64,000 bases of DNA from Hermatobates lingyangjiaoensis. Taxonomy: Eukaryota; Arthropoda; Insecta; Hemiptera; Hermatobatidae. Positions 1-64,000 of this stretch are shown piece by piece. Each line of letters begins with the position of its first letter. Within the stretch, counting starts at the first letter, position 1. A program made the position numbers and the translations under genes. The stretch lies in contig JAPFBL010000254.1 in assembly GCA_026182355.1 (NCBI GenBank), forward strand, positions 6,709,501 to 6,773,500, read 5' to 3'. Below the pieces are notes generated by a model. The model made no database searches. It had not been told where the DNA came from and saw only the letters and a list, made by a program, of their open reading frames with translations.

Positions 1-1740
1 AATAGAACTATTTGGTTGTTTCCAACTATACACCAATGGGCTTTTGTTCTCATTTAATGCTGTTTTAGGACAGGAGTTTAGCTAATCTGTCATTTGGCAC
101 CTACTTCAGTTATAGACACAGCATGGACGCATTCTATAGAAATGGTTTTCTCTATTGTTACTATAATCCTAGACTCATTAATTATGAAAACTGAATATTC
201 GAAAATGATCACAGTACTATTCAATAACCATTAGTTTCTTTAACTATTCCGTAATTTTCCTGTCTGCTATGTTAATACATCAAGAAAAACCATTAGCTTA
301 ATGTTATATAATAACTAATTTCACAAATAACAATTTTTCGGCGAGGTATTTTTCGTTTTTGAAAAAAACTGATACATTTTTATTAAACTTTAAGTGGTAT
401 TTTACATTTTTCATTTACGTATGAATGTATAAAAACGTATTGACGTCTTTAACTAACTTGATAAAATATTTCATACAATAGAAGACCTTCCCAAGATTTA
501 CATTATTCAATAGTATTTTTCGATTGATGCAACCACAAGAGCTATTGGCTACTTTACATGTTTCAACCAATTATTTTCTATTCTGAAAATTAATTTTAAA
601 ATTGCATAGGACATAAATCATAGTCTCTTCTACAATTATTTCCTCATTATGGACCTATTCCACCACCTCAGAGCTTTAAAACAAATTCTTATAAAAAAAA
701 AACTGCAGAAAATGAATATATTTATTGCTTAGAAATTATGACGAAATAACTGGTGGTATTTGGCAGGTTTGAAATCAATTTTTCATTAAATTTGTAGTTT
801 TCCAATTTTTTAAAGAAATTAATGATGTGAAATATCATTCTCTAATAGTAGTTTTGTGTTCAAATAGTTAGTTAGTGTTCCATGGTTTCAATATTTCTTT
901 AACTGATTTAAATTGATAAAATAATATATTGAAAATTAAAATAATAATCGTAAATTAAAAGTGAATTTTTATTATTGATATGACCGAATAGTAAGAATTT
1001 GTATTACAGAAAATAAATTAGAATTAAATATAAATAAAAAATACAAAATCTATTTAAAGTTTTTTCCTCAATAGTTGTTCATTGGTATCGCACTCTATTG
1101 AAATGCATTCAAAAAGAGAGATCATCACACCAAACTTCACAAGTAGAAATAAACAAACCTTCCAATGCGAGGTAAAGGGAATAGAAATAGTTAGTAGAAA
1201 TAGTTGAAGGAAATATCCAAAATTTGGAGGTTTGGTAAGAGAGCGACCAAGGGAGACCTCCTTGGTATCAATTCAAATCATGCTAAAGTATGACTTCGTA
1301 ATCTATATTCACGGTTTATAACTTAGAAGTGAGTTAAGTTAACGTAAAGGAATCACACTACGTAATCACAATTACGCAATCACACTAGAGCAATCCAATT
1401 AATAAACACAGTTATTAGAGATAATTATGTGGAGGTGATTGAAAGTTTATATACTAAAATATCCCCTACTTTATAACAACAAAAACACCGCAATTTAAAT
1501 ATATTTATTAAGTATATGAATAAATTCGAACAGCATTTGATCGCTTCTTATCAAAGAACATGATTGGTATTTTTAACAAAAGACGTTGTTAGCTCTTTGA
1601 CAATGAGCAATTGGAAAGAATTCATTTTTTCTATTCATTTTGAGGTGATTTATGTGATATAATGTATATTAGGATTATATTATAAATACATAAATTAAAG
1701 ATTAAGAAATAAATGTCAGAATGACTCGGTTTGACACTCT
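1..1740. other. AT-rich DNA, nothing recognised
   Basis: No reading frame of note, repeat family member or RNA gene was recognised here. The DNA is AT-rich with short A and T runs. It ends at a (TA)n run that flanks the first fold-back repeat. Confidence 0.5.
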
Positions 1741-1772
1741 GACAAGGACTTTCACATCATATATATATATAT

Positions 1773-1935
1773 GACACATAAACTGAAACACAACAAATAC
1801 TCACTTTTCAATATTTCGACCGTAATGGCGGTCGAAATATTGAAAAGTGAGTCTTTGTTGTGTTTCAGTTTATGTGTCACTGCTTATTTTAATTGTTATC
1901 TGTCCTGCCGGACCGTTTTTCGTTTATCATGGTAA
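1773..1935 (+). repeat. Family B fold-back, short form without ribozyme core
   Basis: Positions 1773-1878 form a near-perfect inverted repeat (GACACATAAACTGAAACACA against its complement). It is centred on the short stem CGACCGTAATGGCGGTCG and followed by a family B tail (TGTCCTGCCGGACCGTTTTTCG). The full-length relative at 10594-10842 has a CTGAGGA core between the arms; here the copy folds back before reaching it. It is flanked by (TA)n on both sides. Confidence 0.75.
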
Positions 1936-1983
1936 TATATATATATATACACAATTAAAAGAAACGGTCCAGCGGACTTTTTT

Positions 1984-2241
1984 ACAATAAAATAAAAAAC
2001 GAAGGAAACACACAGAAAGACACAGACATAACTCACATCGATATTTCGACAATCGTCGTCATCAGGAGGTGCGAAGAGTCCCGCAGGAAGACAGGGCGGT
2101 ACTCAGACAGTACAGTACCGCCCTTCTTCCTGCGGGACTCTTCGCTCTTCGCTCTTCGCACCTCCTGATGACGACGATTGTCGAAATATCGATGTGAGTT
2201 ATGTCTGTGTCTTTCTGTGTGTTTCCTTCGTTTTTTATTTT

Positions 2242-2245
<4 letters not shown>
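1984..2245. repeat. Family A fold-back element
   Basis: This is a large inverted repeat. The left arm is 1984-2103, the spacer about 10 bases, and the right arm 2113-2245. The right arm carries an extra short duplication of CGCTCTTC. Each arm contains a hammerhead-type module: minus strand about 2034-2071 and plus strand 2159-2196. The outer ends run into (TA)n (about 1936-1949 and 2246-2288). Diverged family A copies occur at 10297-10384, 10435-10558, 13790-13905 and 26820-27075. A transcript would fold into a hairpin of more than 110 bp. Confidence 0.85.
2159..2196 (+). ncRNA. Hammerhead-type ribozyme motif, family A
   Basis: Order of parts: CACCUC (stem I, 5' strand), CUGAUGA core, an extra C, GAC-GAUU-GUC (stem II), GAA, AUAU (self-complementary stem III), C (cleavage-site base), GAUGUG (stem I, 3' strand, pairing CACCUC with one mismatch). 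Core residues C3-A9 and G12-A14 match the hammerhead consensus except for one extra base before stem II. Stem III would have to form between two molecules or with another copy. A GTGAGT, a 5' splice-site-like string, begins within the 3' stem I strand at 2194. Confidence 0.6.
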
Positions 2246-2296
<51 letters not shown>

Positions 2297-2308
2297 ATAA
2301 AAAAAAAA

Positions 2309-2518
2309 CCAATTGGGTTTTTGACTCTGACGAAGACCGCTTGTTACGGTTGAAAGATCTTAGTCTTGCTTTCCCATTTTCTTATTGTGGTTTGATCATT
2401 GATTTATACTCGTATATGTATATATCAATGATCAAACCACAATAAGAAAATGGGAAAACAAGACTAAAATCTTTCAACCGTAACAAACGGTCTTCGTCAG
2501 AGTCAAAAACCCAACTGG
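2309..2518. repeat. Family C (PLE terminal repeat) fold-back
   Basis: Inverted repeat whose arms both start with CCAA(T/C)TGGG/GTTGGGTTTTTGACTC and meet around a TA-rich centre (about 2405-2425). The arms are the terminal repeat found downstream of the PLE frame at 23741-25092, including TGATCAAACCACAATAAG and the ribozyme module. The outer left flank is a long (TA)n/(GT) tract. Confidence 0.85.
2323..2365 (+). ncRNA. Hammerhead-type ribozyme motif, family C (PLE)
   Basis: GACU (stem I), CUGACGA, an extra A, GACCG-loop-CGGUU (stem II), GAA, AGAUCU (palindromic stem III), U (cleavage-site base), AGUC (stem I, pairing GACU with 4 of 4 bases). All consensus core positions are present. The same module in the opposite arm (2462-2504, minus) has one change in the palindrome. 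Confidence 0.7.
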
Positions 2519-2950
2519 ATATTTAAATACACCCAGACCACTTTAAGGGCTTCTGAGGAAGCCTTCATTTGGTTATCGGGTGCCAGAAATTCCCCTGGTC
2601 TGAAGTTAATCAGATGACTTCCTCTATTTTATTTTTATGATTTATTTTTTTTCAATTTTTAGTTTATTTTATTATGTTAACTGCGTTTTGTTTCATTATA
2701 CTTTCCTTTTAACTCATTTTTTAACTTTCTATAAATATTTTTTTCTTTATTTTTTTCTCACTTTAGCACCCTAGTTAGTTTCTACTTGATTTTTTTCTGC
2801 TGTATTTCCACTATTTTTCAATTCAACCATATTTTGTAATTTTTAATTTATGATTTCTCTTTCTCTTCTTTCTTTTCTCTCTTCCTCCAAGTAAATACGA
2901 CTTTTATTATTTCACTTACTCATAGCTTAAACTGTGAAATGTTATCACAG
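2519..2950. other. T-rich tract next to family C repeat
   Basis: From about 2630 the strand is strongly T-rich with little structure. Similar T-rich blocks sit beside family D' repeats at about 9541-9800, 11460-11740 and 59320-59400, so this may be retroelement untranslated sequence. No coding frame is seen. Confidence 0.35.
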
Positions 2951-4840
2951 TTAAGGTGGCCACCGATGTGAAGGTGGCCTCTGCGAGTCACCTTGTATCG
3001 GTCGGTGGACGCATTCACTTCTTTTACCTATCAAAGTTGAAATATATTTTTGATGAGACAAATCTTCAGAAAAACTCGAAAAATTGATCAAAGAAATATT
3101 TTTTACAACTTTGAATAGGAAAGTTATGTGCGTTATAGGTGTTGGTGCGTTATAGTCAATTATTTCTAATTCTGAGGAGATAAATACCACACAAAGATAA
3201 GATTGTTAATGTAAATAATTATTTGCAATTTTCTGTGCATAAAATAGTTGTATAGCAATCCAGATTTTAATGTCATTTCCTTTCTCTGGTGTGTTTCAAT
3301 ATTTCATGTGTTTCATTCCACCCTATTAAAAGTTTATTTAATTCTTTATTTCAAGATTTCAGTTTAAATAAATTTGTTTAGTGCTGCCTTATTTAATTAA
3401 CTGAATTTTTTTGTCATTTTTAAATTCATACCTTATTACTTTATTATACTCGTAATGATAATGAAAAAAATGAATTTTGAACTTTTCAAAGAATTACACA
3501 TTTCAGTCCATTTTTGAAGTGTTTTTAGATGATGTCTGCATGTGCTTAGATTGGTGGGTATGTATTCAAATATTATTGAACACGTTATATACATTTGATG
3601 AATCAATTGATATTGTTCCTTGGGAAGTCCGCTTTTTTATTGTCTAAAATGTGTTTTGTTCCTGTTTTTTCCTAAACTACTGATGACAGACAGTTGACAT
3701 TTTACTGTAGTTTGAGTAATAACATTAACATTAAGTGAAGAAATTTCAGTATTTTCCAATAAAAGAACAGGTCAGTTTCACGCAACAGTAAAAACTTATG
3801 TCTGAATCTGAAACCTGGTGAACACAATAGTGGTCACACTGTTTGAGAGAGCATAATGAAATTACACAATAAAACCAGTTCTTTATAAGAGGGTAGGTTC
3901 ATAGGTTTTTATCAAAAATGACATCATAGAAAGTGTGCGTTGTAGTTCCTCTTTAAATTCAAGAAAAAAAATTTACCACTAAATTACAAAGAGTAATTAA
4001 AATTGCTGTTGTCATTTATCTAAAGTTAAAATTAAGGTTAATAAAATCATTTAATTAATTGATAATCAATGCTTTCCTATAGAGTCTGACAATCTGTGCA
4101 CACGGTGGTCACATTTAAATGAATCAATTGATTATATTCATTGTCAATAGAGTTAATGATTGTTATAGAAAAAGGGCAAAAAGTTTGTTCCATTGGAAGA
4201 GCAGAATAGCCTTAAAGAAAATTCTACCTTGAATGGGGGCCACCAACTGTACTTTGGGATTTGTTTATATTACCTTAGGTTTTTTGAATCATAATTCAAC
4301 TAATCATTCAATTAATTTAATATTTTTTTTAAAAAAACTTAATGTGCTAAAATTTGATACACTATATAATTATAATTTTGAAATATAAAATATGCTACAA
4401 TCATGGTGAACAATAAATCAGGTAATTGTCATTCTTGGCAGACACCACGATTGTTTCAGCCCGGGGTTTCTTCATATATATCCTACTTTGTTTTAAAAAA
4501 AAATGGAAAAAAACATAGTCATCAGACTGATTTATCAACATGTTCACAATTTTATAATTGACTTTATCACAGTCATTTGTATTAATTAAAGCAGACAAAT
4601 ACCTCAAGGAACAGACCCGAAAACCAAGGAAAATTCACAAATAAAATATATGGTTAATGTTCGCTTGAACGATTGGTTGACTTCTCACTATCAGTCGGAA
4701 GTCCTTGCTTTAACTTCCTCGAGGTCTAAATAAAGGAACGGAACAACACTTGGTAGAAGTACAGTCACCTTCCTTGCGACAACTCGGCGGAATGCAGGCA
4801 TCAGCACAACAGTCCCAGAACGATCTGGCCGATCTCATAA
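2951..4840. other. AT-rich DNA, nothing recognised
   Basis: Small open frames on both strands (for example 2951-3190 minus) have no recognisable domains and look like chance. No repeat family member was recognised. Confidence 0.4.
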
Positions 4841-4842
4841 CA

Positions 4843-4882
4843 ATTCGACCACCAATAACTCTTTTTTATTGGTGGTCGAATA
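4843..4882. repeat. Perfect 15-bp hairpin
   Basis: ATTCGACCACCAATA (4843-4857) is followed after 10 bases by its exact complement TATTGGTGGTCGAAT (4868-4882). It could be a miniature fold-back or part of a transcript. Nothing else nearby explains it. Confidence 0.7.
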
Positions 4883-4899
4883 AAATTCAGTCTCTTCTA

Positions 4900-5655
4900 C
4901 TGACTGTTGTCACCTTGTTTCCATGGAGACCTCCTTCTTTTGCTTTTCTTTTTCACACTTGTTGCCAGTTTGACGATAAAGAAATGAAATATTCTTAAAA
5001 CAATTGGGCATCATGAACCTAGGAATTCGTATCATATGATATGATTTATAACCATGATGTAAGAAATATACTTTGAAGCAACTCAAATTGTTTATTTGTT
5101 TGCATCTTAAAACCAGCATAATCTTTGTTATGTCGCCGTTATAAAGTATTCTCATGGGGAAAATGTTTGGAGATTTTTAGGGGTTTTCACTACCGAGGTT
5201 TTTTCGAGGATTGAAAAATCTATTGTTCATGTTTCCCTCTGTGTGGCTTAAAGGAGAGTTTAATGATAATTGACAGTTCTCTACAAATAGACCCGTCTAA
5301 CAAATCTTAATAATTTGACATTTGACAAGCATTTTGGTTTTTGTGTGGTTAGTTAAGTTTAGTAGTTAAACATCCTTAAACGTACTTTATGTTGAACGGG
5401 TACTAATTTAAATCCTCACTTGTAGTGATTCTATAACACTTAAATTCGTATTAAGTATGAAAATATCATTTATTTATAATATTTGAAGGAGATTATTACA
5501 CTTACAAAGATAACTACTTAGTCAATTTTTAATAATTTAGCAGATTGTTCTATAACAATCATTACATTTTTGTCATAGGATGAAATAAATGAAGTAATTT
5601 ATTTTAATTTTTTATGACTTTGATTATGATTTTATTATCATATACTGATAATAAT
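4900..5655. other. AT-rich DNA, nothing recognised
   Basis: No repeat, RNA or convincing coding segment was seen. Confidence 0.35.
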
Positions 5656-5660
5656 GTATA

Positions 5661-5767
5661 AAAAGATTTCACATAAACACGTGAAACAACAATCAATGAT
5701 CAAACCACAATAAGAAATGGGATCTTAGTCTTGTTTTCCCATTTCTTATTGTGGTTTGATCATTGAT
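5661..5767. repeat. Family C mini fold-back, ribozyme core deleted
   Basis: The arms CAATGATCAAACCACAATAA and its complement flank a short centre (GATCTTAGTCTTG). Only the outer end of the PLE terminal repeat is present, including TTTCACATAAACACGTGAAA at the left. The hammerhead core has been lost between the arms. Confidence 0.8.
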
Positions 5768-5769
5768 AA

Positions 5770-7782
5770 TAATGTGTACACGATGAGCATATTTAAGTAA
5801 ATTAATTCAAAATATTATCAGTGAATCTGATAATACGTTTGTTTATGGTAAAATCGATTGTAGATCATTCCATATTTTTTAGTTAAAGTATATTAAAGTT
5901 AATTTTCTGTTTTCCTCGAGTTGTCGTTTGAGTTTTCGTCGTCTCGAAGTGTTTTCGTCGAGTTCTTGATAACTAGTATTGTCATAAAATGTTTATTATT
6001 ATTGACTGCTAAGTTTAATTCAATTCTCGTTATTTTGAAATTTTCATCTGTAGCCTGGACATTGCAAATCATTTGTTCTAATCAATTCTTTGCCCAGTTA
6101 TTTTTTTAATATGGGTTAAGTTATATAAAAAAAATCTGAAAATGCAAGTCAATTCAATGAAATCTCAAAGTTTTGGTTTTAAAATTTGGAAAGGTAATTT
6201 GGTATGTATTAATTTAAGTTTAAATGTTCTGAAAGGATCATGGGTTGTTCAAACTCTGATGAAACCGAGGCTGCTTTCTCTTTCCTGAATAGAGAAAAGG
6301 TTAAGAGCCAGTTCACTTCCTCAACATAAAAGTTTTTTGATTCCACCAAATAGCTATGCTTCATATATATATATATATTTAAAATACTTAATAAAAATAC
6401 ACAACTGTCCAAGTGCTCTAAATATGTCTCTAAACCAATAACAAAATAAAATGTACATGTCTGATGCTAAAAATAAATCATATTTAAGTAATATAGAATT
6501 TTGGCGTGCCGATAAAACTCTGATTAAAAAAAATTTGAAAATGAAATAAACGAAAAATATTTTATTAAAACAAGTAATTATTTCTATAATTTTATATACA
6601 TTTTTTAAATATTGATAAAGCCTTAACAAATTCGTTACACAATAAACTAAACAAGCCATAAAAAAATAAAATAACTTAACTTTTACAAACTTTGAATATA
6701 ACATACTGTTACATGTATCAGTTTAATAGTAAAATAACTATTTCATAATATAAAAAACCTTTACATTGTTGCGCATTTATAATCTCAAGGGATGGTTGAA
6801 CTGTTCTCATGGGAGAAAAGAGTAACATCAACCAAACGTACCGGGGAAATGATGGCTAGTGATACAATATATAGTACTATATAACATATATAATTTAATT
6901 TAGAATTTCATACGGCAGAATTAAATTCTTTCTAATAATAATTTATTATTATCATAATATGAAATTATGATTATTGTTTAAGATGTTGTTACTTAACTTA
7001 CTGTAGTTAATACAAAAGGTAACGAATGTTAAAGAAATTTCATTTTAAATTGACTAATATTAAAAACAGTACTTTTATGATTCTATTGAAGAAGTTACTG
7101 AAACTAGATGTATAAGTCCAATAGTTTGTGTTTGCAAAGGGTTACTTAGGGAGATAAAAAATATGTCTGCGTCCCCAGGAATCACGTAAAGACATCTTCT
7201 GAAACTCCTCAGATATCAGGCACTCGTTAACGATCCGCGCTCTAATAGTCATGAGTACTGTAATATTTAGAACTTGGGTGTATAATGGACCCAGTAATGC
7301 AGCTCATTTATAAAATAGAAGTAAATTATCAAGTGATCCACATCATACACCCTTAGAACAATGTTCAAAATATGTCACAACCTTTAAGTGCACAACATTT
7401 TCTTTTCACTTCAAATACAAAAATTTGTATCCAGAAGTGATTGTAATTTGGTATCACGCTTAGCGGGGATTTATAACAGGAATGAGTGGTCACCCATTGG
7501 TGGCACTCTGTAACATGGTTACCCTCACAGCTGGTTTAATAGAGGAGGTCTCGGGGCCATTTTCTTTTTAAACATCTAAGCGAGTTTGAAGGTATTACAG
7601 GTGAGTGAAGGGAATGAGCAAGTGGGTCGGGGTGGGTTAGCAATCAGTTGTGGAATAATTTGTATCTTTCTATTGCAAGGTTCTGAACAGATGGGACTTT
7701 GAGGTCTTGGTGTGTGATTTTGTTAGGGACATAGAAAGGTAAATCTGATAGCTTTCTGATGATTTTTGACCCAACATGGTAG

Positions 7783-7785
<3 letters not shown>
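5770..7785. other. AT-rich DNA, nothing recognised
   Basis: Contains a short (TA)n at about 6363-6376 and poly-A/T tracts. A GC-richer block at about 7440-7760 carries ATTACAGGTGAGTG at 7592-7605, a splice-donor-like string without a convincing exon upstream. Confidence 0.35.

Positions 7786-7827
<42 letters not shown>
7786..7827. repeat. (TA)n microsatellite
   Basis: An uninterrupted TA run of about 21 units. Confidence 0.95.
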
Positions 7828-7833
<6 letters not shown>

Positions 7834-8492
7834 GGAACATTTTTTACTTATATATATTATTTAAAATGGTAAGGTTATTACTATTGAGCTTTTCTAGTTC
7901 ATTCCTTTCCGTTAGAAAATCAATATTTTAAATACAAGAATCGAAATCTGGGTTTTATCACATCCTAGCGGTTCTTCAAAGAATAATGTTTAATGTTTGT
8001 TTTAAGTTAAAGAGAAAATTGTGTTTGACCGTTCAGTTTACACCACCTTGAAAACGAACTTATAAAAACGTTTGTATAAGCTATATTGACAAAATTATGT
8101 ATATTCAACGCATAGTCTGGGCAATGATAACTAGATAAGGCAAGTGTGACGGATTTTAATTGTTGAATATTATCTAATGTCACACTTATAGGTTTTTGCT
8201 TCTTCATAAAGTATGGCTGACTTTATGTTTCTACAGGCGTTATTATTGATGAAGCAGATTACCGGGATGTCCAACGGCAGATTGTGGTACCCATCCAAAC
8301 AGTAACCACAGCCAATATCGCTTGACTTCACTGATCTAATGAAAACTGGTCTGTTCATCACGATTGTAACCCTTGGTTCACGTTTAAAAAAAAAAACAAA
8401 CGCAAAGCTCGTCTTAATACTCAAATGCTTGTAAGTATTTAAACTTGAGTGCAATATGATATTGATAAGTCTAGATTGTGTTCTGAAATAAG

Positions 8493-8662
8493 AAGTGTTT
8501 GAGTGCGTGCGTGGGGCGGACTTGAAAGCAAGTCTTACGAGGACTGACGGTGCGTCACTGATGGGGCTTGAGCCTCAGGGTTGGTGGGGGATGTTAGCCA
8601 ACAGCAGCCCAGAGGGGAGGCTGCTGGACCAGTCTGCCCTCGTCCTCACATCATTTCACATC
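8493..8662 (+). CDS. Candidate coding exon, protein not identified
   Basis: A GC-rich island in AT-rich DNA. With an acceptor AG at 8491-8492 the frame starting at GTG (8495) is open for 56 codons and then meets a consensus donor, ATC|GTAAGT (8663-8668). An in-frame TAA lies immediately upstream at 8489-8491, as expected for intron sequence. The peptide begins VFECVRGADLKASL, has GWWGML in the middle and ends in a hydrophobic stretch (SALVLTSFHI). The exon ends in phase 0, compatible with 27443-27516. The polypyrimidine tract is weak and I do not recognise the family. Alternatives are a decayed retrocopy or chance. Confidence 0.4.
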
Positions 8663-8669
8663 GTAAGTA

Positions 8670-9240
8670 CCCCACACATTTTACTTCTTCTTTCTCATTA
8701 TTTTTTATTATTTAATTATAAGAGTTGTCCGTTTTTTCTTCTAACTACATGGACAAAATTTAAACTCTTATAAAACTGAATGTAGATATTTAAATTATTT
8801 AACAACGAATATATTCTTAAACGTATTTTCAAATTGTCTACTTGTTTTTAAAATGTTTGATACTAATATAAGAACGTCTGGGTATAGAGTTTAACTCTGC
8901 CTGTTCCATCAGTCTTGCATCACCTCAGGTTGGGTAAGAGTATGTAGCACCTTTGCAAAAAATATATCTGCAATCAAACATAAGATAGCATTAACTTCAA
9001 AATATTATTTCTTTCTTTCGATGACTTATTGTAAATGTTACTCTCAAAATATACTCTGTCAGTTCTTATTGATAATAAATTAATACAGAACTTCGTGAAG
9101 ATCTACATAATGTGTATGGGTATGTAGCAATAATTGAAGATTGTTTCATATTGATTTTGCATAAATGAAATAATGTGATTATGTTAATTCGTTTTATCGA
9201 GGCATAACGAATGAATGCTTAACCACAGTAAATAATTCAG
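8670..9240. other. AT-rich DNA, possible intron
   Basis: Nothing recognised. It would be intron sequence if the upstream exon candidate is real. Confidence 0.3.
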
Positions 9241-9246
9241 ATATAT

Positions 9247-9420
9247 GATCAAGATCTTTGGACCAAAACATCTGGCTTTCATCAGTTCAAGCGTGACTCT
9301 GACGAAGATCGGTTGTTTTGGCCGAAAGATCGTAGTCCTATTCCGTACTGTTTTTAGATGTTAATTGTTATTTCACATGTTTGTTGTGAACTATTTCTAT
9401 ATATATAAGCAAAAAAGAAA
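9247..9420. repeat. Family E fold-back, diverged relative of family C
   Basis: GATCAAGATCTTTGGACCAA at the left is an imperfect complement of the segment around 9305-9330. The right half carries GTTATTTCACATGTTTGTTGTGAA, clearly related to the family C end TTTCACGTGTTTATGTGAAAT. It is flanked by (TA)n at about 9400. Confidence 0.6.
9295..9337 (+). ncRNA. Decayed hammerhead-type motif, family E
   Basis: GACU, CUGACGA, extra A, a variant stem II ending GGCC, GAA, AGAUCG, U, AGUC. Stem I (GACU:AGUC) is intact, but the last base of the stem III palindrome is G instead of U (the intact relatives have AGAUCU), so the cleavage-site side of stem III is broken. Confidence 0.45.
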
Positions 9421-9540
9421 CGACCTGCGAAGACAAAATATCGTTAAACAGACAAAACTCATACAACTGACAATTACATTGGACTCTGATCTTGAGGAAT
9501 AGAAGTAATCCACCCGCGCTCAGACAAAGACTCAGTACTT

Positions 9541-9945
9541 TGCCTTTGCATTTATTTTTATCATATTTTTATTATTTCATTTTGTAGAATCCAATACATA
9601 ATAATATTATTATTTGTACTATTCTTATTATTTAAAGTTTTATCTTCTTTTTATTTCTAATTTTTATTAAGGCTTAATCTTTTTACTTTTATTTATGTAT
9701 CATATCCTTTGATATCCCTCTGTTTTTCTTTTATTTATAACTTTTTTCTTATTCCCTACCCTAAATTTAATTTGAAATTGATTCTTGTCTAACTTGTTAT
9801 CTGTAACCAGACGCGCATGCGACAACATTGTTGGTCTCAATCCCTCCAATAGTGCGCTTGGTTTCCCTCTCTTATCTCTCCTGATGGCTGTTCAGACTGA
9901 AAATTAAAGATTTAAGTATTTATTTTTAGTATATATATATATATA
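9541..9945 (+). repeat. Family D' repeat with T-rich leader
   Basis: A T-rich stretch (9541-9780) leads into GTGCGCTTGGTTTCCCTCTC and a decayed core CTGATGGCTGTTCAGACTGAAAATT, then (TA)n. The same order is seen at 11460-11935 and 59320-59585. Here CUGANGA has become CUGAUGG and stem II is mispaired. Confidence 0.5.
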
Positions 9946-10004
9946 TAAATATATATACATATATAAATATATGTTTCTTTATCTACATTGATTGTTATAT
10001 ATAT

Positions 10005-10110
10005 AAATAGACTTGAGAGACAGACAATTAAAAGACACTCACTTAAAGTCTCAAAATTTGCTTCAACCGTCATCACAAGAGAAAAATAAGGAGACCAAGC
10101 ACGTATGTCA
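10005..10110 (-). repeat. Family D'-like fragment
   Basis: On the minus strand it reads CTTGGTCTCC...CTTGTGATGACGGTTGAAGC, a diverged D' copy with the start of the core lost (TGTGATGA in place of CTGATGA). It follows a (TA)n run near 9985-10010. On the plus strand, GAAATTGTAAGTGTGTG at about 10190 resembles the D-family sequence that follows the core. Confidence 0.4.
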
Positions 10111-10296
10111 GTTTTCCTTCGTCACTAACGCAGTGTGCTCAGCCTCTCTCTTTCTTTTTTACTGTTGGCAGTTGAACCAAAAATTTGAAATTGTAAGTGT
10201 GTGTTTTCCAATAGTTTATTTCTTAAATACATTTCCTAACTTGTATTTGTTCGATATTGGATCGTTTTTTAATGTTTAACTGGATATATATATATA

Positions 10297-10557
10297 TAAT
10301 AAATTCAAAACGAAGGAAACACACAGAAAGACACAGACATAACTCACATCGATATTTCGACCATCGTCGTCATCAGGAGGTGTGTGGAAGCAGAAAGTAA
10401 CTGACAAAAAGAACGGCACTACGCCTGCTAATCACAATTAAAAGAAACGGTCCAGCGGACTTTTTTAAATAAAATAAATTCAAAACGAAGGAAACACACA
10501 GAAAAACACAGACATAACTCACATCAATATTTCGACCATCGTCGTCATCAGGAGGTG

Positions 10558-10558
<1 letters not shown>
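10297..10558 (-). repeat. Two tandem family A copies
   Basis: Two head-to-tail family A ends lie at about 10297-10384 and 10435-10558. Each has ACGAAGGAAACACACAGAAA, then a minus-strand hammerhead module (10345-10382 and 10520-10557). The sequence AATTAAAAGAAACGGTCCAG lies between them. Direct repetition of a terminal unit is a known habit of Penelope-like elements, whose terminal repeats are often tandem. The block is flanked by (TA)n on both sides. Confidence 0.8.
10345..10382 (-). ncRNA. Hammerhead-type ribozyme motif, family A
   Basis: Minus-strand order: CACCUC, CUGAUGA, C, GAC-GAUG-GUC, GAA, AUAU, C, GAUGUG. Stem I pairs except at one position and stem II is fully paired. The second tandem copy (10520-10557) is the same except that the cleavage-site base is U. 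Confidence 0.6.
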
Positions 10559-10593
<35 letters not shown>

Positions 10594-10594
<1 letters not shown>

Positions 10595-10842
10595 AATTAA
10601 AATGAGCAGAGACACATAAACAGAAACACAACAAAGACTCACTTTTCAATATTTCGACCGTAATGGCGGTCGTCCTCAGGAGAAGAAGTGAATTGACGGA
10701 GGGACGACAGTCAAGTCAGAGTTTACTGTCGTCCCTCCGCCAATTCACTTCTTCTCCTGAGGACGACCGCCATTACGGTCGAAATATTGAAAAGTGAGTC
10801 TTTGTTGTGTTTCTGTTTATGTGTCACTGCTCATTTTAATTG
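10594..10842. repeat. Family B fold-back, full length
   Basis: The left arm (10594-10711) and right arm (10724-10842) are near-perfect complements with a spacer of about 12 bases. Each arm carries the ribozyme module. A one-sided tail, GTCCTGCCGGACCGTTTTTCG, continues to about 10875. It is flanked by (TA)n at 10561-10592 and 10885-10898. Confidence 0.9.
10746..10796 (+). ncRNA. Hammerhead-type ribozyme motif, family B
   Basis: CACUU-internal loop-UC (stem I), CUGAGGA, extra C, GACCG-CCAUUA-CGGUC (stem II), GAA, AUAU (stem III), U (cleavage base), GA-A-AAGUG (stem I; GA pairs UC and AAGUG pairs CACUU). The variable core position 7 is G, which the hammerhead tolerates. A GTGAGT starts at 10794. 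The mirror arm holds the same module on the minus strand (about 10640-10690). Confidence 0.65.
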
Positions 10843-10897
10843 TTATTTGTCCTGCCGGACCGTTTTTCGTTTATCATGGTTATAATATATATATATA

Positions 10898-11020
10898 TGA
10901 CACTTAAAATAAACAGTGACACATAGATTGAACATAACAAAAGACTCACTTTTTAATATTTCGACCGTAATATCGGTCCTCCTCAGGAGAAGAAGTGAAT
11001 TGACGGAGGGACGACAGCCA
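10898..11020 (-). repeat. Family B single arm, diverged
   Basis: A diverged family B arm (GACTCACTTTTTAATATTTCGACCG through GACGGAGGGACGACAG), cut by (TA)n at both ends. The core is present in complement (TCCTCAGGAG) but stem II has mismatches (ACCGATATTACGGT). Confidence 0.7.
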
Positions 11021-11030
11021 TATATATATA

Positions 11031-11140
11031 CAGTGCGCTTGGTTTCCCTCTCTTATCTCTTCTGAAGACGGTTGAAACCGAAAATTAGAGACTGTAAGTG
11101 TGTTCTTTTGATTTCTCTATGTTTCTTTGTCTATATTGAA
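11031..11140 (+). repeat. Family D repeat, single arm
   Basis: Runs from GTGCGCTTGGTTTCCCTCTC through the core to TTTCTTTGTCTATATTGAAC and is flanked by (TA)n on both sides. Other family D copies: 18586-18860, 30258-30510, 31225-31400 and 32336-32580. Confidence 0.8.
11058..11091 (+). ncRNA. Hammerhead-type ribozyme motif, family D
   Basis: UCUU (stem I), CUGAAGA, C, GGUU-GAA-ACC (stem II), GAA, AAUU (stem III palindrome), A (cleavage base), GAGA (stem I, with one G-U pair). A GTAAGT follows at 11094, three bases after the motif. Confidence 0.55.
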
Positions 11141-11142
11141 CG

Positions 11143-11150
<8 letters not shown>

Positions 11151-11182
<32 letters not shown>
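11151..11182. repeat. (TG)n microsatellite
   Basis: About 15 TG units adjoining a TA run. Confidence 0.95.
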
Positions 11183-11185
<3 letters not shown>

Positions 11186-11459
11186 ATGGCAGCAAATCCT
11201 CACGTAAACGTGTTTCATTAAAGTACACAACAGCCTTTGTGTTAACGACTTTTAAGCTGGTCTGCTCCAATTTACGAACATCTTTGCGGTGGGCTGGTGT
11301 TAAAAGCCATATCAATTGCCCCAGAGACATCTTAATTGTTACTGTGACCGTAAAACGGTCACCTTACGCGCGCGCATCCGAGGAGGCATATATCTGGTTT
11401 CTTAATGTGCGTTGTAAACCAGGTTTGAATTTAAAAAAGTAGGGCTGTTCTGAATGGTT

Positions 11460-11935
11460 AGAGATTAGTTTACCTTTGAGTATTATTATTTTCTGATTAT
11501 TATCCTTTCATTTTTATCTTAAATTATTATTTTTACAACTTTATTCCAATCATCCTCATTATTATTATTATTATTTAAGTATCTATTATTCATATTCCTG
11601 GATATTATTTTGTTTCAGCTATTTTCCTCTTTTTTCCTCATTATTATCTTTTAAGTTTTTATTATTTATATTTCCTAATTTTCTTCATTTTCACTTTCTA
11701 TTTCTTAGCTTATTCTTAGTTAATTTCTCTTACCTCACTTAAACGGGGTACGCGTGTGACAACACTGTTGGTCTCCAACCGTCGCTTCACAAGTGCGCTT
11801 GGTGTCAATCCTCAACTCTCCTGATGACGGTTCAACCGAAAATTAGTGACAGTAAGTGTGTTTGTTTCTTAGTTCTGTGTTTGTGATTCATCGTGAAACG
11901 TTTGTTGTCCTTTTGTATCGTTTTCCTGTTTACAA
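11460..11935 (+). repeat. Family D' repeat with T-rich leader
   Basis: T-rich 11460-11740, then ACAACACTGTTGGTCTCCAA, AGTGCGCTTGGTG and a core at 11821: CUGAUGA, C, GGU..ACC, GAA, AAUU, A. A GTAAGTGTG follows. Stem I is only partly paired. The tail ends at (TA)n near 11936. The same architecture appears at 9541-9945 and 59320-59585. Confidence 0.6.
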
Positions 11936-11975
11936 TATATATATATTGATATAGCTTCTCGACCACTGATATTTT

Positions 11976-12359
11976 AAATTCACACAAGGGGTTCTTGAGG
12001 ATTTTGGTCATAAAACATACAACTCCTGATTATAAGCCGACGTTTCGCCAAAAATTGTTCGGCATTTTCAAGGCTAAAAAACAATTTATTAACGACATAA
12101 GTAAAGCAAGATAAATAAATAATAATAGCACTAGGTATTTTATGATCCTTTGTTGTTCTTTGTTACAAAATTTTTGTTTGTGTTGTTTGTTTTCTGTTGG
12201 GTGGTGTCCGGTCATGTATTTATCTTGCTTTACTTATGTCGTTAATAAATTGTTTTTTAGCCTTGAAAATGCCAAACCATTTTTGGCGAAACGTCGGCTT
12301 ATAATCAGGAGTTGTAATGTTTTATGACCAAAATCCTCAAGAACCCCTTGTGTGAATTT
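11976..12359. repeat. Family H inverted-repeat element
   Basis: The arms 11976-12118 and 12217-12359 are near-perfect complements around about 98 bases of unique sequence. The outer ends (AATTCACACAAGGGG) sit beside (TA)n. The inner half holds a degenerate hammerhead module in each arm. There is no coding capacity. Confidence 0.8.
12259..12299 (+). ncRNA. Degenerate hammerhead-type motif, family H
   Basis: AGCC (stem I), UUGAAAA in place of CUGANGA (two core changes, C3 to U and G8 to A), U, GCCAAA...UUUGGC (stem II), GAA, ACGU (stem III), C, GGCU (stem I, 4 of 4 paired). Both arms share the two core changes, so the master copy of this family was probably already inactive or relies on another activity. 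Confidence 0.45.
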
Positions 12360-12374
12360 ATATATATATATATA

Positions 12375-12560
12375 AAGATTTCACATAAACGTGAAATAAC
12401 AATCAATGATCAAACCACAATAAGAAAATGGGAAAACAAGACTAAGATCTTTCAACCGTAACAAGCGGTCTTTGTCAAAGTCAAAAACCCAACTGAAACA
12501 CTAGATGCAGAGAGCATCTGGTGAGGGGTTGAGAAGAGTGTCAGGAGACTGGAACAGCTT
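12375..12560 (-). repeat. Family C copy with PLE 3' flank, decayed core
   Basis: Begins after (TA)n with TTTCACATAAACGTGAAATA, then TGATCAAACCACAATAAG. The minus-strand core reads CUUUGACAA instead of CUCUGACGA. It continues with CACTAGATGCAGAGAGCATC, the PLE 3' untranslated sequence also seen at 13375 and 23840. Confidence 0.75.
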
Positions 12561-12799
12561 AGTTTGAAAGACGTAAATGCCGAAGCTGCGGTACATTTCA
12601 ACAATATGTATATGTATAAATTAGCTACTTTTATTATCTTTAATCTTCGCACTGATAAATCACATCGTCACAGTGACTACCCAGAGGGTCAAAATATCGG
12701 AGAACAATTTCTGTTTCATCTTCTGTTTTACTTTCTGTCGGTTACCGTATTCCTCATTCGAACCGTTTTCATTGTAATATATAAATATATATATTAATA

Positions 12800-13250
12800 A
12801 ATATAATACATATTTTATTAAACACATTTGAATCCTTGTTCTTCTCACTTTTCTAGTCAACTTTTCTAGCTTTCTATAGCTGTTTTGAAGTTTTCTGGGA
12901 TATCAAATAACAGTTGTCCAAATGTTTTATCTACATGACTCGTCATTATTAACACTATTCACTAAATTAACTTTTTACGACAAACCGACGTTTCTGTCAC
13001 CATTAACCATCTTTATTGACCACTGACCATAATAAATTTACTTACTAATGCTAGGAATGGTACTGAAAAGTCGTTTGTTAAAAAAGTTTATTTAGTGAAT
13101 AGTGTTAATAATTACGAGTATTGTACATATAAAATATTTGGACAATTGTTATTCAATATACCAGAAAATTCAAAGGACTTATCAAAATGCTAGAAAAGTG
13201 ACAAGAACAAGGATTCAAAAAGAGTTTAATGAAATTTGTATTAACGAAAA
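12800..13250. repeat. Family G inverted-repeat element
   Basis: Arms of roughly 140 bp (12830-12975 and 13080-13225) are complements with some mismatches, for example TTGAATCCTTGTTCTTCTCA on the left. The centre carries, on the minus strand, AAGAUGG...GACAGAAACGUCGG, a decayed hammerhead-type core with ACGU as stem III. The right flank has AATCTGCTCCC, related to the left end of family F (GGGAGCAGA). Confidence 0.65.
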
Positions 13251-13277
13251 TCTGCTCCCTAATTATAATATATATAT

Positions 13278-13744
13278 ATATCAATGATCAAACCACAATA
13301 AGAAATGGGAAAACAAGACTAAGATCTTTCAACCGTAACAAGCGGTCTTCGTCAGAGTCAAAAACCCAACTGAACACTAGATGCAGAAAACATCTGGTGA
13401 GGAGTTGAGAAGAGTGGGAGGGAAGAGTGTATTTTAAAAAGGGTGAAAGCACAGGAAGGACTAATGTCCAGAAAGGGATGTTTGGGGAAACAAAGGAGTA
13501 CAGTAAGAAAAAGTAAAAAAACTATCCGCTAGCTGTCAACCTCTTTGAAGAGGCTATAGCCCTCGTGACGAAAGTATCAAGTTTGAAGAGACCGTTATAA
13601 TGTTTATAATATTAGTGTTCAGTTGGGTTTTTGACTATGACGAAGACCGCGTGTTACGGTTGAAAGATCTTAGTCTTGTTTTCCCATTTCTTATTGTGGT
13701 TTGATCATATGATTGTTGTTTCACGTGTTTATGTGAAATCTTTT

Positions 13745-13750
<6 letters not shown>
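13278..13750. mobile_element. PLE 3' end plus inverted terminal repeat (family C)
   Basis: 13278-13612 matches the 3' part of the PLE at 23741-24070 almost base for base, with differences mainly in homopolymer length. It includes the last about 20 codons of the frame (minus strand, 13545-13610, ending with a stop near 13545). At about 13612 the sequence jumps into an inverted copy of the terminal repeat (13612-13750), which ends with TTTCACGTGTTTATGTGAAA and (TA)n. A 5'-truncated copy capped by an inverted terminal repeat is typical of Penelope elements. Confidence 0.85.
13317..13359 (-). ncRNA. Hammerhead-type ribozyme motif, family C (PLE)
   Basis: Intact on the minus strand: GACU, CUGACGA, A, GACCG...CGGUU, GAA, AGAUCU, U, AGUC. 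The inverted copy at 13633-13675 (plus) has a core change (CUAUGACGA), so only one of the two is complete. Confidence 0.7.
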
Positions 13751-13784
<34 letters not shown>

Positions 13785-13789
13785 ATATA

Positions 13790-13905
13790 TAAACCACTCT
13801 GCCTTCCATGCGGGACTCTTCACCTCCTGATGACGACGATGGTCGAAATATAGAAGTGAGTTATTCCTGTGTCTATCTGTGTGCTATCTCCTTTTTAATC
13901 GGTTT
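13790..13905 (+). repeat. Family A variant, single arm
   Basis: GCGGGACTCTTCACCTC, the core, then GTGAGTTATTCCTGTGTC, flanked by (TA)n at 13751-13782 and 13910-13924. Confidence 0.75.
13818..13860 (+). ncRNA. Hammerhead-type ribozyme motif, family A variant
   Basis: CUUCACCUC (stem I), CUGAUGA, C, GAC-GAUG-GUC (stem II), GAA, AUAU, A (cleavage base), GAAGUGAG (stem I; pairs CUUCACCUC with one mismatch and one wobble). This is the longest stem I of the family A copies. GTGAGT lies within its 3' strand. Confidence 0.6.
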
Positions 13906-13963
13906 ATTTTATATATATATATATTAGTATATTTTGGGAGCAGACCTTCATTTAGACATGTTT

Positions 13964-14245
13964 TATTAAAGAGTATGCAGCATATATATTAAAGAGTTTT
14001 ATACTAATCGTCATATTGTAAATCTCTGAAGATGGTCAAAGTGACCGAAACGTTGGAATAATTTAATGTATAGTTTTTTTTGTAGCTAGGTTTAGAGTGT
14101 ATTATTGGATTACTACTATGGAGCTCTAGAATAAATCATTCGGAGAGTTAGTGTTCAATTTACCTGAAGAGTTAAAAACAAGCTTAGAAAACTTGAGAAA
14201 TTAAATAAAAAACGAACAAAAATGAAGATCGGCATACTCTTTAAT
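13964..14245 (+). repeat. Family F element with terminal inverted repeats
   Basis: ATTAAAGAGTATGC (13965-13978) is complementary to GCATACTCTTTAAT (14232-14245). Between them lie a hammerhead-type motif and AT-rich sequence. The left flank GGGAGCAGA is shared with family G. It is followed by an ATATATAAT tandem tract to about 14285. Confidence 0.65.
14023..14057 (+). ncRNA. Hammerhead-type ribozyme motif, family F
   Basis: UCU (stem I), CUGAAGA, U, GGUCA-AAG-UGACC (stem II, 5 of 5), GAA, ACGU (stem III palindrome), U (cleavage base), GGA (stem I with a G-U pair). The core is fully consensus. No splice-donor string follows, unlike families A, B and D. Confidence 0.6.
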
Positions 14246-14289
14246 ATATAATATATAATATATAATATATAAAATATATACATATATTA

Positions 14290-14985
14290 CATTACAACTT
14301 TTCTGTAGTCTTCTGTAATTTGAATATCTTGATGGTGGTTTTAATTAAATTTTGAAACTTGTAAGCTTAATTTCTGTTGTTTGTGACATCAAATTTATTT
14401 CTGAACATCTTCAGTCTATTTTTAACGTTGAGGTAATACATATATTTAGGGATTCCATTTATCAAGTCATATTACGCTTAAAATTGTATTTTTTTTTTAG
14501 AATTATGGAATACTTATACCATAATTTTTAAATGTCTTTCGAACGCTTTATAATAATTTTTAGATGCCCCTAAAAGAATAGTTTATATCTTTCACATGTT
14601 TACTACATATCACTAAGAGCTATTTGATTAATGCTCTAATTATGTTGACATCTAGGTTTAATGATTTTGATTGTTAAGCCTTATTCAGCTGGAATAACAA
14701 CTCAATGCTTGATAGGTTATCTTGAAACATCGCTGGACTTTAAGTCACGAAGAGTAAATGACGCTTATCACTTAGATTACTGACTTCATAATGTGTGTTT
14801 CAATCATTTATCTTACTCAACTGATGCTAAAGTTCATCTTGCTGCTTACGTACATTGTTCATAGACTCAGTGGAAACCTTGACCAAGCTTCTTACATTTC
14901 AGAAAGTTTAAATATACTGATTTTGTAACTTTTTAATATTAGAGAGGTCATTTTAAATTATTTCAATTTCAAACAATACTGCTCA
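14290..14985. other. AT-rich DNA, nothing recognised
   Basis: No coding, RNA or repeat signal recognised. Confidence 0.35.
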
Positions 14986-14989
14986 CTGA

Positions 14990-15250
14990 TGCAAATTCAC
15001 TTTAATCTATGTAAAGTATAGTAATATGTAAAAAATTGTTTTTTTGATATTTTGCTGGTTTTACATGTTTTGAGGTCCTCTCAGATTATTTTTCAAATAC
15101 TTCGATAATATGCGTGTCTGTATGAGTCGGTGTGTGTATCCTACATTTTGATGGATCATTTTGATATTATTCCCAAAAATATCCTTTACAATGAGGTATA
15201 TAGATATGGGAAATATTACCTTGTGCAAAGTCCGCTTTATTTACCATTAT
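14990..15250 (+). repeat. Diverged copy of repeat M
   Basis: GTAAAGTATAGTAATATGTA, then TTTTACATGTTTTGAGGTCC, CGATAATATGCGTGTCTGTA and TTTGATGGATCA, in the same order as the two better copies at 54930 and 56256. The palindromic start is decayed. No coding capacity is seen, so the class is unknown. Confidence 0.45.
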
Positions 15251-16440
15251 GTGTTGTTTGACACTATTTTCTTTTTCTTAAACTCTAGAAAAATAAAAGT
15301 TTATAGTTATTATAGACGTGACAATGAGATAAAATGAGAAATTGTTAAAATTTGTCCATAAAAAAATTTTAGCTTCGCAAAAAATGAGAAACATTTGACC
15401 TACTTTTGATTACACTGTTTGACAGATCACAGTGACATTAATCACTATGATATCCTTGTAGGAGTAAGTTTTGCAAGCTGCAACTCCAAAATTTCATCAT
15501 TATAGAGGCGTATGATAGTACAATTTATGAATTCAGGAAATGTTTTTTCTCTTTGAACTAAAAAACTCTGGAATAATAAAACTGTGCATGTTGTATCTAC
15601 TTAATATTACTATTTTATTAAAAATGAAAGTGAAAACAATTATTTTACTGGAAGATGAGATATATTTCTAAAAACGCGAAATGTGCTTGGGAAAAGGCCA
15701 ACCTACCCTATTTATCGGATTTTTTTACATGAACTTTTTCTTATTAGAATCCAGATCAATATTAGAATCCAGAATCCATATTAGAATATTAGAATTTTCT
15801 TGCTCTAATCTCTTACAGTTTAATTAAATAAACATGAAAAGATATATATGAATTAATTTGACTTCTAAATTGTAAAATATTTTTAAAATATGATGGAAAA
15901 CACTAAGCAGAAGTACAAATTACAGCTTGGTGTTCATGATATTCATGGGATAGGGAAATTTCATCGTTTAGTGTCTTCGTAAAAAATAATTTTGAATCAG
16001 TTCATTTCAATGGTAATTTTATTTCCTAAAATACAAATGATAATTTATTTTGTAAGCTATATAAAGTACAATGATGAAAGAAATGTATGATGATATTTAT
16101 CGGGATTTAAACGTTTTAAGACCCACTAAATCTATTTTTCATGATATTTATCTACCTAAGAGTGGGTGGGTGTTTACAGATAATTTTGTAACATAGCATA
16201 TGTCGAACCGTTTAACAAATCATAATAATATTTGATAAATAAGTTTTAATAGTCATGGACTCGATAATTGTACTCTTAAGACATTCCTTCATTTTTTGTT
16301 TAATATTTCCTATATTATGTATATTTTTTCTTTAACTTTTTATACATGCATTCCCTTTCTGTTAAATTTCGGGAGATATTTGAAGTTGACATACGTTCTC
16401 ATTTTTAGTTTCCATTCAGTCCACTGTCATTGACCTCTTA
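15250..16440. other. AT-rich DNA, nothing certain
   Basis: A further weak echo of repeat M may lie at about 16070-16200 (GGGTGGGTGT after a TTTTTCATGATA-type stretch). Nothing else was seen. Confidence 0.3.
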
Positions 16441-16640
16441 CCATCATTGCACTCTTGGATAGCTTAGTAAGTCCGCTTGGTCTGGTCATAGAGACTTGGG
16501 TTCCGTTCCCTAAACCTTCCAGTTGTTCAGAGAGAGTTGGAGTTGGCTAAAATCACGCTTTGGTTTGGTTTGACTAGCCTTCGGTGTACCCGTCTACTGC
16601 TACTTCTTCATTCTTAGGACTCATGATTAATCCAGTATAA
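16441..16640 (+). repeat. Probable tRNA-derived SINE
   Basis: An A-box-like TAGCTTAGTAAG (about 16460-16471) is followed 27 bases later by a B-box-like GGGTTCCGTTCCC (16498-16510). This spacing suits a tRNA-type polymerase III promoter. No CCA end or complete cloverleaf is visible, so it is not a functional tRNA gene. The body runs into unrecognised sequence to about 16640. Confidence 0.4.
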
Positions 16641-16720
16641 TCGCTAAGAAGCTATCAACTAATCACTGCATTTAACTACGACTGCGATTATTATCAGGGG
16701 TAATGTTATTGCGTACTTAC

Positions 16721-16783
16721 TTCTTTGTTGCTAATAGCGGCGTTCAAGGCTGTTGCCTGGGTTGCTTCCACCCACATATGCAG
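16721..16783 (-). CDS. Candidate 63-nt coding exon, minus strand
   Basis: On the minus strand, CTGGCTACTGCAG serves as acceptor and GAA|GTAAGTACG as a strong donor (16720-16715). The 21 codons between are fully open and phase 0 at both ends. They start LHMWVEATQATAL and end AAISNKE, rich in Ala/Thr without low complexity. It is GC-rich against AT-rich flanks. It could be a small, perhaps alternatively used, exon of an unidentified gene. The acceptor polypyrimidine tract is weak. Confidence 0.4.
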
Positions 16784-17524
16784 CTGCAGTAGCCAGCAGA
16801 TTTATTTTAATATTGCCATGAATCATGCTTCATCGGCTAATTTATGACGTGTAACAGACACTAGGCAAATCAGAATGATTTTTCTCTTCTTCAAATGGTT
16901 TCGATTTCACATTTAGTATACTGTTTTGTTCTCCTGTTCCTTCGATGAGACCGAATCCTTCTGACCACAACAGTTTCAGTATTTTAGATACTGCATACTA
17001 TTAATCAATTATAAACTGAATAGTTTCAATGTTATTGAAGACTTAAAATCTACTTATTACTTTTTAAACAAACAAAGCATTGAATTTCTTATTTTGAATA
17101 GAGATATCAAGAAATTAAATTCTATCCTCATTATATTATATATTGACAAAAGAGTAAAGTCTAAGTAAACCTTATAATTCAAGTGAAAATTGCTGGGACA
17201 AAGGATATCTATGAAGAGTACTTAAATTTAAAACAATAATGTTGTTATTGTAACCATCATCATAATTAAAGATATATTGATATTCGTAAACTAACTTAAA
17301 AAAATGCTCATATTATTGGTTTAATTTTATTAAAATTGGGTTATTTATATTATTATTTTATATATTGTTTTAATACAAATATTACCTACCTAGTTGTATA
17401 TTGCATTTAACATAAATTAACATAGATGTTACTTTGTAATTCTGCGTTTAGGTTTTTATGGAATGTTTTTTGCACAGACATTGTAGGTGAATAGGTGAAT
17501 AAGATACTGCATGTTAAGAGAGAG

Positions 17525-17590
17525 TGGTTGGTTTAGTAAGAGCGAGTCGTAAGCTTTGGTGGCTACGGGTTCACCTTGACGAATTAATTA
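17525..17590 (+). repeat. Possible second tRNA-like SINE head
   Basis: TGGTTTAGTAAG (A-box-like) and GGGTTCACC (B-box-like) lie about 38 bases apart. The resemblance is short and could be chance. Confidence 0.25.
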
Positions 17591-17599
17591 GAGTTAGAT

Positions 17600-18455
17600 T
17601 TAAAGAGATGTAAATCTGTTGAAATTGGGTTATTATATAATTCTTTGGATTATCTTCGATACAGTTGTAACTATGATACATCCTTAGGATTTATTCAGGA
17701 CAATTGAAATAACTGATGATAAAACAACTGGCCAGAAGAATTCTAAAGGCTTCCTTAACTTTCAACAGAGCTGAAAGTTTCGACACAAACACTGGAATCC
17801 TGATTACAGTACTGGCGTGATTGCAAAAGAAACACTTGTAGGTAAATTGTTCAACTGTCTCTCGAACTGCCTAGTCAAATGAAATCAGAACCTTTGACTC
17901 CATGTTCGACTGAGCTTATTTGAAGCAGACGTAACCAAACAACTCAACCGACCACAAATGCCAGCATGGCTGTCTGTGATCAAGATAAGCTATTAACTGC
18001 ATATTGAATGCACTTTTCTTACCAAAATGCATATGGATATTTCATAATATGCATGCTTTCTGATAGGCTATGGGATTTATTAAATACAAATAAATTTCCC
18101 AACATATTTCAATAGTCTAAATAATTTGTGCCTCAGCACATACGTAACAAAAAAAATGTTATTTATCCTTAAAACCTAGTATATAATTTACAAAATCATA
18201 TAATTGCAGATAATAAACATAAATATATGTTAAATCAGAAATGATTGAAGACTTGTTACCTTGAATGATGCATCCTTTTAAACGTTAATGGTATATCATA
18301 TAATTACTTATATTATATGTTATTTAAATTTGCATAAAAGTAACACAAACTACAATATAAAAATCAGAGCATTTTGTGCAATCGTAATTCTTGTAAACAT
18401 TTCATGGAATTTGATAGAGAGGACAGGTACCTATTGAGAACATTATTATAAGTCT
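17600..18455. other. AT-rich DNA, nothing recognised
   Basis: No coding or repeat signal recognised. Confidence 0.35.
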
Positions 18456-18458
18456 ACG

Positions 18459-18478
18459 TACACACACACACACACACA

Positions 18479-18574
<96 letters not shown>
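18459..18574. repeat. (CA)n microsatellite, about 116 bp
   Basis: A long CA run with one CT interruption near 18479, continuing into (TA)n at 18575-18592. It directly abuts a family D fold-back. Confidence 0.97.
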
Positions 18575-18576
<2 letters not shown>

Positions 18577-18585
18577 ATATATATA

Positions 18586-18860
18586 TATATACACTTTTTC
18601 GTTGGAAATACGATCCAAAACAGACAAATATAGTACAATATAGACAAAGAAACATAGAGAAATCAAAAGAACACACTTACAGTCAGTAATTTTCGGTTTG
18701 AACCGTCTTCAGGAGAAATAAGGGAGGGAAACCAAGTGCACTGGTTCAGAGACGGTTGGGTCTAACCGTCTCCAACCATCTCTGAACCAGTGCACTTGGT
18801 TTCCTCCCTCCCTCTATCGTTCTACCAAATTGAAGACGGTTTCAATATTCCTGTTTTTTA
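18586..18860. repeat. Family D fold-back
   Basis: The left part (CACTTTTTCGTTGGAAATAC through AGGGAAACCAAGTGCACTGG) meets a partial inverted copy from about 18756 (GGTTCAGAGACGG...CAACCATCTCTGAACC) and GCACTTGGTTTCC. A ribozyme core lies on the minus strand at about 18690-18716, with stem II and GAA AAUU intact but the GAGA strand of stem I changed. Confidence 0.75.
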
Positions 18861-18974
18861 ATAAATTAGAGAGTGTATATTAAAGTTCTTTTAGAAAAAA
18901 ATTATCATCTATTATTTCGTTTGCCTCTTAGGAATAAAAAAAGAAAATAAAATAAAAGAGATAAAATAAGACGA

Positions 18975-18977
18975 ACT

Positions 18978-19014
<37 letters not shown>

Positions 19015-19090
19015 AGAGAGAGAAAGAGAGAGAAGAGAGAAGAGAGAGTAGAGAGAGTGAGAGGAGAGAGAGAAGAGAGAGAGAGAAATA
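18975..19090. repeat. (TA)n followed by GA-rich microsatellite
   Basis: TA run 18978-19008, then a purine tract of GAGA/GAAGAGA units from 19012 to about 19087. The minus strand has open frames of Leu/Ser repeats, which are artefacts of the repeat. Confidence 0.9.
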
Positions 19091-19436
19091 CTGTTGTTTC
19101 AATAAAATCGTCTCTTCATCTAATGTTGTCCATAAAACATTGAAAATGTTTTTAGTATTATTTATAATAACTAGAATCCTAACTTTTAAGGATATAAACA
19201 TAATTTTAAAAGAGGAATCAGCATTATATTATTCTGAGTAGTACATAGAGCCACCGGCTGACTTCTTTTTTGACTTAAAAATTTCCCAATGATGAATTGT
19301 TGTTTGAAATATCAACCAGAGTTAGTTTTCTGTTATATGATCCCTGCAATTTTTTAATGTTGGGTTGGATGACCATTTTATTATTTCGAAATGTATATAC
19401 AAAACTTGATGGTTCGAGTAACTAATTAAAGTACAA

Positions 19437-19940
19437 AAAGGAAGATACTTTTAATTTGAACACTACAAAAACCCACTGCTATATTCTGACGAATCGTCGT
19501 TATCAGGAGAGGAAAATATGATACTTTTAAGAAGTAAATACTTCAGACACACTGAAGGATACCTGAGAATTAACAGAGTTATGTACATAACCAGGAGGAT
19601 CAAAAAAATAAATAATAAAAATATAATAAATAAATGAGTATACCTATGAATAATCAAAGAATTAAAACCATTAAAACAATAAATATAAATAAGAGGATTA
19701 TTTATTTTATTAAAACTTTTTATTTTATAATTTTAGCGTTTTAATATTAGGTTTCTTTTTTTTTAATTTCTAACTCTTAATTTCCAACTTTTTAAGTTAT
19801 AATTTCTATTTTATTTTTTTCGTTTTCTGTTTTTACGTTTACTTTATTTCTTTATTTATATATTCAATGATATGCATTTATTAATTTTCATTTACATTGT
19901 TTTCTTTTTTCCTTTTTGTCTTCAGGCTGCCTTCAGTGTG
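19437..19940 (-). repeat. Decayed family A-like end with T-rich region
   Basis: The minus strand at about 19475-19510 reads TCTCCTGATAACGACGATTCGTCAGAATATAG, a family A core with changes in CUGAUGA and in stem II. The neighbouring 19680-19940 is T-rich, like the regions beside D' repeats. Confidence 0.4.
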
Positions 19941-22300
19941 TATTCACTTTTAGCAGGGAGTAGTGACTCTATCATTTTTCTAAGTGTTTTCTTTTTTTAA
20001 TGTAAATGTATTTTGTAATTATTGAAAACTTTGTTGTTATAGATTAGTAAAAATAATGCATTAGTATATGACGATTTTCTTTCAATTATGTAATTTTTTT
20101 TCAAAATGTATTTAAAATTTTTAACAATGTATACAATGTGTATACATTAATTCGAAATTATTTAATGTTTAAAGGAAAGATAAGTAAAGGAAGAGTTATA
20201 TTTTAAGGAGAATAGTTGTATTGTTAGGCAAAGCTTTTAAAGTTGACAGGAGAACATGTAGTTTGGATATTAATCCCATTTCGATTGCTCTTAAGTTCAA
20301 CAGTACCAGCTAATGGAAGCTGTCATCTTGCGACATTTCCAGCAACTGTTATTCAGCCATCATGTGGCGGCAACTTTCATTTTACTTCTCTCCTCTGACC
20401 TTAATTTCTTTATATTTCTACATAATAGATTTTCAGACCCTTATTTCTCTTTGTTACCTTATGCTATTTATTAAAAACGAAATAATTTTTGTAAAGAATA
20501 CAATATTTGATATTTTTATTTATTAATTATATTAGTAAACATTTTAATAATTAAAAGTATAATAATGAACAAAAATATTCTGAGAGGATTATTTTTATTT
20601 TCTTTTTAAACACATATATACCTTTATATCTTTTATTTATGTATTATTCATTTATAGAAATTCATGCACGAAACACATTGAAAAAGTATCCGACCTTGAA
20701 TTGAATAGGATTAATATAATTATCATTCAGAAATTTTTGCGCCGTTTGGCACACTTCCGGCCGATTTATTTAATGGGCCACGAATTTACTCACCGCTACA
20801 ATCTTCACAAGTCTTGGAGTTGAATAAAAAAATCACTTCATTAACGGGAATATGAATAATAATTTAATTTAGAGACACTGTTATGAGGACCATGAGTCCA
20901 GAATCGAATTTTTTTTTATTCTTTTGAATGGAAAGAGTTCTTTTGCATGGAGCCGTTCCGGCTTTATAGTCTTTATAAAGCAATACCATAATCCAGTTTG
21001 TAGCACAATTCTGATTCAGTGCTCGCTTACATGAGATAATATAGCAAGTATTCAGCTTGCTGAACAATCTCACAACAGAACTAAAACTTACCGGATTTAA
21101 AAAAAAAAGAAAAAGATTTCATGGCATAAACAAAAATTCATGACTTTTTGTAACTTGCAGCTACTAATTTTTTTATTTATTGAAGTATTTTCATCTATAC
21201 ACTTTCCAATTTTCCAGCTTGAATTATAGAAATGTATACATTATCTCTTTTAAAAGCTCTTTGCTATCAATTCTAGATTATATCTTCCATCAAATGATGT
21301 AACCCATGTAAACAAAACATTTCTGAACTAAACTTTGCTGCTTAGTCTGACAGTAAGAACACCGACAACACAGTCAACCATGTCATAAAAAGTACATATA
21401 TTTGAAAAAGCTCATTTACTTTATTCATAATCTCCGAGTGACATTCTCTCTTGTTTTTAATAAAAAACTTATTTTTTATAGATTTTTTTGACTGTTGATG
21501 TGCTGACTATTTTTAAATTGACCTATTAAACGGTGCGACGGTGTTCACAATCTTTGGGAACACACACACAGACATCATCAAAAATACTTCAATAATGAAC
21601 ACAGAAACTTCAGAGCATCTACGTCTGTCAAAAATATAATTTCCAAATGATTACTGTATTCTACACATAGTTAATAAGAGGTCAGGAATGTATTAGGGAA
21701 CTAGAGCAGGAGGGACTTTCTAGGAGTGCACCTGATTGTATATCTAATAATGCTAAAGGCATAGCCTTGTAGTACCCGACCTATAAGCTGACACGGTGTT
21801 GATTTATTCTTGCTAAGGCAAGGACAATTTGCTTAGTACTAATTAGAAGTCCTGCAAAGGTAGCCTTGCTCATTCTTCCATTACAACCAGAATGAGCCAA
21901 CAGCAAGTGTCAAGGTCGGTCCTTGTCGCACTTTTCAGTGCCTTGCCTAATCATGCTACGTAGGCAAATCACCCATACTCAATGATACTTCTTACATAAT
22001 ATATCAGAAGAACAGTTATCCTTACCACATTGGACCATTTGTATTCAATTGATAAACAATAATTGTAATATTTTTTATTTGAGTGCCAATGGTTAACTAA
22101 ATCACAGAATAAATATTAATGTTGTGTTAATTGGAATTTTTTTTACTTTATATCAATTTTCTTTTAGAAATTATAGCAAAAAAAGTATATTTAATTTTCA
22201 ATTGAAATAAATGAATTAATTTGTATAAAAACCAATATTATATTTATTTTTTTATGTCTAACAGTCTTTAAACTGGATTAGAATGAGGGAAAGAATAACG
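19941..22300. other. AT-rich DNA, nothing recognised
   Basis: A GC-richer block at about 21690-21990 contains TAGCCTTG and GCAAGGAC-type short repeats but no frame or known family. Confidence 0.35.
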
Positions 22301-22304
22301 AAGT

Positions 22305-22444
22305 CTCCACACAAAAAATTCTATGCAGACACGTTTCAAACATTTAGTGTTCATGCTGTGATTTCATCTGCTTACTAATGCAAAAGTAACCTGATGATGA
22401 ACACTAAGTGTTTGAAATGCATCGTTAATAAAATCTTTTGTGTG
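22305..22444. repeat. Family I inverted-repeat element
   Basis: CACACAAAAAATTCTATGCA on the left and the complementary AAAATCTTTTGTGTGAA end on the right bracket a hammerhead-type motif. The left arm holds a decayed complement (CGTTTCAAACATTTAGTGTTC). It shares the stem II sequence GAACAC/GTGTTY with family J at 60505-60709, so the two are probably related. Confidence 0.7.
22387..22427 (+). ncRNA. Hammerhead-type ribozyme motif, family I
   Basis: UAAC (stem I), CUGAUGA, U, GAACAC-UAA-GUGUUU (stem II, 6 bp with one G-U), GAA, AUGCAU (stem III palindrome), C (cleavage base), GUUA (stem I, 4 of 4). All core residues match. Confidence 0.65.
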
Positions 22445-22449
22445 AACTT

Positions 22450-23165
22450 GCTTGTTCATTCCCTTATTTTAATCATGAGTGCATACTACACAATAAAGGA
22501 CTGCATTGCGTGATTTGATGTATTTTATTTATTTATGTTGTTCTTTATTAATCATTATTCAGATTTCCTGATATATTTCAACCTAAATTCTTTTAATAAC
22601 TATATCCATTATAATTTTTTTAATGAAGAATGCACTAGATTCTATGTTCAGATCTCTTATTAAATTTGAAGTAATTACATGTTCTCCTGATAGGAATTTT
22701 CCTTCTTCAGATGTAAATTCAGAAATCATTTCTATATTCTTACTAAGAGTATATAAACCTGAATAGAATGCTAAATGCTTGAAACGCTATGTTGTGTAGA
22801 ACACTAGTAAAAGAGGTATTAATGAAAAAAGAGGATATACAGCTTTCTGAGCCAAACCCATGAAGGATCTCGCCTTTTAAAACAACAATATTGATTAAAC
22901 AACGTGGTCAGGACAATTTAAAAACACTCGTTTTTTGTTAGAAGATAATGTAATACACATACCTTTAGGATTCTTGTAAATCTAATTTATTCGAATATAC
23001 AGCGATCTCTATAAATAAAGCAACTTCTATAATCAGGGTACTTTAATAGTTAATTTTTCGACATGTTATTACTTTTCTAATTCTTTCTTAGTGCACTTTT
23101 ATGTTGTTATTTTATTCTATATACCTTCAGTTACTGCTTGCCACTCTAGGCTATTATTAATTCTT
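22450..23165. other. AT-rich DNA with a possible decayed core
   Basis: At about 22757-22790 CCTGAATAGAATGCTAAATG leads to TTGAAACGCT, which resembles the family I/J core with several changes. Nothing else recognised. Confidence 0.3.
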
Positions 23166-23166
23166 T

Positions 23167-23615
23167 ATATTAGAAATAGGTAAAACCGTCATCCCTCGTA
23201 AGATGATCATGGAGTCGTTGGAGCGCTTTCGGACGTTGTCCTTCTTCGACTGCAAAAACCTACTGAGCTGTTATATAGGTGATTGGTTATCTATCAAGTC
23301 CACTGCTATCCTGATATTATTATTTTGATTTTATTTAGTTATTTTGATTTTTAGTTTTTATCTATTATCTAGTTTGTTTTTTTTATTTTTTATATATTTT
23401 TTAATTAAAATATAAAAAAACCCAAAGTAGATAACAACTAAAAACTAAAAATCAAAATAATATTATCAGGATAGCAGTGGACTTGACAGATAACCAACCC
23501 CCTATATAGCAGCTAAGTAGGTTTGTTGCGGTCGAAGATGGACAACGTCCGAAAGCGCTCCAACGACTCCATGATCATCTTACGAGGGATGACGGTTTTA
23601 CCTATTTCTAATATA
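23167..23615. repeat. Family K inverted-repeat element
   Basis: Long arms (about 23167-23385 and 23416-23615) are complements with few mismatches around a short AT-rich centre. The outer ends are ATATTAGAAATAGGTAAAAC and its complement. Each arm contains a hammerhead-like module with an altered core. No coding sequence. Confidence 0.85.
23525..23564 (+). ncRNA. Hammerhead-like motif with altered core, family K
   Basis: GUUG (stem I), CGG spacer, UCGAAGA where CUGANGA is expected, U, GGAC-AAC-GUCC (stem II), GAA, AGCGCU (stem III palindrome), C, CAAC (stem I, 4 of 4). All three stems are intact but C3-U4 are replaced. The opposite arm has the same change. Confidence 0.45.
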
Positions 23616-23740
23616 AATCATACTAACCTCAGTGGTATTAACAATATGAATGTATTATTAATTCTACCTATAACGATGGTTGCAAAATAGAGTAGTGAGT
23701 TTTTGTATTACTCTTTCTGTGTTTTGTTTCCACTATATAT

Positions 23741-25092
23741 ATGATCAAACCACAATAAGAAATGGGAAAACAAGACTAAGATCTTTCAACCGTAACAAGC
23801 GGTCTTCGTCAGAGTCAAAAACCCAACTGAACACTAGATGCAGAAAACATCTGGTGAGGAGTTGAGAAGAGTGGGAGGGAAGAGTGGTATTTTAAAAGGG
23901 TGAAAGCACAGGAAAGGACTAATGTCCAGAAAGGGATGTTTGGGGAAACAAAGGAGTACAGTAAGAAAAAGTAAAAAACTATCCGCTAGCTGTCAACCCT
24001 CTTTGAAGAGGCTATTGCCCTCGTGACAAAAGTATCAAGTTTGAAGAGACCGTTACTAATGTTTATAATATTAGATCTATTAAATTTAATTAGAGACGAT
24101 TCAATAATATTTCTTAACAACATTGATTTTTCATAGGTAATAAATTTAGCTCCTGTCCAATAAATATGATGATTTTCATTTTTTATATGCAAGAATAAGG
24201 CACTACTGTTTTCCTGTCTACTTACGTTATATTGGTGTTGTTTTACACGTGTTTTTAATGATTTACCAGTTTGACCAATATAAATTTTATGGCAATTTTT
24301 GCACGGAATTTTATAAATACCAGCGGACTCCAATTCGCTTGGAGAGTTTTTTATTAACATATTACCCACGTTATTACGATTAGAAAACACTATATTAAAA
24401 TCAAGTTGTTTGGCTAATCTTGGAAGGGGGTCCAATGATTCGTGGTATGGCAAAACTATAGAATTTGATAATAAAAGGGGCTCTTTTGAAGTATTAGAGA
24501 AAGTTTTTTTAGCACCCTTCAAAGCTAAATCGATATAAGAAGAGGGGTATTTTAATGAAAGGGCAATTGACCTAATGTTATTAATCTCTTCATTAAGAAA
24601 TTCTGGAGAGGAAACTCTTAAGGCTCTCAAAAACATATTTCTAAAAACAGAAATTTTAACATTTTTTGGATGCGATGAATAAAAATGAACGTATGCAAGT
24701 ACATTCGTAGGTTTTCTATATACACTAAAGCGTAACTCATTAGGTAACCTATGGATCAGGACATCTAAGAAGGGCAAATTACCACTTATTTCTTCTTCCA
24801 TTGTGAATTTGATTGTCGGCACTAATGAATTCAATTTTGTTAGGAAATCAACTTTATTTAAAGAATTGGGACAAATGCAAAGAATATCGTCAACATATCT
24901 ATACCATTTAACATTTTTGGGCAAAATTGAGCTTAACATTTTACTCTCAAAAAACTCCATATATAAATTACTTAGGAGGGGGGATAAACAGTTACCCATA
25001 GCAAGACCAAATTTTTGTATATAATAATTATTTTCAAATTGAAAATGACAATCACGGAAAAATTTCACGTGTTTATGTGAAATCGTTTTACC
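23741..25092 (-). mobile_element. 5'-truncated Penelope-like element, family C
   Basis: Sense is the minus strand. From 5' to 3': a short inverted piece of the terminal repeat (about 25060-25092), the C-terminal half of the PLE protein (23986-about 25065), 3' untranslated sequence with CTGGTGAGGAGTTGAGAAGA (complement), the ribozyme-bearing terminal repeat (23741-23830), then TATATA. The 5' truncation, the inverted terminal fragment at the 5' end and insertion in TA-rich DNA are all typical of Penelope elements. A near-identical 3' end at 13278-13612 points to recent activity. Confidence 0.9.
23774..23816 (-). ncRNA. Hammerhead-type ribozyme motif in PLE terminal repeat
   Basis: Same intact module as at 2323-2365 and 13317-13359: GACU, CUGACGA, A, GACCG...CGGUU, GAA, AGAUCU, U, AGUC. 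It lies in sense orientation downstream of the PLE stop codon. This physically links the motif to the element. Confidence 0.75.
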
Positions 25093-25206
25093 ACTATATA
25101 TATATATGACTGTCCTTGTGTTTAGATTGTGGGAAGTAGAGTGAATGGGAGCTGATGTTCTGTGATTATTCATATTATGTCTTAACATTGTAGTTACTAT
25201 ACCCAC
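23986..25206 (-). CDS. PLE polyprotein, C-terminal part: reverse transcriptase (partial) and GIY-YIG endonuclease
   Basis: Residue numbers count from the first ATG of the 406-codon open frame; the PLE-derived part starts near residue 48, and the first 47 come from flank and inverted repeat. The reverse transcriptase part has motif B-like GLAMGNCLSPLLSN (67-80), the catalytic YVDD (104-107) and the following region with LPFLDVLIHR (144-153). Motif A and its aspartate are missing because of truncation, so the enzyme cannot be active. A GIY-YIG domain follows: GIY (296-298), CxxC (302-305), YIG (309-311), TR (319-320) and IIES with the likely catalytic Glu (369). The frame has no internal stop, so the copy is young. 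A full PLE protein would be about twice this length. Confidence 0.92.
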   Translation of the reverse strand: MGIVTTMLRHNMNNHRTSAPIHSTSHNLNTRTVIYIYSGKTISHKHVKFFRDCHFQFENNYYIQKFGLAMGNCLSPLLSNLYMEFFESKMLSSILPKNVKWYRYVDDILCICPNSLNKVDFLTKLNSLVPTIKFTMEEEISGNLPFLDVLIHRLPNELRFSVYRKPTNVLAYVHFYSSHPKNVKISVFRNMFLRALRVSSPEFLNEEINNIRSIALSLKYPSSYIDLALKGAKKTFSNTSKEPLLLSNSIVLPYHESLDPLPRLAKQLDFNIVFSNRNNVGNMLIKNSPSELESAGIYKIPCKNCHKIYIGQTGKSLKTRVKQHQYNVSRQENSSALFLHIKNENHHIYWTGAKFITYEKSMLLRNIIESSLIKFNRSNIINISNGLFKLDTFVTRAIASSKRVDS

Positions 25207-25209
25207 ATG

Positions 25210-26550
25210 GAAGGCCTGAATGCATCAAGTTAAGTGCATTTCAAACGGTAAACACAGTTATTAAAGATGGGGGAAGAATGATGTTGATAGAGTAATTAAT
25301 AAGATTGCAAAAACATTCTCACAACTCTAACTCGAATTACTGTTTTAAATTTCAGAAAACCGGTAACTTATCACAACAGACAAGTAACAGATAAAGATTT
25401 TAAAGAGGCTACGTCCTGAATAAACAATAAACAATAAAACAAATTTACGAACGCAGACATAGTTTGTGTGGAAGGTTACACTTTACTGCAGAAGGTTAAT
25501 CAGGCTTCCAATTAACTATTTCTAATTACACTGAATACCGCTAAACGACTTAATTTTTCAATTCTTTTTCATTGTTTCAATTCCTGAGGGTAATTTTAAT
25601 ATTCTGGAGAATAAGTGGCCCGGTCATTTAGGTTCGGGATTCCTCAATACGGTCGCTCTCCTTGTGTAATATTTCAATGTTTTCTGCTAATGTTTCACAG
25701 TTCATATTTATAGATGATCTGGGTGGTGTCTTTGGGTGCCTCGACAGTTAGAATAAACAGCGGTGGCCAAGAGCCATTGAAGAATTATACTTTTTTTTAT
25801 AAGTACATCTTATATTTTTATCTGATTTTTGATTTTACCGACTTAAATAATCACAAAAAGCAATTATAACAACAATATGGTGTACAGTGACCTTTGTGTT
25901 GCACGTATGACGTGTATTGGTCACATTACAAGTAATGCGAATACATCTATTTAATGGTTGTTATAAAGAAGTAATTACTTCTTTATGATTTCATTGTGAC
26001 CACAGTTTTCGTAAACAGAGTAAAAAATTATTACAAGTGTATGCTGAAAGAAGTTACTTGGACTTGTTTAGTCAATAATATTGCTTTTTCTGTTAGTTTA
26101 TGACAAACTTTCTATTTCCCTCAATGAGAGTTCTGATTGAGACCAAGGCATTAAATTAAAGTAATATTTGTACTTATTTCATGTTTGACTTAGTTACGAG
26201 AGTCAAAGGAATTTAAGATGAAAATAAACGTCTCTGAAAGCAATGGAGACTGGGGATGAGGATGACGTAAGGAGAACCAGGTGAGCGTAACCAGCTAACA
26301 CTGGGTCACTAGAGCTCGGTTTCACTTTCTATCTGCCTTGTTCGCCTTAATCAGGACTGTATAGGCCACACTGCCTCCCAAATGTCCAAGTATAACTCCT
26401 CTCTGTCACACCAAACTTAGCTCCTTTTAATATTCTCTTCCTTGGACTGTAAAATATCAAATATGCTTTTCAGCGTGTATATGATAAACATCAGCTATAG
26501 TCATTAAACTATCAAACGATTAATAACACTATATGGTATAAATAATAATT
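25210..26550. other. AT-rich DNA, nothing recognised
   Basis: No repeat or coding signal recognised. A somewhat GC-richer block lies near 26240-26420. Confidence 0.35.
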
Positions 26551-26554
26551 CATA

Positions 26555-26768
26555 TATATCAATGATCAAACCACAATAAGAAATGGGAAAACAAGACTAA
26601 GATCTTTCAACCGTAACAAGCGGTCTTCGTCAGAGTCAAACTTAGCTACTTTTAATATTCTCTTCCTTGGACTGTATAAAATCATCCTTGGACATGATCT
26701 TAGTCTTGTTTTCCCATTTCTTATTGTGGTTTGATTATTGATTGTTATTTCACGTGTTTATGTGAAAT

Positions 26769-26772
<4 letters not shown>
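26555..26772. repeat. Family C fold-back
   Basis: ATCAATGATCAAACCACAAT at the left is mirrored by ATTGTGGTTTGATTATTGAT at the right. Between them is one ribozyme module and an unrelated insert (about 26638-26695) with CTTAGCTACTTTTAATATTC, which nearly repeats 26407-26440 (CTTAGCTCCTTTTAATATTC). It is flanked by (TA)n. Confidence 0.85.
26595..26637 (-). ncRNA. Hammerhead-type ribozyme motif, family C
   Basis: An intact minus-strand copy with all positions as in the PLE-linked module (GACU/AGUC stem I, AGAUCU stem III). The right arm keeps only GATCTTAGTC and has lost the core. Confidence 0.65.

Positions 26773-26818
<46 letters not shown>
26773..26818. repeat. (TA)n microsatellite
   Basis: About 22 TA units separating a family C fold-back from a family A fold-back. 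Confidence 0.95.
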
Positions 26819-26819
<1 letters not shown>

Positions 26820-26821
<2 letters not shown>

Positions 26822-27075
26822 CAACTAAAACAAACGGTCCAGCGGACTTTTTTAAATAAAATAAATTCAAAACGAAGGAAACACACAGAAAAACACAGAC
26901 ATAACTCACATCGATATTTCAACCATCGTCGTCATCAGGAGGTGTGAAGAGCGAAGAGTCTCGCAGGAAGGGTTCTCCGCCCTGCTTCCCTGAGGAACTC
27001 ATCGCTTCCTGATGACTACAGTTGTCGAGATATAAAAGTGGGTTATGTCTATACCTATTTTGGTGTTACTTTCAT
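26820..27075. repeat. Family A fold-back, diverged
   Basis: The left arm has AACGGTCCAGCGGACTTTTT and a minus-strand module at 26907-26943 with one stem II change (GUUGAAAUAU). The right arm (about 26970-27075) is much more diverged (CTTCCTGATGACTACAGTTGTCG). Confidence 0.7.
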
Positions 27076-27079
27076 TATA

Positions 27080-27442
27080 ATTTCTACATATTTATATCAG
27101 CTGACTGAAACCTTATTACTAAAATAAACCGGGACTCAGTCAAAATATTAAAAAGTTTAATTTCAACCTGCAAGACTATTCTCGATTTTTAAACTATTTA
27201 GTTTTCCTGATAATAATGCTATATATATATCACTAGTTTTTAGTGCTATATATATGATATGAAAATGTATATGTGAGGAGAGTCTCTTTCAAGGTTTAAA
27301 TCTAACTTTCAAAATCAACGTTTTAGTTTTATTTAAAACTTTCCATTTAATGAAAAACTTTTTATAATTTATTCTTTAAATACACCTGAACTTATTCACT
27401 TTAAACTTCTCATATTTCTAACTTCATTATTTTATCTTTCAG
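27080..27442. other. AT-rich DNA, possible intron
   Basis: Contains two short (TA)n runs with TATCACTAGTTTTTAGTGCTATA between them. It ends in a polypyrimidine-rich acceptor. Confidence 0.3.
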
Positions 27443-27516
27443 GTACTATTCATGATACATGCCCTTCGGATAAATTTTGTTCTAAATGTCCTCGTTTATG
27501 GCAAATCGTTAGAAAG
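27443..27516 (+). CDS. Candidate 74-nt coding exon, protein not identified
   Basis: A strong acceptor (TTATTTTATCTTTCAG, ending 27442) and a usable donor (AAAG|GTAAAA) bracket an open segment. Read in phase 0 it gives 24 codons plus two bases: hydrophobic VLFMIHALRI... ending VYGKSLE. Phase 0 follows the phase-0 end of 8493-8662, and the two leftover bases (AG) fit the one-base start of 54298-54460 to make Arg. A second frame (TIHDTCPSDKFCSKCP...) is also open, so the frame depends on the linkage. The family is not recognised. Confidence 0.4.
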
Positions 27517-27519
27517 GTA

Positions 27520-29030
27520 AAAACACCAGTTATAACATCCTGACTGCTGTTTTGAAAAGATGTTAAAAAAAATCTGCACCCTATTATTTATTAAATTGTT
27601 GATGATTCTGTGCATATAATTGACTTACAAGATTTATACCAAGGTTTTTTAACATGGTTTTAATTTTGCGTGTTTGTAGTGTACTAGATAATTACGCCTA
27701 TTACACTATCAGCTCAAAAACATATATAAAAGGAATTATTCAAAATATTTAGACACTGTTTTAATGAAGTACTTTTGGTTAGTGCCCAAATAGATGAACT
27801 GTTAACTCATCTAAAATTGACCAAGTAGAGAAAAAGTTAATGACTAAATTACAATAACATATTATTAAAAACATTAAACCATTTACATGCATGCACTTTA
27901 TAAATCTTCTAATTACAACTAAACACATCTAGAAAAACCTAAATTCTAATATTTTAAAGACAGTGGAGACGCGAGATATAAAATTTCTTTAAAACAATGA
28001 AACAATTCTATAAAAATTTTTTGCAGTCTGTGACACGTCATGTTAAAAGCTGTAAACAAATGGCAAGTTTACAAAAAAATTACCAAAATTTTATTATTAT
28101 ACTAAAAGTTTTGTCCCAAATTCTGTGAAATTTAGGATTTGATACCTTATTTAGGACACCTCACACAAACAAACAAACTAAAATACTAATTACGAAAAAA
28201 CTCAAAGTTTTCATTCCAAGTAGTTAACTGATGACTTATTAATTTTTTTTTTGTTTTAAATGAAAAAAAAATCCTGTTTATAAGGATTGATGTGTTCAAT
28301 CTTTTCTTCTGGTAGAAACATGTTGCTCTGATACTTGTCATTAATCTTACACAGGATGGTAGCAATATTTGTTGCAACATATTTGATTATTCAATAGTCA
28401 TCTTCTGACAGAACTGTTAGGTCATCAATCTTCACAAACTGAAAGGGTCTTACCAGATTATTACTGAATGTTTGTCAACTTGGTCAATAGTTCCTTGTTG
28501 TAGTCAAATATTTGAAGTGCTTTTTTTCGACTTATCTGCATTGCTAACAACAAATTAAAATTAAGAGATTTTAAAAACGCACCGTGCCAACATAAGTATA
28601 CTTTGAATTTTAATGTTGAATAGTAAGATTGTCTTCCATTATGTTTAATATGTGCTGTCTTTTATTATTATTTTAAAATGACAATTGACAACTAGTGTGC
28701 CAATGATCGATTTCTTAAAGACACCTAGCCTCAAAATAATTCTGTATAAATAAGAAAGATTCTTTTATTCTATTATAAGCGATTAGTTTATTAAACACAA
28801 CTCCTTGGATGTTCTTTACAAAGAATCTCGGTAACTGAACCTAACTGTATCAAATGTCATACTGAGCTTTCTGAAAATTAGAAATAGATTATTGGAAACT
28901 TTCATTAAAATTAGAAAATTCTTCTTCTTGACTATCTGCATTAATAAAATCATGACATCTGATCTTGGATCTGAATGCACAAATAGATATCCACTCATGG
29001 GAGACTACTTAATAACAACTTATTTTTTTT
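27520..29030. other. AT-rich DNA, nothing recognised
   Basis: No coding or repeat signal recognised. Confidence 0.35.
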
Positions 29031-29034
29031 ATTA

Positions 29035-29260
29035 TTTAAACCGATCCCCTAGTGGGTGTTAACGTCAGCCGTTTACAAGCTTTTTGTTTGATCGGTGATT
29101 CACAGATTCTAAATTGGGAGTCCTAAATTTTGCCTAACTCAAGTGCATTTCGAGTAGGGATCTTTAACGATTACCTGATATTGTACAGGCTCGGGACCGA
29201 CGGCTTAACGTCCTCTCCGAGGGTCAACGTACTCAGACTTATTCACCTCCCAATAACAAC
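29035..29260. other. GC-richer block, possible dispersed repeat
   Basis: CCGATCCCCTAGTGGGTGTT to GAGGGTCAACGTACTCAG stands out in base composition and contains GGGACCGACGGCTTAACGTC. There is no frame and no second copy in this window. It could be a SINE or MITE fragment. Confidence 0.3.
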
Positions 29261-29264
29261 TTTA

Positions 29265-29845
29265 CATTAATTGATCTCGTTGCTGCCCTCTGTTTCGTTA
29301 AAATATAAATTTTTAACGAAAAATAAATTTTTCGGTAGAACAATAAATTTTGTTCTATCAAAAAGTTTTGGATAACTTATATTGTTTAGTTTATTAAAAA
29401 ATTAATGATAGTAGAGTATCGAACTTATTTCAAATATTTATGGTTTTATTTAATTAATTCGATCATCTTTAGATAAAATGAAAGATCAATTTATCGAGGA
29501 ACATAAGAAATCAAAATATGCAAAGGTGCAAATGTGGTGAATGAAACTCATCGATGAAGCGAAATGATGTTCCGTTGTAAAATGTCAAGCGAGAAGTTGC
29601 TTGTAAAATAAATGCTGTGGAAAAGTCGCCTGAAATAAGATACTTTATTATGAAGCTGCAGTTAATAGAACTAATCATGAGTCCAAATCTTCGTCATGCA
29701 GAAGACAGAAGTGTTCAATACGCCGGATTCAGGGCTTGGAGAACTTGAGAGTGAGTTGTCTACGACAGTCCCCGTACACATGTGATCCACATTTACTGGT
29801 AAAGACAGAAGGGATTTATAGCTCACCACTTGTTGCTCACGAGGG
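29265..29845. other. Unannotated, nothing recognised
   Basis: Mixed base composition without a long frame. The part from about 29530 is GC-richer and leads into the minisatellite. Confidence 0.3.
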
Positions 29846-29847
29846 TG

Positions 29848-29972
29848 ATATAGACCCCTACGTTTAGGGCGGCGTAGACCCCTACGTGTTGGGCGCCATA
29901 TACCCCTATGTATTGGGTGCCATGTAGACCCCTACATGTTGTATGACGTAGACCCCTACTTGTAGGGTGACC
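29848..29972 (+). repeat. Minisatellite, about five 24-26-bp units
   Basis: Diverged tandem units built on GTAGACCCCTACGTGTTGGG, starting near 29848, 29874, 29900, 29924 and 29948. Within a unit TAGACCCCTA is conserved while the second half (GTTGGGCGCC) varies. Each unit has a small TAGACCCCTACNNGTAGGG-type dyad. Confidence 0.85.
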
Positions 29973-30149
29973 AATACGGTACTACCATTTTTATGACGTG
30001 GTAATAACTGTTTCGAAGTGATAATATCGATATGTGTCTTATTACTTTCTATTGATCAACCTTCTACATTATGTACCATAAAAACTGTGAAGCAGTCACC
30101 ATCAGTTTGATTACCAAATACAGTTATTTTGGTTAGGTTTATTTTTCTA

Positions 30150-30255
30150 AATACTACATAAGTAAAGTTTAACAATCATGGCAAAATTAACTTTCGGATT
30201 TCCAAGGTTTACCTGTTTTGAGGTCCTTAAATTTTTTTACGCTTTCCGATCACGC
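30150..30255 (+). repeat. Fragment of repeat M
   Basis: GTAAAGTTTAACAATCATGG followed by TTTCGGATTTCCAAGGTTTA and CCTGTTTTGAGGTCC, matching the start of the copies at 54930 and 56256. Confidence 0.4.
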
Positions 30256-30257
30256 TG

Positions 30258-30510
30258 TATATATATACACTTTTTTGTTGGAAATACGATCCAAAACGGA
30301 CAAATATAGTTCAATATAGACAAAGAAACATAGAGAAATCAAAAGAACACACTTACAGTTTCTAATTTTTGGTTTGAACCGTCTTCAGGAGAGATAAGAG
30401 AGGGCACTAGTTCAGAGACGGTTGGAGACCGTCGGTTCAAACCGAAAATTAGTGACTGTAAGTGTGTTCTTTTGATTTCTCTATGTTTCTTTGTCTATAT
30501 TGAACTATAT
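30258..30510. repeat. Family D fold-back
   Basis: The left arm CACTTTTTTGTTGGAAATAC through GGCACTAGTTCAGAGACGG turns back at about 30425 into CGGTTCAAACCGAAAATTAG...GTCTATATTGAAC, ending in (TA)n. The minus-strand core in the left arm has one change in GAA (CAAAAAUU). The right arm lacks CUGAAGA. Confidence 0.8.
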
Positions 30511-30764
30511 ATATAAATTAATAATCAACAATAACTCTTGATATAATATATGAATTAAATACCACAATAAACAATATAAATTAATTAAAATGCTCTACGG
30601 CATTTTATATATATGTAATATTATTATTATATAATTATATTATACTAGCAGAACTACCCGGCGTTGCCTGGGACAAAATTAATAATAATAATGAAATTAT
30701 GGCTAAGTATTGAATGAATTATAGAATCTAAACTTCTAGCTAAATTTCTATTGGAAATTCGATA

Positions 30765-31000
30765 ACAGTACATCTCTTTCAAAAAACGAAACTTCATAAC
30801 ATATTAACAAAGAAGTTCTTAAAAGCCTGCTCATTACATTAAGGAGGTTTAAACCAACTAAAATTCTGATACCAAAGGAATTGATTTTTGTCACTTTCGG
30901 TTTGAGCTTTAAGAAGGAAGAATTTAAGTTAATAATAATTCTATGGAACATAATAAACATATCAGAGTCCGGCTTTACAAACTACATTATTTAATAAATC
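30765..31000 (+). pseudogene. Old PLE endonuclease fragment inside the Helitron
   Basis: ACCAAAGGAATTGATTTTTG (30870) and TTCTATGGAACATAAT...AGAGTCCGGCTTTACAAACT (30939-30983) align with 31973 and 32043 of the neighbouring PLE with the same 68-base spacing. The weaker upstream match (CATCTCTTT...) reaches about 30768. The frame is broken by many changes. It is older than the intact copy next door. Confidence 0.65.
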
Positions 31001-31009
31001 TGTGAAGGA

Positions 31010-31220
31010 TGTATACATTTTTGGAACTGCCAACTCTTGAACACTACATATAACTGTCCAGGAGAGAAACATGCTTCAAGCAGATCAAGCTTGTTATTGA
31101 AAGTTTGTCCTTGCGATTTGTTAATGGACATTGAATCTTAGTTTGCGACAAATTGTAGACGCTTGAAATTTAAGAACATCTGTTGATTGACTGGAATTCT
31201 TGTAAAGACATCCTGCCCTT
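31010..31220 (-). pseudogene. Helitron helicase C-terminal remnant
   Basis: The minus-strand translation gives GKGQDVFTRIPV...FLNFKRLQFVAN, a stop, then MSINKSQGQTF...DLLEACFSPGQLYV. This is the conserved end of Helitron Pif1-like helicases (family pattern: RIP..P..FKR.QFP...AFAM.INKSQGQT...G..L...CFSHGQLYVA.SR). It contains stops and substitutions and is inactive. Confidence 0.85.
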
Positions 31221-31224
31221 TACC

Positions 31225-31400
31225 ACGTCTCTGTATCAGTGCGCTTGGTTTCCCTTTCTTATCTCTCCTGAAGACGGTTCAACCGAAAATTAGAGACTGT
31301 AAGTGTGTGTTTTTAATTTCTCTACGTTTCTTTATGTACATTGAACTGTATTTGTCCATTCGGATCGTATTTTCATCAAAAAAGTGTATATATATATATA
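31225..31400 (+). repeat. Family D insertion within the Helitron
   Basis: CAGTGCGCTTGGTTTCCCTT through GTATTTTCATCAAAAAAGTG, followed by (TA)n to about 31421. It interrupts the Helitron, which itself interrupts a PLE, giving an order of insertion. Confidence 0.8.
31264..31296 (+). ncRNA. Hammerhead-type ribozyme motif, family D
   Basis: UCUC (stem I), CUGAAGA, C, GGU-UCA-ACC (stem II), GAA, AAUU, A (cleavage base), GAGA (stem I, 4 of 4). GTAAGTGTG follows at once after CU. Confidence 0.65.
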
Positions 31401-31808
31401 TATAATATATATATATATAACACAACTTTATTTTACAAAATTAATACTGTTACTTTTGTAAATTGAAATGTCCTTTATATACCTTTCCAAATTTAGTCTA
31501 AACATTGTTCTTATTTTATTTTTATTTTTCAAAGAATTGCACCATTTTCATCTGGTATTTCACCATAATTAGAAGTTATTGCACCATAACTTGGGGGATT
31601 GCCTCTGGTACCCCCTTAGTTTTGTTCATTTACCCCCAAAGACCTCCCATGCCAAGTTTCAGCCCAATTGGTCCAGTAGTTTTGATTTCTATAGAGAACA
31701 AACAGATATATAAACAAGACACTACGAAAATATATATTAGATAATATATTATAATAATATAATTTTTGTATTATTATATAATAATATTATATTATTATTC
31801 TATAATAT

Positions 31809-32174
31809 TATAGGATACCTTGTACTGATTGCCAAATGTCTTATATTGGACAGACGAGTAAAGATCTCTTTACAAGAGTGAAACGACACCAATATTCGAT
31901 CAGACGGGAAGATGAAAAGAGTGCCTTGTTCTTACATGTAAGGAACAAAAATCATATGATAAATTGGAGTGAACCAAAGGAATTGGTTTTTGTACCTTCG
32001 GAAAGGAGGAGAAATATTATTGAAAGTGCACTCATAAAGAACTTCTATGGAAATTTAATGAATAATAGTCCGGGACTTTACAAACTAGATGAAATATTAA
32101 TAAAAGAAATAAGTAAATATATCAAGACTCCTTCAAGATTAGGAACATTCAGGCAGGGATGCCAGCAATCTTGA
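31809..32174 (+). CDS. PLE GIY-YIG endonuclease domain, C-terminal remnant
   Basis: The frame is open from TAT at 31809 and begins YRIPCTDC, inside the GIY motif. It continues SYIGQT (YIG), TRVKRHQYS, SALFLHVRNKNH and RRNIIESALI (probable catalytic Glu), ending SRLGTFRQGCQQS. It aligns throughout with residues 298-395 of the PLE frame at 23986-25206. The reverse transcriptase is missing, cut off by AT-rich sequence and the Helitron. An internal ATG occurs at 31836. Confidence 0.88.
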   Translation, partial: YRIPCTDCQMSYIGQTSKDLFTRVKRHQYSIRREDEKSALFLHVRNKNHMINWSEPKELVFVPSERRRNIIESALIKNFYGNLMNNSPGLYKLDEILIKEISKYIKTPSRLGTFRQGCQQS

Positions 32175-32234
32175 AGACTTCAATCAGCCAGGTTAACTTG
32201 TTATTGGTTTTTTTTTTTTTGGTTGTTTCATTTA

Positions 32235-32270
32235 GCTCTCTGATGATATTGTGACAAAGGGCCTTAGAGC
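32235..32270 (+). ncRNA. Decayed hammerhead-type motif downstream of second PLE
   Basis: GCUCU (stem I), CUGAUGA, a shortened stem II (UUG-UGA-CAA) that takes over the GAA position, AGGGCCU (near-palindromic stem III), U, AGAGC (stem I, 5 of 5). Its place after the stop codon equals that of the intact motif in the first PLE. Stem II and G12 are damaged. Confidence 0.5.
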
Positions 32271-32307
32271 ATTTTAATTAATTTATATTGTTTATTGTGG
32301 CATTTAA

Positions 32308-32335
<28 letters not shown>

Positions 32336-32344
<9 letters not shown>

Positions 32345-32577
32345 CAATATAAACAAAGAAACATAGAGAAATCAAAAGAACACACTTACAGTCTCTAATT
32401 TTCTGTTTGAACCGTCTTCAGGAGAGATAAGAGAGATAATTAAGTTTCCCTCTCTTATCTCTCCTGAAGACGGTTCAAACCGAAAATTAGAGACTGTAAG
32501 TGTGTTCTTTTGATTTCTCTATGTTTCTTTGTTTATATTGAACTATATTTGTCCGTTTTGGATCGTATTTCCAACGA

Positions 32578-32580
<3 letters not shown>
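32336..32580. repeat. Family D fold-back
   Basis: The left arm (AGTTCAATATAAACAAAGAA...) and the right arm (...TTCTTTGTTTATATTGAACT) are near-perfect complements around a short AATTAAG centre at about 32438. The right side extends to TATTTCCAACGAAAAA and (TA)n/(TG)n. Confidence 0.9.
32460..32493 (+). ncRNA. Hammerhead-type ribozyme motif, family D
   Basis: UCUC (stem I), CUGAAGA, C, GGUU-CA-AACC (stem II), GAA, AAUU (stem III), A, GAGA (stem I, 4 of 4). A GTAAGT lies at 32496-32501, so cleavage would leave a 5' end seven bases upstream of a splice-donor-like string. Confidence 0.7.
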
Positions 32581-32625
<45 letters not shown>

Positions 32626-32699
32626 TGTGTATGTGTATGTTTGTGGGTGGGTGTTATACCAATGTTTTTGGGCAAATAACAGGCCACAACGTTTAATGC

Positions 32700-33300
32700 A
32701 TCAAATTTATATTACACACGGTAATTGCTCGTAGAATGTAGATATGCTCTGTTGTTTTCCCACAATATTTCATTATGAAAAGCCATTTTTTAGTCCAAAT
32801 GTGATTTCAGACACATTGTATTTGCTTCTAAACTAAAGATTCTAGTGGTAAAATTTTGGGATTACCCGAATGTAAAGCGGTCGTATATTATGTAGACAAT
32901 CAAAATCTTAAAAATATAAAAACAAAGACCAAAACAAACATACATTTGATGATGCTCTCCAGGATGAAGTATGGTTGTCTAGCAAAAACTTTGTGATGAA
33001 TTTACATATTACATCCTTCAACATATCCAACTCTCAGACAAATGATTCTTTGTGTGTTTAGGAATTCTATTGGGTAATGGGTAATATTGAAGAATGAGAT
33101 ATAGATGGAGCTCATGACTCGCATCTTTGAACCAATTAAATCAACTCATATATATCGATGAATTATTGAATAAACTATAGAATGGATTACAATATTCAAA
33201 CACAAGGGTAATTAGTATAAACATAAGGGTTACCCTCAGAGAGGTGTGGTACCACCCCTCTTGTGATGATTACTTTTGGATAACCTAAATTCTCTAAATA
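32700..33300. other. AT-rich DNA, nothing recognised
   Basis: No coding or repeat signal recognised until LINE remnants begin near 33310. Confidence 0.35.
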
Positions 33301-33312
33301 ATCAGTGTTACA

Positions 33313-33790
33313 ACACGCAAGCATATGCAGAAGACCTTGTTATGATAAGAAGAGGCATACTTAAGAGCATTGCCATTTGGATTATGCTGCGAGCTCCTCT
33401 AATTGTTGAAAGATTGATATATATGAGAAAGGCCTAGATACAAATCCCGCTAAAAGGGATCTTATATACGTCTCAAGAAGAAAGAATGCAGATGACCAGA
33501 AAAGTTTTCATTAAATATATTAACCTAAAACTATCAAATATATGGTAAATACTCTGGAGTCTCTTTAGTTGAAATAATAAACTGGAAAAGCCGTATGACA
33601 GATACATTGGGTAAAGCAACAAATTGTTCTGCTCTTAGAAATTCTTTAGTAGAATATGAGCCTTAACCCCAAATCTTCACTTACGCTTTACAAAATTACT
33701 ATGACTTTTTTGATAAAATAAATGGTATCATATGCATCGGTTGTGTAGTATCTAGTTTATTTAAAAAGGTACCCAAATTGGTCTTAATGA
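33313..33790 (+). pseudogene. LINE reverse transcriptase remnant
   Basis: The plus-strand translation gives QAYAEDLVMIRRG (jockey/R1-type RT motif C, family QAYADDL, with the second Asp position changed to Glu), then LRAPLIVERL and SRRKNADD. After a frameshift comes GVSLVEIINWKSRM and LGKATNCSALR, matching the thumb-side pattern LGV.LD..L.WK.H...V..KA. Stops and shifts make it inactive. Confidence 0.7.
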
Positions 33791-34429
33791 ACTATAAAAC
33801 AAGTGGGTCTGTAGTTATAAGGAGTCATGACGATCTGTCCTACCTCCAGTATAGAAAAAATAGTAATCGTCCCCTAATTAGATATGAAATATCAATTTGC
33901 AGTCTATTGAGACTGGTTCAAAACAAAAATGCCTCTATGGAAGAGAAATATATTCAAATACTCAGTGATGAATAAACAGTTTGTTCTATGTGTTGCCAGA
34001 TACAACAATAGAATATTTCTGAAAGGTCCGTTGAAAATATCACATGATCACCTGGATTAGAAACTTTCTGATTTTAAAAAAAAGAGGCATTTGTATGATG
34101 TAATGTTGGGACAAAAAGTAGTTATAAAACCAGTAAAAAAAGTTAATTCTCACATAGATACCGCAACAGAAAGGTTACAGAGAAATGAGGCAGACCGTTT
34201 GAAGAAGGTTGAAGGTCAAACAAACTATCTGCAGCCTGGGCCCTTTCTGTGCAACAAAGCCCTACTTTCTCAAGAGCTTTATTGATGAATCGATAAAGAA
34301 GGAAACAGAAAAAAGGTTGCTAGAAAAATTGGGGCTAATTTTATGTGGTAACTTCATTCCAACTGAAAGATGTCAAAATTTACGTCCTTTTAAGGTTTAA
34401 AACCAGACATTGCCCTCCTAGCTGTTATT

Positions 34430-34610
34430 CGTGCAAACTGCAATTAGCATCATACAAACAGTGCAGACATTGACTGACAATTCGAGAACATTTGAATACA
34501 TTTTATGTCAATGCGAGGCAATGATGTTTCTGAAGTTAAGATTAATGAGAGATACTTCTCTACGGGCAATTATAAAGTTCATTAAAGTACTTTTAATTTA
34601 AATTGATTTT
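34430..34610 (+). pseudogene. LINE C-terminal remnant
   Basis: The translation DNSRTFEYILCQCEAMMFLKLRL...LRAIIKFI fits the Cys-containing tail after RNase H in jockey/R1-type LINEs (family pattern E...H.L..C.A....R...LG). It lies in the same orientation as 33313-33790, so it is probably the same decayed element. The RNase H region between them is not recognisable. Confidence 0.55.
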
Positions 34611-34651
34611 AGAAATGACATGAAAAACACAGTAATCACAAGCACAATTAG

Positions 34652-34700
34652 TTTAATAATAATAATAATAATAGTGATAATAATAATAATAATAATAATA
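34652..34700. repeat. (AAT)n microsatellite
   Basis: AATAATAAT units with one AGTG interruption. Confidence 0.9.
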
Positions 34701-35053
34701 TTAATAATATATGAGACTGTTCTAGGTCAGTGATTTCAAGTTAGTATAACTGATAAAATGAACTATTACACTAACAATCATTAAACTAAACTAGATGATT
34801 AATATGATTATTTAACGGTTCGATAATCAGACCCTAGAGTTTGCTACTAGCTACGTTCATACAATAACCTTGAGTGTGATGAGCACTGTAAGAATATTAA
34901 TGGAAAAATATATAATTAATATATTTAAACTAGCTAGATTTAATTAATGGCAGTACTGAAAGAAGAATGCGAAAAGAGAACCATTTTCAGCAAGATAACT
35001 GATAATAATTGAAAAAGAATAGAAGTAAATAAATGATAATATATAATAAATAA

Positions 35054-35527
35054 TCTATATAAATAAAAGAATGATTTTGTCTATACATTGCTTAGACCTG
35101 GCTCATTTCAACTTTTCTTTACGTTTCATACATTAGAGAAACCGAATCCACCCTTAGAAAATTTCTGTCGGTATGTCCGCAAAATTTTGTCACAAGTAAA
35201 CTCAGCACCATAAGACATAGAAAGCTGAAACTTTGACAGTAGATTTCTGTATGTCTAACTTAAAATATAGGCTCTGAATTGATTGGAAATTCAACGTAGA
35301 TGTGAAGTTATGGACGTTTAAAGCAAAAATGTTTTTCACATGTTAACTCAGCTATCAAGAGACATAGCAAGCCGAAACTTTTAACACTGAATTCGTGTAT
35401 GCCTAACTTAAAATATAAGCTCTAAATAGATTGATAATTCAGTGTAGAAGTGAAGTTATGGATCTTTAAGCTGTATTTTGCTAACTTCACAGACATGTTT
35501 ATTTTGAAAATATACAGGTGTAGCTAG
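35054..35527 (+). mobile_element. Candidate non-autonomous Helitron
   Basis: Starts TCTATATAAATAAAAGAATG and ends GTAGCTAG, with A before (35053) and T after (35528), which fits Helitron insertion between A and T. The start resembles the other Helitron here. The interior is an imperfect tandem duplication of about 130 bp (about 35203-35335 and 35341-35475, sharing CTAACTTAAAATATA and GTGAAGTTATGGA). The expected GC-rich 3' hairpin is not evident. Confidence 0.45.
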
Positions 35528-35759
35528 TAGGTATTGTTAGTTGAATTTAATTTCATTTGCATATATGAATATATTGAGTATTTGAGATCATTGAAAAAGT
35601 GTTTCCCAGAATTGAAGATGTACTATCTATTCAGAATAAATAGCTTTGTGAACGAGCAATTCTCAACCCTTACTATGAATAAGCAGGAAAAATCAACAAA
35701 CAAGTTCTTACACTTTATTAATCTGAGGAAAGAACTTACAAGTCAGGAAAGAGAGTGAT

Positions 35760-36240
35760 TAGTGATAAGGAAGCAGTCCATTATCCAACTGAATTTCTTG
35801 ACTCCGTGACTGCTCCTGGACAGCTTGCTCATGAGTAAAAACTTAAAGTAGGGGCACCAATCATGCTGCTATTTAGTATCAGTAAAAATTCCATGTTACG
35901 AAACTTGAGTGCCCAAAAATGTGCAACGGGACACCACTCTTGAGTTAGTGCTTAACACAGATACGCACAGGTGCGGACATCATGACTGGGTGTGGTATTA
36001 GGGAGTCTGTGTGTATACCACGCATACCATTGATTCCGAGCCACTATCCGTTTTCGTTCAAACGATTGCAAAGCCCCGTCAGCGGCTGTTTTGCAATGAC
36101 GTTAAGTAAGTCGCAAGAAGGAACTTTATCTAACGCAGGAATTGAAGTGAGCGAGACCAATTTTTTCACACATGGTCAACTGTAGTTTGCTTGCTCAAGA
36201 GTCAGAGGTTCCAACTCTTTGTTCTTCCATGAACGTGAAG
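35760..36240 (+). pseudogene. Helitron helicase remnant
   Basis: Translated pieces read HYPTEFLDSVTAPGQLAHE, then KLKVGAPIMLL, then after shifts IPRIPLIPSHYPFSFKRLQS...FAMTLSKSQEGTLSNAGIEV and NFFTHGQL, a stop, FACSRVRGSNSL. This is the conserved C-terminal Pif1-like helicase stretch of Helitrons; KSQGQT has become KSQEGT. The main open stretch is 35982-36185. It is a separate, differently diverged copy from 31010-31220. Confidence 0.85.
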
Positions 36241-36249
36241 GACAAACAG

Positions 36250-38210
36250 CTAATGTGGTATATACAGAGGCATCTCCTTAACACTGTACTATTTATGGTA
36301 TTTTCTACTATTCTATAATTTCTAACTATATTTTGGAATACCGTGTATAATCGAATTTTTGATTCCGTCAAAGACGGGTACGTTTTTTAGTTATAAATAA
36401 TAATAAATAAGAAATGGACTTAGAAAACAACTCTGAGTCTATAGCAAATGGTGAATTAAAAAAACGATAAAAGTAAATGAAAAGAACGAAAACGGAACAG
36501 ATATATATTTAAATGGAAGACAAAATGAGTGACGGTAACTTAAAGTAAGAGGGGAAAAGAACAATCCAAAAATATTAAATAAAACTCAAGAAAAGAGAAA
36601 CACAGCAAAGAGAGCATTTGTCATTGTAGAGTCAAGAAAACATAATGGAACTAGAAGAAAAACTAAAGGCTGTAAAATTAGACTTCGTTGGACAGACTAA
36701 TGTAAGGAGAACCTAAAGGAATGCCCTCACACTGAAGAACGGAGGTACTTGATACCTTAAAATTCAATGTGAAATTGATGAAAGGATCAAAGGATTGTTA
36801 ATTTGGAAAAATGATAGTGATAATAAGTAAAGCAATGTAACAGGGCTGCATAAAACACTGGTGAGTCCAGGTGAACATAGGGCTTTGTTACAACCATCGC
36901 TCTGCTAATCTGAATGAAAGGTTTATTGATATCAATTTTTAAAAAAACTGAAGAAAATTTTATATCAATTATTAAGAAAATTTTATGAAATTATGATTAC
37001 AGAAAAAGCAGTATAGCTCTACAAACTGAAAACTCATCTAGGAATAATAGATACCGGCTGTACTTGTTGGGTTTATTTATATTTACTGACATTTTTTATC
37101 AGAACCCAGTTGAACAAAATTGTTTGAAGGTTTAAGATAAACAATTTAAAAATATTGTAAAGAATTAATATAAATATAAGTGGATTTGTTTATAAATAAT
37201 GAATGGTTTATTTAATCAAGTTTAAAAATAAATATATTTTTAATGTGGTATTTACCCGTATTAGGATTTAATACTCTAGAGAAAGTCAAGATGTCACTTT
37301 TGGTATATTTCTCTATAAGTGAGCCTAAGTGAACAGAGTGGAGTTCACCTGAAGTCTAAGAATGTTTCTGTCGTCCGCGCAGGACTGACAGATGCCTATG
37401 GTAAGTTAGTTGACTGCGCCTTAATTAGAGATTATACCAGGGGAGATGAGCGACGAATGGTATGAGTGTGTTGTGAAATTAGTCTGTAAGGAGATAATTA
37501 CGATTCAAATTGAAGTGGACCAGGAGTGGGGGGTTGATTATACAATCAGCGGGCTTCAGGTCATTTCAGGCCACAGGATTGACTGAAAACAGGCGGAAAG
37601 TCCACTGCTCTCCTCTAACCACGCAATTATTCAACATATCAATCATTTATCGAATAAAAAAACTAGCGCATCTCTTTCACTTACTTTATAACAATCTCTT
37701 CGTTATATTAATTACATCGTAGAAGATTCATTATCCTTACTTCTCAAATGCACTTAGTCTACCTGCTTTTTATCTCATCTGAACGGTTACCAGAAATTGC
37801 AATTTTTGACTCCAAAATAACAGAGAAAGATCTCAGTCTCAAGACAGTTAAGATTATTTATCTATTCGTATACCAACATCTAAGTTATTTCTAAACTGTC
37901 CATTTTTAATTGATTTTTCATAGTTCAAGTATGTATACTAACTTGACAAGACGCTTAACGTGTCACTTCTTTCCCTATCTTTACACGCTTTTATAATATA
38001 GTTTCTTTAACTTATTATATTTACACAACTCTCAGTACTTTTCATAAGATCTAAATCACTCTTAACAATATTAACTCCATCACAACAGTCTATTCTGAAC
38101 CCCCAACGAGTATCTATATCTCGATAGTTGGCTATCACAAAATTATATCCTCTGTCAAAGTAATTATACTTTGCGTACCTGTTCATATGAAGAAATGTAT
38201 ATTTCAATCT
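36250..38210. other. AT-rich DNA with one weak exon-like segment
   Basis: At 37319-37401 a frame VSLSEQSGVHLKSKNVSVV...TDAY ends at ATG|GTAAGT. The acceptor is poor and the phase does not fit the other candidates. Nothing else recognised. Confidence 0.25.
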
Positions 38211-38216
38211 CTTTCA

Positions 38217-38310
38217 TTCCAGGGTCTTAAGGATTACTTATTTAAGTTATATTTTGCCTAAACAAGTAATCCTTAAGACCCTGTAAACTATTACTTAAAT
38301 AAGTAATCGA
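38217..38310. repeat. Small inverted-repeat element
   Basis: CAGGGTCTTAAGGATTACTT (38220-38239) is complementary to AAGTAATCCTTAAGACCCTG (about 38264-38283). A second pair, GATTACTTATTTAAGT against ACTTAAATAAGTAATC, reaches about 38308. The nested dyads could form alternative hairpins. It may be a MITE remnant. Confidence 0.7.
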
Positions 38311-38319
38311 TTTAATGAA

Positions 38320-39460
38320 AAACTCCTACATATTAACTTCCTTAGTTATAAATTCCTAGACCCTTATAACCCTTCTATCGTGATTAATACTTAAAATCAT
38401 AATACTTAGAAGTATTTCTCTAAAACCTTAGGAGGGGTTTGATAACAATCAGGCAGCCAAAATGTTATCAAAATCTATATCTTTTAGTGAGGAATAATAG
38501 TACTTGATGACAATATTATTGTGATCATCATAAATATGAGTTTGACATGAATCGTTAAATCTATTCGTGGTCATGGTTTTTACACGAGGTAAATCAGATA
38601 TTACACTTGGCAACAATGTCAGGTGGGTAAGCCCAGTGTGGTGGATTTCCCGTTTTCAGAAACAAGTTACTGCAGAGTTCGCACATGGTTTAGACGCCAT
38701 ACTTATCAAGTTATTCCATTTTGTTTTGCACTTAAATCATCAAGCATAATAGAACATTAATTAAGTCATAATCTACTGGAATGAAAGTAATTTGCATTAA
38801 TTTTAAGAATACCAGACGGCTAATGAAAAAACATGAGGCATCATTTTTTTTCATCATTGGTAGCAAACAATACAATCGTGCTTTAGCTGTACTGTTTAAA
38901 TCTGGGTAACTGGGATTATCAAAAAAAAATTTTAATTTTAAGAAATATTTTTAAATTGATATTTGAATAGTTTTAATTCATACGATTACTATTTTATGTA
39001 TATACAATATTCAAATGCCGATTTTTAAGATTCTTATCTAAATTTCTTGCCTTGTCTTCATTGAAGTAGTAGAAATCATGCAGTTTCAATTGTTCAGATT
39101 AGAGACAATAGAAACACACTTGTCTTGTCTTTGTTTTAGATGACCATTGATTACATAAGTAGGTGCTCAAGTTGTGACGTTAACAGGTGGCGGTATGGAT
39201 TAAGTTAATTGTTCTCTTATGTAATTCTAATACAAAATTGCACAGTCACTGCCAGACAGACTTGAAGCGAATCTTTATAATAACGTCGTTCCTTTTTTTC
39301 TTAATACAATAAAGTTTGATAAGGTGGTTTGTATGTTTTAAAAACTTGAATAAAATACATCACGTTTACTTATGTAAAATAAATATAAAGAACAAAACAT
39401 ACAGATATTAACACTGCCTATGTCATATGATTGATTCCTTGGCTTAGAATAAAGCGAAAG
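38320..39460. other. AT-rich DNA, nothing certain
   Basis: GGATTTCCCGTTTTCAG at about 38645-38661 is an acceptor-like string followed by an open frame (KQVTAEFAHGLDAILI...), but no donor follows before the stop. Confidence 0.25.
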
Positions 39461-39469
39461 GGATTACCC

Positions 39470-40023
39470 CAGAGGCATAGCAAAGGGAGGGGCTGGCTCT
39501 TGACAAGGGCGGCATTCTGAGGGGGTAAAATAGAAAATAAAAAAAAATTAAAATAATAAAAATATAACAAAAAATCTGAAATTTTATACCAAAATGAGTT
39601 TTTAAGTTAGTAATTGTTTTTATGATTTATTTGTGCAATGCTGTTGTTAAACGGATGTTCAACTGTAATATTTGCAAATTAAAAATAAATGTATTTTAAA
39701 TTTTTCAAAACACGTTTTTTAATAGGTTGAAAATTTATTATATTTATTTGCTGAGGCAGTTAATTTAATTTATTTCTTTTGGACGAAACTTTGGTTTTCT
39801 TTTTGACGAATAGGATCATAAATTTTCTTTTTAACTGTAATAAGATGTAAGTCTTGTACCAATGACAGCAGTCTAAAATTAGATCCTTGATTGTAATCCC
39901 ATGAAAGTAAATATTTGTAGGACATTCTGTATTATCAATGGCTAGTCGGGTGTGTGTGTGGGGGGGGGGGGGGGTCAAATCTTACTACCGCCCTCGGCGG
40001 GAAAAATAGTTGCTCCGCCACTG
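39470..40023. mobile_element. hAT-like non-autonomous transposon
   Basis: The left end CAGAGGCATAGCAAAGGGAG and the complement of the right end (CAGTGGCGGAGCAACTA) are related terminal repeats of the CAGTGGCGTAGC type. Flanking octamers GATTACCC and AATCACCC match at 6 of 8 positions, as an aged 8-bp target duplication would. The interior has a G15 run (about 39960-39974) and no transposase. Confidence 0.6.
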
Positions 40024-40029
40024 AATCAC

Positions 40030-41880
40030 CCATGTAAACCGATTTTCTTGCCTCTGGAATGATAGTGATTAGACTAATGAAAATCTATGCAAAAAAAATA
40101 TGCTCAGGATGAATGCGTATGAAGATAAACAACAGTACTGATAACGAATCTCAGTGTGCCTAAGGTCCACACAACCAAAGCTAACCTTTGTTCCTCTTCA
40201 CCCTCAATACGCAGTTGCAAATCATGGAATAATTTTTAAATTTTAAAGTAAGAGACTAAACTCTTCATTCAAAAGTTTAATTGGCCAATAAGAACCTTAA
40301 CATATCAGCCAACTTACAACTGGCTATATGAAAGTGCGTTGGAGACTCCAAAGAAATCGCTGCTCGTTGGTATAATCGTTTAAATTCGAACATAATTTAT
40401 TCATTATATATTCACAAAAGAGTCGTGAGCAAACTGTGAGAAACTTAGAATCACAGACAAATTAAAGTTTTACAGTTTTGAGTTATTATTCGGTGATTGC
40501 ACTTGAGGTTGATATGCCTTCAAGGTCGGACATGCTTTTCCCAGAAACAACCGCTAAGTTCAAGTCGTTAGTAAACCTCTCATATCTAACAAGTGTTCAA
40601 GTCCGTCAGTATTTTTTAGAAAGAAAGAAAGTACTGAAATAAAAGAAAGTTTCTTATTCATTTTGAAGAAAGTACATTGATTGCTTTGTTTTTGTAGCCT
40701 TGAAACTCAATACTCCAAATATCTAAAGCTGTATAATGGAATTAAAAAATATTGAAAGTTCTTAACACATTGCAGATAAGTTAAAATTTCAAAACCCTAG
40801 GCTAGTGGAAGGTATTTGGTTATACTTTTAGTCATAAATTGGTTGTCTTTTTGAATCGGGTATGTCACCTGATCTTTTTCCAAGTTTCACGTTGTAACAG
40901 TACCTACAACAACACTGCACAAATATATTCCTGTAAAAACTGCTTCTACTTAATCTACACAAATGGTTTAACATACAGTTAAGCCATTAATTATGAAAAT
41001 GTCGGTATTTAGCATTTGACTGATATTTATTATGGCTGATATGTACTTATCACGATGTCTCCACGACTAATCTCTGACCCCAAGCTATGAAAATGTCAGC
41101 CAATATTTTCATACAAGAAAATGCGTACATGTGAGTATAATATATGTGTAAAAATTCAAAAAAATTTACATCAGTATATATATAGTATAGTATATATAGT
41201 ATATATAGTATTGACAATATAGTTGTTTGATTTGAAGCTGAGAGTGTGCTTAGTAGCGTCAAAGGTGACTTGTGTGTCGTTCTCCGTGATTTGAGTCGAC
41301 TGGTCGAATTGTTGTGAGTGTGTTTTGTGAATGTGTTTTTTTGTGGGTTTTATATCTGGTGAACTATCAAATACAACGTGTAATCAATTTATAAACTGGT
41401 ACATGTTGTCTTGACTACTTTAAAATATTCAGCATAAGAACTTGTTATAGGCTGGTTTTTCGGAGTTTGGATACAGAGGAAAGTCATTAAATGGAATCAC
41501 CTTTTTGCAAACGATATGTACAGTTCATTTTTTCAAGACATTGCACATTCAAGGGCTATGAGAACAATAACTATAACAATTAAATATGACATTAATTTAT
41601 ACATATTTCATTATGGAATACATAAATACATATATATAAACATTTTTATAAAAATATGAACCTTGTCTCATTTACTTTACAAACTGAAGTCCTTAAACTG
41701 TCATTACTCGTTGTGATTGCAAGAATCATTAGATTTTTGAACTCAACATATATTTTAGTACAATCCATTCATTATCGAAGTTCATAATTAATACTTGGAG
41801 CTCTCAATTGATAATTTGTCTATTATTAAGTGCATGATCACTCATTAATATAATTTAATTAATTTAAATAATTCATTTTT
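40030..41880. other. AT-rich DNA, nothing recognised
   Basis: A short TATAG-type tandem tract lies at about 41176-41220. No coding segment recognised. Confidence 0.35.
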
Positions 41881-41899
41881 TTAAACAATCCTTAAAATA

Positions 41900-42618
41900 A
41901 AACTAGAAACGTTGCATGTTATATATTTATGATGGAAATAAAGTGTTCTATAAATTGTATGTATCATGTTTTTTTAGTTGTTATGTATGTGTGTAGTGTT
42001 GTGTGTGTGTGTATTTTTGTTGTGATCAATGTGTGTGTTGTGTAGTGTAAGTGTTCATTAATTCAAAAACTGATCATTCAGGTCCATATGAAGTTGAAAT
42101 GTGTGTTTGCATGTTTTCAAATTTGTATTGCGCGCTAGGATGCAAAAAAATTTGGGTTTTAAAATTATAATGTAAACATTGTATTTATGTGTAAGCTAAA
42201 GTTGTGTCTTGTAAATAAATTGTCAATATATCGTTGAAAAATGTGTGATTCATTATAATTGTCCTGTACTCAAATCAGAAGAAAACTGAAAAAGTGTCTA
42301 TTGAAGTTAAAAATATATACGTTTCAGTCAATATCATTATGGATATACTATGATTATATATAAAGAACAAGTTGTGGGTGGTGTTACCTTGTCAGCCTGT
42401 GTGTGTCGATTATTGTAAGAAAATTGTCAAGTGATAGTGTATTTTGTTGAGTTAATTTAATTGTGATAGTGTTCAAATTCGTAAAAATACAGACGCTTTG
42501 TATACATTGGTACCTATATACTTAGAAGACATGTGTCGTGTGCGTGTTTGTATGTATGTATGTCGGTGTGTGTTGTGTTGTATGTGTATGTTGTTGTTGT
42601 ATGTATGTGTAGTGTGTG

Positions 42619-42675
<57 letters not shown>

Positions 42676-43165
42676 TTTATTGCAAAACACACTGCACCAT
42701 TCAAAGGGTCCATAGTGAAGTTTGAAATATATACGTTTCATGTTTTCCAGAAGAACTTTATGTTTTTGCTCATTATCGGAATACAAGAAACAAATATATG
42801 GGACATTACATATAACAATAAAGAAACCATTTTTTTTTACTTGTCACCATACGAAGTTGTCGATTCTTGTAAAAAATTGTCAATATACTCGTATTTTATT
42901 ATGAGCTATACATTTATAATTTTTTGTGATAGAAATAAAAGGTATAAGACTGGAAATATTCTATTGATGTAAAAATACTTAGTACGCTTTCGTCTCACAT
43001 TTGGTTACCTTTGTTACTTAAAAGAAAAGTTGTCGGAGCGAGTACGAAACCCTGTCAGCCTTGGCCGAATTGAAGAAACATTGTCAACTTGATTGAATAA
43101 GTGTCATTTTGTTTAGAATTAATATACTGAAGTGAACGTAAAAACTGCCGGACGCTTTTTATGAG
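41900..43165 (+). repeat. Diverged tandem array, period about 170-245 bp, GT-rich
   Basis: An anchor resembling GTAAAAATATAYACGYTTTC recurs at about 42307, 42478, 42721, 42967 and 43137. A second anchor resembling TTGTAAAAAATTGTCAATAT recurs at about 42208, 42413, 42868 and 43070, always upstream of the first. The units have diverged and a (TG)n run (42620-42670) expands one of them. No protein is encoded. Confidence 0.5.
42620..42670. repeat. (TG)n microsatellite
   Basis: About 22 TG units after a TG-rich lead-in (42530-42620). Confidence 0.97.
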
Positions 43166-43169
43166 AAAT

Positions 43170-44500
43170 TTCTGCGTAACCTACAACTCAACAATCTGAA
43201 ACATAGCACATAAAACAAACTTTTTTTTTGTGTAAATAAATAATTTTTTTTTATTTTTAATACACTTTTTAAATAATTAATCATACAATTATTCTTAAAA
43301 AAATAATTTGAGTGTAAATTACTCCATTTTTTTATTGCTAATGAAAGATCAATAGTACCCACGTTCTGATTCTCCTTCTGTCTGCGACACTGCTCTGCGT
43401 ATAGATAACATTACAGGATTGGAGTTGATTTATACATCACAAGACCTCATTTTTCCTTGCTTTGGTTGATTAGAGTATACTGTTTAGTACCTATGTTAAC
43501 AAACACCAGGCTAAAGGATTGGCATCAACATCTTGAAGAGACGGTGTGAACACCTTTTCTATCTGACGAAATGAAAATATAAGGCATTTGCTAGTTTTTA
43601 ATTCTAAATCTTTGGTCGCAGCAGAGGAGAGTAATAAATCTCAAACCATTAGACTACAACTGACACCTATGATTGATGGCAAATTATACTTAATGGCAAC
43701 TAACTATTAGTCAAGAAGAAACGTTACTTACTCCATTTATTCTTCCGAGTCGAAGATCTATTCTTATAGAATATATTGAATTTAGTTAGTGAAACACTTA
43801 AAGAATTTCACCTTCAACACAGTGTCGGGAAGTTCAGCTCATTCATTAATTAGCTATTTTTATTTGCGAGTTGAGAAAAGATCGCTTCACTGTCAGTATA
43901 TCAATGGAATCTCACAATTGAGAACACTCACAATCGTTAAAACCAAACACAAAAGAAGAGTTTGAAGGTCGTTCTTTTTTTTGCATCAAATTAAAAGTGA
44001 ACATTGAAAAATTAATTTTGTTCATTGGAATTAAAAATGTTTTTTGTTAAAAATAGTGATCTCAAGGAATATTTGAAGTTTTTTAAGCATGATAAACATA
44101 GAACGTTAACAAAGATTTATCAACGCGTATGATCGACGTGATCATATCAATGCAATAGTTGAAAGTATAATTTTCCCTCGATGCAGCCATTAAAACGAAG
44201 CCATGCAACAGAACATAAACAAGCTTACTTGAGTGCATTGCGTGAATCAATCGTACCTATTAGGTAACAAAACATGCTACTGCAAACTTGATATGTACGA
44301 ATGTGATGTATATAACCTCAAAATAGAGGTATTGGGATACAATACAATACATTGGGATTATAAAAAAAATCGTAGAATCGTTAAAAATTTATTCGTAAAT
44401 AACTTTTTTAAAAACCTTTGTGTGTGATTTCTGAAAGAATTAGAAAAATGAATTGAACCTTCAGATTAAACAGAACTGGATCTTTTAATGTAACTTGTTT
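43170..44500. other. AT-rich DNA, nothing recognised
   Basis: No coding or repeat signal recognised. Confidence 0.35.
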
Positions 44501-44704
44501 GAGTAATATCACGGCAGGAGGTGAAGAAGTATGTATAGGGGCATTACTAGCCAAAACTCAGCGGTTGGCTAGTTTAGCTAAACCGGTGCCATGAGAACCA
44601 CACCAAATAAAGCCATGGAGGTTTTGCTAGGGCTGCCAAGCCTGCCTTGACATAATAATTGACGAAGCTATGACAGCCTATATTAGATCCCGGGATTATA
44701 GGGT

Positions 44705-45292
44705 GTGGAATCATGTACTGGGAATAACCATGCTGAAATAGAAATGGTGATTAAGAAAGAGATTTGCATCCTGGAGTCAAGAATATCTAGACCTAAGAAG
44801 AGTCTCTCTAATAATATAAACTTTAATGTGGTAGTTCTCAATAGAAAGCAATGGGAAGATACAGAGATTACATTGCGGACAGACGAACTTGTATGCTTCA
44901 CTCACGGCTCAAAGGTTGGTGAAGAGGGACGTGCTGTCACGGGAATATTTATCAATGGGCTAAATATAGAGGTAAGCCTTCCACTCGGATTTCACGCCAC
45001 GATCTTCCAGGCAGAAGGTTTTGTCATTTTGACGGCAGCCAAACTGCAGGAAGTGTGGGAGGGGCGGGGGGCTGAGCGGAGCATTTCAATATGCTCAGAT
45101 AATCAGGTGGCTATAAAAGCGTTAATGTCTTCGCCACCTTCTTCTGTACTTGTCCAGGAGTGTCAGGAGACACTAAATGAACTAGCCATTATCAAGTCAG
45201 TTAGATTGATATGGGTTCCGGGACATAGTGACGTTTCGGGCAACGAAAAGGCTGATATACTAGCCATATCGTTTCTGAAATGCCCTTTGTAG
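44705..45292 (+). pseudogene. LINE RNase H domain
   Basis: An open stretch of 195 codons. RNase H motifs: LVCFTHGSK (62-70; consensus FTDGSK, so the first catalytic Asp is His 67), FQAEGFVIL (Glu 104), CSDNQVAIKAL (Asp 132) and IWVPGHSDVSGNEKADILA (His 174, Asp 184). Loss of the first Asp predicts no activity. The frame shifts at about 45280 into the C-terminal tail. The ATG at 44705 is not the natural start, since the homologous protein continues upstream in other frames. Confidence 0.85.
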
Positions 45293-45680
45293 GGCCGGAA
45301 CCGGCGGTTCCACTCTCTGCTATTACAGTTAGACATTTAATAAATGTGTTGCTGCAGCAGAGATTAAAGTGGAGTTGGCTGGACTGTCCGGGCAACATAC
45401 AAACCAACCAGTTTATTTTGGGCCCCATTGCCAAAAATAGGAATTTTCTTCTAGGGCTTGGTAGAACTAGTTTGAGAAACGTCATAGGAGTTCTCACTGG
45501 ATACTGTAGACTTAGAAGATATTTAAATATTATGGGCTTAGCGAGCAGTGCGGTCTGTCAGAAGTATGGAGAAGAGGAGGAACATTCTGTCCACTATGTG
45601 GCTGACTGACCTGCATTCAGTCCAATCAGGTTGAATGTGTTTGGAACAGCCACTATTAGGAATGAAAAATTGAAGAGATT
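45280..45680 (+). pseudogene. LINE C-terminal tail
   Basis: Continues the RNase H protein after a one-base shift: PFVGPEPAVPLSA, LRNVIGVLTGYCRLRRYLN, MGLASSAVCQKYGEEEEHSV, and after a stop PAFSPIRLNVFGTATI. In related LINEs this tail has a CRxCG...E...H...C pattern; here Cys and His positions are partly lost (CQKYG, VHYVAD). Confidence 0.8.
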
Positions 45681-45829
45681 AAAGTGAAAATATCTCCTTA
45701 TCTTTATGGAGAGATCAGGAAGATTTTCCTTAGGGTAGGTCTGGGTCACTTGGGGTAGGCAAAAAGAGCCCATATGATGGCCTACTTGACAGGCCTTTTG
45801 TCTCCCCCCCTTATCATTAACATTGAGTA

Positions 45830-47010
45830 TTACCATTAATAATAGTTCTGTAAAAATTAATTATACTTCTGCAATTAATGTTGTTATTCGCGATATATAT
45901 TTATACTTTAATAAATTCTGGAAGACAATATTTTTTTTGCATTCAGGAAATTATCTGAAAATTGAAAAGACAGTAAATAAAACAATTTATGTTTTATGGA
46001 GTTTGCTTCTTCTTTATGCAAGAACTATTTTTGAGTGTTTGTATGGCCAGTATTTCCGAAATATTGTTTGCAACCCCAATGAGAAGTTTGATTATTTAAA
46101 GAACGGTTGTATCTTAAATGTATTGCATTGAAGGTAAGGGATGATAGCTCTAAAGCCAAGTGTTTCTGGTCTGTTAAGTTGCCCAGTCGCATAATGATTT
46201 CACCAATCAGTTTAGCAGTGCTGAAGAAATGAGCGACTTGCGGAGAGGAGGAAGGCACGGAATCACGGTGGAGGCATGGCACCTTCGCGCCCATTGCACC
46301 AGAGCCAGCCTTGAGAGCACCGCCAATCGCTGCACCTCTTGCAGACCACTATTTCTTCACTGCTTCCAGTGATCTTATCACATGCCTGCTAATATCGAGA
46401 CTAGTTCAACATGGCAGATCTCATTTTCAAGCCGGATATTCTGTTCCTACTTTCTTAATTCTCGTAAACAGAGTTATTGATATTACCATTTATTTCGTTA
46501 TAATGAAGAAAAAAAAACACACTTTGTGAGATATCTTTTAAATAATCTTTACTCAATAGAACTAATACGCGTATTAAATACTATTGTTTGCAGGAAATCA
46601 TTTATATTAATGTATCTTATTATAACCCTTACGTCATATGGTGCAAACCTTGCTGTATTCACACTTCTAAAGATTTCTGTATAGAGAGTTATATACACAG
46701 TTCTTAAACCTGTGATATATTCTTTAGAATAGTTTGTTTATCTTGTTTATTTGTAACGCCTTCAATTATAAGGTACACATTTAGTACTATCCTCGGGTCC
46801 TTTAGGTATATGTGGATCATTTGTTACTTGGCACGCATTCAATTATGAGTGAGTCATACTACGGGTTGGTTCAACACCCGTTGTTCTAAATATACTTAGC
46901 TTAAGTTTTTTGGAGTAGACATTTTTAAGGAGTACCTAACACGGTACAGGCTTTGACCGGAAGATTTACTTGCTCTTTAAGGGACTTCAGCCTCTGTGCA
47001 GGTATCCCAT
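45830..47010. other. Unannotated; GC-rich island at 46140-46430
   Basis: 46140-46430 is clearly GC-richer and contains, on the minus strand, an open stretch including GAAIGGALKAGSGAMGAKVP and HFFSTAKLIGEIIMRL. I do not recognise it. It could be a decayed retrocopy or an exon, but no clear splice sites were found. Confidence 0.3.
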
Positions 47011-47014
47011 AGAC

Positions 47015-47530
47015 CAGGGGTGTCAAACTCTTTTTTGTTTTGGGGGACGAATACAGCTTTGTTTGATCTCAAGCGGGTCAGGTCAGAAAGTTCATTCCAA
47101 AATTTCGTAGATCTAACAATAAGTCCACCTTCTTCTTTGTATTAGACACTAATACTAATAATTAGTGCAAATAAGGATAAGTGAATTATAAAAACTTTTA
47201 TTGAAATCCGGCATTCTATATCCACTTTTAATCTTTTTGGTACTGATATTCTGCTGGTGAAGGTGTGAGGACAAAGGTACGAGTAAAGTGGATAATGTAC
47301 CAACATACGCTGAACAGACGTTCAATGCTATCACTTCCTTGTCGTAGTTCCTTTCATGTTGTCTGCGCGTACTAAAATACTTTGCCCCTAGCAGATAATA
47401 TAAGAAACAAGTTTTTAGGGAAAGAGAGTAAACTCATTCTTTTTTTTTATAATAATGCAGATTTATCCTCTGGGCGGTACTAAACCTCTAGGTGTGCCGC
47501 ATCCGGCCCATTCTTGAAAATCATAAAATT
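47015..47530 (+). mobile_element. hAT-like element fragment
   Basis: Starts CAGGGGTGTCAAACTC, a terminal sequence widespread among hAT-type elements, followed by GTTTGATCTCAAGCGGG. Near 47475 the sequence AGGTGTGCCGCATCCGGCCC resembles element interior. The matching right terminal repeat is not seen, so the copy is truncated. Confidence 0.55.
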
Positions 47531-47539
47531 TAAACCTAA

Positions 47540-48280
47540 TAAAATGAAACACATCCATTACTTTTATTTTTATTATAATTACTCATAAATTAGTCATATG
47601 AACCAAAATTCTATTTACAACACAAATATAATCTGGCGATTGAAAACCATAAGTAAAATAAGAAGTAAATGCACGAGTGTTATGCTTTGGGGCAGATTTA
47701 TTATTAAAATACAAATATATTTGTAAGGGCTAGTCAAGATATTTGGTTGACAATTTCTTCTTTAAGACAAGGTGGTTCCAATTGCTTCTTTGTGAACTTC
47801 AGGAATCACTTATATTGTTATTTAACTAAGTTGAAAGCATCAATGTGCTGTTAGGTGAGGAAGTATATAATTTCCTTGATATGCAAATCGTGATCTATAC
47901 CGTAGGTCACGACCCGAGTGTGACGTAAGACGTGTCCTCAGCAATATTTTTTTTAATGTCTATGAACATACCAAAGAATAAAAGTATTACAATTCTTGAT
48001 AAAAAAAAAAGTGACGAGAGGATAATAAAAATAATAAACTACAAGGACTAATTTGCCACAAAGATTAAATAAAAAACTAGTAAGTTAATAAACTATACTA
48101 ATAAGTGATTTAGACCAGTTAATACTTTCTTCATTGATTTTTATTGTAAATTATAAAACATAAATAATCAATTATTTTTACTACTCTGTATGACTATCTT
48201 AAGATACTAATGCATGAATTATACTACAATAATTACCAAGAGATAAGTCATGAATTCAAACTCATACACACACACACTAT
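47540..48280. other. AT-rich DNA, nothing recognised
   Basis: Ends in (CA)n/(TA)n at about 48265-48318 that flanks the next family B repeat. Confidence 0.35.
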
Positions 48281-48285
48281 ATATA

Positions 48286-48324
<39 letters not shown>

Positions 48325-48326
48325 TT

Positions 48327-48434
48327 ACTGTGACACATAGATAGAAACATAACAAAGACTCACTTTTCAATATTTCGACCGTAATGGCGGTTGTCCTCAG
48401 GAGAAGTGAATTGACGGAGGGACGACAGTCAACT
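48327..48434 (-). repeat. Family B single arm
   Basis: TGTGACACATAGATAGAAAC through GACGGAGGGACGACAGTCAA, cut by (TA)n on both sides. The minus-strand module at 48361-48408 keeps CUGAGGA and GAA AUAU but has one stem II change (ACAACCGCC). Confidence 0.8.
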
Positions 48435-48454
48435 CGTATATATATATATATATA

Positions 48455-48600
48455 AATTTTCAAAAGAACTCACAGAAGTGAAATCATGAAACTCACTACT
48501 ATATTTCGATGGCCTCGTCATCAGGAAGATGAAAGTAAGTTTCAGTGATTCCATTTCTGTGTGTTCTTTTGAAAATTTTAGTTTATTCAGTTCGAAGAAT
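48455..48600. repeat. Family L fold-back
   Basis: ATTTTCAAAAGAACTCACAG (from about 48457) and CTGTGTGTTCTTTTGAAAAT (ending about 48578) form the arms, with GAAACTCAC/GTAAGTTTC further in. A ribozyme-like module lies in the loop region. It adjoins (TA)n on the left. Confidence 0.8.
48496..48528 (-). ncRNA. Hammerhead-type motif, family L
   Basis: CUUC (stem I), CUGAUGA, C, GAGGCCAUC (short stem II), GAA, AUAU, A (cleavage base), GUAG (stem I, 3 of 4). A GTGAGT follows the cleavage-site base, as in families A and B. Confidence 0.5.
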
Positions 48601-48609
48601 CGATTCATC

Positions 48610-51600
48610 TAATTGATTATATATAAATAAATATTAAAATTATTTGTTCGTTTTTAGACCATGGTCTTTTTGCACACAGCCATGGTGTGTTTTTTTATGG
48701 CCCCACTCTGAAAGTGCATGGTGAGGCACCGGAATAAAGTGGTCTTCGTCATACTGATATGTTTGGTGTTTGCCAGGAGCTCGCACTTTCGACTATTATA
48801 TTTGTGTACGACACTGAGTTTCTACAAATAGTGTAGTGAAATATAAGCTATTTCTTATTACTAGGTTTATTGTATTATAAGACTTGTAATAAACATTAAG
48901 CTGTATTCTCTCGATGGGTTAGTTTACATTTCACGTTTTTCTTCATTATCTGTTTGATCACTTGCTCTTCAGATTCATACTAAACCTTTATGAACTTGTT
49001 CTTGTAGTAGAGATGATTTATCCGAAGCTATTGAGCATTTGAGTCATTTACAGCCTTCTTTTTGAGGTAGAATCTAACAACTTTATCAAACAAAATATGG
49101 ATGCAACCATTAACCATCAATACTCAGATGATTATATATTTTGCTAGATAACTGCTATATAGGTGATGTCATATAGGTGCCGCTTACGTGTGTTGTGCAG
49201 TTCTGTACCTCTCAGGACATTCACCGATGGCATTTAGACATAATACCTTCACCAGGCTGTCCCAACCCCAAATAATACATCTCTAAAATATTTTAATGGA
49301 TAAATAATTTGGATTTGATGATTTGTTTAAAATTATTATCATTTTTTGTTTTGTGTATTCCTTAATTCTCTTTTGTAGGACATATTACGATTCTTTTACT
49401 TCAATTTTTTATTTTTATTTTTGTTTGCTTATGTTTATAGCTGATTACTGAATCATCCGCTTTCTGAGGTCATATTTTCGTCTTATTACAAAATGAAGAT
49501 GCTTGAGAAAGTTGGCCTTGAATTGTATTGTGTGAGTGTGTGTGAGATTTTTTTTAATAAAAACACAATAAGAAGAAGTTGGAGCAACTTGTTATTGACT
49601 TAGATTATGTAATAGTAATAGAGCCTGGTTGATTTACAACTTCATTCGTAAGTGATATAATGTTACAAATGGAGTCTTTTCACTACTAAAACATATTGAA
49701 GAGTAAATCTTACACATTTTGTCCTGATCGGTTGGTCAGTGTTGTCACAAGCTAGTGACTTCTTAGAGATCGCAGTTTCATCATGTCCGTTTCCTGTCCA
49801 TCCAACCAGGTCAATTATACTGTAGAAAATTATTACTATTTGATATTGCACACTGGTATATCTAGAACGGAACACAAATTTATTTAATAATAACCCAAAC
49901 GATTATAGGATTGTGATTGTACCTTAGTTGTTACATGTGTTTAGAACTTTAATTAGTAAAGGTTAAATTAAACGTTACACGGTTAGAAACATAAAGAACT
50001 TTTGATTTACACAATGTTTCTACCCAATTCTAACAATGTTTTAAAACAAAATCTCACTGCACTCTCGTCTTATCAGTTTTTACTTTTTTCGTTAATAAAA
50101 ATAATAGTTTTTACAACAATACTTAAGTTTTCATTTGCAGTTTAAATGATTAACTTCTCAAGTATAGTGATTAACAAGTAATACAATATTGAATTATTCT
50201 TATAATTTCCCTAGTCCTTAGAATTATAATTATACATTGGACTACATGCAATATTAGTTGAAACGAATAAGACACTTCTTAAAACCAACATTTTAAAGAG
50301 TTTTTCGTTTATTTTGAGAAAAACTAATATAAACATAATTTAAATTAATTTCTCTAATATTTTGTTTTCTTATTTTTACAGTACTCTTCCTTGTTATTTT
50401 TCTTCAAATTCTTGGCAACCAAGTTCCATTTCTATCAGATTCCAGTTTTTAAAATGTTACATCGACTGAAAAACTGCATTTGCTGAAACACTTTTAAAAC
50501 ATTAAACCAAAAAAGTACGTTTTCATTTATTATAGCCATTATAACACACCGAAATTCGGAGAGCGTAATTTTGGAAACCTTACTGTACGGAAAGAGAGTG
50601 GCTACTGAAATGGAAGGTTTGAAAATATTTGCCTCGCTAAATGTATATGGTACTATTAATTTTACAATAATATTGATAAAAATACACTTCGTCGTATTTC
50701 GTCGTATCAATAATATTGATAAGTGAAACCTCGTCGGCATTAGAACTTGAATAACATATTATTAATTAAGTTACTCTGCAATAGGAATCTACAAGAGATT
50801 CAAAAGTAACCATTTTTATTTTAACTATTAAATGATTTTCTATAATGTGACCATTTGTAAATTTGAGAGCTAAATTTTATTTAATTGAATAATTGAGTTG
50901 TTTAGGGATTTATTTGTGAGTGTTTTTGTCTTATTATTTCATGTGAATATGAGCCATTATGGTTAAACGGCATCTCCAGGAAGTTATATGCATTACAATC
51001 AAGGGTATATGCATTATAAACAGCCCACGGCTCAAAGGTATGACTGAGCTGTATGACCTCTAGTTAGAGGTCATCAACCTACCACCTTGGCCGCCAAAGC
51101 AGAAGATGGCCAGGTCTGAGAGTCGCACTTTTCTATTTATCAAGTTTAAAACAAACAAAGACTAATATACTAAAATATAAACATATTCAATACGAATATT
51201 ACAAACAAAATATCCAAACGTAAATATCCAAAATAAATTGGTCCCGTTGGACAACAAACACAATAACCGAAAAATAAAAACACCAACACGTATATTCAAC
51301 AAGTTTTAGTCAATTTTAAAAGTTTTGCCGCTAAGTAATAAAATTCATTATTCACTATGTTTAGTTAACTACATATGGACCTTATGATAAATTTTTATAT
51401 AAGAACAAAAATTACAACTATGTATAGATAGTATAACTGTTTGATTTATCAAATCCACTTTTTCTACATTGATTTATGAGTTTAATGAATTCGAGTGATA
51501 GCGGATCTCTCCTGTTTATACTTCGATCCCTAAAAATAGAATATTTCTTCTATGGAAGCTAAAAGTCGTGTCCCTTGGAGAATATGTTAAGCCGATGCCT

Positions 51601-51705
51601 CAAACCTTTAGGATGTCAAGTGCTCTTTCAATATTCTTACTCTAAATAAACTTCAGTACAGTAAAAGTTAGGACTTCTGGTATACAGTGAAGCCTGTACT
51701 TTGTT
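48610..51705. other. AT-rich DNA, nothing recognised
   Basis: Includes an imperfect dyad ACCATGG...CCATGGT near 48660-48690 and an ATATTGATAA repeat near 50665-50720. No coding segment recognised. Confidence 0.35.
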
Positions 51706-51710
51706 ATATT

Positions 51711-51728
51711 GGGGGGGGGGGGGGGGGG
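51711..51728 (+). repeat. G18 homopolymer
   Basis: Eighteen consecutive G residues after TTGTTATATT. It could form a quadruplex and is a likely site of assembly error. Confidence 0.97.
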
Positions 51729-51734
51729 AGCAGA

Positions 51735-54297
51735 GAAAAAGATCATGCTTGATAAACAATTTGAAATGAAACCAAAATTTCACAATTAAAGGGAGAATAA
51801 AGGAAGAAGTAAAAAGTTTGATGAAAAGGAAATTATAACCTCGATTTAAAATACCGCCTAATTAAATTTTAAGATAAATTAAGTTGCAAGTGGAAGTGTG
51901 ATTTGAGCTTAACGGGTTCAAAGACGTGAACTTGATGCCGGAAGGTGTGCGATGTCGATGTGTATATCCTGTAACAAACCTGCTTTTGTAGGAAGTGATC
52001 AAGGATGCAAGTCTATCTGAACTCCTTAACGGAGAATTCAAGGTCATTCCTTTAATATTTCTCATTTCATTGTACTGATTTGAATACCACTGTCTTAACT
52101 ATTACCGATATATTAATAATTATAGAATGTAATATTTGGAGGGGTCAAACTGACACCATAACATCATACAAGGAAGTGAAAATAATTTTGTAGATTGCTT
52201 TAAACAAAATTAGAACATTTTAAACATATTTACATAACAGAAATAGATAATTCGAAGAGAGTTAGACAACAGTGAGAGCTGGCCTCATTTTAACTAAGTT
52301 ACGCAGATTTTGCCGACAAAGGGACTAAGGTGATCTGCTAAAGAATCTCACATAATGTCTTCCTATATATACAAACTGTATCATATGTGTCAAATTAAAA
52401 AGAAAACAAATCTTCATTTTGCCAAAAGCCTTGCTTGAAAAGTTTAACGATCTTTTCTCGTGAGTATGATGCATACAGAATTAATTACGTAATGAAATTC
52501 ATTTGTTAGAATTAAAGAAGGTCTTTCTCAAGGCTATACATTAATTAAAATGAGAGCGCAGTAGCGGGTACATGTTATTACCCATATATACGCAGCACTT
52601 CACTACCTGCTACACACAGCTCCTAAAATCAATCAAAAAAAAAAAAATAGTTCACACAAAATTGAAATATTATATCATAATTGTTGTTCTTTGTCACGGA
52701 ATATATAATATGTTTCTTTAACCACTATTTTTTCAACACATGTTCTTAAAGTAATAATTGTACATGAAGAAATTTAATCTCAGTTAATAATGTTTTTTTC
52801 TCCTGGTGATTATTGATTATAGAAATAAACATTAAATTTGTATATAAACATAAATTAAATATAAATTATAGTAAATAAAAATTATTTATTATAAATATTT
52901 TTTTTTATTTTAAAGTAGGTCTTTGGTTTTTGAAATTTATTTGCTTTATTTCAAAAACAAATAAATATATTACCTACTAAAAATTAAAACATCTCTAGTA
53001 GTACATTATGGTGACAGTTTAATTTCTATATAGAATATAGTCAGCAGAATGATTAAGATTTGTGAGAATGGTTATAACATGCACATTATACATACAGAAT
53101 AGTTATATAAACATTAATATATCAAATACAGAATATTCGAATCTTATTTATTGAATACCCATCGATCAAAGGTATTAGGGTCCCTAAGAACTCCCAACAT
53201 AGTCGATTAATCCCTTTCACATCCTAGAATTAAACTTATATAACCCAAATTGCCCCAGTTATGATATAGATAGGACAGATCATTTGGAAAAGTATAACGG
53301 AGCAATGAATAATTTTAATCAAAACCTAAATCCATCAATGAGAACAGTTTTACTTTCCACATTGCAAAACATTTAGTTCAATCATTCTGTTGTAGATGGA
53401 AATACATTTTGCATAATAATAAGAAACTATTAAAACAACTACTCTAGAAGCCTGTATCATTCATAAATTCTTGTCCACATTTTTGCCTCCCTGATCAAAT
53501 TCGTAAGGGTCAACATTTCAACACTGGTTTCTTTAAATTTGAAGTTTTCTCTCTTTTTGAAGTATTGTTAGATGGCTTGACTTGGAAAGACTAATGACCC
53601 TAACGCTGTTACCACTATCTCACATAGCTAATACAACCAAAATGTTCTGACAGTCCCCGAGATCACGTGTATTGATTAACAGCGTTCACTTCCTTAAGCG
53701 AAGGGTTCTTAGGTTTGTTGTTATTTTGGCTTACTAAATTCTTGAAACTGACATTTTTATAATATATTAATACACTAGTCTTTCCACCAGGTGTTTTGCC
53801 CTGAACATTGTTTTTGGCCATTGACTTTAGGATTTGCTCGTCGTATCCATTCGAGAACTGACTCATATAAACATGTTTTCTTCTTGATTCTGTTTTCTGT
53901 TGATATTTTTTCATCTCATGAAATAATTATATAAAATTTACTCAAATTGGTGGTTTAACTATCCATTATTTAACAGGACTTGATTTGTGCATTCATGTTA
54001 ATGATGAATAATAGCCAATCATATTTTTTGGTATATATTCGATGAGGGGTTTAAGAGTTCCATCTTTATACGTCTACGGGCACTCACTGACTTGAGCTAA
54101 GTGTATAGCCGGTTGATTTTCGTAAACTGATATTCTTACGTTTGGCGTCAGTAGTTACATCAAGGTTATTCAATACATCATCATTTCCTAATTTTTTTGT
54201 GAACTTGAAACCAGATAATCACTCAAATTCAATTATAATTGTTTATAATTGCTGATTATCATTCACTATTACAAAAAAATTACCTGCATATCACCAG
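51735..54297. other. AT-rich DNA, nothing recognised
   Basis: No repeat family member recognised. The small minus-strand frame 53663-53914 has low-complexity Lys/Asn/Gln composition and no domain. Confidence 0.35.
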
Positions 54298-54460
54298 AGG
54301 AGGAGAGGCTTTATGTGTGGCTGTTGATGATTTCATTTTCACGAGGAAAAGTTCGCAAATGTCACACCCAGTGGTAATCCCATTGCTTCTCCGTCAGTCT
54401 TTCGAAACATTGTTCATAGTTCATAGTTCAAGATGGAAGAGTGGGTTCTTCATAGTGCAG
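54298..54460 (+). CDS. Candidate 163-nt coding exon, protein not identified
   Basis: Acceptor CTGCATATCACCAG (ending 54297) and donor GTGCAG|GTACAT. After one phase base the frame is open for 54 codons, starting GGEALCVAVDDFIFTRK, with hydrophobic PVVIPLLLRQSFETLFIV and ending KSGFFIVQ. The one-base start fits the two-base end of 27443-27516 (AG+A gives Arg), and it ends in phase 0. The family is not recognised. The upstream AAAAAAATTACC stretch is a poor polypyrimidine tract. Confidence 0.4.
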
Positions 54461-54929
54461 GTACATAACAGTTTTTCCATAATATTAAACTAATAAATAT
54501 TTCTACAATATATTACGAGCAAAGGGAGGAGGTAGTAAGCATTCGTTTGTATGAATACACAAGCTGAGCCTGCGTATGAATTGACAACCGGGCCTCCATC
54601 GGTGAACATAGCAACCTTCCTATTGCTCCCCATGAAAATGTTCATGGTCCTTGTTTTCATGGCTGCTTATCAGATCCCGTCTTTAACTCCCCCATTACCT
54701 TAAATATTCAGATAAGACAGATATTTCCTTCCTTGGCACAGTTCATAAATAAATCTCTATAAAGCTGCTTCAGTTTTCCAATGAAAAGTGTTTATTCTTA
54801 TTTTATTTTTTTTAAATAAATGTTCACACTGTTATTCTATACCAAATTTGAACTTTTAATTAACATTTTTTATATGTGCAATCCTTATTCAATATACTTA
54901 CTAAAAAATATATATATTGTTACATTTTT

Positions 54930-55690
54930 ACTTTACTATAAGTAAAGTGATCATGAAAAAATTCGATCTCTAGATTTTGACGGATTGGATTACAGCTTAG
55001 AGGTCCCCCAAAATCCGTTTTTGACGTTTTTTCGATTATGTCTGTGTATGTATGTGGGTAGGTCGATGTGTCTAAAAGTTTATGATCTCACTGCAGTCCT
55101 CATCGCTTGATGGATCGAATTCATACTACACCAAAAATGAGCCTTATAGTTTTGATGCGCCCTATTGTATTGTAATATTGTATGATGGAAAAGATACTGT
55201 TTTGGACAAAAAAGTGTTTCTGAACAACATTTTTTCTGCTAACCTACTAATTCTAGAGTGTTGAAACTTGGTATTATTATAGAACTAATAATACCATTAA
55301 CTGAAAAAATTTTTTTGTCAATTGGCCAGTTTTGCTAAGTAATGTAAAATTGTTTACCTACAGTTGATTCTGAAAGTTTATGGAGGCGATAGAGATCACA
55401 CTGTTCGACGGGTCTTAATGAAATTATTCTCAGAAACATCACATGTTAAGGGGATGAGCTGAATGCCTCTCTGTCAAAATTACAACATAAATATGGGCGT
55501 TGTGGTAAATTTTATGATTTAAAGAAATGTTTTTTTTTAAACTAAACGGTTAACTTAAGAACAATGAAATTTTGTGCGAAAAAAATTTGTGTGAACCTAA
55601 AATTAGCAATTTCCAAAAAAAAAAGTAAAATTAATTTCGGTGACCTGAAAGACAATTAAGTTACAAGCACTTATCTTAGACTAATGGTTT
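54930..55690 (+). repeat. Repeat M, copy 1
   Basis: Begins with the palindrome ACTTTACTATAAGTAAAGT, then AAAAAATTCGATCTCTAGAT, GAGGTCCCCCAAAATCCG, a TTTTTTCGAT/GTCTGTGTATG stretch, TTGATGGATCGAATT and a long A/T-rich tail with AAAATTAGCAATTTCC. It shares order and sequence with copy 2. No protein; class unknown. Confidence 0.65.
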
Positions 55691-56255
55691 AGCCCCTGTG
55701 CTTATTTGTTCGCATTGACTTGTGCGAACAGAATTCAATCTAACAGAATTTTTAATTTAAGATTTCATAGAAAAAATTGAAGAAAAAATGTTGAAATGAT
55801 TCGATATGTAAGAACAATAAAATACTTAAAATATATTTTAATATTTTATTGTGCCAAACATGAATACACTTGATGTATAATACTATGTATGGTCAAGTAT
55901 GGTTGGCAAGAGAGAAGATTTCAATCAATCTTCAAGTCTGATCATAATGGAAATTATCGAGCATTTATTCCAATATACATTTGTGTGTTTAAATACAACT
56001 ATTATTTTTGTAATATTGAATCATGGGAAGGTAGTATTCCATTTTTTTTGACAATACGGCTACTGTTTGTAACCCACTTCTTGTATAATTCCATTGAATT
56101 ATAACTTACTTTTACTTAATATCATACTATGAATATTTTATGAGATTACAATATGATATAAAATTACATATTTACGATATATGTCAAATATATGAAATGT
56201 AAGTAATTGACGTGTTTTAACTTTGTCAAACTAAAATACAATTGAAATATATATT

Positions 56256-57020
56256 ACTTTACTATAAGTAAAGTATAGTGATAGTGAAAAAATTCGATCT
56301 CGAGATTTTGAGGAATTACATGTTTTGAGGTCCCAGAAGTCGTTTTATTAAGTTTTTTCGATAATGTTCTGTGTGTGTGTGTGGGTGGGTGAGTGTGTTA
56401 GCATTGCTTGTTACCACGCTACGGTCCAGAATCTTTGATGGATCAAGTTGATATTTTACAAAAAAATGGGCCCCATAGAGAAGAAGATCCCTATTGTTTT
56501 GGAAGAATTATGCATGATGGGAAAGTCACTTTTTTTTCCAAAAACCGTTTTTTAGAAAACATTTATTTCTCCTAAACTGATAACCCTAGAGTTTTGAAAA
56601 TTTGACATTATCTTTGAGGTTACAAATGTAACAAACAAAAAATATATTCATAATTTTAAAACAACAGAAAATATTTTTTTCATAAAATGTATAATTTTGA
56701 CTTATAATTCAATCCCAAAGCTTGTGAGAGCGATACAAGCCATACGGTTGACGGATCAAAATGAAATTATGCCTAAAAATAGAACATTATGTGGAGAATG
56801 AGTTGAGATATTTTTTTTCAAAATTACATTCACTAAAGGGGCGTTACAGTACGATTTCTCTTTTCAGAAAATTTTTTTTGACCCTAAACGGCTCATTAAA
56901 AAATAATTAAAATTTGACCAAAAATGGAACAAAAAATTAGCAATTCACAAAAAAAAATCATGAAGTTTCAATTACGGGAAAGAGCAATAACGAATAAACT
57001 GTAGTTTATCTAGATTAAGA
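56256..57020 (+). repeat. Repeat M, copy 2
   Basis: Same start palindrome, then GAAAAAATTCGATCTCGAGA, TACATGTTTTGAGGTCC, TTTTTTCGATAATG, a (GT)n tract, TTGATGGATCAAGTTGA and a tail with AAAATTAGCAATTCAC. It lies about 570 bp after copy 1 in the same orientation. Confidence 0.65.
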
Positions 57021-57024
57021 GATC

Positions 57025-58205
57025 ACCTGCTATACTGTCGAATTTTTTATATTTTTTTACATTGTTTACATTGACTTAGAAATTTTTTGAGCGAATCCAC
57101 TGAGATAAAATTGATATTTATAAAGGAACAATTTAAATTGTTTATTGACTTATAAGAGATGTAAGAAGGAATAATATTGTGCAGGAAAATAATAACACTC
57201 ACTCAGAAAAAATTCGTATATATGTTATTTGACAAAAGGGAAGGAAAATGATTTTATTAAATACTAAGAAGCCATAAAATTCCCAGTATAATAATTATAT
57301 AAAAAACCAAAAATGTAAAAGATAATTCAAAATTGAAATCTTTCGTTTAGAGATTAATAAATGTAATTATCGTACATATTTACTTATAAATCATCTTAAA
57401 ACAACATTATGAGGTTTTTCAGAGAAAAAAAAGGGTATTTTCCTGTTTTAAATTTGAAAATTTTACTTTAATATTCAATGTAGAAGGATGTCAAGTAAAC
57501 GATGTAAGAAATCCACTGGCTATTTGAACAAAAGCCATGTTCTCTTGTAGGAGAATATTTCGTATCAAGAAATGTTCACTTTGGTTTTTCAAAAATGTTA
57601 TTACTGCTGTAGTTATACTAATGAAATTATTTGCATCAGCTGTGTGATGTACAAAAATAAGCTTATATATTGATATGTCCTTCAATCACTATCTGTACTA
57701 CCTCAGGAATGAAAGACTAATAATCATATCCCATTTAGATGTTTACGTTATGTGTTATATACTCAAGAAATTTGATATTAAGTTACTTATTGTAAAGTTG
57801 AGTGTAGGCCACTCCAGATTTTTTTGTTATTATTATTGCTTGACTTGCTTAAGGATATGACTGTTAAAGACAGGTAAAATAAAATAAAAGTCAGGGAGTA
57901 CCGACATATAATAAATGATGAGGTATTGAATTGTAGTTATGTATGACGTCAATGTAGCCATTAAGAAATTCGATAGTTTTATTTTTCTCTGATAAAAAAA
58001 AAAGGAAGATAAACCCCTTTACTTATTAATTCTGTGGGATATATGAAAATGAGACATTTGAAAGAGGGGATTTTAAACAGGTTTTAAATTGTTGTATTGC
58101 ATCATTATGGTGGAAACCCACCTGCTATGGACTGGGCGTAATTACTCCCCCACCAAGATCTGCTGGGCCAGCGTGACGTAAAACGTCTTTTACAATTGAC
58201 TCTGA
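57025..58205. other. AT-rich DNA, possible intron
   Basis: Mostly AT-rich. From about 58110 it becomes GC-richer, leading to the exon candidate. A second frame there (RDVKRLLQLTLSEDGSFW...) is also open for about 28 codons after an acceptor-like GGGCCAG at about 58170. Confidence 0.3.
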
Positions 58206-58210
58206 GTGAG

Positions 58211-58368
58211 GACGGTTCGTTTTGGTCAGAACTCTTCGCATTAATAATCCTCATCCATCATTAGTCGTGCGGAGTGATAGTTCAAGATTGATTCTCCCGG
58301 TCAGCAAGTCACATATGAGGATGTTGAATGAGCGAATAACACCTCAGGATGATTCCATTATGCAAGTG
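58211..58368 (+). CDS. Candidate 158-nt coding exon, protein not identified
   Basis: After an acceptor AG at 58209-58210 and two phase bases the frame is open for 52 codons, beginning RFVLVRTLRINNPHPSLVV, with SRLILPVSKSHMRM and ending TPQDDSIMQV, followed by donor GTGAGT at 58369. It ends in phase 0 and joins 61187-61245 in frame. It does not join 54298-54460 in phase, so an exon would be missing or the start differs. The overlapping alternative frame upstream leaves the true start uncertain. Confidence 0.4.
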
Positions 58369-58664
58369 GTGAGTACTCAAACATTTGTATTCACTTTAAA
58401 CAAACTCTATTTAATTCGTTCTTAATGATTATTTCTGGATATAAAAGTAGAAGACAGTTAAACTTGAATTACAGGTAAATGATTCATGAATTATTTAATT
58501 AACATCTTGTTGAACTGAACTTCGAATTATGATTATGCCTATTAGTAGTGATATGGATGAATGTTAAATACCTGTGTTGTGCTGTTATTGCTTAACTAGA
58601 ACCTAATAATTTGTTGTATTGAATGAATACACATCTAGATTATATATATAATTACGTATATGTA

Positions 58665-59010
58665 TATACATGATTTCACATAAACTCGTGAAACAACAAT
58701 CAGTTATCAAACCACAATATGAAATGGGGAAAAAAAGACTAAAATCTTTCAACCGTAACAAGCGGTCTTCCCAACTGCTGGGTTGGGTTTTTAACTCTGA
58801 CGAATACGCTTGTTACGGCTGAAAGATCTTGTCTTTCTTTCCCTTTTCATATTGTGTTGTGGTTTGATCATATTAATGATCAAACCACAATATTAAATAG
58901 GAAAACATGGCTAAGTTCATTCAACCGTAACAAGCGGTCTTCGTCAGAGTCAAAAACCCATTTCATATTGTGGTTTGATCATTGATTGTTATTCCACGTG
59001 TTTATGTGAA
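58665..59010. repeat. Family C multi-copy fold-back
   Basis: Three alternating, partly truncated family C units: minus (58672-58770), plus (58780-58873) and minus (58876-58960), followed by an outer end (TTGTGGTTTGATCATTGATT...CACGTGTTTATGTGAAA). The cores are damaged in each (for example GAC...CTGACGAATACGC). It is flanked by (TA)n at about 59015-59033. Confidence 0.75.
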
Positions 59011-59214
59011 ATATTTATATATATATATATATTCTTCAAAGTAGTAGCCCCACTTGGAAGGGAGTTTATTGTAAAATTTGCACATGCTCTATGTATATTA
59101 CATATATATATATTTTTATATATATATAATGTATTTAATCTATCCATAAACATAAACAGTTAGTTAAAAATAAACCTTTAGTATTTATTATTTTCACTCA
59201 TATAATAAATACTA

Positions 59215-59300
59215 CATATAATAATATGTATATTATACATAGTTATACTATAATTATAATTATAACTATACATAATTATATTATACATATAATAATCACT
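59215..59300. repeat. AT-rich palindromic tract
   Basis: TATGTATATTATACATAG, ACTATAATTATAATTATA and further ATTATATTATACATATAA segments form overlapping dyads. Confidence 0.6.
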
Positions 59301-59319
59301 TCATATAGTGCTATATTAA

Positions 59320-59585
59320 TTATGATTTTATTATTCAGTCTTTCACTTCCTTCGCTTATTCTTAGTTTATTTTCTTACTTCTCTTGAACTTTTTACTACA
59401 CTCTTGTTCTCCAAAGCGCCGCTTCGTAAGTGCGCTTGGTGTTCCTATCTCTTCTCTCCTAATGACGGTTAAACTGAAAATTACATACTGAAATTGTTTT
59501 TATTATTTATTGTGTACCTATGTTTACTCTGAAATGTTTGTTGTCCTTTGAGCATCGTTTTCTTGGTGATGATATAGACATATAT
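59320..59585 (+). repeat. Family D' repeat
   Basis: T-rich leader, GCGCCGCTTCGTAAGTGCGC, TTGGTGTTCC, then a decayed core (CUAAUGA, GGUU..AACU, GAAAAUU) and the tail GAAATGTTTGTTGTCCTTTG, as at 11885-11920. Confidence 0.6.
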
Positions 59586-59589
59586 AGCC

Positions 59590-60500
59590 TTCTTCTTTCG
59601 TTAATTCAGATTAGTTCTTCACTCTTTTTAATATGGTTTTTTCTCCTGACAATAGATGATGGACAAATAATTCAGAATGTTAATTTCATTTAAATTTGCT
59701 ATTTCTTTGGAAATATGCTTAACATGTTAATTATACATACCTACATAAATGAAATAACTTAATAGTTCTAATCTTTTTCATGTATATTGACTGTTAACGC
59801 GAAATGTTGAAATAACTATATACATGTGTAAACATAGCTAATACTATTACTTGTAGATATTTATCACATATGAATAGCTAAGCTACTGAAATGAAGTTAT
59901 ATCCATGGTGTAGGCAGGTGAAATTGAATTGACTCAGTGACTCTTACATTCGGCTCTTTATTACTGCAAAGAAGGCTATAAAAACTTATGTATCCCATTG
60001 GCAGAATGACCTCTGTCCTAATATCAAATATTCCATGGATCTCAGCTCCCTGAGAAGATTCAGGGTTGACATAGACCTATATTGCTCTACTCGGAGACTT
60101 CCTTGGTCTGTTGTTCACTGCCTTGTTTCTTATAAGCAAACACAAGTGTTTCCACTAGTCTTCAGTCACATCGCATTGTCTTAGTAACCACGAAAAGAAG
60201 TATAGTAATGCTCTTACAATAGACCTCATGAACATGATGTTTATATTTACAAGAAGATACTTATGCAGTGAAAGCAAATTTGCAAAATCAAATAAAAGTT
60301 CTCTTTGACTGGAAGAATTACAAATTAGCAATGTATTGAAGCAATATTTTTACATTTAAGATAATTAATTACTAATAAACTGGTAAAAATAGATTTGATT
60401 CAGTTAGTAATATAATTGAGAAATATTAACCTGTGTAAATTGAACTGAATAATTGTTAGCAAAATTGAAATGAAATATTGTTGGGTAAAAAACTGATGAA
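59590..60500. other. Unannotated, nothing recognised
   Basis: A GC-richer stretch at about 59930-60170 has short open pieces but no consistent frame or splice pair. Confidence 0.3.
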
Positions 60501-60504
60501 ATGG

Positions 60505-60709
60505 TCTCCACATATAAAAATTTAATGGTATAAACAACGCGTTTCGAACACGTAGTGTTCTTCCTCAGGCATTAACTAAGGGTGAGTATCTGTGGTAGAA
60601 CTGTGAGTATCAGTTCTACTACAGATACTCACCCTTAGTTAATGCCTGAGGAAGAACACTACGTATTCGAAACGCGTTGTTTATACCATTAAATTTTTAT
60701 ATGTGGAGG
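60505..60709. repeat. Family J perfect inverted-repeat element
   Basis: The arms (60505-60603 and 60609-60709) are almost exact complements with a spacer of only a few bases. The ends are TCTCCACATATAAAAATTTA and its complement. Each arm contains a complete ribozyme module. High arm identity suggests recent formation or gene conversion. Confidence 0.92.
60640..60683 (+). ncRNA. Hammerhead-type ribozyme motif, family J
   Basis: UAAUGC (stem I), CUGAGGA, A, GAACAC-UAC-GUAUUC (stem II; GUGUUC in the other arm), GAA, ACGCGU (stem III palindrome), U (cleavage base), GUUUA (stem I, 5 bp with a bulged U and one G-U). The minus-strand copy in the left arm (about 60533-60575) has the fully paired stem II. 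Confidence 0.65.
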
Positions 60710-60714
60710 CTATT

Positions 60715-61186
60715 TCGTTAGAATGAAATTACATAGTTGATCAAATTGTTTTGAGGTTCTATTCATTATAAGAGAATAAGAAGAAATCATAATGAAGGAA
60801 GGGCTTTTCCTTGAGCCAGAACTCTCCCTTTTCCCCTGATGATATAAATCTGGTGAACTAACTGAATGTATCATTATACTGTATTATTTTTTTTGCAAAC
60901 TAATTTTTCCCCATTTATATTAGTTTAGCTTGATAATGTGATCAACATAACTTCTAACAATCTCTGAAATTGAAGCCAAATTATGTTTATATTAAAGAAA
61001 ATGGCACGACTGCTACTAAAGAAGAGCTGAATCAAAATTCAAAATATTTATATTTATCAAGATTTTGTAAATATCGACGGTTCAAAATTGGTAATATTTT
61101 TGTCTTCGTACTGATTTGTTCACTCTAATTCTTTTTTAACTTGTGCATTAGATATAACTATTGTCTATTAACATTTCATAATTCAG
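60715..61186. other. AT-rich DNA, possible intron
   Basis: Nothing recognised. Ends in a good acceptor. Confidence 0.3.
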
Positions 61187-61245
61187 ATTGACGTAGTGGT
61201 TACTGCAATAATGAAAAGCAAAGGGGCATCATCCGGATCTAATTG
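61187..61245 (+). CDS. Candidate 59-nt coding exon, protein not identified
   Basis: The acceptor ACATTTCATAATTCAG ends at 61186. The open segment starts IDVVVTAIMKSKGASSGSN (19 codons plus two bases) and meets GTAGTT, a weak donor. Without splicing it would hit TAG at 61247. It continues the phase-0 end of 58211-58368 (...IMQV + IDVVV...). Confidence 0.35.
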
Positions 61246-61249
61246 GTAG

Positions 61250-64000
61250 TTTCGCTTGAAGGAGAGCTCAATCTCCACGGTATTCCATCATAAACTCGTT
61301 TTCATGGCAAATAACGTGTGGACCTTGACTGAAGCTGAGCTTCCTCTCATTGTTGAGAGGAAAATCAGAAATCAACATAATGGTAGATTATTTAGTTTGT
61401 ATTCAATGAAACGAAATATGAAATTTCATGCCAGCAAAAAAACAACCCTTTCCTTGATTTTACAATCATACAAATAGGTCATTTACAAAGGGTATGTAAA
61501 AACTAAATAAAAACGTGAATGCATATCTTCTGTTTTAATTTATTGGAAAATATAAACGACGAATATTTTTTCTAGTTTTAAATATTGGTTTAGAAGTTGC
61601 CTTTAAGAATTACATATACGCATAAACTCGTACATGTAATATACGATCTGTAATTAATGCTTGAGTAGGTCCTTCACTTTTAATTCCCTACGTCTATACT
61701 TTTCTTTGCAGAATAACATAAAGGAACAGACTCTTCAAGAGTCTGGTAGAGTCTATTAGTTTGCCTATATGTTCGTTAATATCAAACATTTGGAGTTGAA
61801 TGTAGGTATAACCTAGGGATTTCCGATCAACGTTTGCTTGTGGACCCTAAATTAAACGTGGGCGTTTACTGAAGGCAATAATTAATATTTTTACTAGTTG
61901 ACCACCCTTGAGCGGCTGTAGCATCTTAGAGGTTTACGTTGTTAATGTTTGCAATCTCTGCTAGAGGTCTCAATTTTTTCATGGAAGATTATCGGGATGA
62001 AAAGTCGTTGGCACTGATCATGAACAATGGCCGGTGCTGGTTAAATAATTCTACTCTCATATACTTAAATTATGACAACCTTAAAACTGTCAATATGGAG
62101 TGGTGCTAATGACCGTGGTAACATTAGAAATCTGATGTAACAGAGGAAGACTGTTGGCAGCAACATATTCTGTCCTACCCTTGCAACTTTGAGTCAACAG
62201 TGGTTTAGATACACTCACACAAGTTTATGATAGCAGTATAGTAGAAAGGTATCTTACTGAAAGGTGGGTGCCTAAGAATTTCAGTTAACTGAAGCATCAT
62301 CTGATTTTAACACTTTGCGAAACTGAATCCTTCAAACAAATTAATACATATTTTTTCTCAAGATACTAGAGGCAGGGCATTTAATGCATCCCGTTTTTGG
62401 TCCTAATACCGGAAACTGAACATATAATCTAGTAAAACAAAACATCATCACTGAATTAAAACTGAATTTATAAAGACAATGCAAACAATAAATTACAAAC
62501 AAATATAATAAATATATATAATATTTAATATAATAAATATTAATTTATAATATAATTTACTTTATAATAATATTATATCTAATAATATAAGTATAATATA
62601 ATTTATATAATATAATATATAAATGGAACATTTGAATCCGTCCAACAAAGTTATAAACATTTAAATGTTTAATTACAACATAAGTTATCAGTTAAAATTA
62701 TTAATAAAAGGCCTAAGTCGCAATTAAACCCTAAATATTGTGGATCTCAGTGAATCTAGATACATCCATGTGTAGTATCTGGTTCAAATATCTTTTGGAT
62801 TAGCAAAACCTCCATCCCAAAGATCAATGATGTCCATATAAATATATATGATGCAAACATATATGTACGATGCCACGTATACTTATTAAAGATTTCTGTT
62901 CTAAGTAAACTTGAAAGTTAGAAAATTTAGAAGTGATGTACAATCATCCTGTTAATCAGGGATGGTATGAGAAAGAACTTGCAGCATGTCATTCTTTACC
63001 CTAAGCGACTTTCTCTTGAACGTTGAAAGGAATGCATACAACCATTTGAACCTCGTACATCGATAAACATTGTATAACTCATATTAGCCTAAAGGAGGAT
63101 ATTCACTTCCTCTATAAAGATGATAGTAGCTAACATTTTACTGACTTAAACACTTTCATTTAATTTAGCTGTTAAAAAACTGGATTTATTTTTTTTTGTA
63201 GTTTCAGACGGGTTATAGCCTTTGAAGATCACATTTTAAATTCAATTCGAGAAATGAATCCTATTTGAAAAAATATTTAGAACATCTGCATAATTTAATT
63301 CAGTTTCTCAATGGAATCAACAGGTTTTGAAATCATAGTTTTTTAAACATTACAAAAACAGAAGATAGTATCTTTCAAACACCACATTTGACAGATGTGT
63401 TTTCTATGTTATATAAATTAATCGTGAATAATTACATGTTTACTTTGTTTTCAGTATACTAAAATGATCATAGAAAGAATAGATTTCGACAGTTAAACGT
63501 TCTAAGGCCTGCTGAATCTATTTTCGGTACTTTCAATATGATGTCTAGAAGTGTTTGGGTGGGTATGTTGGTACTCACCAGTCACGTCATTTTTCAGTTA
63601 TTTATGAAGGATGTCAGATATGTAGTTTCTGTTTGTGATGTGTCTATTGTTTTTGGGCAGTATTGAGTTATGAGACAGTAACATTAATAGAAAAAAGAAA
63701 ATGACGAAAACAAATACTCGTATCTATTAATTTTTAACAGTTTTGTGGTCGTTTTAGAGACTACATTTAAGGGTGCTTTTCACTTGGGACAATATAACTC
63801 ACACACCAAAAAACTATTAGTTCTACCTCTAGTCAGTTGTCGGATTTACTCACTTAAATTTACTTAAATTTCAGAAGCAATTATAAGTAATATCAAAAGT
63901 GAATGTGCTTTGAACATTTTGAATAAAATCAATATCAGTTATTTGCTGAGATAATTCATATTAGAATATACTAATTGAAACCTATATAAAACATTTGCTT
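61250..64000. other. AT-rich DNA, nothing certain
   Basis: 62500-62630 is low-complexity TAATATAAT sequence. 63400-63580 has a faint resemblance to repeat M (GTGTTTGGGTGGGTATG after AATCTATTTTCGG), much like 16110-16180. The small frame 61256-61477 has no recognised domain. Confidence 0.3.

Follow-up and report, generated by a model that had tools for sequence, protein, structure and literature searches.

Hammerhead ribozymes of Penelope-like elements (PLEs) reportedly cleave as dimers, a finding attributed to Lunse, Weinberg and Breaker in 2017. Passages in two papers place minimal type I hammerheads in the pseudo-LTRs of these elements (PMC7761336, PMC6155905), and part of a third names PLEs in describing double hammerheads, for which a palindromic sequence and a tandem arrangement are needed (PMC6466107). 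A palindromic stem III with a dimer model is also described in sections of PMC3088659, and the axolotl group of hammerheads, in the relevant part of PMC7229834, has a single stem III pair over a palindromic tetraloop. The repeat families in the 64-kb stretch of DNA analysed here (the window) are very probably minimal type I hammerheads of PLEs, together with short non-coding derivatives, that cleave as double hammerheads.

An exact scan of the window for CTGANGA, zero to three bases, a stem II with three or more base pairs and GAA returned 25 sites. One extra base precedes stem II in 24 of these and two in the remaining site, so that stem II follows A9 directly (a 10.1-11.1 pair), as in the type I hammerhead, in 0 of 25; one or two inserted bases are permitted there in hammerheads according to a passage in PMC10085705. 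The one-base class is expected 0.17 times (mean of 60 dinucleotide shuffles). CTGANGA and GAA are present at these sites by construction of the scan, and the palindrome and H17 are features beyond it. A perfect palindrome starting with A follows GAA in 22 of the 24 one-base sites (15 of 4 nt and 7 of 6 nt), as against 2 among about 61 shuffled sites with all spacings pooled, and the two exceptions (2500- and 58947-) are damaged family C copies. H17 is T, C or A at all 24 sites, and is G in one copy outside the window (L008 6321). These counts bear out the preliminary description, which had proposed one shared hammerhead layout with an A...U palindrome and an H17 that is never G. The CUGANGA and GAA core of type I hammerheads is thus present with A15.1-U16.1 and a non-G H17.

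A pattern search for the motif matched 44 times against a shuffle mean of 3.62, and the whole grammar with one core mismatch allowed matched 47 times in 264 kb against none in the reversed sequence. The control for the strict scan was not empty, with three one-base and two zero-base sites in 200 kb of reversed sequence and one two-base site in the reversed window. The site at 14164+ was considered as a further family and rejected as chance; it lacks a palindrome, and its stem pairs only after two extra bases. Rfam gave 0 matches in the window at the gathering threshold and 39 at E 10, mostly of miRNA type and none to a hammerhead, which counts against the hammerhead reading. A search of the genome with RF00163 also gave 0 matches, as did 14 control genomes, so this is no evidence of absence.

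All of the palindromes named in the preliminary description were found, except that the candidate for its family H (12994-) is badly damaged: AGATCT (C), AATT (D), ATAT (A, B and L), ACGT (F and G), ATGCAT (I), ACGCGT (J) and AGCGCT (K). The common grammar it had proposed holds for seven families (A, B, C, D, F, I and J), each with copies in which the core is undamaged and stem II pairs over 3 bp or more; the strict form does not hold in K, G, L and damaged H. The strict scan found family A at 2034..2071 (-), 13821..13858 (+) and 26907..26944 (-); another copy (2159..2196, +) stands head-to-head with the first of these, and 10345..10382 and 10520..10557 (both -) form a tandem pair 175 bp apart. 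Family B comprises 10642..10685 (-, strict scan), its head-to-head partner at 10751..10794 (+), 10949..10992 (-), which has lost part of stem I, and 48363..48406 (-), which the strict scan missed and in which stem II is damaged. Family C was found by the strict scan with AGATCT at 2323..2365 (+) and also at 26595..26637 (-); its altered copies have a palindrome damaged to AGATTT (2462..2504, -), T3 and A8 in the core beside an intact AGATCT (12440..12482, -), A at core position 3 (13633..13675, +) or no palindrome (58909..58951, -). In family D, strict-scan copies at 11058..11091 and 11817..11849 (both +) have AATT, as does 18683..18716 (-), where stem I is damaged; AAA replaces GAA at 30359..30392 (-) and stem II is damaged at 32392..32425 (-).

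Among the smaller families, the strict scan found F at 14023..14057 (+), I at 22387..22427 (+) and J at 60534..60570 (-), the last with a head-to-head partner at 60644..60680 (+). The head-to-head copies of family G (12035..12075, -, and 12259..12299, +) share a U3/A8 core, the copies of family K (23218..23253, -, and 23528..23563, +) show two departures from CTGANGA in each arm (23249-, 23532+), and family L (48497..48527, -) has a stem II of 2 bp. Across the window and the sampled loci the palindromes are AATT, ATAT, ACGT, AGCT, AGATCT, ATGCAT, ACGCGT, ACATGT and ACCGGT, the last in copies with T at core position 3. The palindrome therefore differs by family and self-complementarity is kept.

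The motif is abundant genome-wide. The pattern CTGANGAN{10,22}GAAACGTY, representing one palindrome type alone, gave 16,268 genome matches against 130 control matches; such counts cover palindromic stem III. Core positions 3 and 8 change together, as judged from three of the four classes (all but U3/G8), and the U3-A8 class is itself abundant (7,160 matches against 519). The U3-A8 core was rejected as a novelty, since its natural covariation is already published (PMC3088659). Among 100 ACGT-type places listed, 28 of 43 distinct stem II sequences pair with one extra base, and in these 28 pairing sequences all four Watson-Crick types occur at pairs 2 and 4 and the first pair after the inserted base is always G-C or G-U (28 of 28 among the matches listed). 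In a second set, 36 of 63 distinct sequences pair. Counted in the pairing sequences (28 of 43 and 36 of 63), stem II covaries as expected of a type I hammerhead, with several Watson-Crick pair types among the genome matches, and the stem covariation across genome copies that had been asked for is thereby seen in stem II.

One-base sites number 24 in the 64 kb of the window, 20 in 200 kb of the same contig and 7 in 30 kb of three other contigs. The 27 sites in 230 kb outside the window, with 3 in the reversed control, correspond very roughly to 100,000 in 910 Mb. The number of families in one window had been singled out for closer inspection; there are indeed many, but partly because the local density of the motif is high, as the count from the same contig indicates.

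The link to Penelope that had been suggested stands for families C and D, which adjoin PLE coding remnants in the position of the terminal repeats. A frame fragment at 23986..25206 (-) carries the end of a reverse transcriptase (PF00078, 29.8 bits; cut-off 29.6) and a GIY-YIG endonuclease (PF01541, 21.6 bits, just below the cut-off of 22.6), and the family C motif at 23774..23816 (-) lies about 175 bp past its stop. A second remnant, comprising a GIY-YIG end (31818..32150, +; 49.5% identical to the first frame over 99 residues), has family D copies upstream (31264..31296, +) and downstream (32460..32493, +). Another family C copy (13317..13359, -) adjoins the tail of a coding remnant on the same strand (13531-13596), and in L001 a PLE remnant is followed, 1.2 kb further downstream, by an AGCT copy. 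At L025 the element is in tandem: family C cores at 2159 and 4806, on the same strand, flank a 638-codon open frame, around which runs a 700 bp direct repeat (1569-2268 and 4217-4915, 99.6% identical). A frame with reverse transcriptase and GIY-YIG domains between terminal repeats, as in a PLE, is thus present, with PF01541 just under its cut-off. The coding copies of family C are nearly identical and number at least about a hundred: among the best 102 matches of 35,696 candidates, 99 have no internal stop and most are 98-99% identical, and older copies would go unseen because only these best 102 were scored. The idea that the elements end at the cleavage site was rejected; no repeat copy in the window starts exactly at the predicted cut, and the nearest (family C pieces at 5721+ and 26696+) start 6 nt before it. 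Families other than C and D may belong to PLEs by analogy, through the layout that they share.

What role could a stem III without a loop play? The preliminary description held that it cannot close within one molecule, which is strictly so for the 4-nt palindromes. The 6-nt palindromes could close as one A-U pair over a tetraloop, but in the three families computed this would cost 5.5 to 6.8 kcal/mol, so that an intramolecular stem III would not be expected in practice. Two copies would then be needed, as had been argued and as the published relatives suggest, and the self-complementary stem III of PLE-associated dimeric hammerheads is found here. In a nearest-neighbour energy model with contiguous stem I pairs only and without tertiary contacts, the double hammerhead is predicted to be favoured over two monomers in the 6-nt families C (-2.6 kcal/mol), I (-5.7) and J (-6.7). 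Among the 4-nt families, it is predicted to be disfavoured in A, B and D (+2.2 to +2.8 kcal/mol) and barely favoured in F (-0.3), and dimers therefore have no modelled advantage in most families with a 4-nt palindrome. In seven of seven families the lowest-energy fold of a single motif differs from the plain hammerhead fold.

The double hammerhead reading draws on the anatomy, the covariation of stem II and palindrome, the copy number and the position of families C and D beside coding remnants, all of which are observed here. The functional unit would run from stem I through CUGANGA or UUGANAA, one extra unpaired base, the stem II hairpin and GAA to a palindrome that replaces stem III and has no loop, and from there through H17 to the returning strand of stem I. 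Two sense copies would have to meet for stem III to form; the partner would provide each core with its H17 and its second stem I strand, and the resulting double hammerhead would cut after H17. Tandem retrotransposon copies, when transcribed together, may pair, cleave and be processed in this way to release unit-length RNA. The partner is not expected to come from the two arms of an inverted pair, which had been suggested as one source. Same-family neighbours within 700 bp are head-to-head in 15 of 20 cases, tail-to-tail in 3 and in tandem in 2; arms on opposite strands give one sense and one antisense copy per transcript, and the mostly head-to-head arms of a single transcript therefore cannot supply two sense ribozymes.

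It is conceivable, if unlikely, that the motifs are dead relics, in which a hammerhead used by ancestral elements is now passive cargo in non-coding repeats. Damaged copies are frequent (30388-, 12478-, 13637+, 2500-, 58947-, 32421- and 48400-), every copy seen is altered in the core in family K and in the ATGAAAA family (L002, L010, L017 and L026), and the ribozyme of a related lizard PLE is described, in part of PMC11167929, as dispensable for insertion in vitro. No RNA ends were found at the cut site of that element, and both results also count against the double hammerhead reading. However, relics would not be expected beside the near-identical and largely open coding copies of family C; moreover, most exact-core copies of that family have identical core and stem II letters, and where stem II differs from family to family the changes compensate each other.

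Within the double hammerhead reading, the palindrome might act as a counting or kin-recognition device, although we consider this quite unlikely. Because each stem III pairs only with itself, cleavage would occur only where two sense copies of the same family meet; families would diverge in palindrome and stem I to avoid cross-cutting, and a U3-A8 lineage would stand beside the classical one. Cleavage would then report tandem or multimeric transcripts and single copies would stay intact. That several families have ATAT or ACGT in common counts against the idea. It is also improbable that some of the motifs are parts of retrozymes, tandem non-coding repeats from which small circular RNAs arise: the tandem family A pair (10376-, 10551-), with a 175 bp spacing, falls within the 170-400 bp of animal retrozymes described in part of PMC7229834, but tandem arrangement is confined to the 2 of 20 close pairs and families C and D adjoin Penelope coding remnants. 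Finally, the notion that the palindrome and the hairpin act in the DNA (as sites for an endonuclease or for strand transfer, or as self-priming hairpins), with a secondary likeness to hammerheads, fits the dominance of head-to-head copies and a family B pair whose junction is stem II (1817-1834, each arm starting right after CTGANGA), yet it is most improbable, as it gives no reason for keeping CTGANGA, GAA, A15.1, U16.1 and a non-G H17, or for positions 3 and 8 changing together.

This genome provides minimal hammerheads in very large natural numbers. With their matched palindromes, their covarying stems and their two classes of core, they could serve to test whether cleavage depends on dimers and whether coexisting families avoid pairing with each other. 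One PLE family, with about a hundred nearly identical copies in open frame among the best 102 scored, in tandem and inverted arrangement, should be useful for studying the role of the ribozyme in PLEs.

The uniform palindromic stem III, put forward as worth a closer look, is already in print in the Fig. S8 legend of PMC3088659. The repeat-type hammerheads of Aedes and other organisms (Perreault et al. 2011, PMC3088659) have in common with the window families, in the portions concerned, a palindromic stem III, a dimer model and U3-A8 covariation; their palindrome takes in loop III as well, and in the Aedes example the looped stem III could form a dimer stem of 10 bp, whereas that of the window families is 4 or 6 nt and loopless. 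The newt and axolotl satellite or retrozyme hammerheads likewise have a weak stem III and work better as dimers, but they occur in tandem repeats of 330-350 bp with loop-loop contacts (PMC7229834, relevant sections), whereas most close pairs here are head-to-head. The PAc element of Anolis resembles the elements described here in its reverse transcriptase and GIY-YIG frame, pseudo-LTRs and hammerhead; as set out in part of PMC11167929, its hammerhead and the beginning of its frame overlap, whereas the family C motif is found some 175 bp beyond the stop codon and, in the tandem copy, some 560 bp ahead of the next open frame. Also close are the PLE hammerheads (Cervera and de la Pena 2014; Lunse, Weinberg and Breaker 2017), which share the minimal type I form, the pseudo-LTR location, the missing or minimal stem III and the dimeric action ascribed to them, and from which, as they are described in passages of PMC7761336, PMC6155905 and PMC6466107, no difference is established. 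The kind of ribozyme is therefore already known, and the copies in the window add new members to it.

Scanning the window (G000:C254:6709501-6773500, GC ~31%, assembly size 910 Mb) for CTGANGA followed, after a spacer of 0-3 nt, by a mismatch-free stem II (3 bp or more) and then GAA, with no palindrome required, returned 25 sites. One extra base separates CTGANGA from stem II at 24 of these and two at the remaining one, zero spacing being absent; the one-base class had a mean of 0.17 in 60 dinucleotide shuffles of the window. A perfect palindrome starting with A follows GAA at 22 of the 24 one-base sites (4 nt long in 15, 6 nt long in 7), compared with 2 of ~61 sites in the shuffle control, all spacings pooled. 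The base after which cleavage is predicted, H17, is T, C or A at 24/24 one-base sites of the window, in line there with the preliminary description's claim that it is never G. The complete grammar, from first stem I strand through palindrome to second stem I strand, with at most one core mismatch, has 47 copies when the window is combined with 200 kb sampled from the contig on which it lies, and none when these sequences are reversed. On reversed sequence the plain scan without the palindrome gave three one-base sites and two zero-base sites for the 200 kb, a single two-base site for the window and nothing for 30 kb from three other contigs. Motif density is higher in the window (24 in 64 kb) than in the 200 kb of the same contig (20, or 22 with longer loops allowed) or in 30 kb sampled from three other contigs (7 motifs).

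Intact window copies represent families A and B (palindrome ATAT), C (AGATCT), D (AATT), F (ACGT), I (ATGCAT) and J (ACGCGT). The family list first drawn up is correct overall, with exceptions: family L (ATAT) has a stem II of just 2 bp, family G (ACGT) has a T3/A8 core, family K (AGCGCT) carries two departures from the core in both arms, and another ACGT copy (12994-) is damaged. Sampled loci outside the window add the palindromes AGCT, ACATGT and ACCGGT; in the ACCGGT copies core position 3 is T.

In the canonical hammerhead core stem II begins directly after A9, and the single base found here is an insertion relative to that core. The first stem II pair after it is G-C or G-U in 28/28 distinct one-base sequences with C3/G8 cores, and in 34/36 with U3/A8 cores, the other two having A-U. 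The Rfam hammerhead models gave no match in the window, probably because of the inserted base together with the missing stem III. A passage of PMC3088659 names the 10.1-11.1 pair of the hammerhead core, and one- or two-base insertions at the junction before stem II are within the known range according to part of PMC10085705.

Covariation is seen in stems II and III, against the refuting condition first set (no covariation of the stems). Stem III covaries, in that separate families have separate palindromes. For stem II, the sample was the first 100 listed of 16,268 C3/G8 matches (contigs C1 to C4; 43 distinct sequences), in which 84 rows form their best stem II of at least 3 bp with one extra base, 13 rows form no such stem and 3 fit another spacing. 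Among the 28 distinct one-base sequences, pair 2 is TA in 9, GC in 3, AT in 15 and CG in 1, and pair 4 is CG in 3, AT in 7, TA in 8, GC in 8 and GT in 1; these counts, drawn from pairing sequences only, give the variety of pairs and not the rate of pairing.

Core classes were counted genome-wide with patterns ending in the tail GAAACGTY, each with a control: C3/G8 gave 16,268 matches versus 130, U3/A8 7,160 versus 519, and C3/A8 1,120 versus 183. Sixty-three distinct U3/A8 sequences, transcribed by eye from 100 listed places, form stem II with one extra base in 36 cases, form no stem II in 24 and fit another spacing in 3. Because these 36 form one-base stems that are unrelated to each other (e.g., GCCA/TGGC, GGTC/GACC, GATC/GATC, GGTT/AACC, GTCA/TGAC), the U3/A8 class is more than scattered decay. 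Within the window it comprises family G and one family C copy (12478-) with both changes. Across 317.5 kb examined, positions 3/8 of palindromic motifs are C/G in 54, A/A in 6, T/G in 3 and T/A in 3, with four further combinations once each and 2 motifs in reversed sequence. A 2011 paper (PMC3088659, section 8) already reports C3-G8 to U3-A8 covariation in natural hammerheads, so the class is confirmation rather than discovery. A separate repeat family with core ATGAAAA (L002 7890+, L010 3669-, L017 7445+/7284-, L026 5956+/5772-) retains the hammerhead layout, with a GGTTTT-type stem II and palindrome ACGT; the core change is identical in 6/6 motifs, close opposite-strand pairs occur twice, and the core is possibly U3-A8 plus one inserted base.

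Several motifs lie beside coding remnants of Penelope-like elements (PLEs). The frame at 23986-25206(-) scores 29.8 bits for RVT_1 (cut-off 29.6) and 21.6 bits for GIY-YIG, under the cut-off of 22.6, and a family C motif lies ~175 bp past its stop. It matches 237 database proteins; the 120 listed are mostly without a name, a few being 'hypothetical protein', and include one GIY-YIG protein from a cyanobacterial MAG and one crayfish protein (Cherax quadricarinatus). A second remnant (31818-32150, +) is flanked by same-strand family D copies at 31268 and 32464, and a family C copy adjoins the tail of a third (13531-13596). At two sampled loci a PLE remnant is followed by a motif, an AGCT copy 1.2 kb on and on the same strand (L001) and a family C copy at 2.6 kb (L009); around the L016 remnant, no palindromic motif lies within 3.5 kb. 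For families A, B, F, G, I, J, K and L no adjacent coding frame was observed. A genome search with the family C frame gave 35,696 candidates, of which the best 102 were scored; these are 98-99% identical except the window itself, C25 (93%) and C482 (92%), and 99 have no internal stop. There are thus at least about a hundred near-identical copies, and the best-102 list is silent on older ones. Family C is tandem at L025, with cores at 2159 and 4806 and a 638-codon open frame in between. At L024 two coding frames stand head to head in an inverted repeat of 4.4 kb (99.5% identity), each with a family C motif past its stop.

The best 102 matches also include 14 head-to-head pairs of near-identical frames, 1.2 to 5.1 kb start to start (contigs C304, C8, C115, C29, C463, C5, C15, C187, C38, C501, C84, C62, C127 and C25); the L024 inverted repeat is the one of these pairs whose sequence was examined. 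Within the Penelope coding frame (25060-25085) lies a short inverted repeat around TTTCACATAAACACGTGAAA, which recurs beside family C repeats (5654-5717, 12364-12427, 26713-26788, 58661-58724, 58957-59032). The open frame at 44705-45292 contains an RNase H domain (PF00075) and is probably from another retrotransposon, and 29850-29971 is a tandem array with units of ~24-50 bp and a GC-rich consensus.

The best explanation, and in our judgment a likely one, is that the families are PLE minimal type I hammerheads cleaving as predicted double hammerheads; its support is reduced because the monomer folds and the restriction of the frame list to the best 102 weaken two of its supports. Two sense copies would pair palindrome with palindrome, each core borrowing from its partner both H17 and the second strand of stem I; PMC6155905 and PMC6466107 describe this arrangement in passages on viroid, newt and PLE RNAs. 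With PLE copies in tandem, one RNA would carry two sense motifs, and tandem family C would release a unit of ~2.65 kb. The claim that stem III cannot close in one molecule holds for the loopless 4-nt palindromes, but 6-nt palindromes could close A15.1-U16.1 over four bases, as part of PMC7229834 describes for axolotl, at a cost that nearest-neighbour energies put at 5.5 to 6.8 kcal/mol for families C, I and J. These energies, which take no account of loop contacts, of the smaller entropy penalty in cis or of stem I pairs past the first mismatch, favour the two-strand double hammerhead for 3/3 computed 6-nt palindromes and do not support it for 3/4 computed 4-nt palindromes; the lowest-energy fold of a single motif differs from the plain hammerhead in 7/7 families.

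The two arms of an inverted pair, also proposed as cleavage partners, cannot form a double hammerhead because a head-to-head transcript holds one sense and one antisense copy, which may also pair together and compete. Neighbouring same-family pairs within 700 bp are head-to-head in 15/20, tail-to-tail in 3/20 and tandem in 2/20, counting copies that differ from one of twelve typed signatures by at most 4 mismatches, across the window and 26 loci, three of which (L024-L026) were picked for PLE frames and contributed one of the two tandem pairs.

Some evidence speaks against present function. Many motif copies are damaged, and none of the copies in the repeat comparison has its start at the predicted cut itself; the nearest starts, those of two family C pieces (5721+, 26696+), lie 6 nt before it, inside the palindrome. 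For a lizard PLE, passages of PMC11167929 report unprocessed RNA as the main template in vitro and no cut-site RNA ends in public data. The family B pair at 1772-1884 has head-to-head arms centred on a common stem II hairpin (1817-1834), and both arms start at the base after CTGANGA. Because this pair joins through stem II itself, its sequence suggests that inverted copies may arise by fold-back synthesis rather than ribozyme cleavage.

The hammerheads of the window are a rich fresh instance of a kind already known. The uniform palindromic stem III, which had been singled out as noteworthy, is anticipated in the Fig. S8 legend of PMC3088659, where repeat-type hammerheads have a stem III/loop III that is palindromic, together with a dimer model; PLE hammerheads cleaving as dimers appear in the title of Lunse et al. 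2017, and minimal hammerheads in PLE pseudo-LTRs are attributed to Cervera and de la Pena 2014. Many hammerhead families in one genome, as here, are likewise known: in a coral genome, according to a passage of PMC7229834, 16 families together hold >6,000 type I motifs.
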